Assembly: GCA_950295325.1 (NCBI GenBank)
Contig: OX485806.1
Location: 41,912,001-41,976,000 of the forward strand
Length of the DNA: 64,000 nucleotides
Reading direction: 5' to 3'
Origin: Polytrichum commune
Taxonomy: Eukaryota > Streptophyta > Polytrichopsida > Polytrichales > Polytrichaceae
The translations under genes were made by a program, and so were the position numbers. Below are positions 1-64,000 of the stretch, piece by piece (the stretch's first letter is position 1; every line of letters starts with the position of its first letter). The notes beneath the pieces were generated by a model, which saw only the letters and a list, made by a program, of their open reading frames with translations, was not told where the DNA came from and searched no databases.

Positions 1-366
1 TTATGGACTCCTCCCCAAGCAGCCTTTGACGTTTACAATCAGTTGCAGATGGAGAAGGACGTGCCACAGTATCGTACTTTCTTTGACCCTTGCGTGGCCG
101 CATGTTTGATTGCATTTCCTTTTCGAGTTGCATGTGTCGTTGCTCATGTTCACGCAAGCTAACTCCATCAGTCGTGACATTCCTCAATGGCCACCTGCGG
201 AGGGAGAACCTATGAGTGGGATCCACCTCAGAAGAAACGAGTGACTCCAATATGACAATCCCAACGTCCTCGGTGCCAAGCAGATTTTGATCAATGCAAT
301 CTTGTGGATGGGTGTTACGACAGATACCCTCCGCCACAACAACCCCATTGTCATTAAGAAGTAACA
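1..366 (+). pseudogene. Degraded 3' end of an unidentified gene
   Basis: An open frame runs from the window edge to a stop near 162. A second frame continues from about 248 to TAA at 364-366. Between 187 and 247 the protein-like reading lies in a third register, with segments such as TYEWDPPQKK followed one base later by QYDNPN. The pieces have ordinary amino-acid composition, but joining them needs frameshifts or unseen introns. I do not recognise the family. It could be the last exons of a gene starting left of the window, or a decayed copy. Confidence 0.25.
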
Positions 367-704
367 CATCCAAATTCACCCATGAAGCTCTTGAAAGCAC
401 GGCACACTCTGGAATGGGACAGTATATGTATATGGAACGCGAAGGTATATCGAAATGCTCTTCATCTGAACTCTCATCCATAGTAGCCTCCCCGACAATG
501 TCTAGCTCTTCCTCAGATGCAGATGGCCAAGTGGCCATGTCTTCTCCAGACGAATACCCTCTTCCAGTATACCCATCCATTTTGCCTACACACATGAACA
601 TGGAACCTTGTAAAGAATTGACAAAAGCTATAGGGTCCAATAGAAAAACACAGAAACCTTATCAATTTCGATATCCAGAAAATACTCAACAATTTGTTGT
701 ATGA
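294..704 (+). CDS. Hypothetical Ser-rich ORF (136 codons), doubtful
   Basis: An ATG-to-TGA frame with a Ser-rich middle (SSSSSD) and a Pro/Tyr stretch (PLPVYPS). It overlaps the preceding gene remnant in another frame, has no recognisable domain, and ends about 90 bases before the palindrome array. It may be chance reading frame. Listed because nothing better explains 370-700. Confidence 0.15.
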   Translation: MQSCGWVLRQIPSATTTPLSLRSNTSKFTHEALESTAHSGMGQYMYMEREGISKCSSSELSSIVASPTMSSSSSDADGQVAMSSPDEYPLPVYPSILPTHMNMEPCKELTKAIGSNRKTQKPYQFRYPENTQQFVV

Positions 705-795
705 ATATTATATCGATGGGTTCCAAAAAGATGGAGCGCACAACAGTTTATTCAGGATCCGTCTATGCACATCCCCATTGTGTGCATGAGGGTGG

Positions 796-1668
796 GTTTG
801 GGTCGAGCAACCCAAACCTCGTGATAGGATGGGCCTGCTAATCCAGGCCCAACCCGTGACAGGGGTGGGTTTGGGTCGCTCGACCCAAACCTCACAATGG
901 AGGTGGGTTTGGGTCGCTCGACCCAAACCTCACAATGGAGGTGTGTTTGGGTCGAGCGACCCAAACCTCGTGACAGGATGGGCCTGGTAATCCAGACCCA
1001 GCCCTTGATAGGGGTGGGTTTGGGTTGCTCGACCCAAACCTCGTGACAGGATGGGCCTGGTAATCCAGACCCAGCCCTTGATAGGGGTGGGTTTGGGTCG
1101 CTCGACCCAAACCTCGTGACAGGATGGGCCTGCTAATCCAGGCCCAACCCCTGACAGGGGTGGGTTTGGGTCGCTCGCCCCAAACCTCACAATGGAGGTG
1201 TGTTTGGGTCGTGCGACCCAAACCTCATGACAGGATGGGCCTGGCAATCCAGGCCCAGCGCGTGATAGCGGTGGGTTTGGGTCGCTCGACCCAAACCTCA
1301 TAATGGAGGTGGGTTTGGGTCGAGCGACCCAAACCTCGTGACAGGATGGGCCTGCTAATCCAGGCCCAACCCGTGACAGGGGTGGGTTTGGGTCGCTCGA
1401 CCCAAACCTCACAATGGAGGTGTGTTTGGGTCGAGCGACCCAAACCTTGTTACAGGATGGGCCTGCTAATCCAGGCCCAACCCGTGAGAGGGGGTGGGTT
1501 TGGGTCGAGCGACCCAAACCTCGTGACAGGATGGGCTTGCTAATCCAGGCCCAGCCCGTGATAGGGGTGGGTTTGGGTCGCTCGACCCAAACCTCACTAT
1601 GGGGGTGGGTTTGGGTCGAGCGACCCAAACCTCACTATGGGGGTGGGTTTGGGTCGAGCGACCCAAAC
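796..1668. repeat. Modular array of 16 copies of palindrome family 1
   Basis: Sixteen copies of a 22-bp element: arm GTTTGGGTCG, a 2-bp centre (mostly CT or AG), then the reverse complement of the arm. Copies start at 796, 869, 907, 945, 1018, 1091, 1164, 1202, 1275, 1313, 1386, 1424, 1498, 1571, 1609 and 1647. Start-to-start spacing is always 38 or 73 bp (once 74). The long spacer carries a second hairpin with arms TGGGCCTG and CAGGCCCA around about 6 bases. Long frames crossing the array on both strands arise from the repeat itself and are not genes. Confidence 0.95.
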
Positions 1669-2390
1669 ATTCCGCAAATTCCGCCTTAAATTGCGGTAAT
1701 CTTCCATATTCAGCTACGTGGATACTAATTGGAAGAATTCAGGCCGTGCATGGCTGTTGTAATTAGCTACTCATCAACGGATGCATACACGAACCTTGCA
1801 CTCCACCACTACTTGAGAGAGCTTGCAACCATTTCAGAATGGAGAGATGAGAAAAAAAGAGCAAAGTTTGGGGGGTTTGGTACTTTATACTACCCGCCTC
1901 CGCCTTGGCCTTCCTCTTTGGATCCCTTTCCAGCCTGAACGTAAACCCTAAACCTAAGTTCAAACCTTCTGACAGAATTTCCCGCTTCTTGTTGGTAATA
2001 GAGCATCCATATTTAGCTTGCCTCTTCGTGGCGCCAACCATCAAATGACCTTGGACAACTAACCTCCTAATTCCGCTATTAAATAACTACACAAAATATG
2101 ATGTGTGGATTTGATTATATGTAGTGTTGTTACCACCAGTGTCCGAAAAGTTTTTGAAGTTATTGAGGTTAATTGCCTACCTCTTTAAAAGGGCATAGGC
2201 TATTTCCCTCATGGCATAGGTTGCATCCTACAATATCAAATTTTTGTAAGTTGAAAACCTTTTGAGTTTTTAAGTTACCTGCCAATTGCCTTTAAAACTA
2301 ATTTTTAGTAGGTTAAAATCCTTCATATCTTTTAATGTTGTAGGCTTTAAATTCAAAATTTGAGTACTAAGTGGTATCCTTGGCAGGAAT

Positions 2391-2450
2391 TGAACCTGGC
2401 TAAGCCCTTCACCACGTTTGAAGGCCAAGGATTAACCAACTCCTTTTTAA
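2391..2450 (-). other. tRNA-like or SINE-head fragment
   Basis: On the minus strand the order is a D-arm-like GGAGTTGGTTAATCC, an anticodon-like region, then GGTTCAATTCC, which matches the T-loop / pol III B-box consensus. The spacing resembles a tRNA. The 5' half of the acceptor stem is missing, so this is more likely a tRNA-derived SINE head or tRNA pseudogene than a working tRNA. Confidence 0.35.
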
Positions 2451-3540
2451 AGAGTTGATTATAAGTTATGAAAGGTTGCTAAAATTCAAATGAGTTTAAG
2501 GGTGAAAGTCCTCACCATCTTCTGATTCAACCTCTATGCGGTGATGGGGCTTGGGCTGTGGTATTTGTAAAGATCGACGGGGAGGGAGTCAGGGCTATTA
2601 TTGATATCCGCCTATGTGCCACTCAAGAGCCCCGAGTATTAGCCTAAAGATATGTACTTAGGCCAACTAATTTCCCAATTTGAAGAAGGATGAATGGCTA
2701 AAATCCGCTCTTTTAAAAACTTTGTAGGCAAAATTTCCTACATGTTTTTTACCACATAGGTTGATATCCTATGTTTTAAAATTGTCCATAGGCTCTTTGT
2801 CCTACACTTTCAAAATTTTATAGGCTAAGTCACAAATTTTGTAGGCTGCATTTACACTAGCCTTAGGCTCTTGGCGGACTATGGTTACCACCCTTACATG
2901 CTCAACATTAATTTTCAATCCTATGACAGTTAGTGTTAGAAGTAAATGTGTTGCTACCTTCTACTCTCACGTATATTTCTTCTTTTCACATCCTTACTAA
3001 CACTAAATTCAAACATGTCAATGCCACATATTACTATAGCTTATATTTAATGTTTATTACTTTCATATGGTTATTGATATATTGTGTATTCACTTGTATT
3101 TAGTGTATCAAACACTAAATATCATACTTATTGTAGTTGTGTTTTGTACCTATAGTTTTTATTGATTTGGCTTGCCAAAAAAAATGTAATCAACTTTATT
3201 TGTTTTAACAAATGTTTGATGAAAAATCTAAACATATATAGTTGTATCTATTCAATGCAAGTTGAGCAGAACATGTCCTTAAATACATGTTGGTGTGTTC
3301 TAGTGTCACTACACTAAATAAGATATTTAGAGATTTATACACTAAATATGAACGCATCTACGACGTAACATAACATACATAACAAACATAACATGAAATG
3401 TAACCAACGTTCATGTTCATGAATTAGACTATTGTGATATCTATATACATTTGTTTTTAGAACCACAAGCGACTTGGCCCCCTCATTTGACCTATGCGCC
3501 ATTCATTTATGGCTTCGAGTGCAACAAGACACATTTATAT

Positions 3541-3574
3541 ACCCTAAACCCTAAACCCTACACCCTACACCCTC
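3541..3574. repeat. Interstitial telomere-like tract
   Basis: Several CCCTAAA and CCCTACA units in a row, the plant (Arabidopsis-type) telomere motif with decay toward the right. Too short to mark a chromosome end; probably an interstitial remnant. Confidence 0.8.
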
Positions 3575-5109
3575 GTAGTTGTTCAGGGTTGCTTCCCACG
3601 GGTAGGTCACTTAGTGCATTTTAAAAACGACGTGCGGCATAATATAGAGAGGATTGAAATCATTTGAAATAAAAATTATAAAGGAATTCCAAATAATGAA
3701 GGGGCCATTAAATGTAGACAATCCCATTATAAGTAAGTTAGATGGACATAAAATGTGGGCCATTATTTTTTTGTAAAATTAATATAGGGGCTGAAGATAA
3801 GGTTCCTAGAAGGTATGTTTAGTATAATGTTTGCTATGGTCTCCTATGTGTTTTCTTCATAACTTTGTTTGCAATGATATTATTGTTTGCACCCTTCTTT
3901 GTTTCCATGGTTTCCCTTAACAGGAAGTAGATTAGCTTTTATTACTTAAAAGGAATATAGAGTACAAAAAATTGCAGTGACTTGGACAATATAAGTAATG
4001 GAAGGGTGCAAACAAATGGGCCATTTTTGAAATTCAAGTAATTATAGGGAGGCTTTAATTCAACCCTTGAAGGTAAATAGCCCCAAAACAAAAAACCCTG
4101 AGCCGCACGTGGTGCACAAAAATGCCTTAGAGTGACCTACCCGTGTGGCTTCCATATAGAACACCATCTACTGTAATTTGTGCCTCATTTCCTAATAAGA
4201 TATGTTGTTTAATATATGTGGAGGGATCATCCAACAACAAAGTGATTGCTTAAATGGCTTCATATAATGTTGAACTCCACATATTAGTATTTGATAGCTT
4301 CATATTTGTATACATGGTGCTTCTTTCATTTACTATCACTATATTCAATATTTGTAGACTTTATCTTGTCTCAACTAAATATATGAACAACAACAACATT
4401 GTCTAATGTTTGGGTCGTCCTACCTAAACCATCTTCATATGAGTTCTTAATTGGGTTCTTTAGCAAAAACACCCGCTTCAATATATTTGTATCTCATAAA
4501 TATGTAAACTTGTAAATAAGTATGTTAATGTTCCATCATGCTATAAATCAAACAACATCTTTGTTGCTTTTCGCAAACAACAATGATATTAAGTTGTCAA
4601 CACTTAATATTGCATAATTCCATATTATAATGAATGACACTACATAAACTTGTATAATTAGATTTAGTTCAATGGTATGTGTTAACGGATCCATCGTAGG
4701 CTATAGCATTGTCCTTTACCAACAACCTTCATAGATAATTACAATATATAACTCGAAACCATTCATTGTGTAAATGGTTACCATAGTTATATTATTCCAT
4801 TATGTAATTGCCTACGAGGATTGCAATATAATTATTAAATACTCCTCTTAGTCTAGTATCTATCATTCTCGATTCATGCATATGTGTAGATTACTAAAAT
4901 TACAAAACCAATACAGTTTCATTATTTGATATTAGCAAATCCATCGGGGGACCATTAAATTAAAAACCTTAGGCTATAAAGGTTTTTTAGTATCCTCAAG
5001 GATGGTATGGGATAGGTGGCTAAAGGATACCCACCTGCGAGGCCTATCGACCGTCGATGGGCCTGGGGCTCTCCAATGGCTCAGATTGTGTATTCGTTTG
5101 GGCCATGGA

Positions 5110-5440
5110 GCGCCCCGTGACACGTGGCGGCCATGAGCCGAACGGACACGAAAGGCGCCGGCCCGAATGGGTCCCGCCCTTGAGTGACCTTCCCCCTTTC
5201 ACTCTCCCCTCCGCACTTTCTCCTTCTCTCTCCTCCGCTCCAAGCTCCTCCTCCTTTGTACGTTCCTCATACTTTCTGGAGGCGCCGCCGCTCTTGAAAG
5301 CGCCGCCTCCTCCCTTGCATTCTCTCTCTCCTTGTCGAACTCGCATTCCCTCTCTCCTTCCCTCTTCATCATTATCTCATTCTCTCTTTCACTCCTCCTC
5401 TTCTTTTGATCTATTTTGTTGTTCATTGAGTGCGCATTGA
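5110..5440 (+). promoter_or_regulatory. Probable promoter and CT-rich 5' leader of PM-A
   Basis: A GC-rich island in an AT-rich background. It has an ABRE/G-box core (CACGTG at 5121-5126, in context ACACGTGGC), followed by a long pyrimidine-rich tract (about 5190-5420) typical of plant 5' leaders. A TATAAA-like word lies at about 4974. The 127-codon frame here is low-complexity Ser/Pro/Leu from the CT tract and is not treated as protein. The first PM-A coding exon begins directly after an AG acceptor at 6777, which implies a leader intron between here and there. Confidence 0.4.
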
Positions 5441-5997
5441 CCGAGTTCTGAGTGTAGTATGAGTTTAGGGTTTGTTTTTGTATTAAAGTCTATACATTTT
5501 AGCCATTTCAGAACGTCTTTGTTGTTTTGGAGTGTGAGTGTTGTTTCAAAGTGGTTGTGTCAGTTCCTCCTGGTCTTAGAAACATTCATGTGTGAGTGTA
5601 GAGTGATTTCGGAATTAGAATGATTGTTCGAAAATCAGGATGCATGTGTGGCCTTCAGATAGCTTCTTTGTTCATGTTTGTAAACACTTGTTACATTCAG
5701 AGTGAATGTTTGTGAGGCGTTCTTAGTTTTCTGATATCCAATCCTTTCTAGAATCAGCTTCCAAGACTAGCTTGTTAGAACTGCTTCCAACAGCAGCTTG
5801 TTGTGTAGTTTGCAAAGCAAGGTGATTTCTTCAACTTCTTTATGTGTGTCAATTTCTTTAGAGTTTCGCAGCATCTACAATGCATAAGCATTGTATATGC
5901 TGCGTAAACACATTATAAAGGTCTCTGGAATCAAAAGTGTTTCGAGAGACGACCCAAACTTCAGTTTGAAACCCTAAAACACTAAACTCTGCAGCTG

Positions 5998-6753
5998 GTT
6001 TGGGTAGAGCGACCCAAACTCTCCAGCTGGTTTGGATCGTTCGACCCAAACTCTAAAGATGGTTTGGGTCGTTCGACCCAAACTAGCAGATGCTCTGGGT
6101 CGTGGGCGCCAATCCATCTGCAGAGTTTGGGTCGCTCGACCCAAACCATAAGCATTGTTTGGGTCTAGGGTTTAGCCAAACTCCGCATCAAATGTTCATT
6201 TATAATTAATTTAATCATCATCTTGGGTGAATATCTAACCCTATCGACCCAATCCATCTGCAGAGTTTGGGTCGCTCGACCCAAACTAGCACATGCTTTG
6301 GGTCGCTCGACCCAATCCATCTGCAGAGTTTGGGTCGTTCGACCCAAACAGCGCATGAAATGGTAATTCATAATTTAGGTAATTATCATCTTGGGTATGA
6401 TCTAAGGCCATAGCCGATCATTCCATACCGCTACAAAGTTTGGGTCGAACGACCCAAACTTTGCGTAAATTTTTACTGCTTACGAACAATACTTACACTT
6501 ATAAACAACAACTCAAACACCCAAGCAATAATGAAATGACCCACAACTAGAACAGTAGCTCGTGATGATTGTTGTATCCATGAACTTAAAGATTGGTTTT
6601 CGTAGCCAAATAATATATTATTCATTAGCCATTGTAGGCACAGGTTTGGGTCGTTCGACCCAAACCTGTGAAAAGTAACCCCATATATAAATGTTACTAA
6701 ACCCAGACATAAGCCTATATGATTTGAAAGAGTTTGGGTCGCCCGACCGAAAC
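5998..6753. repeat. Scattered palindrome family 1 copies in the PM-A leader intron
   Basis: Copies with the GTTTGGGTCG arm start at 5998, 6030, 6062, 6125, 6265, 6328, 6438, 6644 and 6732, plus a partial copy near 6294. Centres vary (AG, TT, CT, AA, CC). Neighbouring copies share flanking words such as ATCCATCTGCAGA. All lie upstream of the AG acceptor at 6776-6777 and so probably within a leader intron. Confidence 0.85.
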
Positions 6754-6777
6754 TAACATATGTATTTCTACTTGCAG

Positions 6778-9700
6778 ATGCCCCCCAAGAAAAGACCTGG
6801 AGAACGATGGTTCAAGCCGGCACCAGACGCGATCTGGCAGGAGCACGAAACTCCTAAAAACCAATCCTACGTAGCAAAAGAAGACCTTGTAATTGCATGG
6901 TCTTTTCTTGTAGTAAAGGCAGCTCAATTCAAAATCCTCCTTGTTTTGAAGGTTGGCACGGAGGAGCAACACACATGGGATGCTTTGACGGGATGGGAGG
7001 TGGCATCAGTTCATGCTCTAGGAGAGCACGTTGACGTCATCCTGGAAAACTCTTCTCTGGAAAATGTGCACATGTTCATGCATGAGCAAGCCGAGCCATT
7101 CGATCCGGTATACGTGAAGGAATCCTGCGCTGAGCCAGACATTGTTAAACCGGATACAATCTTCATAGATGCGATCATTTCAAACACGAAGGTTGCAACC
7201 AGGTTCACTAAACTTAAGCAGGCAATCAACGCAATAAACAAGACCCAGCAAAGCAAGTCAAAATCTCAACAAGCTGTGAGGCGCAAGGCGACTGCTGAAG
7301 AGGGCGCAGGGTCGTCAAGACCTCAAACAGTGAGGAAGCCCCGACCGGTTCCAGCTGACTCGAGGAGAACAACACCTACGGCAACTCCTGTTGATAGTGA
7401 AACACCGACGCCATCACAAAGCCGGCAGACGACACCATCTAAGAGGCCGAGAGAGTCAGTATCTGCCATGACAGATGAGCCTGTTTCACCGGAGCTACGT
7501 ATGCCCAAGCCCGGGGAAGGAGTGGAGCCATCGGAGATCCAGAAAATACTCAACAATTTCGACACCAAGTGTTTACATTGTTTTTTCATGGGCAGAGAAT
7601 TCAAGTTTGATGTCAACATCGCACAATGCCACCTAGCGCCACCAGAGAAGTGCGTTCGGGCAAAGGAAGATGCGTATGTTGATTGGTTAATCGCCCAGAT
7701 GGTGAGCGACCAGTTTAAACATGATAGGCAGACTATTGTTGTCATGCCTCAGGGACACAAAAGAATGCCTACACCGGATATGTGGCCTTCTATAGAGAAA
7801 GGCGATTTTTGGCTGATTGACGGTCAGCACAGTGTTGAAGCTTCAAAGAAACTTCAACTGATGACGGAGTGGAATGATCCTAATGGTCTAAAGGAAAAAT
7901 TGAAGGTATGGAAGGCATTGGTCGTGTGGTCGGACGACGAAACCCGGCTGAGCGATATCTCCCGCTATTTCAACATGAATAACAAGAAGCGGGCATATCA
8001 AGCTTCTTGGATTAGGAACATCATGGCATCGCGGGATGTGTGGGAGTTCTACGGCCGGCCTCCCAAGGAAAGGGAGAATGCAAAAGACAAGAATCCAAAG
8101 TGGGAGGTGAGCATTGTTTCTCAAACAGAGTTTGGGTCGCTCGACCCAAACTTTGGGTTTCTTCATACAGTTTGGGTCGCTCGACCCAAACTTTGCGTTT
8201 CTTCATACAGTTTGGGTCGCTCGACCCAAACTTTGCGTTTCTTCATACAGTTTGGGTCGCTCGACCCAAACCTTGTGTTTCTTCATACAGTTTGGGTCGC
8301 TCGACCCAAACCTTGTGTTTCTTCATACAGTTTGGGTCGCTCGACCCAAACCTTGTGTTTTAGTTTGTGTTTGTCTACGCAGTTTGTTGTTCATTATTTT
8401 TCTTCTTTGTTTGGAAACAACATATTGAGAATTAACACGCATTCTATGCTCTTGTGCAGCTTTTCAAATACCAAATGATAAACAAGTTCTCCTCAATTGA
8501 CAATTCAAGTCACAAGCAAAAGAAGTACAATGAGCTAAGAGGAGAGATCTACTTGATTACATCATCCGACATGGTTTGGCAGAAGTGGAAGACAGTGTTT
8601 GAGAAACATGAGACAGGGGATCTCATGGATCCTGACACATGCAACCTCTTCAACTCGTCCTCTCGATTCAAGGCGATGAAGCCTCTCATGAGAGAATTCT
8701 TTAGAAGTCTGCAAGGTCTTTCGGAGGCGGAAATGGGGAAGGCGGCAACGCACATCTTGCACAACAACCCGACCCCTAAGAGATTTTGGGTGTACCCCAA
8801 AATAGTCTTCACCAAGCCGAAATCCTTTGTTCCTTCATGCTACACAATGAAGGAATGGGCGGAGAATAGGAAGAAGAAAACAACGATCGTCCAGGAGCTG
8901 CAGAAGCTAATCCCGGAAAAGAACATTTTTGTCGATGACGAGGTGAACGAGGTGAACTGGAGAGCGTTCAAGGCTGAATACAACTTCACCAGTGCATCCA
9001 TGGCAGCTCTGATCAGGGAGGCAGGAGAAGACTTTCTAAAGTCAAAACTGGTGAAGGGTGGGAAGAACCTGGCTCTTCCAGAACACTCGACGCGTGCCTT
9101 CTCAAACTTTATAAAGGAGAAGAAGATTGTAAGTTTTGAAGGGGATGCGCATTTCAACCTTGTCGCTTTTGACCCTATTAAAATCCAGGGATGGCCCGGC
9201 CTTGATTCCAGGAAAGAAATACGAGTAAGAGCAGCGGACCGGTTCCCCTTTGGTATAATAGACTTCCGGAGCATTCCTGGGAGTACGTTTGAGGGCACAA
9301 TGGGTACACCCTTCTACGAGCCCTTCATGTCGAAGTTCGTGGAGTATGCAAGCCCTAAGCTTAGGGAGGTCGATATGTGGCTGTGGATAGTAGAGGATAG
9401 GAGAGCAGAGTAGGTGTATGAAATTGTGAGGAAATTGCAGCCTGAGTATGCGGTGTCTAAGTCTCACTACATTGCTGCACCGGCGGAGGGGGTGTACACG
9501 ACACTAAAGGACAAGAAAACCAAAGTCATGAATTTGTTGTGCTTGTACTTTGTGTTCAAAGCAACCTTGCTGAAGGTGGAGAACCACCCCATAACCCGGA
9601 TGCAGAAACTATTCCAAGTTCCAGAAGGCCTGGGCGCAAGTAAGTCCCTCTACGACGAGGCAAAATATGCCATATACCATTCGGACGAGTTGCGGATGGA

Positions 9701-11491
9701 ATTCTATCTCCGAATAATGAGGGCCTTGACGAGAAGAGGGGACTGTATATTCAACGTCTTCGGCGGCACCAAGCCCGTCTTCGCTGGCATGGTAAGCTCC
9801 TTACCATAATTGTTTTCATAGTTTGGGTCGAGCGACCCAAACTAACACCGATGCTAGTTTGGGTCGCTCGACCCAAACTAACACCGATGCTAGTTTGGGT
9901 CGCTCGACCCAAACTAACACTGATGCTAGTTTGGGTCGCTCGACCCAAACTATAACCTTTGCAATTGATATTAGGTCTTGTATGTACTTCCCCTTTTCGG
10001 TGGAATCACATGTTATGCCATATAATAACATCTGGTGGGATTTCTGCAGATGCTGGGGCTGAACGTGTACAGCTATGTAGACCTTAATGACATCCAATTC
10101 TACAAGGCCCAAAAATCATTGGCGAAGAAGATGGATATACTAGACTGGATCCCTGGGAGCTACGCCGAGGAGACTGTTGAAGGGGGTGAGAGCCCGCTGG
10201 ATAAGGCGAGGCGTGTCAACCCTGAAGAATTGGCCATAAAGGTTCCAGTTGCTGTACCAGAGCCTCTGGTCCAAGTGCATCCAGGCACATCCTCTCGGCG
10301 ACCGCGTGACGAGGAGGGGGAGGAGGAGGAGGAGGATGAGGAGGTGGAAGAGGAGGAAGAAGAGGCTAAAGTGGAGGGCGAGGTCGAAGAAGGGGGAACA
10401 GGCTTCACTCAGGAATCTGAAGCCCCTCAACGAAAGAAGGCAATGCGGGTAGCAACTCCACAAAGTAAGTTGGTGCCCGTCCTGACGGTTGATGATGCCC
10501 GCGACATGTACTCCAGGGATGCGACTGCCGCGTTCAGGGAGAGGAGGAAACTAAAAGGCAAGAAACTCTATGGCGAATATGCCATCGAGGAGACAATTGC
10601 CATTAGCAGCGAAGACGAGGACGACATGGAGCTCGCGAAACGGCTCAGGTCGGACCCTCCCTCTCCAGGTGCCTTCGCAGGGATGGTGAAGGTGAAGCCG
10701 GAAGTCCTCACCGTGCAAGAAGCCAACGAGAAGATGTTAAGGGACGAAGAACAACGCGTCCGCTTGCAAAAGGCCGCTGCTGAAGAACCCTCAGTGCGGA
10801 ACGAAGTGGCAGAGCTAAGGGCTCTCCTATTGGAGCAAGAGCGACTGCGGGCATTGGCGCAACCTCCAACTAGTGCGGACTTGATCACGCAAGTGATTCG
10901 AGGCATGTGGGCGCAGGGTTTGGTGGTGGCTCCCCCGGGCTCATTTCCACACTTGCCCCCCGGCTTCCCTCCCCAGAACATTCCTCCGCAGCCCGTGCCG
11001 CAATCCTCCTTCAGCTTTCAGCACATGGTTCCCCCCACGTCCGTCCGTATCCGCCGGTTCAACAAGCGGATGACCCCAATATATGGCGCCTTCCCGGGTC
11101 TTCTAGACCTGTGACCCCCCCACCACTTCGGCCGCCCCTAGTGATCCCCCCGCCCCATCAGCAGGACGACCCCCACATGTTTGGGTCGGCCGACCCAAAC
11201 CCCGTTACCGCTCAGTCTTCAATGGACCAGCATGGGTCTGAAAAAGACACACCCATGCCTGATGTTGAAGGTCCTCGAGGGCCTGGTGATACCTCTACTC
11301 CTATCCCAATCGATGAACCTATGCATGATGCACATGCGGAGGTTGGGTTAGGAGAAGGTCCTGACACTGAGCGCTTGCAGGAGAGGGGTGCTGACATCGT
11401 CGGAGAAGGCGGTGGCAAGAGAGAACGACAAGCGGAGGCGGTGGAGGCTTCCATGGCGTCCAGGCATGACCAGGGAGAGGTAATACACTGA
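6778..11491 (+). CDS. PM-A: ParB-like / methyltransferase-like protein, in-frame stop and frameshift
   Basis: Exons: 6778-8106, 8460-9791 and 10050-11479; all junctions are phase 0 with good GT-AG sites, and the ATG directly follows an AG acceptor. Exon 1 (443 codons) has a basic, Pro/Thr-rich middle, then IDGQHS at residues 347-352, resembling the ParB DGxHR box, followed by a helical stretch. Exon 2 has a possible methyltransferase motif-IV region (IDFRS) and, just before its donor, F-G-G-T-K, reminiscent of the Gly-rich motif I. Exon 3 has an acidic Glu tract, a coiled-coil-like segment and a Pro-rich tail. A single TAG at 9411-9413 interrupts exon 2 with sense codons resuming in the same frame. 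Near a C-run at about 11031-11037 the likely frame shifts, giving stops at 11114 or 11491. Kinship to PM-B/C/D rests on these two blocks only. Function unknown. Confidence 0.55.
8130..8351. repeat. Intronic array: six palindrome-1 copies, 40-bp period
   Basis: Copies start at 8130, 8170, 8210, 8250, 8290 and 8330, exactly 40 bp apart, all with centre CT, separated by a near-constant spacer ending CTTCATACAG. The array lies wholly within the PM-A intron 8107-8459. Confidence 0.95.
9821..9950. repeat. Intronic array: four palindrome-1 copies, 36-bp period
   Basis: Copies start at 9821, 9857, 9893 and 9929, exactly 36 bp apart, with spacer TAACACCGATGCTA and small variants. It lies in the PM-A intron 9792-10049. 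Confidence 0.95.
11179..11200. repeat. Single palindrome-1 copy inside the PM-A C-terminal reading frame
   Basis: This copy has centre GC, making all 22 bp a perfect palindrome. It sits in the frame ending at 11491, where it encodes FGSADPN. It is the only copy placed in probable coding sequence. Confidence 0.85.
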
Positions 11492-11501
11492 GACCTCCTC
11501 A

Positions 11502-11523
11502 GTTTGGGTCGCTCGACCCAAAC
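11502..11523. repeat. Single palindrome-1 copy in the intron before the FCP1-like exon
   Basis: Arms GTTTGGGTCG with centre CT, about 20 bases after a candidate donor at 11480. The candidate acceptor of this intron is at 11967-11968. Confidence 0.85.
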
Positions 11524-11968
11524 TCCTGGTCTATTGTCTTGTTGCCGTGGTCGTGTCCCCCCTAGCTAGGAGGAACTGCCCCCACCCCGTCCATCCGCTC
11601 TCGCATCCCTTCAGCCCCCCCCCCCGACGATCACTAACGTCGCCCGTCCCACGATTTTACTCGAACTTGGAGGCGTGCACACAATTTTGTAGATGTTGAA
11701 TTAGGATAGTTTGAACGGATCGTTCAACGCGGCTTCGCACCCCTAGGCATTTTGTACATAGAGCATTGCAAACAATAAAATTATTATTTTGTGCCCTTAT
11801 GTTTGTTTTCGTGTTCAAATGTATATTTTTTCCTCTTGCCCCCTCTTGCATTTGTATGGCCGCCTATGCATAGTGGTTCTTGTATTTTTCACAGAAAATA
11901 TTGTATTCACTTTAAGTGGACATAGCATGACATAGTCTTCCCCCGCCTTATGTCGCTCGTCTCCACAG

Positions 11969-12781
11969 GGATCGGAGCATAGCGTCGCGGCTCCCCGCCG
12001 GGCCTCTCCAAGAAGCGAGGAAGGTAGCGCGATGGTCCCCCCCATTTTACCCGTTCCACCTTTGCCGCCTAAGACCCGGTTCCTGGTGTTAGACCTCAAC
12101 GGGGTCCTCGTCCAATGCGTTCATTGCCCGAGGACCCCCACGGTGGCCTTTTGCAAACCCGAGGACGCGAATTACGACGGGCCGCCCACGTTCATAAAGA
12201 GCAAGCTAGTTCACCTCCGCCCGTGGCTTCGGACCTTCCTCCAGATCGCCCAACAACGATGGTGGGTGGTCGTGTGGAGCTCCATGAAGGCCGAGAACAC
12301 CAATGCAGTCGTGGAGTTCATCTTCAAGGGCATCGAGCCCCCCTGCATGGTCCTAGCACAGGAAGCCTGTAGAATATTGTACACACCGGACGGCAAAGTC
12401 GTCAAAAAACCAAACAACCCCGCTTCCCCCCAATACCTCAAGGTCTTGAAGCCCATTTTTTGGGACCAGCGTCCGTCATTGATAGGTGTCCCCTACGACG
12501 TCCGTCCCACCCGGGAGAACACGCTCATGGTGGACGACAGCGCCGCAAAGAACATGTTGAACCCGACGGCGAACTTAATAGTTTGCCCTACGTGGACGGT
12601 CGAGAAGGTCCGGGACCGATTTTTGTTAGACCTTAGTAAATACCTCCAGGCGCTCAGGGGAAGCGGACTACCTGTAAACAATTTTGTTAGGAATAATCCG
12701 ATAGGCGAGAGATACTTCGATCCACGAGACCATTTGTACAGAGAGTTGTTCTCTCACGCGAAATTTAACAAGCTCATTTGA
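11969..12781 (+). CDS. FCP1/SCP-like (NLI-interacting factor) HAD-family phosphatase
   Basis: A HAD-superfamily protein of the FCP1-homology type, typically a Ser/Thr phosphatase. Visible motifs: FLVLDLNGVLV (motif I; plant members often have DLNG instead of DxDxT), VVVWSS (motif II), and LMVDDSAAKN with the paired acidic residues (motif III/IV). The tail NFVRNNPIGERYF resembles plant family members. The ATG is at 12032, giving 249 residues. From the AG acceptor at 11968 the same frame is open and in phase 0 with the donor at 11480 of PM-A, so it may be a final exon of PM-A rather than a separate gene. The Asp-to-Asn change in motif I makes catalytic activity uncertain. Family identity is firm; gene boundaries are not. 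Confidence 0.75.
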   Translation, partial: GSEHSVAAPRRASPRSEEGSAMVPPILPVPPLPPKTRFLVLDLNGVLVQCVHCPRTPTVAFCKPEDANYDGPPTFIKSKLVHLRPWLRTFLQIAQQRWWVVVWSSMKAENTNAVVEFIFKGIEPPCMVLAQEACRILYTPDGKVVKKPNNPASPQYLKVLKPIFWDQRPSLIGVPYDVRPTRENTLMVDDSAAKNMLNPTANLIVCPTWTVEKVRDRFLLDLSKYLQALRGSGLPVNNFVRNNPIGERYFDPRDHLYRELFSHAKFNKLI

Positions 12782-12785
12782 GGCA

Positions 12786-12787
<2 letters not shown>

Positions 12788-12822
<35 letters not shown>
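12788..12822. repeat. (GT)n microsatellite
   Basis: About 16 GT dinucleotides just after the TGA of the phosphatase frame; probably 3' UTR or intergenic. Confidence 0.9.
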
Positions 12823-12824
<2 letters not shown>

Positions 12825-12930
12825 CGCCCGCCCACTTTGTGTAATATATGCTTCATATGTATCTTGATTTTCACGCGCTCTAGCAAACCCTCTTCCTTTG
12901 GGTTTTGTTTCGTTTCCTTTTTTGCGCCAG

Positions 12931-13737
12931 CGTTTGGAGCCCTCGATTGACATCGTCAGCGAGTCAGAGTTGGGGAGCTTCTTCTACGAGACCGTTTACG
13001 ACGCCGCGTCAACCATTGACTACTCCAAGGAGCCTATTGACGCCGGCGTCGTCGATAGCCCCCCACCCAAGCAAATCTTACGGCGATCTCCGTCCCCGTC
13101 GCCGCTCAAGGGCATAAATCGCAAATGCGTCCGGACATCCCCCTCTCGGCCCGGCGGAAGTATTACACCTCAACGGCGGCTGCGGATGGACGCACGGCCA
13201 ACGAAGAGTGGAACCCTTCCTATTCCTTTGCGGGACGCCTTGCCCCTCCTTGCCAACTCCGATGGGAACGCCCCCGGTGACAAGGTGAACCCCCCCCCCC
13301 TCTCTAAAACATGGTTAACCGCGCATTACAATCATTTTGCACTTAAAAAATGATCGTGTGACACGTTTGGGTCTTCCTCCCTAAACTAACACATGTGGTC
13401 TTGCAATGACGCGTTGCAGGTTGCTCCCACCCGTAAACCTATGCGGTCTAGTGCGTCCATCGAGTTCGAGCGTATGTACGCCATGACCAGAAATGCGAGA
13501 CAATCCACTTCATCGTATTCGAATTCTTCGACGTATATTTCGGGCGGCCGACGGACTCCAAAATGTCTTATGGATGGCGGTCACCCCAAGAATGGCTATA
13601 GTCGCGGGGCGGAGATTTTCAGGAATGTTGAAGCAATGCGAGCAAAAGAAGCCGCAGCAAAAGAAAAAGAGGCAAAAGAAAAAGAGGCAAAAGATAAAAA
13701 AGCAAAAGAAAAAGAGGCAATCTCCGAGGCTAGATAG
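12931..13737 (+). CDS. Hypothetical protein with lysine/glutamate-rich coiled tail (two exons)
   Basis: Exon 12931-13284 follows acceptor GCGCCAG and ends at donor AAG|GTGAAC. Exon 13420-13737 follows GCGTTGCAG and ends in TAG. Both junctions are phase 0. The first exon is Ser/Pro/Arg-rich and probably disordered; the second ends in a repeated KEKEAK motif that would form a charged helix. The intron (13285-13419) carries a decayed palindrome-1 copy at 13365-13386, as in the PM-A introns. No start codon is obvious at 12931, so these may be further exons of the unit to the left or a separate small gene. Family not recognised. Confidence 0.45.
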
Positions 13738-13869
13738 GCCATAGTAGGCGTAGGGTTTTGGGCCATAGGCAACATCATTTTGGGTCGCACTATCCAATGT
13801 ATGTGTGGTGTTAGCATGCTATGCATTTTACATGCCATACTTTGTATGTTTTTTTTGCAATAATATAAG

Positions 13870-14165
13870 TGTCACATGATTTCCCCTTCAATATGGTCCA
13901 AGGTTTGGATTGCCCTAATTAAACCATCACAAATATGAGTTTGGAATATTTTGTATGTTATATTATATTGGTTCACATAGTTCCCCTTCAATATGGTCTA
14001 AGGGTTTGGAGTGCCCTACCTAAAACATATTCATACAAGATCTCATATTTTGTGTGCGATAATATGAATGTTTTAAGATTTCCCCTTCAATTTGGCCTAA
14101 GGTTTGGATTGCGCATCCTAAACAATCCCAAATATGAGTTATTAATGGGGTTTTTGTTCTAAATA
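13870..14165. repeat. Three diverged repeats of about 100 bp
   Basis: The words TTCCCCTTCAATATGG and a following GGTTTGGAnTGCCCTAnnTAAACC recur at about 13882, 13982 and 14082. The second word looks like a strongly decayed palindrome-1 unit. No gene seen. Confidence 0.6.
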
Positions 14166-14289
14166 CCCGACACAAAGTGTTCGCATCTTACAACTTTCTC
14201 CAATATGTGTTCCATTTATCCTTGTTCTTATTTATGTGAATGTCTCAAAATGCCCAAAAAGTCTCAATTTAACGAATATAGTGTTCCCA

Positions 14290-17097
14290 TTATCTTACTT
14301 AACAACTCTTGCCTATTATTCGCTAATGCCTTTGTTAGAATATCTGCTACCATATATTGCATTGGACAATATTCTAGCTCTATAATTTGTTTTCAACTTT
14401 TTCTCTAATAAAATGATGTTGCACATCTATATGTTTCGACCTATCATGGTTGGTGGGGTTTTTGGCGAGTGCCATAAAACCTTGGTTGTCGCACATGATG
14501 GTCGTGGCCTCCTCTTGTACACAACCTATGTCGTCCATTAGTTGCCTAAGCCAAATGGCCTCCCTCGTGCATCCGTTCATAGCCATATACTCCACCTCCA
14601 TTGTAGATTATGCCACCGTTTGTTGCCATTTGCTATTCCACAAAATGACTCCCTCTCCAACAAAGAAAACAAATCTGGATGTAGACCTACGGTTCTCCAC
14701 GTTGCCCGTCCAATCCGCATCTGAATAACCTTTAAGGTTTATGTATTGGCCTCCAATTAGCAACCTCATATCAATGATGCCTTTTAAGTATCGCATCATT
14801 TGTTTGACCGCCATCCAATGCATCAGACCCGGTTCGACATAAATCGACTTACCACGCTTACCACAAATACGAGGTCCGGTTTTGTAGCCATCATTGCATA
14901 CATCAACGACCCCACCGCTTCTTGATACGGAATGTCTTTCATTTTGTGTGATTGCTCCACGTATTCCTCCTCCGAAAGCTTCGCCAATGAGGTCTTGGTG
15001 TCGAGCGGGGTTGCGATGGGCTTGCAATCACCTATGCTGATTCGCTCCAAAATAGTTTCGATGTAGCTTTGTTGATGCATGGTAATGGTGCGTGTCTTCC
15101 TATTCCACTCGAAATGAACTCCGAGGAAGAAATACAACTCGCCGAGGTCGCTCATCTTGAATTCGCGCTCAAGGCTAGACTTCAACTCGTTGATGGTGTC
15201 CACGTTGCTTGCCAAGATGATGAGGTCATCTACATATATGATTACAATCACAATGTAGCCGCAAGTTTGTAGAATACACAACAAGTGGTCCGCATGGCTC
15301 CTCGTAAAACCTCTATTCACAAAAAAATGTGAATCCACTCGTACCATGCTCGTCCAGATTGTTGCAATCCGTAGAGTGATTTCTTCAAGTTGCATACAAG
15401 ATGCTCACGGCCCTTTTGTACAAACCCTTCCAGTTTCTTCATGTAGATGACCACGTCCAATTCGCCATTCGATAATGCGGTTTTGACATCCATTTGATGC
15501 ATTTCCAACCCCATGGCGGCCCCGATTGCGAGGATGACTCGCATGGTGTTGAATTTGGCCACGGGTGCAAATGATTTGCCAAAATCCACACCTTTCACTT
15601 GCGAGCATCCCTTGGCCACCAACCTTGCTTTGAAACGCACCACCACGATGTTGGCATCCTTCTTCGTACAAAACACCCATTTACACTTTACGGCCTTGCG
15701 GCCCTTGGGTAATGGAGTCAACTCCCACATGGCATTGGCTATAAGAGATTTGTATTGCTCTTGCATAGCCAACTCCCACTTGCTCGGATCACTTGATGCA
15801 ATTGCCTCTCTCAAGTTTCTAGGTTCACCAATGATTCTCATGTTTGCATGTTTTTTGTCTTGGGTTGCGGAATGTGGTTCTTCCACCATTCCCCAAGCGA
15901 TTTGCAAGGCCTATCCGGGTACCTAGAATTGCCCATGGTTTCATTGCCATATTGCGGTGGTGGGGGTGGTTTGGTTGCGGGTTTCTTACCGTGGTTAAGT
16001 TTCGTTTCCTCCCCGCTACGAGTGGATTTGCGGCCGGTACGTCGGCCTCCGCATCCTCCTCCATGTTGGGCTCCTCGTCTTGCTCCGAAATGTTGCCGCA
16101 CGCGTGCGAGTCTTCCACGTCCGATTTGGGGGATATGTCCACCTTGACCGCAGGTGCTTCGTCAACTCTCCCACTTGGACAATCCTCCAAATGCGTTTTG
16201 TCTTCAAAAAACACCACGTCCAGACTTTTGATGATTTTCTTTGTCTCCAAGCAAATGAGGCGATACGCCTTCATGCCCTTGCAATATCCAAGAAACAAAC
16301 ACTTGATGCCCTTTGCATCCAACTTTGTTTGACTTTGATTTGGCACCTTTGCATAAGCCACACAACTGAACACCCACATGTGCGAGACGTGCGGCATCCT
16401 CCCGCTTCATGCCTCCTCAGGTGTCATTCCTTCGACGGCCTTGGTTGGACACCGGTTGCACATGTGCACCGCGTTGCACACCGCCTCTGCCAAAAATTCA
16501 TGGCAGAGGTGTTAGGCATGAATCTTGGGCCGCACCATCTCCACGATGGTTCGGTGGGCTCGCTCCACCACGCCGTTTTGTTGCGGCGTGTAAGGTGACG
16601 AGGTTTGCCGTGCAATGCCATGTTTGCTCAAAAAATTGTCAAACGTTTTTGACACATATTCCCCGCCGTTGTCTGTCCTAAGAACCTTCACTGTGTGCTC
16701 TGATTGCCTCTCCACCAAGGTTTTCCATTCTTTGAACCTTGCCAACACCTCGCTTTTGGACTTAGCCATGTACAGCCAAATCTTGCGTGAAAAATCATCA
16801 ATGAAGGTGAGAAAATACCTTGCGCCTTCTATGGACTGCGTTTTCATCGGCTTGCATACGTCGGAATGCACGAGCTCCAAGATCTTGGTGGCGCGGGTAT
16901 CTCCATCCATGGGGAATGGTCGCCTCGCTTGTTTGCCCTCCACACATCCTTCCCATGCGAAGGAATGCACATCGCCTTGCGCCGCTCCCACGTCCATCCC
17001 GCTCACCATATTTTGAAGCATTTTCATGCTATTCGCATTGAGATGCCCCAACCTCTTGTGCCAAAGCTCCAAAGAATGCAAGGTCCCATCGGAACGC
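14290..17097 (-). mobile_element. Decayed Ty1/copia retrotransposon (pre-integrase, integrase, RT, RNase H)
   Basis: Read on the minus strand, domains run in copia order. GAG-pre-integrase (LWHKRLGHLN) and integrase with D-x-E signals (LVHSDVC; FIDDFSRK; LRTDNGGEY; SPYTPQQNG) lie at about 17090-16510. The integrase C-terminus (FLGYCKGMKAYRL) is at about 16390-15830. Reverse transcriptase (KCKWVFCTKKD, MDVKTALSNGELD, SLYGLQQSGRAWYEW, IIIYVDDLIIL) is at about 15800-14820. RNase H (VEYMAM...REAIWL; DNQGFMALAKNP; KHIDVQHHFIR) is at 14601-14290. Several frameshifts break the polyprotein, gag is absent, and I could not identify LTRs, so it is inactive. Confidence 0.9.
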
Positions 17098-17537
17098 ACC
17101 ATCAACAAGATGGCATCATACCCTTCTAACTCCGGCAAACTTGTGATCAAGTCCATGCACATACTATGCCATGGCCCCGGCGGGATAGGCAACGGCTGCA
17201 AGAGGCCGCCTTGCTTTTGGTAAGAGGCTCGGTTCACTCGGCACTTCATCCAAGCCTTCACAAAGTGGGCTATCTCTTCCTTTCTGCACCGCCAATGGTT
17301 ACTCCTTGATACCATTCTATAGTGGCTTCTTCTTTCACCTCTATGGCTGGCAATGGGAGTATCATATTTTTTCTTTAAACCCGATAGCTTCAATTTCCCT
17401 TGTGGCACATACTCCCTACTTTGCTTATACTTGAACAATCTGTCCACCAACTTAACCTCTTCGAGCACCTTGCTCTTGCAAAGCTCACCTAGAAGCTTTT
17501 GGCGGTAATTTTTTGAGCAACACATTGGTGAATACAT
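16512..17537 (-). pseudogene. Chimeric gypsy-copia open frame (341 codons)
   Basis: One uninterrupted frame. The N-terminal ~140 codons are Ty3/gypsy: linker and zinc-finger region, NRASYQKQGG and WHSMCMDLITSLPE, close to the gypsy integrase at 44.6-45.1 kb. The remainder is Ty1/copia: LWHKRLGHLN, then integrase to HRTIVEM. The join is at about 17097, directly after gypsy YDAILLMV. Such a join could come from nested insertion with deletion, or from template switching. An open frame across a junction of two superfamilies is unusual; I infer no function. Confidence 0.8.
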
Positions 17538-17965
17538 CCTTGTACCTCACCAACATTCCACAAATGTGGTTTGGGGGAGGCCCATCTTTCCCATGAGTTC
17601 CTTGGAATTGCTCCAATTGAATGACGACCATTATTTATTTATTTTCCTTTATTTATCTGGTCCATTAAGGCCAAATTCAAATTGGTTCCTCCTACTATAG
17701 GAGTCCTTATCAATTTGAAGTTCAATTCTTTGCCATCATGACACATCACAAATGCAACGCAAGCGCATCGACTTACGCCTCACATCTACCATGTGAGTCT
17801 CAAAAAAGATGATCTTTACAATGACATTAACATCATTTATTTCCCATAGTGTGAAATCTTGACAAAAAACCAATGTCCCACATTAAAAGGTTATATGCAT
17901 CGCCACCTCCTTTGCGTTATGTGGTTTGCCCTTTACAAACCGCACCTTCATGGGCTTGCTCGGAC
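17098..17965 (-). mobile_element. Ty3/gypsy fragment lacking reverse transcriptase
   Basis: This closely matches two separate parts of the gypsy element at 41.9-49.9 kb: the integrase N-terminal part (44.70-45.11 kb there) and the pre-RT part (46.38-46.86 kb there). Here the two are joined directly near 17505, so about 1.3 kb holding RT/RNase H is missing. No LTR is seen on this side. Confidence 0.75.
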
Positions 17966-18245
17966 GACACTCCTATGTGAGCGGTGAGCGGAGAGGAAGT
18001 AAAAAGAACAAACTTGTGAGATTAAATTTAGCAATATTTTTAAATAGAGTCAAATATACCTAGAATCTTTTTAAATCTTCCAAAAATAGTAAAAATGTTT
18101 GACATATTTCCGTGGAATGTATAGGTCCAAAAATAAATTAAAACGACCTGAATTTGAAATGGTCTCATTAAATTTGGAAACCAGGAAGTGCTAAAATGAT
18201 ATAAAATTTATGATAAAATAGATAAGTATATGATTAAAACCAAGG
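17966..18245. repeat. Direct repeat, copy 1 (MULE-edge sequence)
   Basis: Begins GACGACACT then GTGAGCGGTGAGCGG and continues through ATTTCCGTGGAA and ATAGGTCCAAAAATAAATT. A second copy in the same orientation starts near 19702. The two flank 1.5 kb holding an orphan frame and a SWIM fragment. Confidence 0.75.
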
Positions 18246-18496
18246 GTGATCCCAAAAAATGTTTAAATGAATATGATTTTATCGAGATTGGTATATTGAA
18301 GAATGAGTCAATCAAAATACAAAGGGCGACCAACTTGCTTTGTTTTTATTCCATCACTTTTGTGTTTGTCCTATGTGTGAGTCAACTCTAGAGCTTGGAC
18401 TTCAACAATTATTGTTTGTGCTCGAAGAGATTATCTTCAGCTAAATATATATGAGGACATAAGTTAGACTCGTATCCAATACAGATGTAGAGACAT

Positions 18497-19015
18497 ATGC
18501 ACACAATGGGAGAGGAGAGAGACATGTTCGCTCGCCTAGAATGGGAGAAGGAGATTAGAACTCTAGGAGATCCTCATGTTCCCTTTAATCCATTGCCGGA
18601 ACATGACATAGGTGCTGGAAATCAATATAGTGATGACTACGCGCTGACTTCATTTTTACAGTCCACACAAGCATGGAGGTGGGGGATGCAGGAGGAGCAG
18701 AAAAAATACGCAAAAAATGAAAAGAGGCGAGCGGATGTGCTTGAAAAGGACGCCACAAGGTGCATGAATAGTGAGGCAGATGATGCAACTGAGTTGAATG
18801 AAGAGAAGTCGAACGACAGGGAGGTCAAGGTGGTAGGCAAATCTTCGAGGCCTTTGTCTTTTCGTGAGAAAATGAAAGGATTATCTCCGCATCATCGTCC
18901 TTTGAAGGATCAAATGAGGGATAAAACGGTTTTGTACGTTGATTTGCTTCGACCAGGTCCACCTCCATCAAGAAGGGACGATGAAACATCTAGGAGGTTG
19001 GCAACACGGAAGTAG
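18497..19015 (+). CDS. Hypothetical protein (172 codons)
   Basis: An ATG-to-TAG frame with balanced composition: a Trp-containing N-terminal half, a charged Glu/Lys helical middle (EEQKKYAKNEKRRADVLEKD) and a basic tail ending RRLATRK. No domain recognised. It sits between two direct repeats associated with MULE remnants, so it may be captured or element-encoded sequence. No introns evident. Confidence 0.35.
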   Translation: MHTMGEERDMFARLEWEKEIRTLGDPHVPFNPLPEHDIGAGNQYSDDYALTSFLQSTQAWRWGMQEEQKKYAKNEKRRADVLEKDATRCMNSEADDATELNEEKSNDREVKVVGKSSRPLSFREKMKGLSPHHRPLKDQMRDKTVLYVDLLRPGPPPSRRDDETSRRLATRK

Positions 19016-19243
19016 ATTTGATAGACATAGGAAACACCTCAAATTGAACATGAAATGTTCAACCGGGAGAGAGACACATGGCACAAATGAATATTGTAAT
19101 ACAACATTTTGAAGGGAATAAAAAAAATCCATGATATTTTATTTATTATAGCAAACAATTATGAGTTCACATGAGGTCCAGAAATGATCACATCCATTAG
19201 GACAAAATGTAGTGCTAGGATGAGAGAAATTCTAGGAAGTAGA

Positions 19244-19700
19244 TTATATCAAGAGGCCCCCTTCGATGATGAGTTTGACCTCATTGAAGCTAAATATAGG
19301 GGCGTGAATGAACAAGTCAACTTCGGGGTCTACATTAGAGACCTTGACAAATATGAAGTAGAGGTGCTTACAATGCAGGAACGAATTTTGTTTGCAGCCA
19401 AACTTTGATATCATATCCTTGAAGGCCGGGCAATTACACTCAGGCAGGAAACTTAGTGTGAGTTGGTAAATTGATTGTGTAGGTGCAGGTTTGGACTGCA
19501 ACGTGATAACGCAACCAAATCCAGGGCGTGGAATCATGGTGACCTTCAATATGGTCCCGTCCATAGCTCGTGCAGATGCCACCATTTGCATTTGTTTTGT
19601 TGATGGTGCGGTGGCAGATCGTCTCGTAGTCTTGGACTGCCTGGAAGAATGATAAGAGTCTGGGTTGGCTGGAACGTCCACTCCGGAGGGGTCAAAGGGA
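19244..19700 (-). pseudogene. MULE remnant M1: SWIM zinc-finger end only
   Basis: On the minus strand it encodes the last part of the transposase family seen complete at 35.4-39.1 kb: a basic linker, MIPRPGFGCVITL, then a SWIM finger C-x-C(P)-xn-C-x-H (CNCPAF ... CKHLYF) and the tail FSFNEVK. The DDE region is absent. Upstream it runs directly into the GAGCGG-rich repeat at 19719, so it is truncated. Confidence 0.8.
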
Positions 19701-19701
19701 G

Positions 19702-19990
19702 GACGACACTTGTATGTGAGCGGTGAGTAGAGAGCGGAGAGCGGAGAGCAGAGATGTGGAGAGCGGAGAGCGGAAATGATGTAAAAATAGTAAAAATACC
19801 ATACTAAATTTAGATACGATGTGAATATTCTAGAATCTTCCAAAAATACTGAAATTTTATGACCTATTTCCGTGGAAAATATAGGTCCAAAAATAAATTA
19901 AAAGGCCCTAAATTTGAAATGGTCTCATTAAATTTGGATACGGGAAAGGGTTAGAATGATATAAATATTGTGATATAATTGGTGAGTAAA
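19702..19990. repeat. Direct repeat, copy 2 (MULE-edge sequence)
   Basis: Matches 17966-18245 in the same orientation: GACGACACT, a run of GAGCGG units (19719-19783), then ATTTCCGTGGAA and ATAGGTCCAAAAATAAATT. Its left end overlaps the coding end of M1. Confidence 0.75.
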
Positions 19991-20930
19991 TAGTAAAATG
20001 CTTATAGAATATAAAAAGCAATTGAGAAGGTTCTACGTACACATTTGTAGTAACTTATTCTCTGTATCCGCCTATAGAGTATTCTTGCTTTTACCACTAG
20101 CTCATTGTAGGATAACACCAGTCAATGAAGCCAACTGGATTCGAACCTGAGTTGGTCCAGACCTTAATACAGTCTCTTACAGACAACTCGCATCCACAGG
20201 CGGATGTGCAAAAACCTAGTGACTATCTATATATTAACTAATCCTAATAACTAACTTCTTTGATTTTGTAGACCGTGGGCCTTAGCTCGAACCGCGAGCG
20301 GTTTGAGTGGCTCACAACATATATTGAACTGCTACCAAGATTTAGATGCTCAATCTGACCAGGGTGGAGACAAACTGATAATCTTATATTATTGAGTGCA
20401 AATCTTATATGACTTATTTGTTGGTGGTTATATTTCTCTATCCACCAGCTTTGTTGGTAACGGTTTGATTTATGTGGATGATGAGGCTATTAGTGAATAG
20501 ACCTCAGTTCTTTTTTTCTCAACCAGTTAATCATATCTCCAATTTGGAGAGCCATTGTAATGGCTACTTTTATGTTTTCAAACTATGTTACTCTCATTTT
20601 TACCACTGAATTACAACTATCATCAATCTTTGCCTATGGTACATCCATACCCTAAACCCTCGCATGAAACATGCATGAGTTATGTATTTTTGCAAGAAAT
20701 TACATACAATAGTTGTGGTTGTCTCTTTACAAAATAACCTAATTCTACGTTCGGCTAATTACAACTCGATGCCATGGGAGCCTATACAGAAATTTTGACA
20801 ACACCATTTCTAAGCATTTAAATTGAAAAAGACAATATGAATCTTGTATTGCTGACTCAGTACATGTAATGACAAGGGAATTTTGAGTGGCCACCGTCCA
20901 TTGACAAGAGTCTAGGCTCTTTGTAGTTTG
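19990..20930. other. Non-coding stretch
   Basis: No gene found. On the minus strand at about 20148-20158 GGTTCGAATCC matches the pol III B-box exactly, but I cannot fold a tRNA around it; a SINE relic is possible. Confidence 0.5.
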
Positions 20931-20931
20931 C

Positions 20932-23411
20932 CTCCTACTTTTTAACCAAAGGGTGAGTCAAGAGTCCGCTTTCTAGGACTAGCTTGGCCTCGTTGAAGCT
21001 AAAGGTAGGCGCGTGAATGAAAAGGTCGGCCTCGGGATCACAGTGGCAAAACTTCAAAAGGATGAAGTAAACATGCTTGCAATAAGAGAATTGGGTCCTC
21101 CCTCGAAACTTAGTCATCGTCTTCCTGAATGCAGGGCAAGTGCAACCCAGGAAAGAGCTAATGGTAACCTGGTACTGTGTGATGGCAGGAGGAACACCCG
21201 AATCCAGCCCGATGATGCAACCATGGCCTGGATGAGGTATCATAGTGATGGAACGGAGGCAAGCTTTGAGGGAGTCAGAGGAGGCCATGGAGAGTCGCTG
21301 CGCCGGATTTGGGCGAGTGGCAGTGCGTTTGACCATCTTGCCGTCTCTCTTGCCAGGGTAGCGGTCTGCTTCTGCAGGAATGGGCACCGCACTAAGATTT
21401 GTAGCCGGCGGGGCAGAAGAGAAGAGGCGTCTTGGAGAGACCGGTTTCTTATGCGGGAGTTGGAATCCAGCCGCTTCAAGGGCAAGAATTTCAGTGAGCT
21501 TGAGTTCTTCGGGAATGTGCTTCTCGGTATACTTAACCATAGACTGGGTCCAATGAAACTGACAAGTTCTCTCCCGGTCGTCCATGCGGTCCTCTTTTTT
21601 CCCGTTGTCATATACAACCCGAACTGCATTCCAGTTGGCCTAGGCGCTGTCGGCCATGAAACCCTTGAAATTGGGCTCGACGACGCCATTCCTCACCATG
21701 ACAACATTGAGATTCTTCCAGAAAACGATCTGGGCCTCAAAGTCCTCGGATTGCATATCACAGCTTGCAATGGTCATAACACGGCAATACGTGGAGTCAT
21801 ACACGTGGCATGACATTGTGGTCCATTGTCTTACCCATTTGACATGGTCGAACATCATCCACGCATTCTCCAAATCTTCGCCGGGCTGCATACGCTTCAC
21901 CAAGTGTACCCCACTACCAGGTCCGACTTCCGACATCTTGAAGACAAAAACCTTGTCAAGATCAACACCTTGACCTGGAAATTTGTTCTCCTGAACAAAG
22001 GCCCATAAACTGATTCCACGAAGTTTGGTGATAGAGTCCATGACACCATACCTTCTCAGGAAACGGAAGCTCATGACCTTGTTGCGGATGTTTGGAGAAG
22101 CCATGTCCTTGCATCGGTCAAATACAGGAACAAACTCCTCAAGAGTCAGCTTCTTTGGTGGCGCGTCCTCGGGTTGAAGAAGAAAGTTGCCAATTAGAAC
22201 CTTGCTAGCCTCCAACACCACTGCGCTCTTGGTAGCTTGGGGAATCTTATCGATATGCTCTTCAATTAGGCCACTGATCTCAGCCTTAGTGTCTCTGTAG
22301 TCGCCCACCTTGACTGGGTGATCATGAGTTCCTAGGTGGATACATGCTCTTGTTTGGTTGCTTTTGGCAACCACATAATAAATCTTAGCTCCACATGTAG
22401 CAATACATGCAAGGGGTTCTTTACATACCTTGCAAACAAACGTAGACTCAGTTGGGGGTGTTTGATCCACTACAAAGGCTTGGAGGGTACAACCTTCAAA
22501 CTCTGTCTCGTTGACTTGGAAGGTGCGAGGTCGGCGGTTCAGATAGTCGCACTCCTGGTTGTTGCAGTGCAGGTGTCCAACGCAGGCGGAATAACGGAAG
22601 GACAAACCAAAGTCATTTGTGATGTTGGTGGTGATGGTCTTCGTCCACACATGGCCGTCGTAACGCTTGTCCATTCCCTGCATTGACTTGGCCTGTGACC
22701 GTGCGGCCGTGTCACCAGGGGGTGGCAACTCAAATATGACGGCCCCATCGAACACAATAGGAAGATATTGTACTTTCTCGTGTCTAATCACTGAGTAATC
22801 TAATTTTTTAAGAATTGTTTTTTTCCCGGCCTTCCTGCAAGTCGTTTTATCAATGGAAATATGCTAACAGTCTCTTGCGACAAAGGATATACTTTAGGAG
22901 CATTCCCACTAACTATAACGTGAGGCGGGGGCTTGGTGGGACTGCCCTCTTCATCTGAAGAAAGTGTAATTACAGACTTAACTCTAACATTTTCTACAAT
23001 TGGCGTCTCGAGCCCGGGCTCGAGCTTGACCTTCACATCACGGGGCAAAAGAGTTTGAATGGTGCAGGTAGAGGAACAACGAGGAGTGAGGATCTCAGTA
23101 GACACAGCCATCTGAGAATCAGTGAGGCCATACACACGGTAACTACCTGGATTAAGACTCCAAAACAAATTATTGTTCTCATCTCGATGTGATAACCGAT
23201 CAATCGTGTGTGTAACATCTGACGTCAAATCGTCAAAAATATCTTCCTCAACACTAATAGTGTCCGCTCTGAAGTTGAACCGAAGACTTAGACGTTGTGA
23301 CGTCACGTAAGCTAGTCCGTCCTCTTCCATCCGAAAGGTAAGTGGAATTCTTACTCCATGTGCATAGAGGACAACCATCCCCAACTCTCCTTTAGATGGA
23401 ATATGAGCCAT
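20932..23411 (-). pseudogene. MULE M2: FLYWCH-like / DDE / SWIM transposase, internally deleted
   Basis: Start codon at 23411 (MAHIPS). In order: an N-terminal beta-rich region; a Cys/His module after YDGHVW (C-x5-C-x4-C ... C-x2-C ... H-x-H, like FLYWCH/WRKY-GCM1 fingers); a MULE DDE core (VYDSTYCRVMTI and FKGFMADSAQ with probable catalytic Asp residues, then ERTCQFHWTQ); and a SWIM finger (CTCPAF ... CKHVYF). Defects: loss of frame at an A-run near 22803, a frameshift after MADSA (about 21640), and a jump from KHIPEE to LKLTEI that removes roughly 1 kb present in M4. Inactive. Confidence 0.85.
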
Positions 23412-24019
23412 GATGAGTGGAATGAGGACTTGCACTAAGAGGAAAATATGAAAGAAGATTCTCAACATTTTGGGCCATCTATTTATTACTAATGTGCTGC
23501 CAACGACAAACATGTGATGAACATGATCGATATGATGGATGAACTCTGAACAAAAGCCTCAATAATATTTTCAAATTAGTAACAGTTGTCCTTAAATCTG
23601 AAAATGATGAATAACGTTGTCACGCTATATATAAATATAGCGTGGAAGTCATGGTATACATTTTACTCGACAAACAATTAAATGTGATTATTTGGCGCCG
23701 ACTGAAAGCATGATTCATAACTAAGTCTAGAGATAGATTTGACATTTCAGGACAGGAATAGAACGAATGACGAAGATCTAATTGGGCAATAAATATAGGG
23801 TTATCCCTCATACAAACACCTATATACGATCTCGTGATACTCATCTCATTTGTTTTAGTATCATAAGTTATGGGCTCTCAAGTGCCATAAGATGTGTTGG
23901 GAGTGTTGGAGTAGACATGCTCTAAAAGGGTAATACCTGACATACAAAACCATATCAAGAGAAGAAATAAGAAAGGGAAGTTGTATTTCAGTAGCACTAA
24001 GGCATTGAAAACGAGCAGA

Positions 24020-27000
24020 ATGGGCAGAAAGAAGGTTGCCCCTGAAAAATACAAGACAACTGGAATTAAAAAAAAATTAGATTTTGAAGACATAGGGGAG
24101 AACGCAACATTGTCGACGGTAGAAGAATCTGAAGGTCCGTCAACATCCCGGGGGCGAGGATCTCAATCTCGAGGAACATCGAAAGATATGGAACACAGTC
24201 CAACCCTGCATCCAATCCCGCATCGGAGGAGCAAAGTGCGGAGGACGAGGTTGAAGAGACGAGCTTGATGGAACCGGATGGTAAGTTTATGAAACATCTA
24301 CTCGATTATTGTGTTCGCCTCAGACTATGTGCCGCAGTGCTACAACAACTTCGTGTGAATGATCATTCGAGTAGGGTAGACAAGATTTAGGGACTGCCAC
24401 GGAGGAGGCGACGGTAATGGGTTTAAGGTTTTGGGTTTTGGTTGTTTAAGGTGTTTTCCACGTCTAAGTACCATGTCTAAGTGAGGCTGCTTGAAGGTGC
24501 CTGCAACGGCAGCCCCTTGGGGGCCTTTTTGTTTTTAGGTTCAGTACCTTGAAATGCAGGTGTTATCTTCGATATGGTGTACGATGCATTTATTTTTTTG
24601 GGTCTAAATACCATTGTGAGGCTGCACGAGGCTCTATTATGTTCGTGACATTTGTCTTTTCAGTGAGGCTGCTATGTTGTGGGACTGCATGCAGGAGGTG
24701 CCTGCAACAATAGCCTCTTTGGGTGTAATGTTTTTTAGATTTAGTCCCCTCAAATGCAAGTGTTCTCTCCGAAATGGTCTAGGAGGTGTTTGGGTTTAGA
24801 TTTTAGGGTTGTGGGGTTGTGGGGTTTAAGGTTTAGGGGGAAGCCATGCAATGCTTTCTTAAGCCATATCTTCTAGCCATTTCTTTGGTTTGCTTTAATA
24901 TTTTTAGACATTATAGATATTTATGTAAGTTCTCCATAAAGTCCAGAACCTCTTCCTTGGGATGTAGAAGTTATGGGCTCTGCTATGGAGGGTGGTCAAC
25001 TGGGAGGTATGCCGTTGACGGCATTAGGTTTCTAACCCATATATTCTAGGAAGTGCTTTGGTTTGGATTGAAATTCTAGGACATTGTAGATGCTAGAGTA
25101 GGCTTTCCAATGATGTAAAGACCTTCTCATTCAGAGTTGGCATGTCAAAGTTATGGACTCTGCAATATAGGGGGGTGAGCTGGGAGGAATGCCGTTGACG
25201 GTACTAGGTTTCTAACCCATAATTTCTAGGCAGTGTTTTGGTTTGGTGTGACATTTTGCAACATTGCAGATGCTGAAGTAGGCTTTCTAACGATGTAAAG
25301 ACCTTCTCATTCAGAGTTGGCATGTCAAAGTTATGGACTCTGCAATACAGGGTGGTGAGCTGGGAGGCATGCCGTTGACGGCACTAGGTTTCTAACCCAT
25401 AATTTCTAGGCAGTGTTTTGGTTTGGATTGAAGTTCTTGGACATTGCTGATGCTAAAGTAGGCTTTCTAATGATGTAAAGACCTCCTCATTCATGTAAAC
25501 GGGAGTTCGGAGGATATGCCGTTTGGATGATATTGTACTTATACAGCTTCTCTTTGATGCAGTCCGCCTTATGGATGTTGAGTTAAAGCTGAAGCTTCAC
25601 GACCTCGCCATTAAGGAGAGCGTTCCAACAACTTCTCGGTTGGAGAAGCTAAAATGACAACCAAAATAGAAGGGTGGTTTTTTTCTTCCCCTCTGCCGCA
25701 TGACGTCTCTTCCGGTAGTGAGATATTCCCTCAAGAACGATGTATTCCAGCTTGCAACACATTTTATGACCGATGGCTACATGGAGGGGAATGGATTCTT
25801 TTATGTTGCACTTGAGGACAATCATGGCCGCACCAATGACGTTACCCCGAGTGTGGTGGCGAAGTGGTCACCAGAGTGGAAGGAGGTGAATGAGGAATTC
25901 GAGAAGAAACTTCTATCAGATAATGACTTGAAGGTTTTTTTCTAATAAGATGTTCATGGTTTGGGATGGGAACCATCGGCTCCAGGCATGGATGTCCATC
26001 ATTAAGCAGTTTCATACTCATGATATCAATTGGCATTTCTGTGTTGAGGTTGTAATTCTTAACCCAAAGGGAGACATACCCTCAGTGATACCCGCTCTGC
26101 ACGAAGTGAATTGGTAAGATCCTTATCTTTGCTGTGAATGTTTGAAGTACTCATGAATGTTTAAATATATGTAGCATTCTTATATACATTTTGGCGTTGC
26201 AAGAAGAATCAGAAATCTCACGTTACCACAAACCTAGTACACAAGTTATTTCGCATCCAAAATCTTCCTTCACAGCCGCTGTCGTACTTCGAGGGTTTGG
26301 TCTCTTCAACTATTTTGGAGGCTGCAAGAAAGAAGCAGGGTGGAAAGAATCGCACTTGGTTCACCCTCACCGTTGAAGGTCTCAATGCGGTCCTTTATCA
26401 GGTAATGTCTAACTAAAATGTTATCGTGTCATTTCATTTTCAATGGGGAATTCATGAAACTCATATCATTAATTGTTTGAACTATAGTAAGAGATTGCGG
26501 ACGCTGCACATGTTGCTAAAGATAAGTACAAGATGAAAAATCCAGACTCTAGCAATTGGACGGATCGTAATGCAGAGGATTGGGTTACGAAGGCCGTGAA
26601 GAAGGTCGAGGATAAGCTTGTCGCTGAGCTCAGGAAGCATTTATCTGTTGCGGATCCTAGGCTAACTCCTGTTTTTCTAGAGGAAATAAAGGCTCATTAT
26701 GAAAAGTTCGATGAACTTGAGATGCTCCATGAAAAGTTGTATATACTAGCTACTTCCGCGATGCCTCCTAGGATGATGGTGAAGTGGCTCCAAAGGTGGA
26801 ACTCCTCTACGGCAATTCGGGATGCGCATTGCTTTCCGAAGGCTAGCTTCACCGACTTCAAGTTTCCGGATTGGCTCAATCGGGCAACATGGTGGGCGCA
26901 GGTTAGTATTCATCTCACATTTCATGTTGTCATTTGATTGACCCGTAATGAGTTCATTTGATTGCAACCAATAAGACAACATTTTTTTGTGCATGGCCTC

Positions 27001-29504
27001 AGATAGCAGTGGAGGCTGAAGAGCTCTTTTCAGGTGTTCTCACTGACCTTGGAGAAATTATTGACTACAATCCCGATGGCGAAGATCCGATCTTGACGAT
27101 CTTCGATTACGTCGAAGCGATGAGGTGTCAGCTTTGGGAGTTTGCCTTATTCATTGAGTTGGGTGGAGATAACGGTGCTCACAAGAACAACCCCCCGGAG
27201 AAACAACATTTTTTTGTTCAGGCTGTCCGCAGGGTTCTTTACAGGTATTTTCGGTACGTTCTCCTACCCATGAAGGCCATCTCTAAGGTACCACTTTTTT
27301 TCCCTAACTATTTGGATATCCATGTTCACTCCTGCAATTCTAAAAATATGGGATCCAATTCACTTTCACCAATGCGGGTGGTATTTGGACTGCCCGTTGA
27401 AAAAACCTCCTCCCTTTGACATTGCACTGAGGGACTCAATCCAACCTCTCTTACCATCTCCCGCTGCCTCAGTTCCAGCCTCACAGTCTCCCACAGCCCC
27501 CAAAGGTGGCTCCTCCAGAAGCAAAACGGCCACTAAAAGGAGTAGGCCTCGGGGATCCAAGCGGAAGGTTGTTGAGTTGGTTGAGGAGCCAATGGATGAA
27601 GATATTCGTGCAACAGGTAGTGATATCAGTGTTCCAGATATTGAACTTGCAGAGCCTCTCAGCTCTCATCCTCCACGTGCACCTGCTCCGAAGCGTATTC
27701 ACCTCGGAGTTCCTAGTCAAGCCAAGACGATCAGGTTTGTCCCACCTGCGGTGAAGGCAATGTTGTCCTCCCAGGCATGGACCTCCTCCTCTGCTTCTTC
27801 TCGGGTTCTCATACTCAATGACTCGTTCCATGGAATGTTGGATTATAAGGCGAAAAACAACAAATTCCCTTCCACGTACGATGACATGGTTGCTTTTCTA
27901 AGTGAGGTACATATCCAGCTTCATTCCTATTCAATTTAGCTAGCATGCCCCTAATCACCAATTAATTCTCTACTAAACGCTATGGTTGTTTTGAAACAAA
28001 GGTTGGAGCATCCAGGGAATTCTTCTTTTCAGGCAAGGTGGTGCAGAAGGGTGCGGTGGACCTCATTATTGCATAGTATCCCGATGGTTTGCCTGTCCCT
28101 GGCGTTTCCGAATTCCCAGGGCAAGTTCCAAATTGGAATAAGCAAGTTCCAAACTTCATCAAGTTCATCATTGGGTTTTGTCAAGGCTATCTTTATGACG
28201 ACGGGGCTCTACTTCTATTTTATCATGACAGCGTGCAAATCAAGAAGGAGGTCTTGAGCTTTCTCTACAACAACAATCTAGAGGTCAAGGAGAAATGGAC
28301 TGTCGTTAATTCTCTCCACCTCATTCACCCTATACATAACTCCAAGTGGGTCCGTAATTTTAACCATTTTCAGCATATGTATGTGTATTTGTTGGGTTTT
28401 GTTAAGGCAGCCATATATTAGGGGCAGATGTTGTGGTTTCTGATATGTGCTTCGGTAGCATATGTATGTGAATGTGATGAGTTAAGGGGAAGGCAGCCTT
28501 AGATTAGGGGCAAATATTGTGGTTTTTTATTTGAGGTTAGACTGTATATTGATGTGAATCTGCTCTTCAAGTTCTCAGTCCTTCATGACTAGAATCACAT
28601 TGCTAACAATTCGGGCAAATGGTTGTTGTCCAGACTCTGAAATTCAAAGCGATTGTGCTGGTTCGGTCTTTATCCACACCTTTGGTTAGGCAACCGAAGG
28701 AGTTTGTCATTTCTTCTAGTGACGAGTTTGAGGATGTTGACCTTGCAAGTGATGATGTTCTTTTCAACATTATCACCGCTGATATTGCACTCAAGCGCAA
28801 GGACGGTGACAAATTCTGGAGGGGCCCTAAAGAGAAGGCAATGTCCTTGCTTCAGCTTCTAATCAGTGGCCTTAGCCCTCCAGGGGGGATTATATGTGAC
28901 CTCACTCCTGGAACTGGTATGAGTATTTTGTTCAACATTCTTATCTCTCAAGACTTAGGCAATTCAATCACATGCGACTAATTCATTTATTTCGGTCTTT
29001 GTAGGTGCCTCGATTCTTGCAGCACAATCTTCTAACAGGGCAATAGTGGCACTTGAGGGAGACAAGGAATTGTACGAAGAACTCCTGCAGCCACTTCAGG
29101 TCGCAGGGTCGGACTCTCAGGGGGTTGATCCAACCCATTTTGTAGACCTTGACGATGACGATGATACCCTCCCTCAACATGGTGCAGTTAATTTATGTGA
29201 GTAAGTCTTTTGTCATTTTAAACTTATTTTTCGAATATGTTGCATTTAATTTGAAGGATTCTAACAATCGTCATTTGTCCTCTGTTGGTGCAGTCTGATG
29301 GTTCAAGGCCGACGCTCACTAGACTACGATTCACCTCCTAGCATGCGACTTCCTTGTTATGCAGAGGATATGGCAGTAGCTTATGCCAATAACTCCTCCC
29401 CTAGTTCTAGTGCCTCTTCTAGTCCACGTCTGAGATACGATCCTAGAGTACTCAGATTCATAGATCAGAGTGCTTCGGAGAGTGAGGATGAATTTATTCC
29501 CTGA
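24020..29504 (+). pseudogene. PM-B: ParB-like / permuted methyltransferase-like gene, multi-exon, disrupted
   Basis: Exons by comparison with PM-C/D: 24020-24280, 25563-26113, ~26199-26401, 26488-26901, 27003-~27906, 28002-~28346, 28634-28916, 29005-29200, 29294-29504. Exon 2 holds DGNHRLQAW (25965 onward), a ParB-like box. Middle exons are helical with two WW-containing ends. A charged, disordered stretch follows GWYLDC. The C-terminal part has a motif-IV-like block (DLIIA-stop-YPDG), a DDGALLLF strand, W-R-G-P-K-E-K, motif-I-like CDLTPGTG split by an intron, NRAIVALEGD, and a conserved tail with LPCYAED. Damage: TGA 25655, TAG 25667, frameshift ~25940, TAA 26488, frameshift ~27320, TAG 28074. 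The intron between R and YF in PM-C is absent here. The architecture resembles prokaryotic and phage ParB-methylase fusions; activity is unlikely. Confidence 0.7.
24850..25495. repeat. 180-bp tandem repeat in PM-B intron 1 (about 3.5 copies)
   Basis: TAGGTTTCTAACCCAT recurs at 25024, 25204 and 25384, exactly 180 bp apart. Each unit includes a short palindrome ATGCCGT-TG-ACGGCAT or a close variant. It lies in the intron 24281-25562. Confidence 0.9.
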
Positions 29505-30395
29505 CCTCCATTTTGTATTGGATTTTATTATTCTATGATATGTACTCCTTTGCATTTGAATCTAGTTTATTTAAGATGATGGCACATGATTATTAAATAC
29601 GAAGCACCGTTTTTATTAAAACACCCAAATTGAAGATAATCATTGTATAATATGATGTCGTCCATTTAAACGAATTTAAATGCATGATCCAACTTAAATA
29701 CAAAGTTCAAGGAATCCACTTAGAGAGTGACACCACATTCATAGTTAAACATATTACATTGTTAATGTAAACGAAGGGATTAATCTAATCGGATAGTTAA
29801 AGTAATTGCAACGTTATCATAATTCAGAATTTAACCTAATTACTTCATTGATAGAATTGCAGATATAATGCAATAGCATTGTGATCTCTAGAATTAAATT
29901 CTTTCCATATATCAATTAAGTGTGGATTTTGATTAGTGTCAGTACGTATTTCATCATGTGAGCTAGAGTACATGCCACAATATTAATATTTTAACTAAAT
30001 CAACAACCTTTTAGGGTTATTCACCAGTTAAGTGGCCACCTTAAGAGGCCCCTATTCAAGGTTATTCTCTTTACTTTCTGATTATGACCATAGACATTGT
30101 GTTTATTGAGGTACCCTACCCTCTATATAGTTTTTTAATGTATTCTGAAGTCACTATGTTTTCTGAATGTTAGTACACGTGATTGGATATTGTATTGATG
30201 ATGTCATGCTGATGTAAACCCTAATTTTGTATTTCATTAAAATATTTCTATGTTTCAAAAACCTATAAATGTTATGAATGGGAAAATGTTGGCCTATCTA
30301 CACGGTAATAGAGTACCTTAATCCTAATTTTTTCTAAAAATAGTTCAAATATATTCCCTAAATCCCGCGGATATAGGTGCATTTTTCCTCTCAAT
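29505..30395. other. Non-coding, AT-rich
   Basis: No gene, repeat or domain seen between the PM-B stop and the C-terminal end of MULE M3. Confidence 0.6.
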
Positions 30396-30399
30396 TCAT

Positions 30400-33300
30400 G
30401 TCTCAAATTGTGTTTTCTGCTCTCCGCTCTCCGCTCGCATACTAACTTTCCCGTCGAGGGGAGGACCCGATGTGTTGAAGAGGCGAGTGGGCGTGATGCG
30501 TTCTTTTTTAGGGAGATGAAAACCGGCATTCTCCAGCTTCAAGATCTCTAGACAAGTGAGGTTGGTACCAAGCTTGATAGGCCACACGGGCGGGATAGGA
30601 GGTCGTTCTTGGTCTGTAGAGAATTTGTCGACCCACTTGCAACGTGATCCTTTGACACAACGTTTAATGTTGTCGGGGCAAAAAAAAAACTTCTCGACTT
30701 TAGGTGTTGTAAATTTGTAATAGTTCTAAACTCTAAGGTATGCCGGTGCATGGGTGCTCTTGGAGTTGGAGAGTATTTTGGCAGTGCATTTCTCCTTGGT
30801 GACAGCATGCATGGCCCAACATGCCTTGGAGGAATTGTAAGGAACGCGAGAAATATGCCAGAGCTTCTCATCCACTTTGGATTCTTGTACAGTATTGACA
30901 CGGCGAAAATCCAAACCAGTAGGAAGGGGTGGTGGAACCTCGATCACGGTCGGGGAGGACTCCTCGACAATGGTAGGCAAAAGTGAAGCATGAGATCTTG
31001 TGGTTCTCTGAGTGACACGAGGGCGAGAGAAGTTGACGGTGTCGGGCCGGTGGGTTTCATTGTCAGCTCCAATGGGGGTGTCGGGCTTGCGTTTCTGCGA
31101 GCCGAATACATCGGCACCCTTGTGAGCCCAATATGGTGCCCACATTTGGTGTGAATTTTAATGACCAATAGAATTTAGATTTTTTTCAATTAATTAAACA
31201 TTCAAAAATAGTATAAAAAGAGTGAAGTTGTGTGTGTTGGGTGAAGTTAGGATTAGGGACCTCTCTAGGCTATGAAGTGGAAGTAGGAGTTGTGGGATTG
31301 AATTAACGATTAATCGACTAACGGTTAAGTGCTAAGCTTGAGATTAAGCGTAGTTGAGGGTGTTTTAGAATTATTGATTTAGTAGTAATGTGTTGTCAAA
31401 AGTTGGAATTCTGCCTTAAAGAAGGTAGAACTGGGCTTAGGATTGTGAGCTGGGTTTTGGTGTCCAAAAAAGGATGCGGGCCAAACCAAACAGGGGAGGG
31501 GAGCACTATTTACCCTAGGATTTTCCGGAATTTGGAAGTTGGTGACAGTTGCGGGCGGCCAGGAAGAAACTCTCTCTGTTCTGTTTGGTTAGCCAAGGAA
31601 AAGGCTCCGGGATGAGCCCCTGGCCAAATAGGGTAATGTGAGGGGAGCGAGCTAGAGGTGGATTCGAGAAGCTCAGTAAACAGCTAGCTTGATGTTGTGG
31701 AACGATGGCTGAAGAAAAAACAACTGACTGGAAGGGGGTCTGAGATGAATTTTGATGTTACAGAGCTGATTAAAGGAGAGAAACGCCTTCGAGGTGGGGA
31801 GCAGCTGAATTCAGTTGTCTCCAGACTGGGAGTCAGAGCAAGCAGCTTGCAAGAGAGGTGAAGGCCAACAATTGAATTTTGAGCTTCATTAGATCTAGCA
31901 GGAGGCGAGTCAAAAACCTGGATAAGGGGTGTTTGAGTGGAGACAAGCGGCGATCTGGGAGGAACAAGGGGCTCGGTGAGAAAACCAGGATCGAAGCTTT
32001 TACTAGGGCATTTGACGAATTCGCCAAAGGGGAATTCTGGCGGGTACGCGCCAAAGCTGACCACGGCATTGAGGGAATGTGGGTCGGAGACTAGAGTTGG
32101 AGGTGGGAAGGGTCAGGCAATACTCAGACAGGGGAGCTACCAGCTCAAAACCGAGGCTGCACCGTGGAGTTCAAGGGCGGCACTGGGCTTGAGCAGCCTG
32201 GCCAAATGTGGGCGGCAAATCCAACTGGGAACCTGGCCAGGGGACTGGGTGGACTGAGAGGCAAGACAACCAAGCTTTGAGGATCCGGGTCAATGAAGGC
32301 CAATGGCTAGCAGAACAGAAAGGGATGAGTAGGCGCTGGAATAGTGTTCACACCGCAATGCAGAGTAGGGATTGGAGATTAGGTAGTAGAGTGGAGTAGA
32401 TTAGTAAGTGTGGTGAAAACTAATGGGGTTGGAGTATTTGTTCAATACTTACAACCTTGTGTTCTTCTTGAAATAAAAGTGTGCGATTCATGTTGAAAGT
32501 GTCGGAGTGTCAAAAAGTCACTCTCAAGGATTGAAAGACTTCATACGAGTGCATGTGAGCCTGAGGCCCTCACCCGGATCACGACGCATAAGGGTGGGGT
32601 TTTAAGGCTGACAACCCTCGAGGTGGGGACTACGAGTACAGAATTCGTCTCCGCCAAGCATGTCGAGGAGAACCTTCTGTAGGACAGCGGGGTCACCAGT
32701 ACGTTGAGCACAACGTTGAGCGCATCAAAGCTTGAGTTTTTCTTTGCTAGGGCCATCGCCCCCAACGCCACCCTTTAAAAACTGATGGTACGCGACAACT
32801 TGGAGGAACGCTCGAATATAGTCATCCACAGTGGCCACGTAAAGATTGCCACCCTTGTTGCCGGACGCTTGAAGCCATTTGTTGTGAATGGATTTGGCAA
32901 GGTTGCAATTGGGCATTTGTGCGAATTCCTCGGCGGTCATGATTTTCTCCTGCAAAATGGAAAGGCACTGTAAAGAATAAGCAAAGCTTGGAAAAAAGGA
33001 TAAAACAAACAAGATAAAACAAAACAAACGCACCAATTTCATGAAGCCACCCCATTGTTGATATCGATAGTGCCAGAAGGCCAGCCAAAGTTGAAGGTGT
33101 TTCAGCCCCTCTTCGGAGGTGCAGTTAGATGAAGCCACCAGGCCTTGATGGCGAGGTACCTCGTCTCTGCCTCAAGCATAGAGGATGTGTCGCGATACTG
33201 GAGGCAAAGACGTTTATGTTGGTCTTGCAAGTTGTGCTTGATATAGAGTTTGGTGTGTTTCTCCAAAGACTGGGTCCAATGGAAGTAGCAGGTTCTCTCG

Positions 33301-35009
33301 CGCCCATCGATGGGAACCTTTGGATCTCTGGACCCGTAGACAATCCTCACGGCATTCCAATTGGCTTGCGCACTGTCCGCCATGAATCCTTTTAAGTGAG
33401 GCTTGGGAATTTCATGCCTAGCCATGACGTGGTTGAGGTTGTGCGAGAAAAACACTTGAGCATCCTTGTCCTCGGATTGAAAGTTGCAGCAAACGATGGT
33501 CATGACGCGCTGGTAGGTTCCGTCGTATACGTAGTTGGCCATGGTGGTTCACTTGGCGACGCGTTTGACATGGTCGGACATGATCCAAGCATGCTCGAGA
33601 TCCCCACCAAGTTGCATGCGCTTAACCAGGTCGACCCCACTACCAGGGCCGACCTCAGACATCTTGAAAACAAAAACTTTGTCCGTCTCGTCACCCTGGC
33701 CTGGGATTTGATAACGCTAGACATAGGCCCAGGTGCTGACACCTCGAAGCTTGGCGATGCCATCCATAACCCCTAACCTACGTAAGTATTTGAAAGTGGT
33801 AACCTTGTTTCAGAGGTGGGGGGAATTCAACTCCTTGCAACGATAAAAAACGGGCTCAAGTTCTTCCAAGGAAAGAAGTTGATGAGGATCACTATCATTG
33901 CGAAGGAGGAACTCACCCACAAGGTCCTTCTTGGCTTCAAGGACAATTTTGCTATGAGTGGCTTGGGGCGTTTGCTCGACGTGCTCCTCGATTAGGGCGT
34001 CGATACGCTGGCGGCTATCTCTGCAGTTTCCGACCTTGACTGGGTGGCGATGGTTGCCCAGATGAATGCACGCATGCTGAGTGGTGTCATTGCCGTGGAA
34101 GTAGAAAATTTTGGCGTGGCATGGTGCAATGCACGTGGGGGGCTCCTTACAGATCCTGCACATTAGAGTGGAGCCCAAAGGGAAGGGACCACCAATGGGA
34201 AAGGGCTCCTTTGTGAAGCCGTCGAAATGAGTATCATTGACCGGGGAGGTGCGATGAGCACGTTGGAGGTAGTCGCAAAGAGGATTTTGGCATTGGAGGT
34301 GGCCAACGCAACTGGAGGAGCGAAAAGCAATGCCCATGTCATTGGTGATATTGGTGGTCTGGGTTTTGGTCCAAACATGGCCGTCGTAGCGTTTGTCCAT
34401 GCCATCCATGGATTTGGCCTTCGTATGAGAGGACGAGATGCCTACTGGGGGGAAGACAAACATCCGATTCCCATCAAAGTGAGGCGGCAGGAAATTCACC
34501 TCTTCTATTTGTAAGGTGTCATAATCCAGCTTCTTGAGGATGGTTTTCCTACCGAGCATGGAGGCAAAAGTATGTAGACATTGAAGAATGGAAATGGGGG
34601 GTTTGGCAGGGGAAGGACAAAGAAGAGACAGAAGAGACGGGGTAAGAAAGGTGGAACGGAAGGAGGATGGAAATGGCTTGTGAATGGGAGTGGATACGGG
34701 GGGCTCATCACCATCGGAGGAATCGGAAAGATGTATGATAGTGTGCATACCAGGCCCACTCTTAGCTTTGACCAGGGGAGGAGTGTTGAAAGTGGAAGCA
34801 CAAGAATGGGGAGGGGTACGGATTTCCGTGGATACATTCGTGCAAGGAACTGGGAGTCCGTACACCCTGTATTTACCAGCGCAAAGTCCCCACATTGAAG
34901 ATCCGTTGTCGGCAACCCTAGGATTTTCACGCATGGTCAATGACAACAAGGAAGTAGCACTATCATAAATCTCACGTTCGACCCATATTGGGACGAAGCT
35001 ATTTTGCAA
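30400..35009 (-). pseudogene. MULE M3: transposase with 1.4-kb insertion, truncated SWIM end
   Basis: Minus strand, starting at 35009. N-terminal region and Cys/His module (YDGHVW, CVGHLQC, ACIHLGNHRHPV) to about 33810; DDE region with VYDGTYQRVMTI, FKGFMADSAQ and ERTCYFHWTQ (33750-33120); then NLAKSIHNKW, the conserved block after the catalytic core (near 32880). An intron matching that of M4 separates FMKL from the following exon. About 31170-32540 has no counterpart in M4 and looks inserted. The frame resumes at 31145 (QKRKPDTP) and runs to about 30423, where LGTNLTCLEI and LENAGFHLP match M4, but the SWIM finger itself is missing. Several frameshifts are present. Confidence 0.8.
31170..32540. 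other. Sequence inserted within MULE M3
   Basis: About 1.37 kb absent from the equivalent position of M4 (between MPGGDEW and KRKPD there). It is less AT-rich than its surroundings. No recognisable coding domain, clear terminal repeat or target duplication; short frames here are not convincing. Confidence 0.4.
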
Positions 35010-35035
35010 GCGGTGAGCGGTGAGCGGTAACTTCC
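34990..35035. repeat. GCGGTGA repeat at the MULE M3 start
   Basis: GCGGTGAGCGGTGAGCGG lies just upstream of the M3 start codon. The reverse complement with matching flanks recurs at 56063-56105, and related GAGCGG runs are at 17979, 19719 and 30419. Confidence 0.75.
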
Positions 35036-35446
35036 GAGATATTTTGATGAAAATGTTATTTTAAGTAGTAAGTTCAGGGTATTTTTGGACTACATATATT
35101 TTTAGTAATTTTTTTCTTGTAAACTTAGTGAACAGTGGGACCTATGACCGTGGGCAATTAAGGGCTCTGATACAGGAAAAAACATTATTGTATCAGTGAG
35201 AAATATGGTTTAGGGTGTTAAATTGAACATTTGGAACTAATATCAATAATAAATATGGGTTTAGGTCAAGTCAAACACGTACTGTTTCAGTATAATAAGA
35301 AATAGTGGTACTCCAAAAGGGTCACGCAACTTTGGAAAAGAGAAATACATGTGGTGCATCAAATGTCTTGTAGTGGCCCTTTTAGTCTCACTACATTATG
35401 ATTATAAAAAATCTTGCATACATATGTTTCTTCAAAGAAACGGAAA

Positions 35447-38400
35447 ACTTTAAGAGTCAAGGTACTTCAATAAACCAGCCTGCAAAACTCGCTTCACTTC
35501 GTTGAAGCTAAAACTAGCTGCATGAATGAACGTGTCTGAATCTGAGTCCAAACCACACAGTACAGTAAACAAATAGTACAAATGCTTACAGTTGGCCCAT
35601 TGACCCCGTTTTCCAATTGCCTTAGTTGCCATCTCCTTGAAGTTAGGACAAGTGCATGCTGGCAGCTGCGAAATCGTCAAGTAGTATTGCTGAACCTTTG
35701 GGGGCGTGCCGGAATCCAACGAGACTATGCATCCTAAGGCAGGGGCTGGAAGCATGCACAATTTGTGCACTTTGGCTTTCAGTGATAGGGCTGAGGCACA
35801 ATTATTGGCGTGTTTTGTTGACGGGGCCTTCTTGTTGCGCCTAATCAACTTCCCTGAACGCCGGGTGGGAAACTCATCCGGATATGCAGGTGTCGTGTAG
35901 CTTGTTAAGTCCAAAGGTAACGGGTGGTCCTGAAAATTTCTGGAAGGTGTCATTTCCTTCCGCTGGGGCAGTCTAAATCCTGCGTTTTCTAAGGAGAAGA
36001 TCTCTTTGCAGGTTAAGTTGGTCCCCAACTTAACCGGCCATACCTCCGGAACGTTCGGGACTGAGACCACCCATCTTCTTTTTGTCCCCTTAACGCATCT
36101 CTCAATGTCGTCATTGCAGAAAAAGAAGTCTTGAGGGTCCAATTTCTTCTTCCGAAAGTTATCCATGAGGCCTGAGTAGGTAGGTGCAGCGGTGCTCTTC
36201 CCGTCTTGTACAATCCGAGCGACGCACTTCTTTTTGGTGATTGCTTGTAGAGCAAAGCAAGCCTTTGCAGATGTTTTGGGCAGCCGTGCGATGTGCCACT
36301 GGGCAGGGTTGCATAATGTCTCCTCAATCGCGGTGACGTGGTGTCGATCCACCTGCTGCGGAGCTACGTGTGTTGGAAGTTGCGGCTGCTCTTCATCTGC
36401 GTTTGTGGGAGAATGTGGAGTTGTGGGAGAATCTGGAATTGTCACAGGAGGTGGAGAATCGTCAAGTCGGGCATATCAGGTTTGGACGCGAGGTTAGGAT
36501 ATACTGATTTTGTATGGCCTGTGAGATTCATGTTCGTCACCGAAAGCAGTGTCTGGTTTACGCTTCATAGAAACAAATACCTCTTCCCCTTCAAGGTAGG
36601 GAGTCGTGGTGTACCACTCGTCACCGCCAGGCATCTTCAAGATGGCCTCATGCAGCGGTTTCGATATTCCTGTTTTTGCGGCAGACCTCTGAGCACGCCT
36701 CAGCTTCAATTCCTCCTTCGAGGGTCTAGTTCCAGGGTTGTCTCCCTTTAGGAATTGGGAATATGCTGAGCACTGCATGAAAGCACGCACGAAATCATCG
36801 ACTGTTGCCACATAAAGGTCGCTGCCTCGATCGCCGGATTGTTGCTTCCACTTGTTATGGATAGATTCAGCAAGGTTACAGGATGGCATTTCCGCTAGTT
36901 CAGCTTCACTTAGATCCTGCAATGCCCATAGAGTTCGATTTAGGTTTTAGGGGATATCAATGTAGTTGAACTATAAAGAGTGAAATATACAAGAAAGGAT
37001 TTGGCAAGTAGAGACTTACCAACTCCATAAATCCACGCCATTGGCGGTAACGGAAATGCCAGAAGGCCAGCCAGAGCTCCAGTCGAGGTAGAGCTTGTTC
37101 AGTTGCTGCACCGGATGGCATCCACCATGACCGAATTGCCAGAAACTTTGTCTGTGCCTCCGCCATCGATTTCGCATTCTTGTATTGCTGGCATAGTATT
37201 CGATGTTGATATTGCAGGTCTTAACGGATATCGGCCTTGGTATGTTTATCCAAGGACTGCGTCCAATGGAAAAGACAAGTCCTCTCTCTGTCCACCATCT
37301 TCTCAGACGCATCTCCACTTCCGTATATGATTCGAACAGCATTCCAGTTTGCTTGGGCACTGTCGGCCATGAAACCCTTAAAATTTACTTTGTGCACTCC
37401 ATGTTGAGCCATGAGAGCGTTCAAGTACTTCCACACGACTGACTGGGCAGCAACATCTTCAGACTGCATGTTGCATACTGCGATGGTCATGACACGGCAA
37501 TATGTGGAATCGTACACATGGCAAGCCATTGTGGTCCACGACCTGACCCGTTTGACATGGTCAAACATTATCCACGAGTTCTCCAGGTCACCACCGGGCT
37601 GCATTCGTTTGACGATGTCGACGCCGCTGCCCGGCCCAACTTCAGACATCTTGAAGACAAAGACCTTGTCCATGTCCGCTCCTTGCCCTGGAAACCTATT
37701 CTGCTGCACGAACCTCCAATTGCTAGCACCGCGTAACTTGGTAATACTGTCCATGACTCCAAAGCGACGCATAGTCCTAAACGTGGTAACTGCGTTACGA
37801 ATGTTGGGCGAGGTTAGGTGCTTACACCGATCGAAAATACTTGCAGCTCGTCCAACTCCAAGATCTTCTGTGGGTCACCTTCTTTAGCAAGGAGGAGTGG
37901 ACCCAGTACTTCCTTTACAGTTTCAAGCACAATAGCAGAGCGAGTGGCTGAGGGGGTGCGTTCAACTTGATCCCCAATCAAGCTGTCTGTCAAATCGATG
38001 AAGTCCCGATGTTCACTTGACTTCACGGGATGGTCATGAGATCCCAAGTGCACACAAGCCCTCGTCATGTGAGGTGTCCCAATAACATAGTAGATCTTGG
38101 CAGTGCAGACAGCTACACAGGTGGGAGGGACATTACAGGATTTGCAAACAACTGTGGAACCATCGGGAGGTTTGGACCCTACTTCAAACAATTTCTCGGA
38201 TAATCCTTCCCACTCTGTTTCATTCACTTTGGAAGTCCTGTGGTCTCGCTGAAGATACTCACAGGCATGATTGTCGCAACGGAGGTGGCCCAAACAAGAA
38301 GATGTACGAAACAAAAGCTTGAGATCATTCTGAATATTGGATGTAATTGTGCGAGACCAAGCATGGCCATCGTACCTTCTGTCCATTCCTCGGAGCTGCT

Positions 38401-39109
38401 TGGCCTTTGTAATCTGCCCATGGTCACCTACAGGTGGAAATTCGAAGATAACGTCCCCATCGTAATGAGGGGGAAGGTAATCAACCTGCTGGAGTCTGAT
38501 CGCATCAAAGTTAATTCGAGACAACACACTTTTGGACCGCTTACGAGCTCCAAGACGCATCAAGGAATGAATGATACTTAGAGCAGGACTTGCCACAACC
38601 TTGGCCTGACCAGGATGACTAGAGGGACTAACAGGAGGAGTTTTTTCCTGGCGAACTGCTTCTGTAGAGAGCAAAGGTCGGACTTCACTATCTGACTTTA
38701 AAACTTCTACATTGCTGTCGGAATCATCACTCAACTCATAAATTGTATTTAGACCGGACTCAATTTTGACCTTGGACAACAACGGTCTCTCAATGCTAAT
38801 AGTGGACGACTCCCTAGGTGTTAAAAGTTCAGTCGAACAATCAAACATAGACTCAGAGACTCCATATACGCGATATTTTCCAGGCTTCAGCAACCAGAAC
38901 GAACCGTCATCATTCTCAACTCTAGTCTGACGAACTGCATGTGAAACTAGACCGGTATGATCGTCAAAAACTTCTTCTTCGACAAAGATAGTGACCTCAC
39001 GATACTGAAACCTCAAACTCAAAGTTGCACAAGTGACTATAGCATGACCGTCTTCACCTAATGGAAAGAGGACCGGAACAGAATGAGATTCAGCACGAAG
39101 CAGGGCCAT
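35447..39109 (-). pseudogene. MULE M4: most complete transposase copy
   Basis: Start at 39109 (MALLRAESH). Domain order: beta-rich N-terminus with YRVYGVSE; a Cys/His module after YDGHAW (CLGHLRC ... CEYL ... C-x2-C ... ACVHLGSHDHPV), FLYWCH/GCM1-like; MULE DDE core (VYDSTYCRVMTI, FKGFMADSAQANW, ERTCLFHWTQ); NLAESIHNKW; SWIM finger (CTCPNF ... CKHLYY). An intron of about 103 bp lies at 36917-37019 (donor GTAAGT, acceptor GCAG). Damage: a frameshift near 37835, TAA at about 37221 with the frame resuming, and a frameshift near 36450-36490; the last frame ends in TAA near 35447. MULE transposases cut and paste DNA in the nucleus; this copy is broken, but only lightly. Confidence 0.85.
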
Positions 39110-39495
39110 AGTGTACGACAGAACTTTGATCAAAACAAGTCCTCTGAACATTGAAATGGCGATAATATATAACAGGAAAGGAATTACAAAGCCAACTGGC
39201 AACTTATGTACCAGCAAGCGGAATTACAGATGTTAATAGAGAGTCATGCATAGGAAGATGAAAGACGGCTGAAAAACCAATTTTAGATGCAAGTGCGAGA
39301 TATGCAAGATACTGAATAGTAGAATCCTATAACATGCAAACATATCAAATAGTTTAATCCAACAACAGACATACATTCTAAACATTGATGATTATAATAT
39401 ATATTGGCAAATAAGGTCATAAGAATGACGGCTGCCACGAATAATGTGGAGAGCATGATAATAGGCATACAATAATAAATCCTAAACAATTGAGA

Positions 39496-39819
39496 TTAAC
39501 GACGAATACGCTTATGGGGCCCTTTGCCATTTTTGTCACACTCATGTTTATGATAATGGTCAATCCCTAAACTATGAACTGCAGTGCATCCTGCGCATCC
39601 GAGTCCTTGACCTTGGGGATGTGGGACACTCCCTAATAGAGATCTAGAGTAAGTGCCCGGTCTAATAACTCTTACTCTAGAATAGGCATGAGTCTGTAAA
39701 GTAGACTTGTTCTCTATCAACGTTGCAACATCCGTCTGCAAAGATGGAATCCGGGGATGTGGACTCTGAACTGCGACCGCCGGAGTAACTGAGCAGTCAG
39801 GTGGGTTTAGACTCTTCAT
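39496..39819 (-). CDS. Hypothetical Cys/His-containing ORF (107 codons)
   Basis: Minus-strand frame ending in a basic tail, with GCAGCTAVHS and HYHKHEC, which could be a small zinc-binding knuckle. It lies 0.4 kb upstream of the M4 start in the same orientation, so it may be a 5' exon or second frame of that element. No clear family. Confidence 0.25.
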   Translation of the reverse strand: MKSLNPPDCSVTPAVAVQSPHPRIPSLQTDVATLIENKSTLQTHAYSRVRVIRPGTYSRSLLGSVPHPQGQGLGCAGCTAVHSLGIDHYHKHECDKNGKGPHKRIRR

Positions 39820-39899
39820 GTTGTCGACGTCTGCAAAACCGGGGAAAGACGACGTGATGTGGATTTGTGATGAACTAGGAGCACGTAAAGGAGCAAGGC

Positions 39900-40555
39900 T
39901 CGGGATTTCAGTTTGAAGGTAGAATTCAAGTCAATTCAGATTCAAGGGTTTCAAGGTCATAGGGTTAGTGGGTCATATTCATAATGATTTTCAATTTTCA
40001 ATTTTGGCTGATATATCAAACTTGCAGCCTTTAGAGAGTCCATTCGGGGCCGAGCATAGTATCTAGGGATTTCAGTTTGAAGTTAGAATTCAAGTCAATT
40101 CAGGTTCAAGGGCATTAAGGTCATAAGGTTAAGAGGGGGGTCATATTCATATTGATTTTAGATTTTCAATTTTGGCTTATATATCAAACGTGCAACCTTT
40201 AGAGAGTCCATTCGGGGCCGAGCATAGTCTGTAGGGATTTCAGTTTGAAGTTAGAATTCAAGTCAATTCAGGTTCAAGGGCATTAAGGTCATAAGGCTAG
40301 GGGGGGGGGGTAATATTCATATTGATTTTAGATTTTCAATTTTGGCTGATATATCAAACTTCTTGCCTTTAGAGAGTCCATTCGGGGCCGAGCACAGTAT
40401 CTAGGGATTTCAGTTTGAAGTTAGAATTCAAGTCAATTCAGGTTCAAGGGCATTAAGGTCATAAGGTTATGGGGGGGGGGTTATATTCATATTGATTTTA
40501 GATTTTCAATTTTGGCGTATATATCAAACTTCTTGCCTTTAGAGAGTCCATAGAA
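39900..40555. repeat. Tandem repeat of 158-174 bp upstream of the first PM-C exon
   Basis: GGGATTTCAGTTTGAAG recurs at 39902, 40076, 40234 and 40404. Units contain G-runs of variable length (for example near 40296 and 40470) and TCGGGGCCGA. The position before the ParB-box exon parallels the repeat in PM-B intron 1. Confidence 0.85.
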
Positions 40556-40571
40556 ACTTGGTTGCCATGCC

Positions 40572-40576
40572 TTTGG
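40572..40576. repeat. Target-site duplication TTTGG (left) of solo LTR 1
   Basis: TTTGG is repeated at 41552-41556, immediately after the LTR. Confidence 0.9.
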
Positions 40577-41551
40577 TGTTGCGCAACTCTCCATGAGGAG
40601 TGCCCGAAACACCATGGGCACAAGGGGGACCCCGGAGTGACACCCGGGACTTATGGCGCCGTTCGTGAGAGGGCCCAAGTGATCCTAGTGTGGGTGAGGG
40701 CCCCGGGCGTTGGGAACGCCTCCCACCCACCGAGACTAGGAGGCATGAGGGTATCGCCAAGAGCTATGCGTAGCTCATGGCGTGGTGATTGTAGAACGCT
40801 CAAGAACACCTCAATCGGAGGAGTGAGCTAGGAGTTATGGCCATTTGAGTGGGGCGCTGTCCCGGGACAGCGCCCTGGTCCAGCAGTGCCTGGGAGTGAT
40901 TCCCGGGACTGCCAAGGTTCAAACAGGCATAACTTCGTGAATACTTGCCCGAATGGGGCAAGTGAGGAGTCCATCGGCATCTACGTGAAGCGTAGATGCA
41001 GATGGAGTGGTTGACTGTTGGAATCAGACAACATACAAGGAAGTTATGATGGTCTGAAGCTGCTTGGGGGCTTCTAGGACCAGCGGCTAAGGGAAAATGT
41101 CCAATTGGCCCCAGCTCTTGGTAGAGAGACAAGAGGTTGGTTGACGGTGGGGTAGGGGCCCTGTGTAGAGTCCTAGAGGCTTATATGGGTGAGGTGGTGT
41201 GGCCTCACCCACCCGAGGCCAAACGGCACGGCCTCCATGGGCATTGGCCCAATGTGAGGCCATAGTTGCCTAGTATGGTTCGGGTTGTTGTAGTGTTGCT
41301 CCGGCAACGCGATGATCAACATGGGATTGGACTTCCATGGATGGAAGTCCACATCTAGGAATGGGCTACCGATTAAGGGGTGAGTCCCGAAAGCAAAGTA
41401 GGAGGGTTGGTTCCCTCTTATGAGCTATATGGTCCGGGGTAGGAGGAACTAACCATTAGCATGGTGGGATGCGAATGGTTAGCGCTCGTAACCTTTGCTA
41501 GAATTGAAAATTGGCAAGATTGTCAAGGGGGGGCTAGCAAGGGTTGCGACA
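40577..41551 (+). mobile_element. Solo LTR 1 of the gypsy family (975 bp)
   Basis: Starts TGTTGCGCAAC (a variant of TGTCGCGCACC) and ends GGTTGCGACA. Flanked by TTTGG on both sides, so a solo LTR left after recombination between two LTRs. It interrupts the PM-C exon within the codons for M-P-L-V-R-P. Inside lie a 24-bp perfect palindrome (half-site GGGCGCTGTCCC) and other inverted repeats. Confidence 0.95.
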
Positions 41552-41888
41552 TTTGGTGAGGCCTACCCTCTAGAGTGACCTCGATAAGCTTGAACAAGAG
41601 TTTGTTCATGGCTATCGCGACGGGGCTGCAGTGTTCTACGTTACATTGACTAATGAACATGGAAGTATTCATGAGGTTACATCTGCGGTGAATGACAAGT
41701 GGGGAACCATCTGGAATGCGCAAAATGAGGAATTCAACAGGTATCTCCTATCAGTACCTGAACTTTCACATATGGAGAATCTAATGTTTTTTGTCTGTGA
41801 TGGTAATCACAGACGCCAAGCATGGCTCAACCATATTGACCGCCTTCATAAGAATGATCATTCCTGGCATTTTAGAGTGGACTCCATT

Positions 41889-42862
41889 TGTCGCAACCCT
41901 TGCTAGTCCCCCTTGACCATCTTGCCAATTTTCAATTCTAGCAAAGGCTACGAGTGGCTAACCCTTCGCATACCGCCATGCTAATGGTTAGCTCCTCTAA
42001 CCCCGGACCAATAGTTCATAGGAGGGAACCAACCCTCCTACTTTGCTTTCGGGACTCACCCCTTAATCGGTAACCCATTTTCCCAATGTGGACTTCCATC
42101 CATGGAAGTCCAATCCTATGTTGATCATCGCGTTGCCGGAGCAACACTACAACAACCCGAAGCATACTAGGCAACTATGGCCTCACAATAGGCCAAAGCC
42201 CATGGAGGCCTTGCCGTTCGGCCTCGGGTGGGTGAGGCCACACCACCTCACCCATATAAGCCTCTAGGACTTTACGCGGGGCCCCAACCCCACCGTCAAC
42301 CAACCTCTTGTCTCTCCACCAAGAGTTGGGGCCAAGTGGACACTTTCCTTTAGCCGCTGGGCCTAGAAGCCCCCAGCAGCTTCAGACCATCATAACTTCC
42401 TTGTATGATGTCTGATACAAACAAGCGACCACTCCATCTTTATCTACGCTTCACGTAGATGCCGATGGACTCCTCACTTGCCCCATTGGGGCAAGTGGTG
42501 AGGAAGTTATTCCTGTTTGGACCTTGGCAGTCCCGGGAATCACTCCCAGGCACTGCTGTACCAGGGCGCTGTCCCGGGACAGCGCCCCACTCAAATGGCC
42601 ATAACTCCTAGCTCACACCTCCGATTGAGGTGTTCTTGAGCATTCTAGAATCACCACGCCATGAGCTATGCATAGCTCATGGCCTTACCCTTGTGCCTCC
42701 TAGTCTCCGTGGGTGGGAGGCGTTCCCAACGCCCGGGGCCCTCACCCACACTAGGATCACTTGGGCCCTCTCACCAACGGCGCCACAAGTCCCGGGTGTC
42801 ACTCCGGGGTCCCCCTTGTGCCCATGGTGTTTTGGGCACTCCTCATGGAGAGGTGCGCGACA
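41889..42862 (-). repeat. 3' LTR of the gypsy element
   Basis: 974 bp; on the plus strand it begins TGTCGCAACC and ends GTGCGCGACA. Starts directly after CCATT. Confidence 0.93.
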
Positions 42863-42874
42863 CTCATCCCCACC
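42863..42874 (-). other. Polypurine tract of the gypsy element
   Basis: On the minus strand GGTGGGGATGAG lies immediately before the 3' LTR, where a plus-strand primer is expected. Confidence 0.6.
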
Positions 42875-43849
42875 AAACGGAGTCGATGCCCTCATCGACT
42901 ATACTCGTAGTCGGCACACCAATTCTCAAGTTGCCATCCTCTATGGTGCGGCATTATGTTTACCTTAGGGCGCGACGCCCACAATGCATCTTCAAATTTG
43001 GCATAGTCCCAAAGGTGTCGTTCTTAGGTGGTCCGTTAGCGACCTTGGATCTCTCCTCCAAGGACCTAACCTATACTGGACCCACCTACTTTGGGACTCA
43101 CTTGGGTTTCCCCTCCTTTGGGGCCTCCCCCCGTTAGGCTCCACTAGCCTAACATGACACATCTAGGCGAGACCTCAACGCTTCCACTAAGTTGTCTCGG
43201 TTGCAACTCCGAGATGGCTTTCCATTGTTAAGCCACGCCTCGATCGCACGGGGGTGATGCCAAGTCCCGCCCGACTCGGTTCCTACTTTGTTCTTTCGAG
43301 ACATGGGTTCATGACTCCCATGCGCCAACTCTCGTTAGCTCGCGGGTAGCACTTTTATGAGCACGCGCCATCACCTTGTCCCCGCCCGGACAAGCCCACA
43401 ACTAAGAAGTTTCTTGGTTTTATCCAAGGCCCCTCCAAGCCATGGCCCCCAATTACTCGGCTTATCCAACCTAGTTTGGCATATCTATTCCCCCTCTTCC
43501 ATTAACCAAGCACAAGTACAAGACTAGGACCTCATCTCATACTTTTCTCTTTGCACCACTAAAGTTTGGACTTTATTCCCTCAAGCCAAAGCACAAGTTC
43601 ATGTTGTGGAGTAATTAGCCTCGAAGTTAAGTGTGCTACTAGCGTCTCTCCCCCACTAAAGGAGATTGATGTCCTCATCAATGCCTACGCTTCATTTTAT
43701 TGGAATGTCTAGCCTTAGTTTCTTCAAAGTGCTTTACCAATTCCTTGGCGTTCATCATGTCTCTTGCCGCTACCCAAGCGGTTTCTTTCTACCATTTCAC
43801 CAAGTACTTCTTTGTACATTTTCTTTCCTTTTCATTTGGGCTTCCTACA

Positions 43850-45110
43850 CTTGAGGATGCCCTCTTACCTCATGTTCCAAATGACCTCCACAAGGTCGGG
43901 ACGTGGCCTAATCACTTGCTTGTGATCGGGCCACAAGGTGTCGTCCTAAAATGACTTTCGTAATGAGACATGAAATGTCGGATGCACTTTGATGTCCGGC
44001 GGTAATTCCAACTTATACATGTCCTTGAACACTTGTTCCACAATGGAAAACGAAGCTCCAATTTTGGACATGAACTTTTGGAGCGAGGCCTTCCGGCTAA
44101 GTGAAGTTGTTCACATTCAACAACACCTTTTGGCCCACCTCATACTCCACTTCGCGTCTTCCGGCATTTACTAGCACTCCGTAGCACCTTCGGGCTTTCT
44201 CCACCAACAACGTGGTCATCTCCAAGACTTGTTTACCATCCTTGGCCAAGTCCTCACCATCTTGGTTGAACTCTAGTGTTGAATGTGCCCCCTCGAGAGC
44301 TAGGTTAATAGGTTGGAGCACATCCACTCCATAAGCCACCACGAAAGACCACCCCTTGGTGGCCAAGTGCGTGGCTACATTGCAATTACACTCCGCTCGA
44401 CCCACATAGTCCGCCCAATCTCCTTGGTCCGCCCCCACCAAGTTCCTTAAGTATTGCTTCAAGACTCCATTCACACACTCCGCTTTCCATTCATTTGGGA
44501 ATGTAAGGCCATGCTAAGCCTTAATTTCAATACAACCTCTTTAGATAAATGCATTGTAAATGCAATTGTAAACTTTGGATCTTGATCCCACACAATCACT
44601 CTTGGCAACCCGTGGTGCTTCAACCATCCTTTGACAAAAGGCTATGCGGTCTCTAACGCGGTCGCGATTCCCACATTCGGCACCATGTGTGCCAACTTGG
44701 CCAACCGCTCTACCATCAACAAGATGGCATCATACACATGTGACTCCGGCAAACTTGTGATCAAGTCCATGCACATACTATGCCATGGCCCCGACAGGAT
44801 AGGCAACGGTTGCAAGAAACCGCCTTGTTTTTGGTAAGAGGCTCGGTTCACTTGGCACTTCATCCAAGCCTTCACAAAGTGGGTTATATCCTACTTTATG
44901 CACCGCCAATGGAACCTCCTTGATGCCATTCTATGGCGGTTTTTTTTCTTTCTCTTCTATGGCTGGCAATAGGACTATCATATTCCTCCTTCAAAACCGA
45001 TAGTCTCAACTTGCCTTGTGGCACATACACCCAACTTTGTTTGCACTTGAACAATCCGTCCACCAACTTAACATCTTTTAAGCACCTTGCTCTTGCGAAG
45101 CTCACCTAAA
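43850..45110 (-). pseudogene. Gypsy integrase, with possible chromodomain remnant
   Basis: Minus strand: SPIASHR region (zinc-finger start, ~45.0 kb), NRASYQKQGG and WHSMCMDLITSLPES (integrase core start, ~44.8 kb), then DYVGRAECNCN and YEVGQKVLLNVNNFT (C-terminal part, 44474-44097), then LELPPDIKVHPTFHVSL. What follows may be a worn chromodomain. Many stops and frameshifts; part of the catalytic core is missing. Confidence 0.8.
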
Positions 45111-45474
45111 AGTTTTTGTGCTTTGGGGTAGTTAATTTATCCCTCCCGTATCTTGCATCACAAGTTTCTTTTGCCGGCACACATTAGCCACAAGGTTTGG
45201 ATGGTTCTCATTGCTTGGAACTCTTCCGGTCTACTTCGCGCATCCGGCACCACATTTCTACGGTCCGGTTTGTGGATCAAATCCACCTTCATAAGCGCCA
45301 AACTATCATGCCACCGCAATGACTTGGCGCTCACTTGCGCTTGTATGTCAAAATTCTTTTAGGACACAATGTCCATGTAGACCTTTACTTTGTGCGACCC
45401 TAAATAATGTCGCCACATCTTCAAGCAATGCACTACGGCAAAGAAGTTCTTTGTCATGAGTTGGTTGTCTTTTT

Positions 45475-46150
45475 TGACAACCATCGAGCCTCAAGCCCCC
45501 ATATGCAATGGCCATCCATCTTACATTAACAATCCACCATTGGCAAAGTTACTTGGCCCCGTATGCACCTCAAAAGGTTTGTCAAACTCCACGAACTTGA
45601 GCATGGGCGGCGAAGAGAACTTGCTCTTAAGCTCCCTAAAGACTTGGTGACAAAGCTAGTCCCACTCTTGGGATAGCCATTTCTTTCACAAGTCGGACAA
45701 GGTCGGACAACCATCGAGCTTCATGCTCCCATATTAAATGGCCATTTTTTTTTACATCAACATCCACTAATAGTAAAGTCACTCGCCCCCATATGTACCT
45801 CAAAAGGTTTGTCAAGCTCCGGGAACTTGACCACGGGCGGCGAAGAGAACGTCGTCATAAGCTCCTTCAAAGACTTGGTGAAAAGGTTCATCCCACTCTT
45901 GGGTTAGCCATTTCTTTCACAAGTCGCACAAGGTTCGACAACCATTAAGCTTAATACTCCCATATGCAATGGGCATCCATCTTGGATCAACATCCACCAA
46001 TGGTAAAATCACTCGCTCCCGTATGCACCTCAAAAGATTTGTCAAGCTCCGCGAACTTGATCACGGGCGGCGAAGAGAACTTCGTCTTAAGCTCCCCAAA
46101 AGAATTGGTGAAAAGGCTCATCCCACTATTGGGATAGCCATTTTTTTTTC
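45475..46150 (-). repeat. Triplicated ~230-bp segment of the gypsy RT/RNase H region
   Basis: Three tandem copies starting near 45479, 45709 and 45939, each about 230 bp. On the minus strand each encodes a version of ELKSKFSSPPMLKFVEFDKPF, which is the RT-RNase H junction of gypsy elements. One copy is normal; the extra two are internal tandem duplications. Confidence 0.85.
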
Positions 46151-46860
46151 AACAAATTGACTAAGGTCCTAGCAACCTTAGAAAAACCTTGAATGAAATG
46201 GTGGTAGCAGTTGGCTAGGCTAACAAATGACCTAACTTAGCCGTTTTTTTTTTTTAGTCAAAGACCAATTCTCCTCTTGGATTGCATTGACATTTTTCAT
46301 GTTCTTCCACCAACTTCCTTTGTCACCACATACCTCAAAAACTCAATATCTTGTTGAGCAAAGTTGTTTTTCACTCCTTGGCGGTAACTTTTTGGGCAAC
46401 ACATTGGTGAATACATCCTTGTATCTCACCAACATCCCACCAATGTGATTTGGAGGAGGCCTATCTTTCTTAGCCTCTCCATACATTCCTTGGAGTTGCT
46501 CCAATGGAACCACGACCATTATGTTTTCTATTTTTCAGTTGGTCCATTAAGACCAAATTCAACTTGGGTCCTCCTACCATAGGAGTCTTTGTCAATTTGA
46601 ACTTCAGTTCTTTGCCATTATGACACATCATAATGCACCACAAGCTCACCGGCTTGCACCTCATATCTATCATGTGAGTTTCAAAGTAGGCGGCCTTCAC
46701 AATGACATGCATTTCATCTATTTCACATGGTGTGAAATTTTGACAAAAATCCAATGTCCCACATTGAAAGGTTACATGCATCGCGGCCTCCTTTGTCTCA
46801 TGCGGTTCGCCCTTTCCAAACCGCACCTTGGTGGGCTTGTTTTCTCTATCAATCGGCAAG
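46150..46860 (-). pseudogene. Gypsy pre-RT region and RT C-terminal remnant
   Basis: 46859-46470 encodes a Cys/His-containing segment (CGTLDFCQNFTPCEID, KLTKTPMVGGPKLNLV) that precedes RT in this family. 46380-46150 encodes an RT end with IEFLRYVVTKE and HHFIQGFSKVA. Most of the RT palm, including the YxDD motif, is not found. Confidence 0.7.
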
Positions 46861-47039
46861 CCCCAACTCCCTTGTGAATTTTGGGCTCAAGAAGGAGTGG
46901 TAGCCTCTTTGTCAACACATGAGACATTTCTCCCATTCATTGAGCCTCAAGGTACAAAAGATTTGGCCTTGGCTTAAGGCTACTAGCCTTGGCCACAATG
47001 CCATCGTCTTACATTCGGTCCTCGGCAACTTGGCTTGGC

Positions 47040-47315
47040 TTGGTCCGCAAAGCCAACTTTAAACATTTCGTCCGCGGAACAAATTGGTTTGGTGCCACAA
47101 AACCAATTTCTAATAGTTTGTCCGCAAAACAAACATGTTTTGCCTTGGTAGCACAAAGCCACATTCCCACACTCCGTCCGCGGCACGAACATGAATTGCC
47201 TTGGTAGGACAAACCCACCTCCCAACATTCCGTCCGCGGCACAAGTATGATTTGCTTTGGAAGCATAAAGCCACCTTTCAACATTCCGTCCGCGGCACCA
47301 ACATGTTTTGCGTAA
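47040..47315. repeat. About five copies of a ~56-bp repeat in the gypsy 5' internal region
   Basis: CGTCCGCGGCAC-type words recur at about 47069, 47119, 47175, 47231 and 47287, mostly 56 bp apart. On the minus strand this gives repeated Cys-rich frames. Probably degenerate gag sequence. Confidence 0.7.
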
Positions 47316-47906
47316 GTAAAATGGACCAAACAATTTGCACTCATTTCTTTGGGACCTAATTTGGCTAAAGCCACTTGTAGTGATGCGCCGCCAAACTTCT
47401 CTTTGGGACCATCGGCTTCAATGCTCTTGCAAATTTGATGGTCCCCACCATGTCCTCAAGAAGCCTTGGGGACTTAAACAAGGCATCCACCACCCGCTTT
47501 TAAAACCCCACCTAAAAGGATGCATTTCTTAGAAAGCTCGTCCGTTTTAGGTGTATCCTTCATTTGTGCGTTTGAATAGCGCACATAGGCCTTAAGAAGC
47601 CCCGGGTGCCTCATTTGCACCAATTCCAACATCACCACCTTTTAAGCATTTCAAATTGGAATTTCAATCCAAAATTAATACCCTCCAAGGTTTTAGGTGC
47701 ATTCGGTATTCTAGGCCCCAAATACTTTTGGAGGTTTGTGGGAGCCCTTTTCAAAGCACTCCTTCATTTTCCTTACCGAATCCACCTTAGTGCCCACCAT
47801 TGTCATTAGAACCAATGGTATGGTCAAACTCCACTTGCACATGATCCTTGTTCCAATTTAAGCCTCACAACCTTTTGGAAACCACGGGCTCACCATCATA
47901 ACCCGC

Positions 47907-48878
47907 TGTCGCGCACCTCTCCATGAGGAGTGCCCGAAACACCATGGGCACAAGGGGGACCCCGGAGTGACACCCGGGACTTGTGGCGCCGTTGGTGAGA
48001 GGGCCCAAGTGATCCTAGTGTGGGTGAGGGCCCCGGGCGTTGGGAACGCCTCCCACCCACGAAGACTAGGAGGCACAAGGGTAAGGCCATGAGTTATGCG
48101 TAGCTCATGGCGTGGTGATTCTAGAAAGCTCAAGAACACCTCAATCGGAGGTGTGAGCTAGGAGTTATGGCCATTTGAGTGGGGCGCTGTCCCGGGACAG
48201 CGCCCTGTTACAGCAGTGCCTGGGAGCGATTCCCAGGACTGCCAAGGTCCAAACAGGCATAACTTCCTCAATACTTGCCCGAATGGGGCAAGTGAGGAGT
48301 CCATCGGCATCTACGTGAAGCGTAGATGAAGATGGAGTAGTTGGTTGTTATGATCAGACATCATACAAGGAAGTTATGATGGTCTGAAGCTGCTGGGCGG
48401 TTCTAGGCCCAGCAGCTAAAGGAAAATGTCCACTTGGCCCCAACTCTTGGTAGAGAGACAAGAGGTTGGTTGACGGTGGGGTAGGGGCCCCGCGTGAAGT
48501 CCTAGAGGCTTATATGGGTGAGGTGGTGTGGCCTCACCCACCCGAGGCCAAACGGCAAGGCCTCCATGGGCATTGGCCCAATGTGAGGCCATAGTTGCCT
48601 AGTATGGTTCGGGTTGTTGTAGTGTTGCTCCGGCAACGCGATGATCAACATGGGATTGGACTTCCATGGATGGAAGTCCACATCTAGGAATGGGTTACCG
48701 ATTAAGGGGTGAGTCCCTAAAGCAAAGTAGGAGGGTTGGTTCCCTCCTATGAACTATAAGGTCCGGGGTAGGAGGAGCTAACCATTAGCATGGCGGAATG
48801 CGAATGGTTAGCGCTCGTAACCTTTGCTAGAATTGAAAATTGACAAGATTGCTAAGGGGGTTAGCAAGGGTTGCGACA
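47907..48878 (+). mobile_element. Solo LTR 3, nested in the gypsy element (972 bp)
   Basis: TGTCGCGCAC...GGTTGCGACA, opposite in orientation to its host element, with target duplication CCCGC at 47902-47906 and 48879-48883. It landed about 50 bp from the host primer-binding site. Confidence 0.95.
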
Positions 48879-48927
48879 CCCGCATTTTTGATAGCCATGT
48901 CTACCTCAAAGTGCTAGCTCAAATATT

Positions 48928-48947
48928 GGAACCCTGCTCTGATACCA
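48928..48947 (-). other. Primer-binding site, initiator tRNA-Met type
   Basis: On the minus strand TGGTATCAGAGC followed by AGGGTTCC lies 2 bases inside the 5' LTR. TGGTATCAGAGC is the standard plant retrotransposon sequence complementary to the 3' end of tRNA-iMet. This fixes the element's orientation. Confidence 0.9.
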
Positions 48948-48949
48948 AG

Positions 48950-49924
48950 TGTCGCAACCTTTGCTAGCCCCCCCTTGACCATCTTGCCAATTTTCAATTC
49001 TAGCAAAGGCTACGAGTGGCTAACCCTTCGCATACCGCCATGCTAATGGTTAGCTCCTCTAACCCCGGACCAATAGTTCATAGGAGGGAACCAACCCTCC
49101 TACTTTGCTTTCGGGACTCACCCCTTAATCGGTAACCCATTTTCCCAATGTGGACTTCCATCCATGGAAGTCCAATCCTATGTTGATCATCGCGTTGCCG
49201 GAGCAACACTACAACAACCCGAAGCATACTAGGCAACTATGGCCTCACAATAGGCCAAAGCCCATGGAGGCCTTGCCGTTCGGCCTCGGGTGGGTGAGGC
49301 CACACCACCTCACCCATATAAGCCTCTAGGACTTTACGCGGGGCCCCTACCCCACCGTCAACCAACCTCTTGTCTCTCCACCAAGAGTTGGGGCCAAGTG
49401 GACACTTTCCTTTAGCCGCTGGGCCTAGAAGCCCCCAGCAGCTTCAGACCATCATAACTTCCTTGTATGATGTCTGATACAAACAAGCGACCACTCCATC
49501 TTTATCTACGCTTCACGTAGATGCCGATGGACTCCTCACTTGCCCCATTGGGGCAAGTGGTGAGGAAGTTATTCCTGTTTGGACCTTGGCAGTCCCGGGA
49601 ATCACTCCCAGGCACTGCTGTACCAGGGCGCTGTCCCGGGACAGCGCCCCACTCAAATGGCCATAACTCCTAGCTCACACCTCCGATTGAGGTGTTCTTG
49701 AGCATTCTAGAATCACCACGCCATGAGCTATGCATAGCTCATGGCCTTACCCTTGTGCCTCCTAGTCTCCGTGGGTGGGAGGCGTTCCCAACGCCCGGGG
49801 CCCTCACCCACACTAGGATCACTTGGGCCCTCTCACCAACGGCGCCACAAGTCCCGGGTGTCACTCCGGGATCCCCCTTGTGCCCATGGTGTTTCGGGCA
49901 CTCCTCATGGAGAGGTGCGCGACA
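48950..49924 (-). repeat. 5' LTR of the gypsy element
   Basis: 975 bp, same orientation as 41889-42862. Ends GTGCGCGACA and is followed by CCATT, the target duplication. PM-C coding sequence resumes directly after. Confidence 0.93.
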
Positions 49925-52900
49925 CCATTATCCTCAACACGAAAGACAAAATCGGCTTGGTTATGCAAGTGATGCACAACATAAACAAGTAAGTGTGATT
50001 TTCAGCGTTTTTATTGTCTTTGAACATGTACCTGTATTCGATACATTTTCATATATGTATTGTTGTGTTTCAGGCACACCGAGGACTTCCATGTCAAAAC
50101 GAACACAGTCCACATGTTATTCAGAGTTAGAAAATATGGACAAATGGATCTTGAGAAACTGAAGGACATATTGTCAGCAACTGACTTTATGCGTTGTAAG
50201 CGTGGTCAAAAGAAAACATGGTACACCTTACCATTGAATGTTTTCACCTCCTTCATCTTTCAGGTTTGTGCACTTGTTCCTTTTCATTTCAAGTCATTTC
50301 AAGTCATTACTAAGCTTCAGTCATTTTGATTGAATGTATAGTTCGTTGACGTTACTGAATTCTTTTGTTTAAGGATTTTTTTGTAACATGCCTGTGTATT
50401 GTTTGCAGCATGAACTAACTTGTTGATAATTGGCAGCATGAAATAAGCATGGCTGTTGACGAAGGTGTCCGCTAGCTTATTGAGCAGTCTGATGGGGTTG
50501 TATCTCCTCCTCAAAAAGCGGCCGCGATGAAATCCGCAGTGGAGAAACAATGTATTGCATTGCGCCAGAAGATGGGAAAACTGGTCGCGGTTGCAAATCC
50601 AGACCTCACTGATGGTTGGTTTGATGAGGTTATTTGCATTCCTTGAATCCAGTGATTTATCATGTTAGTCATTCTAAATTTGATTTCAAAATATCTACTT
50701 TGTCTATTTTTAATGAGGACGTTGGCAATTGTCTAGATTGAGCGGCATTATACCAATAATTCAATATCTCCAGAGCTCAACTTAGAAAAACTTCAGCTAA
50801 TTGCTACGTCAAGAGCATCCCCGATTTCCAAAATCAAGTGGCTTCAATACATAAACGCCTCTGCCGCAACTCGAGAGGCAAGAAGAGTTCCTGCGAAGCG
50901 CGTTACCGAAGAAAAACTTTCAATTTTCCTAGCAAAGGCATGTTGGTGGGCTGGGGTATGAATATCTTGACACTTCAGTGTTTTCCAACAAAGTTTACAA
51001 TGTTCTTGCTGCATTCTAACTCATGTGTTAATTTTGAAATACTACATAAATTTGTTATATGGATCATATCAGTAGAAGTTTGAGAATTTGGAAAATTAAG
51101 CAAACACCTTTGCCCAAAGCTTGACCTCCAATGGTTGCTTTGGATTATGATAGGCCTAGTTGGTGCCCTTTTGAACCTAAACACTAATTGCAACCTCAAC
51201 ACATAACCCTTGAGAAGGTATCGTGATATTCTGGAACTAACCGGACTCAGCTGAGTGCTCCTTAACATTCCGCCGCCGCAGTGTGTGTATCGGGGCTGAT
51301 ACGTGCAAATCCTTTTTTTTTTTTTCCAAGTTGAATAATATGTCTTTGCTTTGCTTGTATCGGGGCCGATACATCCTCTATTGCATAATCAATTTGACCT
51401 CGTCCTTGACCATTAATTCGTTTCCTTGTTTTTCATTACTAATTTTTCATTTCATTTGGTAATTTTAATCCAACTCATTTATCAACTCGTTGATATTGTG
51501 TAATTTGTTTTCATTCAGATTTCCAATCATGCGACAAACATGTTTGAAGACATAGTTCAACAGGATCGCATCCCCATCGACATGTCTGTGTTTTCGGAGC
51601 CTCTAACTTTGGTTGCATATATTGAGGAATGCAGGATCATGCTTTGGGACCATGCATTTGTCTCGGTGTTTCGCAGTCACGACTGCTTTAAGAAAATTGA
51701 TGATTTCCAGGGATACAAGGGAACGAACCTTGTTGTGAGAAGAGTCCTATTCAGGTGTTTGCTCTGTTTTCCTTTCATCCTTTGATTTGATACTTCTATT
51801 TCCCTCTTTATCAATTCCAACTTTTTCATATTCTTATGGCCATCATTATTTTCCAGGTTCTTCAAGTATGAGCTCCTCCCAAAGAAAGCGATTCTGAAAG
51901 AGGACTTGCCGGTTTTCTTGAGTACTTGGTTGGACCGGTCCAACGCTTCATGCATGTTCACAGCTGCCCAGAAGAGGACATGGACGACTTCGCACCTTAC
52001 TTCTGGCGCGTGGTATCTCGATTGTGCTACACATTACACCCCACCTTTTGAGATGGAATTGAGGAAATCACGCGAGGCTATTGGAGAGTCTGGAGAGGAG
52101 ATGGAGGACTTGAAGGGCATCCATGATGACAACGACAGGGCTAAGGCACTCAAGAGGTGGATTGAAGAGGACCGCAAAAAAACCCTCAAGGTCAAGGAGG
52201 CAGAAGAAAAGGCTCACCTGAAGGAGTTGGAGAGGCAGCAGAAAGCAACTGCAAAATCGACGAAGAAAGGCAAGAAGAAGGTGACTACTCCTGGAGAGGT
52301 AGAAATGATAAGTCATGTGCAGCCTAGTCCAACCGTGGACTCTGGTTCCCAGATTCGCTCAGTTTCAGCTAGGGGTACTAAGAGGGACACCTCATATGAG
52401 CTTCTTTCCCAGTTGCCGATTGTTGATCTCACAGAGGACACCAATTGCATGAATGATGAGTTCATTCTAAACTCTTCATTGTTTGAGGTCCTTGGCGGTG
52501 AATCGGGCAGTTTGTCACCCCTCTACGATGACCTCAAAGCTTTTATGTCTAAGGTATTTTTGTTTTTATTTGCCCATCTGATGTGGTTCTCTTTTGCAAC
52601 TGCTAGTATTACTTGTCCAATTCTGTTTGCTTTTGAAATTGTTACGTTTCTTACATGCATTGAATTGCTCATTGAGCAACATTCATCTGATAAAAGGCGT
52701 GCGCACAAAGGATCTTCTGGAAACCACCCTTGTGTGGATTTGATCCTTGTGGACCAACCAGAAGGTCTCCCAATTCCAGGTATTTCGAACCCTATTTCAT
52801 CTGTGCCCTTATGGAACCAGGATTCTAAGGAATGGCTGGAGCCCATTTTTTATTTTGCCGACCAACACCTCCAGGATGATGGTGCATTCATCATCCTTCA

Positions 52901-54199
52901 TCCGTTTCGATTGAGCACAAAGTCAAACATACTCGGATACTGCAAGTCATACGGTTTTGAAATCCGCAAGGAGTGGTGAGGGATGAACCGTCTGCATTTG
53001 ACATCAGCAGTATATCCGACATCCACTGTAAGTGATTTGATCTTGAAATGCATATGTTTTTGTTTGTCATATATTTGTTATTATTTTTGATTGTAATCTT
53101 TGCCCTTTGTTCTTGTCCAGCATGCCCAGTTTGGATCTTCACACATTATTTGATTCTCCATGGACATTGTCAATCTTGTCTAATCTTCTTGTTCGAATGC
53201 CAGACCATGAGATTTGGCATCTGTTTGGCGGTGAGGAGTCTTCCAGGGGTTCCCAAGTCTACATTTTCTTTTCAGCCAATCCCTGCTCTTGACCACCACG
53301 GAGTAGACTTTGCCAGAGATGACATCCTCATGAACCTGGTCACGAAAGATGATCAGCTCATGAATGGCAATTTACCTTGGCGAGGCCCTCGGGAGAAGTC
53401 CGTCTTGCTCAGGCAGATGCTTATAGAAGCATCTACCTTTCCTGGGGATCTCGTGGTTGACTGCACTGCAGCCACTGGTTCGTTTTTTCAACCTAAACCC
53501 TACTCAGTCTCAGTTTATTTGTACATTCACTTATCACCTAAATCATGTTCACTTCTCTAGGGTCGTCCATACACGCTTGTCGCAATATCAACCGACATAT
53601 TGCTGCGTTGGAGCCGGATGAGGAAATCTTCAAGGCCTTACTGGCACCCCTCATCCGGGCTTCACCTACTCTTTCGCCTCCTCACCTGGATCCACTCACC
53701 ATCGTGGATGACATTGATGGCGAGGAAATTGAAGTTGAGCGGATCGTGAAGAAATCCCGATTCAGTAAGTAAGTCTAAACGGTCAAGTATGCATTTCTAT
53801 TGAGATCATGTTGATTTATGTTACTTCTTTTTGTTGTCACTTCTTATTGAAGCCTTTCATTTTGCAGGTGCGAGATCTTGATTTCTCCACATCATCGACC
53901 TTTTTTTTGTAGGCCGACATTTTTCCCAAGCCCTCCTAAACCCTTTGAGTTGCCTACATATGCCGAAGAAATTGCTTTTTGATTTGCAAGTGAGGACATA
54001 CGGAATCCCACTTCGCGCTCCCGTTCTCTGTCTCGTAGAGGCTTGAGTTTTCTAGATCTAGAAGTTGTTCAGTGTGATGAGGAGGAGTGAACGCATTCGT
54101 ACACTTTTTCAATGATTGATTGCGATTTTAGGCGAATGTTGTGTTGAATAAATGACCCTAAACCATTAGTGTCACCTCATGTAACTTGGCATTCAAGTG

Positions 54200-55171
54200 T
54201 GTCGCGCACCTCTCCATGAGGAGTGCCCGAAACACCATGGGCACAAGGGGGACCCCGGAGTGACACCCGGGACTTGTGACGCCGTTGGTGAGAGGGCCCA
54301 AGTGATCCTAGTGTGGGTGAGGGCCCCGGGCGTTGGGAACGCCTCCCACCCACAAAGACTAGGAGGCACAAGGGTAAGGCCATGAGCTATGCGTAGCTCA
54401 TGGCGTGGTGATTCTAGAATGCTCAAGAACACCTCAATCGGAGGTGTGAGCTAGGAGTTATGGCCATTTGAGTGGGGCGCTGTCCCGGGACAGCGCCCTG
54501 GTGCAGCAGTGCCTGGGAGTGACTCCCGGGACTGCTAAGGTTCAAAGAGGCATAACGTCCTCATAACTTGCCCAAATGGGGCAAGTGAGGAGTCCATCGG
54601 CATCTACGTGAAACGTAGATGAAGATGTAGTGGTTGATTGCTAGCAATGGACATCATACAAGGAAGTTATGATGGTCTGAAGCTGCTAGAGGCTTCTTAG
54701 CCCAGCGGCTAAGGGAGAATGTCCACTTGGCCCCAACTCTTGGTAGAGAGAGAAGAGGTTGGTTGACGGTGGGGTAGGGGCCCCGTGTAAAGTCCTAGAG
54801 GCTTATATGGGTGAGGTGGTGTGGCCTCACCCACCCGAGGCCGAACGGCAAGGCGTACGTGGGCATTGGCCCATTGTGAAGCCATAGTTGCCTAGTATGG
54901 TTCGGGTTGTTGTAGTGTTGCTCCGGCAACGCGATGATCAACATGGGATTGGACTTCCATGGATGGAAGTCCACATCTAGGAATGGGTTACCGATTAAGG
55001 GGTGAGTCCCGAAATCAAAGTAGGAGGGTTGGTTCCCTTCTATGAACTATATGGTCCGGGGTAAGAGAAGCTAACCATTAGCATGGGGGTATGCGAAGGG
55101 TTAGCGCTCGTAACCTTTGCTAGAAAGCAAAATTGGCAAGATTTTAAAGGGGACTAGCAAGGGTTGCGACA
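54200..55171 (+). mobile_element. Solo LTR 5, 110 bp downstream of PM-C
   Basis: TGTCGCGCAC...GGTTGCGACA, with target duplication AAGTG at 54195-54199 and 55172-55176. Confidence 0.95.
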
Positions 55172-55179
55172 AAGTGTCT

Positions 55180-56720
55180 TTTCTAATACCTCTGAATGAG
55201 TATGTTCAACAATGATATGAGATGCACACCTATATTACACAATGGTCTACAAGTTGACTAAAGTGTACACCAACGAAAAGTGTACCCTAAACCCTCCTTC
55301 CACTCTATTACTCAATAAGACATAGAGGTTAACTAAAAAAGATAAAGAAATATAGTTGTAAACATATAGATCAAAACATGAAACAAAGACTAAGGAAAAC
55401 TAAACCGAAAAACTAAACCAAAAAATTAAAGATGATAAGTATAGAATATCAATACGTTTTTTAGAATTACAAATAATAAGAAGATACATTGGAAGAAGAA
55501 TGGAAGAATTAAAAAATGAGAAGATAGACTGGACGAAGAATGGAATAACCCAAAAAAGGCTTGTGCATAAATTATGGACATCATCCTATGTTTTAGGTTC
55601 AAATCAAACATCAAACCCCAAGAAATCCGGGGCCATATCCAAAGTGGCCACTCCCATATGAAATATGAACCATTTGGCATGCCGAGACTCAACCTGAAAC
55701 CAATGATTTGAGGTCAAATTTATAAATTCAGGTTGAATGTAGCTAAGCATGAAACCCAAACATTGCATGCCCTCATTCAACCTGAAGCTATCAACTTGAC
55801 CTCAAATCAAATTTAAAATCCCTAGGCCTTGTCCAAAGTGGCCATATATGCCGAGACCGAACATGAAATCTAAGCCGTTGGGCATGTCGAGACCCAAATT
55901 AAAACCAATGATTTGAGGTCAAATTTATAACCATGGTTATAGGTTCCTCAACCACGGTTATAGGTTATTTTTGTCAAAAATATTGTCAAAATATTTCAAT
56001 ATTTAGCTCTACACCGCGGTCATAGGGCATGTTTCACCACACAAAATTTCAATATTCTAGAAAACTTACCGCTCACCGCTCACTGCTCGCAAAATAGCTT
56101 TTCCCACCCATATTGTACTATTTTGCAACAAAACCTGATACTAAGGTGAAGGGAAAAGACAGATGCAAATCCGTTCGCATGAATGGGGGGAAGAAGGGGG
56201 ATCCCGATGCCATTGGCACGGAACTCAACCATTTCTCATACACATGGCATTGTGGATGAAGAAGCCATGGACAAAGAGAGGGACAAATAATAGAAAAATC
56301 CAAATAAGGAAAATGAGGCACGGCTACCAAAGAATTGTAAACCCTTAACGTTGAACAGTGGTACTATAAAGGTAAGAGAAGGTCGGTGAAGGGTCATTTT
56401 GTGAGTAAAGTAAAGGGATGCCCAAAGAGTAGAGAGCACGAAAGAGAGGAAGAAAAGGGAACTGGAACGCACACATGAATGAACCAGACCAAAATACAGT
56501 CTCCATAATCGATCCATGAAAGAAGCGTAAAAAGATAAAGAGAAGGACGAGTTTCAGCAATTCGAAACAGAGGAGACGGAGAGAACTAAAGAAGAAGAAG
56601 GAAACGTGCATAGAAGGAAGAGGGACCCCATTAGACTCGCAGACTACGTGTGCAGTGGATAAGGGAGGGTTGAATCTGCAGTCAATAGACGAAGAAGGGG
56701 AAGACAGTGGTTCACAAACA
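55180..56720. other. Mostly non-coding; carries a MULE-start fragment
   Basis: 55600-55935 has two copies of a ~45-bp AATGATTTGAGGTCAAATTTATA phrase. 56063-56105 matches, in inverted orientation, the sequence around the MULE M3 start (34970-35030), so a MULE edge landed here. Further right the sequence is purine-rich and leads into the PM-D leader. Confidence 0.5.
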
Positions 56721-57049
56721 CCATCTATGGCAGAGAGCGTGCATCGCAACAGTTTCAATCAGAGCAGGTCCCGCGAGGGGAGAAGGGAGAATTCGATGAA
56801 TACCGTAAGTTTGTCGTAAAGCTTATATGCACAAGGGGTACTTCAAGATTTAGGTTTATGGGAATATGACACATGAAATTCAATTATCTAAATATGGGAG
56901 AGAACTTGCAAAGAATAGGGCAAACAATATATGGATAGGGCTAAGGAAACAAAAAGGAACCTTGAGTGGGAGACATGCACCTGGGTGGGTTTGACACCCA
57001 CCTGCCTGCATTATAGCAAAAAACCTTAGTTGGTTATGGACTAAAGAAC

Positions 57050-57810
57050 GACCCTCTCGGATTCGAGAGGGTCTTTCATTGAGGGATTGAGGATAAGATT
57101 TTGAATTCAAGGTTGTATATGTTCAATGTGTAGATAAGGCAAAGTTGTGTGGACTAGTTCGGTTGATAGTGTCGGGTAGGACATAAGGACCATATTTTGA
57201 ATTCAAGGTTGTGTATGTTTTATGTGTAGATAGGTACAACTTGTGTGCACTAGTTCGGTTGATAGTGCCGGGTAGGACATAAGGACCAGATTTTGAATTC
57301 AAGGTTGTGTATGTTGTATGAGTAGATAGGGTAAACTTGTGTGGACTAGTTCTCCTGATAGTGTCGGGTAGGACATGAGGACTAGATTTTGACTTGAATG
57401 TTGTGTATATTGTTAGTGTAGTTGGGTTCAACTTGTTTGGACTGGTTCGGTTGTGATGGTGAAATAATTGGGTATGGACTAGAGAAGGACCCTCTCGGAC
57501 CCGAAAGGGTCTTCAGTTGAGGGCTTGAGGACCAGATTTTGACTTGAATGTTGTGTATATTGATTGTGTAGTTGGGTTCAACTTGTTTGGACTGGTTTGG
57601 TTGTTCTAGTTTGAGGGCATTAAGACTAGATATTGACTTCAAGGTTGGCACTTTATGTGTGTAGTTAGGGTCAACTTGTGTGGAGTAGTTGGGTTGGGAT
57701 GTTGAAATATTTTGGTGTAGACTACAAAATGACCCTCTCGGATCCGAGAAGTCTTTTCTTTAAAGCATGTTGACCACATTTGACTGCAAGGTTCTAAAGC
57801 TTGAATGTGT
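57050..57810. repeat. Tandem repeats and palindrome family 2 in PM-D intron 1
   Basis: Repeated phrase GACTAGATTTTGACTTNAA...GTAGNTNGGNTCAACTTGTNTGGACT roughly every 90-130 bp. Embedded are copies of palindrome family 2 (arm GACCCTCTCGG, short centre, reverse complement) at 57050-57073, 57488-57511 and 57731-57753. Confidence 0.8.
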
Positions 57811-58290
57811 TGAAATTTTGCAGGGATCACCATCCATAGATCTCATTCTTTCGGAGGAGCCCTCAATGGAGAACCATAATGTTCCATTGGCGGTTCCTAT
57901 GGTATGAAATGGGGCATTGCTTCATCTCTTTTGTCAATAGATGTTTCATTTATTCGAGTTCCCTTCTTTGTTGTTCCTTGTAATTTTAGTCGTTGCCTAA
58001 TATTTTGGTGGTTACCCTTGTAGAATGATGCACAAGTTGCAACCGACTTTTTGTGTCCTCTTGATGAGTCCAACCCAGAGGAGACTGAGCTCTTGATTCG
58101 GAGATCGCAAAAACAAGACTCTAATGTTGTGATTCACTGGCTTCGAATGAAACCTCTTCATAAGTCGCGTTTCTCTATCCCATTGTGCCGCTTGTGATGT
58201 CTTCCACTTGTTCGTCCCATCAACGAGGTTGATGTCGCTTGGTTGGAAAATGAGTCCGTCATGGGTTACCGTGACGGTGACCGAGCCTTG

Positions 58291-58307
58291 TAGGGTTTAG
58301 GGTTTAG
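58291..58307. repeat. Telomere-motif insertion in a PM-D exon
   Basis: TAGGGTTTAGGGTTTAG lies in the middle of the ParB-box exon, between GYRDGDRAL and NLVVSPYNN when aligned with PM-C. It introduces TAG and shifts the frame; removing two 7-bp units restores the downstream frame. Confidence 0.8.
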
Positions 58308-59639
58308 AACCTTGTTGTCTCTCCCTACAACAACCTCAATGAGGTACTCGATGTCTCCGATGACATCCACAATTCTTGGAGTTCCTTATGGCAAGATGCT
58401 AATGAGGAATTCGACGCCATGCTCCAAACTGACCCTGACCTTGAACACCTTTGTGGCAAGGTGTTCTATGTGTGGGAGGGTAATCACCGTTTGTCGGCTT
58501 GGTGGAGGCACACTAATAAGCATCATTCACTAGATAAAGGTTGGCATATCTCTGTTGACTGTATTGTCGTGGATCCAAGAAATTGCACCGCCGTCTTCTT
58601 GAATGCCATGAATGACATCAATTGGTAAGTTCAGGTTTCTTTCCCTTGTTTCTTTTCCTTTTCTGTTTTCCTTTTATGTTTCATTGTTTTTGGGACCCTC
58701 ATTATTATTATTTTTAGGTCCACGGAGCACGATCATGTTAAGGACAACCTCCCCGCCAAATTGCTTCGCATTCATACATTTGCAAAAATGAAGCTTGAGG
58801 ATTTCAAGGACTTCATTTTTGTTGACGACTACAAGATGTGCGAGGCTAAGATGGAGAAAAATCTTACTTGGTATCCCCTCACATTGGACATCTTCGTCAA
58901 GTTTTTATACAAGGTAATTTTTCTTCTCGCTCTAGTTTTTTCCTTTCTCATGTTTTGTGCATTTATCCTTACACACATTTATGTTTGTTTTAGAGAGAGA
59001 TCTCCAATTCGGCGGATACTGCTGCACGGTTATACCGTGAGGCCACTCCTGAGACTCTAAGATCTGCTCATGGGATTTGGGATGCTATGACAAAAGCCCA
59101 GGATAGATTGATCAAAAGTATTCGATCTTGGAGCTTTGAAAAATTCAACTCCGTCGCCCACAAGGACAATGGCGATGACTTCTTCCAAGAGGTACTCCCT
59201 GCACCTCTTTAATTTTTGTTTGCTTCCACCTTCGTGCTTTTCTACTTGTGCTTTATGTATATTCCCTTACATTACACTATTCATTTTTGCAGATTGACCG
59301 TCATTTTTCCACCTTCCTCGTCCCGGATATGACTATTGAGAAACTGCAAAAGGTGGCAACTACACATGTGGATGCTTCCTTTAAGGCTAGATGGCTTCGG
59401 TGGTGGAATTCCCCCGCCGAGGTCAAAACCATAAACAAGTTCCCCTCTTCTCTTCCTCTTCGCGAGAAAGCCCTCGATGACTGGCTTCACAAAGCTTCTT
59501 TTTGGGCACATGTGCTCCAATACCTTATACTTTTTAATTTGTTCTCTTTCACTCTTTGTCATTTCTAACTGTATGTTTGTTGAGGGTGACATTGCCTCAT
59601 TTCAACCTCGAGGGCATTATGACTATATTTTGACCTCAA

Positions 59640-60340
59640 GGTTGTAAAGCTTGTAAGGGTAGATAGGCTCAACTTGTACGTAGTAGTTTTTTTGATATGT
59701 TGTATTAGTTGGGTATGCACATGACCTCGACCCTCTTGGATCTGAGAGGGTCTTCGTTCATAACAATAGGACTAGATTTTGACTTCAAGGTTGGGAAGGT
59801 TTGATGTGTAAATTGGTTCAATTTCAGTGGACTAGTTTGGTTGATAGTGTGAGGGTAGGGCATTAAGACCAGATTTTGGCCTCAAGGTTATGAAAATTAT
59901 ATGTGTATATAACGTGAATTTGTTGTGGACTAGTACGGTTGATAGTGTTGGGTAGGACATTAGGACCATATTTTGACTTCAAGGTTGGGTACATTGAGTG
60001 TGTAGTTAGGGTCATGTTGTGTGGACTAGTTTGGTTGTGATGTTGAAATAGTTGGGTGTGCACTAGAGAACGACCTTCTCGGATCCAAGAGGGTCTTTTG
60101 TTGAGAGTATTTAGACCAGATTTTGATTCCAAGGTTGGGTGCCTAGAGTGTGTATATAGGTTCAACTTGGGTGGCCTAGTTGGGTTGTGATGTTGAAATA
60201 GTTTGGTGTGTTCTAGAGGACGACCCTCTCATATCCAAGAGGGTCTTTTGTTGAGGGCATGAGGACCAGATTTTGCCTTCTATGTTGGATACTTTGTATG
60301 TTTAGTTAGGCATTAGGACCAGATTTTGACCAGAATTCTA
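59640..60340. repeat. Repeat-filled PM-D intron with palindrome family 2
   Basis: The intron 59512-60363 repeats the phrases of intron 1 and holds palindrome family 2 at 59729-59752, 60072-60095 and 60222-60245. Confidence 0.8.
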
Positions 60341-63032
60341 ACTTCATGTTTGTCTCATTTTAGTTGGAGAAAGGGGTTGAGGGTGAGATCGCCTCATTTG
60401 AAAATGAATGCTCCATCGACATCGCCTGGGTTTCTACGGAAGATCTTTTGCAACCTGCTCATTTTGTCGAGCATTGGAGGCTCATTTTGTGGGACAAGGC
60501 TTTTCGGGTGTATTTTGATGACAAGGGAGTCTTGAAATTCACCAAAGGACTCGATCTCATGGAGTTCGAGGAAGGTCCCATAGCTATCAAACGCGTTACT
60601 TACCGGTAATCATTTTTCTTCTTCTTCCTTTGTTTGTTTTCATTTTTTTAACTCCATTTATTTGTTCTCATGTTCTCCAATGTGTAAGTACATTAATCGT
60701 GAGCTTGTCGTAAAGAATGCTATACTTTCTTTGTCCTTACCGTCATTCCTTGACGACTGGATCAATGACAACTCAAATCTTTGTATGTACACGACCATAT
60801 AATTTGTAAAATTTCCATGCGTGCATTTGGTGTCTGGTGGTTGGTACTTGGATTGTTCTCGTGGATTCGTTCCCGATGTAGAAGAACCCCTCTACGACAG
60901 CCTCACTTCCTCTGCCCCTAAGGTAATTGAATTGGAAGAAGAGCTGGAAGAAGATGAAAATCCGGCTCCTCCCACCAATGACAAGGAGGTTGAATTGGTG
61001 AAGGCTAAGGGCAAAGGCAAGAGGGTGGCCTCCAATCAAGTTTCCACCCGTTTTTTCACCAAGGCCTCCGTTTAGCGCACTACAGCTCCAGCTACCACGG
61101 TTGTCGGAAGTCCAACGGCAACTCCTTCTGCCCTTGCTCGGGACCATGTTCCAGCTCATTTCCATAGCGGTGTCACCATTCCCTCCGTGCCGCGCAAGAA
61201 GAAGGCCGTTGCCCCTGATACCTCCCCAACTTCTTCTAAGAAGTCGTTTTCTGTCTTTTTGATTGAGAATGTCGACATGGGGGACCTCATAGAGGATCTC
61301 ATGCGGTCTAAGGTTCCCCCTCCGGTTTACCGCCACATCCAAGAATTCCTTACTAAGGTCAGTGCGACATTATTCTGTTTACCCGTTCTTTCATTCTAAT
61401 TCAACACTTGTTTTCTTATATTTTTCTTTGGATTTTTAATTTGCAGGTTGGAGCGGGTTGTACTCGTCCTAATAGCAAGCCTAAGGTGCACACTGGGTTT
61501 AATATACTCTTCGTAGATGTGTTGGAGAACCTTTCTATGCTGAGCATCTCGTCATCATCGTCGGATGTTCCTCAATGGAACAAACGTTCTTCGACTTACT
61601 TTGAGGTTTTGTTTGCCTTTGCAAACGCCAACCTCCATGACAACGGCGTTCTTGTCTTTGCACACGCCTCTGATCCTGATGTGTCTAGATCCATACATAA
61701 CTAGGCACATACAGAGGACTTCTATGTTGCCGAAGATTGGTTTGGCATGAATGACCTTGACCTCTAATCGCCCATTAATCCATCTGATTTGGTAATTTCT
61801 TTCTTGCCTCATCATTTTCTATTCTTATCTTTTTTTTCCTTGCATTTTTGTATTCCTAATTCTACCCTTTTCATTTCTTGCAAACTCGCAAGTTCTTCAT
61901 CAAGGTGCTCGTGTGTAAGGAATCTGTTTTGAATGTCCGGACCTCGGACTTCGAAGACATGGGTTACAATCTCAAAAGAGATGGTTGGCTCAATAGCTTC
62001 GCCGATTCGAAGAACCAGTCGATGAGGAAAGACGGGGTGCCTTGGAGAGGTGCTCCTGAAAAACGCCCCGAGTTTTTCTCCATCATTTTCTCCTCCTTCA
62101 CTGACAAGGACGATATTATCATGGATTGGTAATATGGCGTTGGTTGGTTTTCAATCTCCTTCTTCTTCATGTCTTAGTTTTTTTATGTTTTGCTTTCTTT
62201 TATGTTCTTTCTATTTCCCAATCATTCCCTTATGCTTACCTTCTCGCATTTTGTTCTTCTAGGAGGTTCCATCATTGCATGTCGATCCATTCAACGCCAT
62301 ATTGTGGCGCTTGAATCGGATATCGACATCTTCAAGTCCATCCTCCTCCCCATGCATGAGACTGAGCAAGAACACACTTCTCAGGATGCTACCCCAAAAC
62401 GAGGGTCGGTTTTTGCTCCTCCTCCCCGGAAGATGGCAATGCACAATTTTCATTTGTTATGTGCGTAAGTTTGTTCTTGGCTTCTAACTTGCTTGCTTGC
62501 ATTTCTATCTTCTCGATTCCGGATTTTTGGCATGTGCTATTTTTTTTTGTTTTCTAGTTCTATGTTTTCTGAGTTCATATTGAGAGCCCGATTCGTGTCC
62601 TTAATGCGGACATGTTTACAACCCCTTCGACAACATTTAAGCTCCTTTCGTATCCTGCTGACCTTGCCCATATTTTGGATGAAGTACCGTCCCCACCTCC
62701 TAGTCGCACCCGCCCTTTCAACAAGCTAGTTTTGGATTTCCTAGACATAAAGGCCGACCATGGTGAGGATAGTGATAGACATGGTAGTCCAAGTTCTTGA
62801 CTATGCCTCGTGCATTTGGAACCTCCATCTCCTATGTATTGTTTATGTTTAAGTTTTTTATAATTTCATTTGTTGAATTTTCATTTCCTTTTTTCAAACC
62901 ACATTCAACTCCTCCTTCATCTTATTTTGTTGTTTGATTTCAATTGCTCTTGAAGGTTCACAGCTTGTATTTGTACATATGTTCAAGTAGTTGGTTGATA
63001 GGTTCAACTAGTTTGTTTTTTGGCTGGAATTT

Positions 63033-63480
63033 GACCTTCTCGGAACCGAGAGGGTCTTAGTGTAGGAATCAAGAACGAGATTTAAGATAGGTTCGGGTGG
63101 ATGGGGTTGTATTTTTTTTGGTTGGGTTCATATTTCTCATGTTAAGGTGTTGTGCAATGTAGGGCCCTCTCGGTTCCGAGAGGGTCCAGGGGTTGGGGGT
63201 TTACACCACATTTTTGGGTGTCTAAACAAGTTGGGTTTGACGGGTTGAATTTTTTTTTGTTGGGTTGATATTTGTCAAGTTAAGGGGTTGGACTATGTAA
63301 GGACCCTCTCGGTTCTGAGAAGGTCCAGGGGTTGGGGGTTTGCACCACATTTTTGGGTGTCTAAACAAGTTGGGGTTGACGGGTTGAACCTTTTTTTGTT
63401 GGGTTGATATTTGTCAAGTTAAGGGGTTGGACTATGTAGGGACCCTCTCGGTTCCGAGAGGGTCCATGGGTTGGGGGTTG
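63033..63480. repeat. ~139-bp tandem repeat with palindrome family 2 downstream of PM-D
   Basis: Palindrome copies at 63033-63056, 63163-63186, 63301-63326 and 63440-63465. The last three sit in a unit of about 139 bp that also contains GGGTGTCTAAACAAGTTGGG. No gene. Confidence 0.85.
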
Positions 63481-63769
63481 GGGGTTGGGCATTATAGCCA
63501 TAATGTTATATTTTGCATCCCCGGTCATTATGTGGTGTACTAGCTAGGATCCCCTAATCAAGTTAGGATTGAGCCCATTAATCTAATGCATTCAAAGCAT
63601 ATATCCTACCAATTATGGTCACATCCCTGTACATCTTTTTCACATGTGAGCGCTCCAAGCACATGCACTCCAAGCACAATGAAAGATTTCCAAGCACAAA
63701 TATTATGCTACTCCATCCTGGTGAGTGTTCATACTCTTCATCATAGTGATTCTTCTTTATTTTTTGGCC

Positions 63770-64000
63770 ACATTCTCAACTTTGAATCATAAGATGAATG
63801 TTTGTGTTTTTTTGGATGCTTTCACTTTGGAAATGAGACTAGATGTGTAGGCCAAATTCTCAACTTTGATTCATGTGATGAATGTTTGTGTGTTTTTGAT
63901 GCTCTCACTTCCGAAATAGGTCTAGATGGGTAGGCCAGATTCTCAACTTTCAATCATGTGATGAATGTTTGTGGTTTTTTGGATGCTCTCATTTCCAAGA
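63770..64000. repeat. ~83-bp tandem repeat at the window end
   Basis: CTCAACTTTGA or a variant recurs at about 63775, 63858 and 63942, with GATGAATGTTTGTG following each. It runs off the window edge. Confidence 0.8.

What the first reader, a model, noticed from the sequence alone, without database searches (positions are those of the whole stretch)
24020..62800. Paralogous plant gene family joining a ParB-like box to a permuted DNA-methyltransferase-like domain
PM-B, PM-C and PM-D align exon by exon across about ten exons: a DGNHR/EGNHR box, WW-ended helical exons, WYLDC, a motif-IV-like block, R-G-P-x-E-K, a Gly-rich motif-I-like block split by an intron, then R-x-I-V-A-L-E-x-D. Motif IV before motif I is the order of beta-class N4/N6 methyltransferases. 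ParB-methylase fusions are known in bacteria and phages; an intron-rich plant multigene family of this kind is not one I know. The alignment is seen directly; the domain naming is by motif and is inference.
Basis: partly seen in the sequence, partly recalled or inferred. Interest (0 to 1): 0.9.

Follow-up and report, generated by a model that had tools for sequence, protein, structure and literature searches.

The report
Plant transposon gene with bacterial-type domains
A bacterial-style DNA-clamp domain joined to a methyltransferase-like domain has been spread through a plant genome as the second gene of "jumping" DNA elements, which also carry repeated mirror-image DNA sites that this protein may use to recognise its own element.

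Summary
In detail: PM-B, PM-C and PM-D are homologous intron-rich genes joining a ParB/sulfiredoxin-fold domain (predicted fold) to a permuted beta-class DNA-methyltransferase domain (Pfam N6_N4_Mtase above cut-off). They are not host genes. Each is the second gene of a DNA transposon with terminal inverted repeats, 10-bp target duplications and a transposase-like gene on the opposite strand. The three elements are nested, all three copies are broken, and the genome holds hundreds of relatives whose sampled exons show purifying selection. ParB-methyltransferase genes in transposons are already reported (Ectocarpus; said to occur in red and green algae), so the kind is known. Added here: (1) a streptophyte, probably land-plant, host and a Mutator-like element (superfamily not proven); (2) the catalytic aromatic of motif IV (DPPY) is an acid in 61 of 67 copies read, aromatic in one, yet this exon is conserved, so an ordinary methylase is unlikely; (3) D-, s- and C-type elements carry repeated parS-like palindromes with core TCGGNNCCGA and subfamily-specific arms; PM-B and 577-type do not. 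Best explanation: a self-recognising, VANC-like transposon accessory (anti-silencing or transposition factor). Binding and activity are inferred, not shown.

The parts
17962..64000 (.). Outer DNA transposon holding PM-D (ends at 65142, outside the window); about 15.3 kb without the two nested elements
   Evidence: TIR left GGACGACACTCCTATGTGAGCGGTGAGCGG; right end at 65142 in L025; flanks GGGCTTGCTC / AGGCTTGCCC, 8 of 10
19701..30452 (.). PM-B transposon, inserted in the outer element's transposase-like gene
   Evidence: TIRs with GAGCGG repeats at both ends; flanks GTCAAAGGGA / GTCGAGGGGA, 8 of 10
34991..56105 (.). PM-C transposon (about 11.1 kb plus three inserted TIR elements), inserted in or next to the 5' part of the outer element's transposase-like gene
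   Evidence: TIRs GGACGAAGCTATTTTGC... / GGGAAAAGCTATTTTGC...; flanks ACCCATATTG / ACCCATATTG, 10 of 10; DNA match over both genes to c1 (97.5-98%, apart from a 337-bp piece at 95.8%) and c4 (pieces of 89-98%); to s1 92% over the transposase half only
20935..23558 (-). Transposase-like gene of the PM-B element
   Evidence: ORFs; weak SWIM match, 16.7 bits, below the 19.6 cut-off; DDE-like region in A8
35450..39223 (-). Transposase-like gene of the PM-C element
   Evidence: ORFs; same unit in c1, c4 and s1
30463..34980 (-). Transposase-like gene of the outer element (its 3' end continues at 19244-19690)
   Evidence: ORFs, interrupted by the PM-B element
25679..29504 (+). PM-B: ParB exon 25679-26113 (frame shift about 25931-25938), helical exons, WYLDC exon, motif-IV exon 28005-28340 (TAG inside), RGPKEK / motif-I exons 28619-28918 and 29007-29201; a possible first exon at 24019
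41552..54092 (+). PM-C: ParB exon 41552-41888 plus 49925-49989, helical exons, WYLDC exon from 51855, motif-IV exon about 52680-53033, RGPREK / motif-I exons 53204-53479 and 53563-53769
   Evidence: PF01555 28.9 bits, cut-off 26.7
58165..62800 (+). PM-D: ParB exon 58165-58622, helical exons, WYLDC exon, motif-IV exon 61447-61788, RGAPEK / motif-I exons 61893-62129 and 62265-62414; several stops
57052..63462 (.). Ten copies (0-3 mismatches) of the palindrome CCCTCTCGGNNCCGAGAGGG in and around the PM-D gene: 57052, 57490, 57733, 59731, 60074, 60224, 63035, 63165, 63304, 63443
   Evidence: TCGGNNCCGA 5 in the outer element's own DNA against 0.06 in shuffles; most lie in or beside tandem arrays
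51357..51372 (.). Palindrome GTATCGGGGCCGATAC in a PM-C intron
39902..40551 (.). 170-bp tandem array of the PM-C element with the bare core TCGGNNCCGA at 40044, 40212 and 40382
40577..41551 (.). Inserted TIR element (about 975 bp) breaking the PM-C element
41889..49924 (.). Inserted composite of the same TIR elements breaking the PM-C ParB exon
54200..55171 (.). Third inserted TIR element

Best explanation
PM is the accessory gene of a large family of Mutator-like DNA transposons in a streptophyte genome. SHOWN: in the window elements and in copies c1, c4 and s1 the gene lies opposite a transposase-like gene inside units with terminal inverted repeats and 10-bp target duplications; relatives are dispersed over the genome; the protein joins a domain with a predicted ParB/Srx fold to a permuted beta-class methyltransferase-fold domain; sampled exons show purifying selection; the catalytic DPPY motif is mostly replaced by D-x-P-E/D; D-, s- and C-type elements carry repeated palindromes with the core TCGGNNCCGA. 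INFERRED: the ParB-like domain binds the element's own palindromes (parS-like, perhaps as an NTP-dependent clamp that spreads), the methyltransferase-fold domain keeps SAM and/or DNA contact without ordinary N6A/N4C transfer, and the complex marks the element to keep it accessible, countering host silencing or helping transposition, as VANC does for Arabidopsis VANDAL elements. Likelihoods: transposon-borne 0.97; the two folds 0.95; not an ordinary methylase 0.75; binds the palindromes 0.45; anti-silencing rather than transposition help 0.3.
For: 10-bp duplications: window PM-C, c1, c4 and s1, 10 of 10 by eye; ends of the three window elements computed, 10, 8 and 8 of 10. One unit with the transposase-like gene: c1 and c4 over both genes, s1 over the transposase half by DNA and over PM by protein. 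Folds: ParB; MTase. Selection: dN/dS 0.10-0.11 in three ParB-exon pairs with dS 0.5-0.7; motif-IV exon medians 0.22 (135 pairs, dS 0.1-0.2), 0.09 (13, dS 0.2-0.4), 0.08 (2, dS 0.4-0.8), 0.11 (111, dS 0.8-1.5). Motif IV letter 4 in 67 copies: E 53, D 8, K 3, Q 1, N 1, Y 1. Palindromes: TCGGNNCCGA 5 in PM-D own DNA, 4 PM-C, 15 c1, 9 c4, 10 s1, 18 s2, shuffle means 0.02-0.10. Genome counts against the reversed control: 997 v 0 (s), 2252 v 0 (D), 49 v 1 (C). The first 50 of 997 s-type sites (all on C1) and 46 of 49 C-type sites lie within 10 kb of a PM exon. PM-C and s1 share a 92% identical transposase half, while PM protein (about 74% in the ParB exon) and palindrome arms differ together. VANC parallel: passages of PMC5735166.
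Against: No binding, activity or expression data. The palindromes are absent from the PM-B element and the two 10-kb 577-type loci (0 in each), so they are not universal. Many sit in tandem arrays, so counts inside an array are not independent. In C-type most core hits are bare cores in one array (3 of 4 in the window, 13 of 15 in c1, 6 of 9 in c4); longer GTATCGG palindromes are one in the window, two in c1, one in c4. Lying near PM exons is expected of any part of a repeat. Listed D-type clusters mostly do not lie within 10 kb of a listed D exon (exon list 150 of 990 candidates). The core was chosen after seeing D- and s-type; C-type is the only hold-out. The inserted TIR elements also hold palindromes of other kinds. 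In c2 and c3 the fetched 20 kb matched only the PM part. The transposase-like gene has no Pfam match over a cut-off. The MT model is weak (pLDDT 43). ParB fold matches have Foldseek E 0.031 at best, and VIA warns that Z of 7-8 is common among models without clear relatives.
Confidence: 0.55

Rival explanations
1. PM is an active N6-adenine or N4-cytosine methyltransferase that methylates its own transposon, as proposed for the Ectocarpus and algal proteins.
For: PF01555 above cut-off; fold match to M.BceJIV, RsrI, CcrM and the rotifer N4C enzyme; motif I and the acidic residue after it are kept in the copies read; that reading is given in PMC12477816.
Against: Letter 4 of motif IV is aromatic in 1 of 67 copies (L017); nine near relatives of L017 have D there. 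Two canonical ParB-MTase fusion ORFs on small contigs of the same assembly keep DPPY.
Confidence: 0.2
2. PM is a core part of the transposition machinery (end-binding or target-capture subunit acting with the transposase-like protein), and the palindromes are a by-product of tandem repeats.
For: GAGCGG repeats at both ends of the six elements whose two ends were seen (window B, C and outer, c1, c4, s1); the two genes recur together.
Against: One palindrome core recurs in several different arrays and outside them, and is absent from the control DNA used.
Confidence: 0.22
3. PM is a host gene family that was captured many times by unrelated transposons (Pack-MULE-like) and has no role in the element.
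For: Intron-rich genes; large copy number.
Against: Same position opposite the transposase-like gene in the elements seen whole; dN/dS about 0.1 between diverged copies. A single-copy host version was not searched for.
Confidence: 0.05

Closest known systems
ParB-MTase accessory gene of Sola1-1_Ec32 (Ectocarpus), and the green and red algal transposon proteins cited with it
   Same: ParB-like plus N4/N6 DNA methyltransferase domain, gene on the strand opposite the transposase, large DNA transposon (PMC12477816 passages)
   Different: Here a streptophyte genome, 10-bp duplications (Mutator-like), altered motif IV, repeated palindromes. The algal sequences could not be compared: Petroll 2025 is not held and Iyer 2011 was not read.
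VANC / VANDAL21 anti-silencing system (Arabidopsis, PMC5735166)
   Same: Accessory protein of a TIR transposon (Mutator superfamily, recalled) with short motifs collected in tandem repeats of introns and non-coding parts, differing between related elements (passages)
   Different: No ParB or MTase domain is described for VANC in the passages read; sequence homology was not tested.
Prokaryotic and phage ParB-methylase fusions (e.g. Bce_0392, cited in PMC5512222, passages; the ORFs in L116 and L117 here)
   Same: Domain order ParB, motif IV, motif I; the MT part matches L116 with hhalign E 1.4e-5, probability 80%
   Different: Canonical DPPY and no introns; the ParB parts do not align by profile.
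ParB-parS partition systems and Noc
   Same: Predicted ParB fold and G-x-x-R box; palindromic sites repeated in cis
   Different: A ParA partner was not looked for; CTP use untested; Pfam ParB_N not matched.

Membership tests
ParB/sulfiredoxin superfamily | ParB/Srx fold | tested here: met
   Model pLDDT 85.3, pTM 0.82; Foldseek top rows ParB, Srx, Noc, PadC, probability up to 1.00, best E 0.031; VIA Z 9.2, rmsd 2.0, 92 aligned; ParB proteins head the viral library too, best E 0.0072
ParB/sulfiredoxin superfamily | G-x-x-R nucleotide-binding box | tested here: met
   G-N-H-R in the rows of A4 that cover it, except L003 (S) and L040 (Q) at the last letter
ParB/sulfiredoxin superfamily | Pfam ParB_N profile match | tested here: not met
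   No ParB_N match among the 20 members of A4 at E up to 1; PF02195 in the whole genome only on small contigs C10, C12, C23
ParB/sulfiredoxin superfamily | CTP binding or hydrolysis and clamp formation | not testable with these tools
   needs protein
Beta-class amino-methyltransferase (PF01555) | Profile match above the curated cut-off | tested here: met
   PM-C 28.9 bits, L017 32.4 bits, cut-off 26.7; 2 of the 3 window MT parts match at E up to 10
Beta-class amino-methyltransferase (PF01555) | Motif IV before motif I | tested here: met
   alignment to beta-class folds
Beta-class amino-methyltransferase (PF01555) | Catalytic (D/N/S)PP(Y/F/W) (recalled form) | tested here: not met
   67 copies: acidic letter 4 in 61, aromatic in 1
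Beta-class amino-methyltransferase (PF01555) | Methyl transfer to DNA | not testable with these tools
   needs protein or native reads
Mutator superfamily | 9-11 bp target duplication and TIRs (recalled) | tested here: met
   10 bp
Mutator superfamily | MULE transposase domain (PF10551) | tested here: not met
   No match in the PM transposase-like exons given; none of the rows listed (150 of 271 candidates scored) lies in the window
Mutator superfamily | Profile kinship with MULE transposases of the same genome | tested here: inconclusive
   hhalign E 0.22 with the second D and C-x-x-H in register; E 0.23 with a smaller set, not in register
VANC-like anti-silencing factor | Short motifs repeated in the element's own non-coding DNA | tested here: met
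   in D-, C- and s-type elements; core absent from PM-B and 577-type
VANC-like anti-silencing factor | Binding of the motif and loss of cytosine methylation | not testable with these tools
   needs experiments
VANC-like anti-silencing factor | Sequence homology to VANC | not tested
   no VANC sequence at hand

The most novel reading that the evidence does not exclude
A plant DNA transposon family has turned a prokaryotic ParB-methylase fusion into a self-recognition system: a ParB-type clamp that loads on the element's own parS-like palindromes and spreads, carrying a methyltransferase-fold domain that has been rebuilt (D-x-P-E/D instead of DPPY) into a non-methylating DNA/SAM reader or an enzyme with new chemistry, so that the element is told apart from host DNA and protected from silencing. 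Palindrome arms and PM protein co-evolve, while the transposase half can stay nearly the same.
Probability: 0.33. Interest if true: 0.88.

Novelty: new variant of a known kind. Interest (0 to 1): 0.7.

Why it matters
If true, a eukaryotic transposon uses a bacterial chromosome-partition clamp to find itself, with sites that can be read straight from the sequence. It would give a second, unrelated solution to the problem VANC solves in Arabidopsis. It would also show that 'methyltransferase' genes carried by transposons need not methylate, which bears on claims of 6mA and 4mC in plants. The predicted sites make the idea testable with one protein and one oligonucleotide set.

Tried and rejected
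Host gene family: disfavoured because of TIRs, target duplications and hundreds of dispersed copies. Recent phage or virus origin: no tblastn hit for the MT protein in the phage collection at E up to 1, no pattern match in viral contigs, and 3 pattern matches but none confirmed in genome contigs; the last two find close relatives only, so this is weak evidence. Pfam ParB hits in the genome were first thought to be the family; they are on small contigs C10, C12 and C23. Those on C10 and C12 are canonical ParB-MTase fusion ORFs that read like prokaryotic DNA; C23 was not followed up. Motif IV of L017 (DIPY) was first taken as the ancestral intact form; nine near relatives have D there, so I read it as one copy's change. 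D-type palindromes beside listed D exons: mostly not shown. The palindrome test does not extend to PM-B or the 577-type. Phage_tube_C hits of the ParB exon (5 of 20 members, best E 0.00032) were judged chance because the fold searches give ParB or Srx in their top rows. Literature: searches. In the parts of their lists that were shown (8 of 8, 3 of 3, 20 of 29, 3 of 3, 15 of 25, 15 of 33, 15 of 693, 8 of 57 papers) the only paper seen to report such transposon genes is the Ectocarpus one. That is not proof of absence; Petroll 2025 is not held and Iyer 2011 was not looked up.


Full report
What was checked. The window lies at G000:C4:41912001-41976000 in a 408-Mb genome held in 64 contigs. The NAC-domain family PF02365 gives 28 exon hits, 14 of them for the second half of the domain.

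The three genes. ParB exons are 44% and 34% identical to PM-C and MT parts 35% and 32%. PM-C's MT part matches Pfam N6_N4_Mtase (28.9 bits, cut-off 26.7), as does a 577-aa ORF of a related locus (L017, 32.4 bits). A profile of 25 rows (A3) finds beta-class methyltransferases among solved structures: 5hek DpnA E 1.1e-7, CcrM 3.4e-4, MboIIA 0.0021 and the rotifer N4C enzyme 0.049. PHROGs DNA methyltransferases appear at best E 1.7e-5. The ParB exon has no useful Pfam match, but its model is good (pLDDT 85.3, pTM 0.82) and the fold search puts ParB, sulfiredoxin, Noc and PadC in its upper rows (best E 0.031, probability 1.00, none at E 0.001 or better; Z 9.2, rmsd 2.0, 92 aligned, where the tool warns that best Z of 7-8 is common without true kinship; ParB-like phage proteins first, best E 0.0072). 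The MT model is poor overall (pLDDT 43), yet its 37 matches with E up to 0.001 are headed by beta-class enzymes, best E 7.7e-8, VIA Z 13.6, rmsd 4.0, 187 aligned.

They are transposon genes. Six further copies (c1, c2, c3, c4, s1, s2) were compared with the window. In c1 and c4 the repeated unit runs from the minus-strand transposase-like gene through a tandem array to the end of the plus-strand PM gene: c1 matches the window in pieces of 95.8-98%, c4 in pieces of 89-98%. In s1 the transposase half matches at 92% over 4.3 kb, whereas its PM part matches by DNA only in short 3' pieces; its ParB exon is about 74% identical by protein. In c2 and c3 the fetched 20 kb matched only the PM part. At the ends are inverted repeats with GAGCGG heptamers and 10-bp duplications: ACCCATATTG (window PM-C), TATGACAAAC (c1), GTCTTCTAGT (c4), GGCCTCTCGC (s1), each identical on both sides. 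The PM-B element (19701-30452) and the outer element that owns PM-D (17962-65142) have the same design, with duplications matching 8 of 10; of 200,000 random pairs, 118 match 8 or more. PM-B and PM-C elements are nested in the outer one, in or beside its transposase-like gene. All three window copies are broken; many other listed copies have exons without stops.

Superfamily. A 10-bp duplication points to Mutator (recalled). Against this, PF10551 does not match the transposase-like exons given, and none of the rows lies in the window. A SWIM finger is seen only below cut-off (16.7 against 19.6 bits). Profile comparison with MULE proteins of the same genome is inconclusive: E 0.22 with the D and C-x-x-H in register, E 0.23 out of register with a smaller set. 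I therefore call it Mutator-like, not Mutator.

Motif IV. In 67 copies read by a pattern (60 pieces that I picked down the lists, not at random, plus seven earlier loci), the third letter is P in 65 and the fourth is E 53, D 8, K 3, Q 1, N 1, Y 1 (the first tally printed there is for letter 3, and the letter-4 counts are added up from its last line). The Y is L017; nine near relatives, outside the 67, have D. The window copies, also outside the 67, read VDQPE (C), a stop then YPD (B) and VDVLE (D). By recall the catalytic form is (D/N/S)PP(Y/F/W). Two canonical ParB-MTase fusions on small contigs of the same assembly read DPPY, and L116's MT part aligns to A3 with E 1.4e-5, its ParB part not. 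The altered exon is nevertheless conserved. Over 59 sampled copies, median dN/dS is 0.22 (135 pairs, dS 0.1-0.2), 0.09 (13, dS 0.2-0.4), 0.08 (2, dS 0.4-0.8) and 0.11 (111, dS 0.8-1.5); pairs share copies and are not independent. Younger pairs are higher: median 0.49 for dS under 0.1, 102 of 116 below 1. For the ParB exon three pairs with dS 0.5-0.7 give 0.10-0.11; six printed close pairs give 0.34-1.31 (one undefined), two deep ones 0.22 and 0.28, and the rest of those printed are saturated and give no value. So the change is old and kept, and an ordinary methylase is unlikely; SAM binding may remain, since motif I and a following acidic residue are kept in the copies read.

Palindromes. The inverted-repeat list showed one 24-bp palindrome again and again around PM-D. 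Exact palindromes (arm 9, spacer up to 4) were then counted, followed by arm 6-7 families and the core TCGGNNCCGA. Core counts: PM-D own DNA 5, PM-C 4, c1 15, c4 9, c2 part 1, c3 part 2, s1 10, s2 18; shuffle means 0.02-0.10. Counts are 0 in PM-B, PM-A, the inserted TIR elements, the stretch with Copia-like ORFs, L017 and L018. Arms differ by subfamily: CCTCTCGG (D), GTGTCTCGG (s), GTATCGG (C). The core was picked from D and s; C is the hold-out, and there most hits are bare cores inside one tandem array (3 of 4 in the window, 13 of 15 in c1, 6 of 9 in c4), with one, two and one longer GTATCGG palindromes. Genome counts against the same pattern read backwards are 997 v 0 (s), 2252 v 0 (D) and 49 v 1 (C). 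The first 50 listed of 997 s sites (all on C1) and 46 of 49 C sites lie within 10 kb of a PM exon; listed D clusters mostly do not, the exon list being partial. Being near PM exons is expected of any part of the repeat. The inserted TIR elements also hold palindromes, of other kinds, so palindromes as such are not special; what is special is one core shared across diverged PM elements and several different arrays. PM-C and s1 keep nearly the same transposase half while PM protein and palindrome arms differ together, which fits co-evolution of protein and site, from two element types only.

How it may work. A ParB-fold protein encoded by an element whose own DNA carries repeated palindromes suggests cis recognition, as ParB does at parS. 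A TIR transposon with an accessory protein and motif arrays in introns is also how VANC works on VANDAL21 (passages of PMC5735166). I infer that PM binds the palindromes and keeps the element open to transcription or transposition. Binding, CTP use, SAM use and effect on silencing are untested.

What is known. [quoted passage not shown] It suggests that they bind and modify their own transposon. PMC5512222 (passages) reviews bacterial ParB-methylase activity. PMC12695648 (passages) gave nothing on such genes. My searches (partial lists) showed no paper on such genes in land plants. The kind is therefore known. The host group, the Mutator-like element, the altered active site under selection and the parS-like sites are what I add.

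Noticed in passing
window 6790-11114 (PM-A) in a repeat ending at 14286: A second mobile family, with a DGQHS box and an FGGTKP...YVDLND stretch that recall a ParB box and motif I. 123 scored of 1125 candidates, 36 listed at 97-100% identity, the window copy included. No Pfam match at E up to 1 for two ORFs and no meaningful NCBIfam match. The 13.5 kb from 790 to 14286 hold 31 copies of the palindrome GTTTGGGTCGNNCGACCCAAAC. Domain identity not tested by structure.
   Followed up: partly
window 11936-12781: NIF/FCP1-like phosphatase ORF (PF03031, E 1.2e-15) inside the PM-A repeat, also in copy L027.
   Followed up: no
L017:845-1764: Kinase-like ORFs (HCDLSFTN ... GDWGSA, by eye) upstream of a 577-type PM gene; no Pfam match at E up to 1.
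   Followed up: no
G000:C4: D-type PM copies look concentrated on contig C4 (many of the 150 rows), which might mark a sex chromosome or other repeat-rich chromosome. Not counted formally.
   Followed up: no
L116 (C12:28600-30700) and L117 (C10:13000-15600): Canonical ParB-MTase fusion ORFs of prokaryotic type on small contigs; the one in L117 seems to carry an intein-like insert.
   Followed up: partly
window 41889-49924: Composite of TIR elements with an integrase-like coding stretch (by eye) at 44097-44513 (-).
   Followed up: no
window 14608-17546: Copia-like polyprotein fragments on the minus strand (by eye).
   Followed up: no
PM-C element and copy s1 (L021, L022): The two element types share a 92% identical transposase half but differ strongly in the PM half, as if modules had been exchanged or evolve at different rates.
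   Followed up: partly
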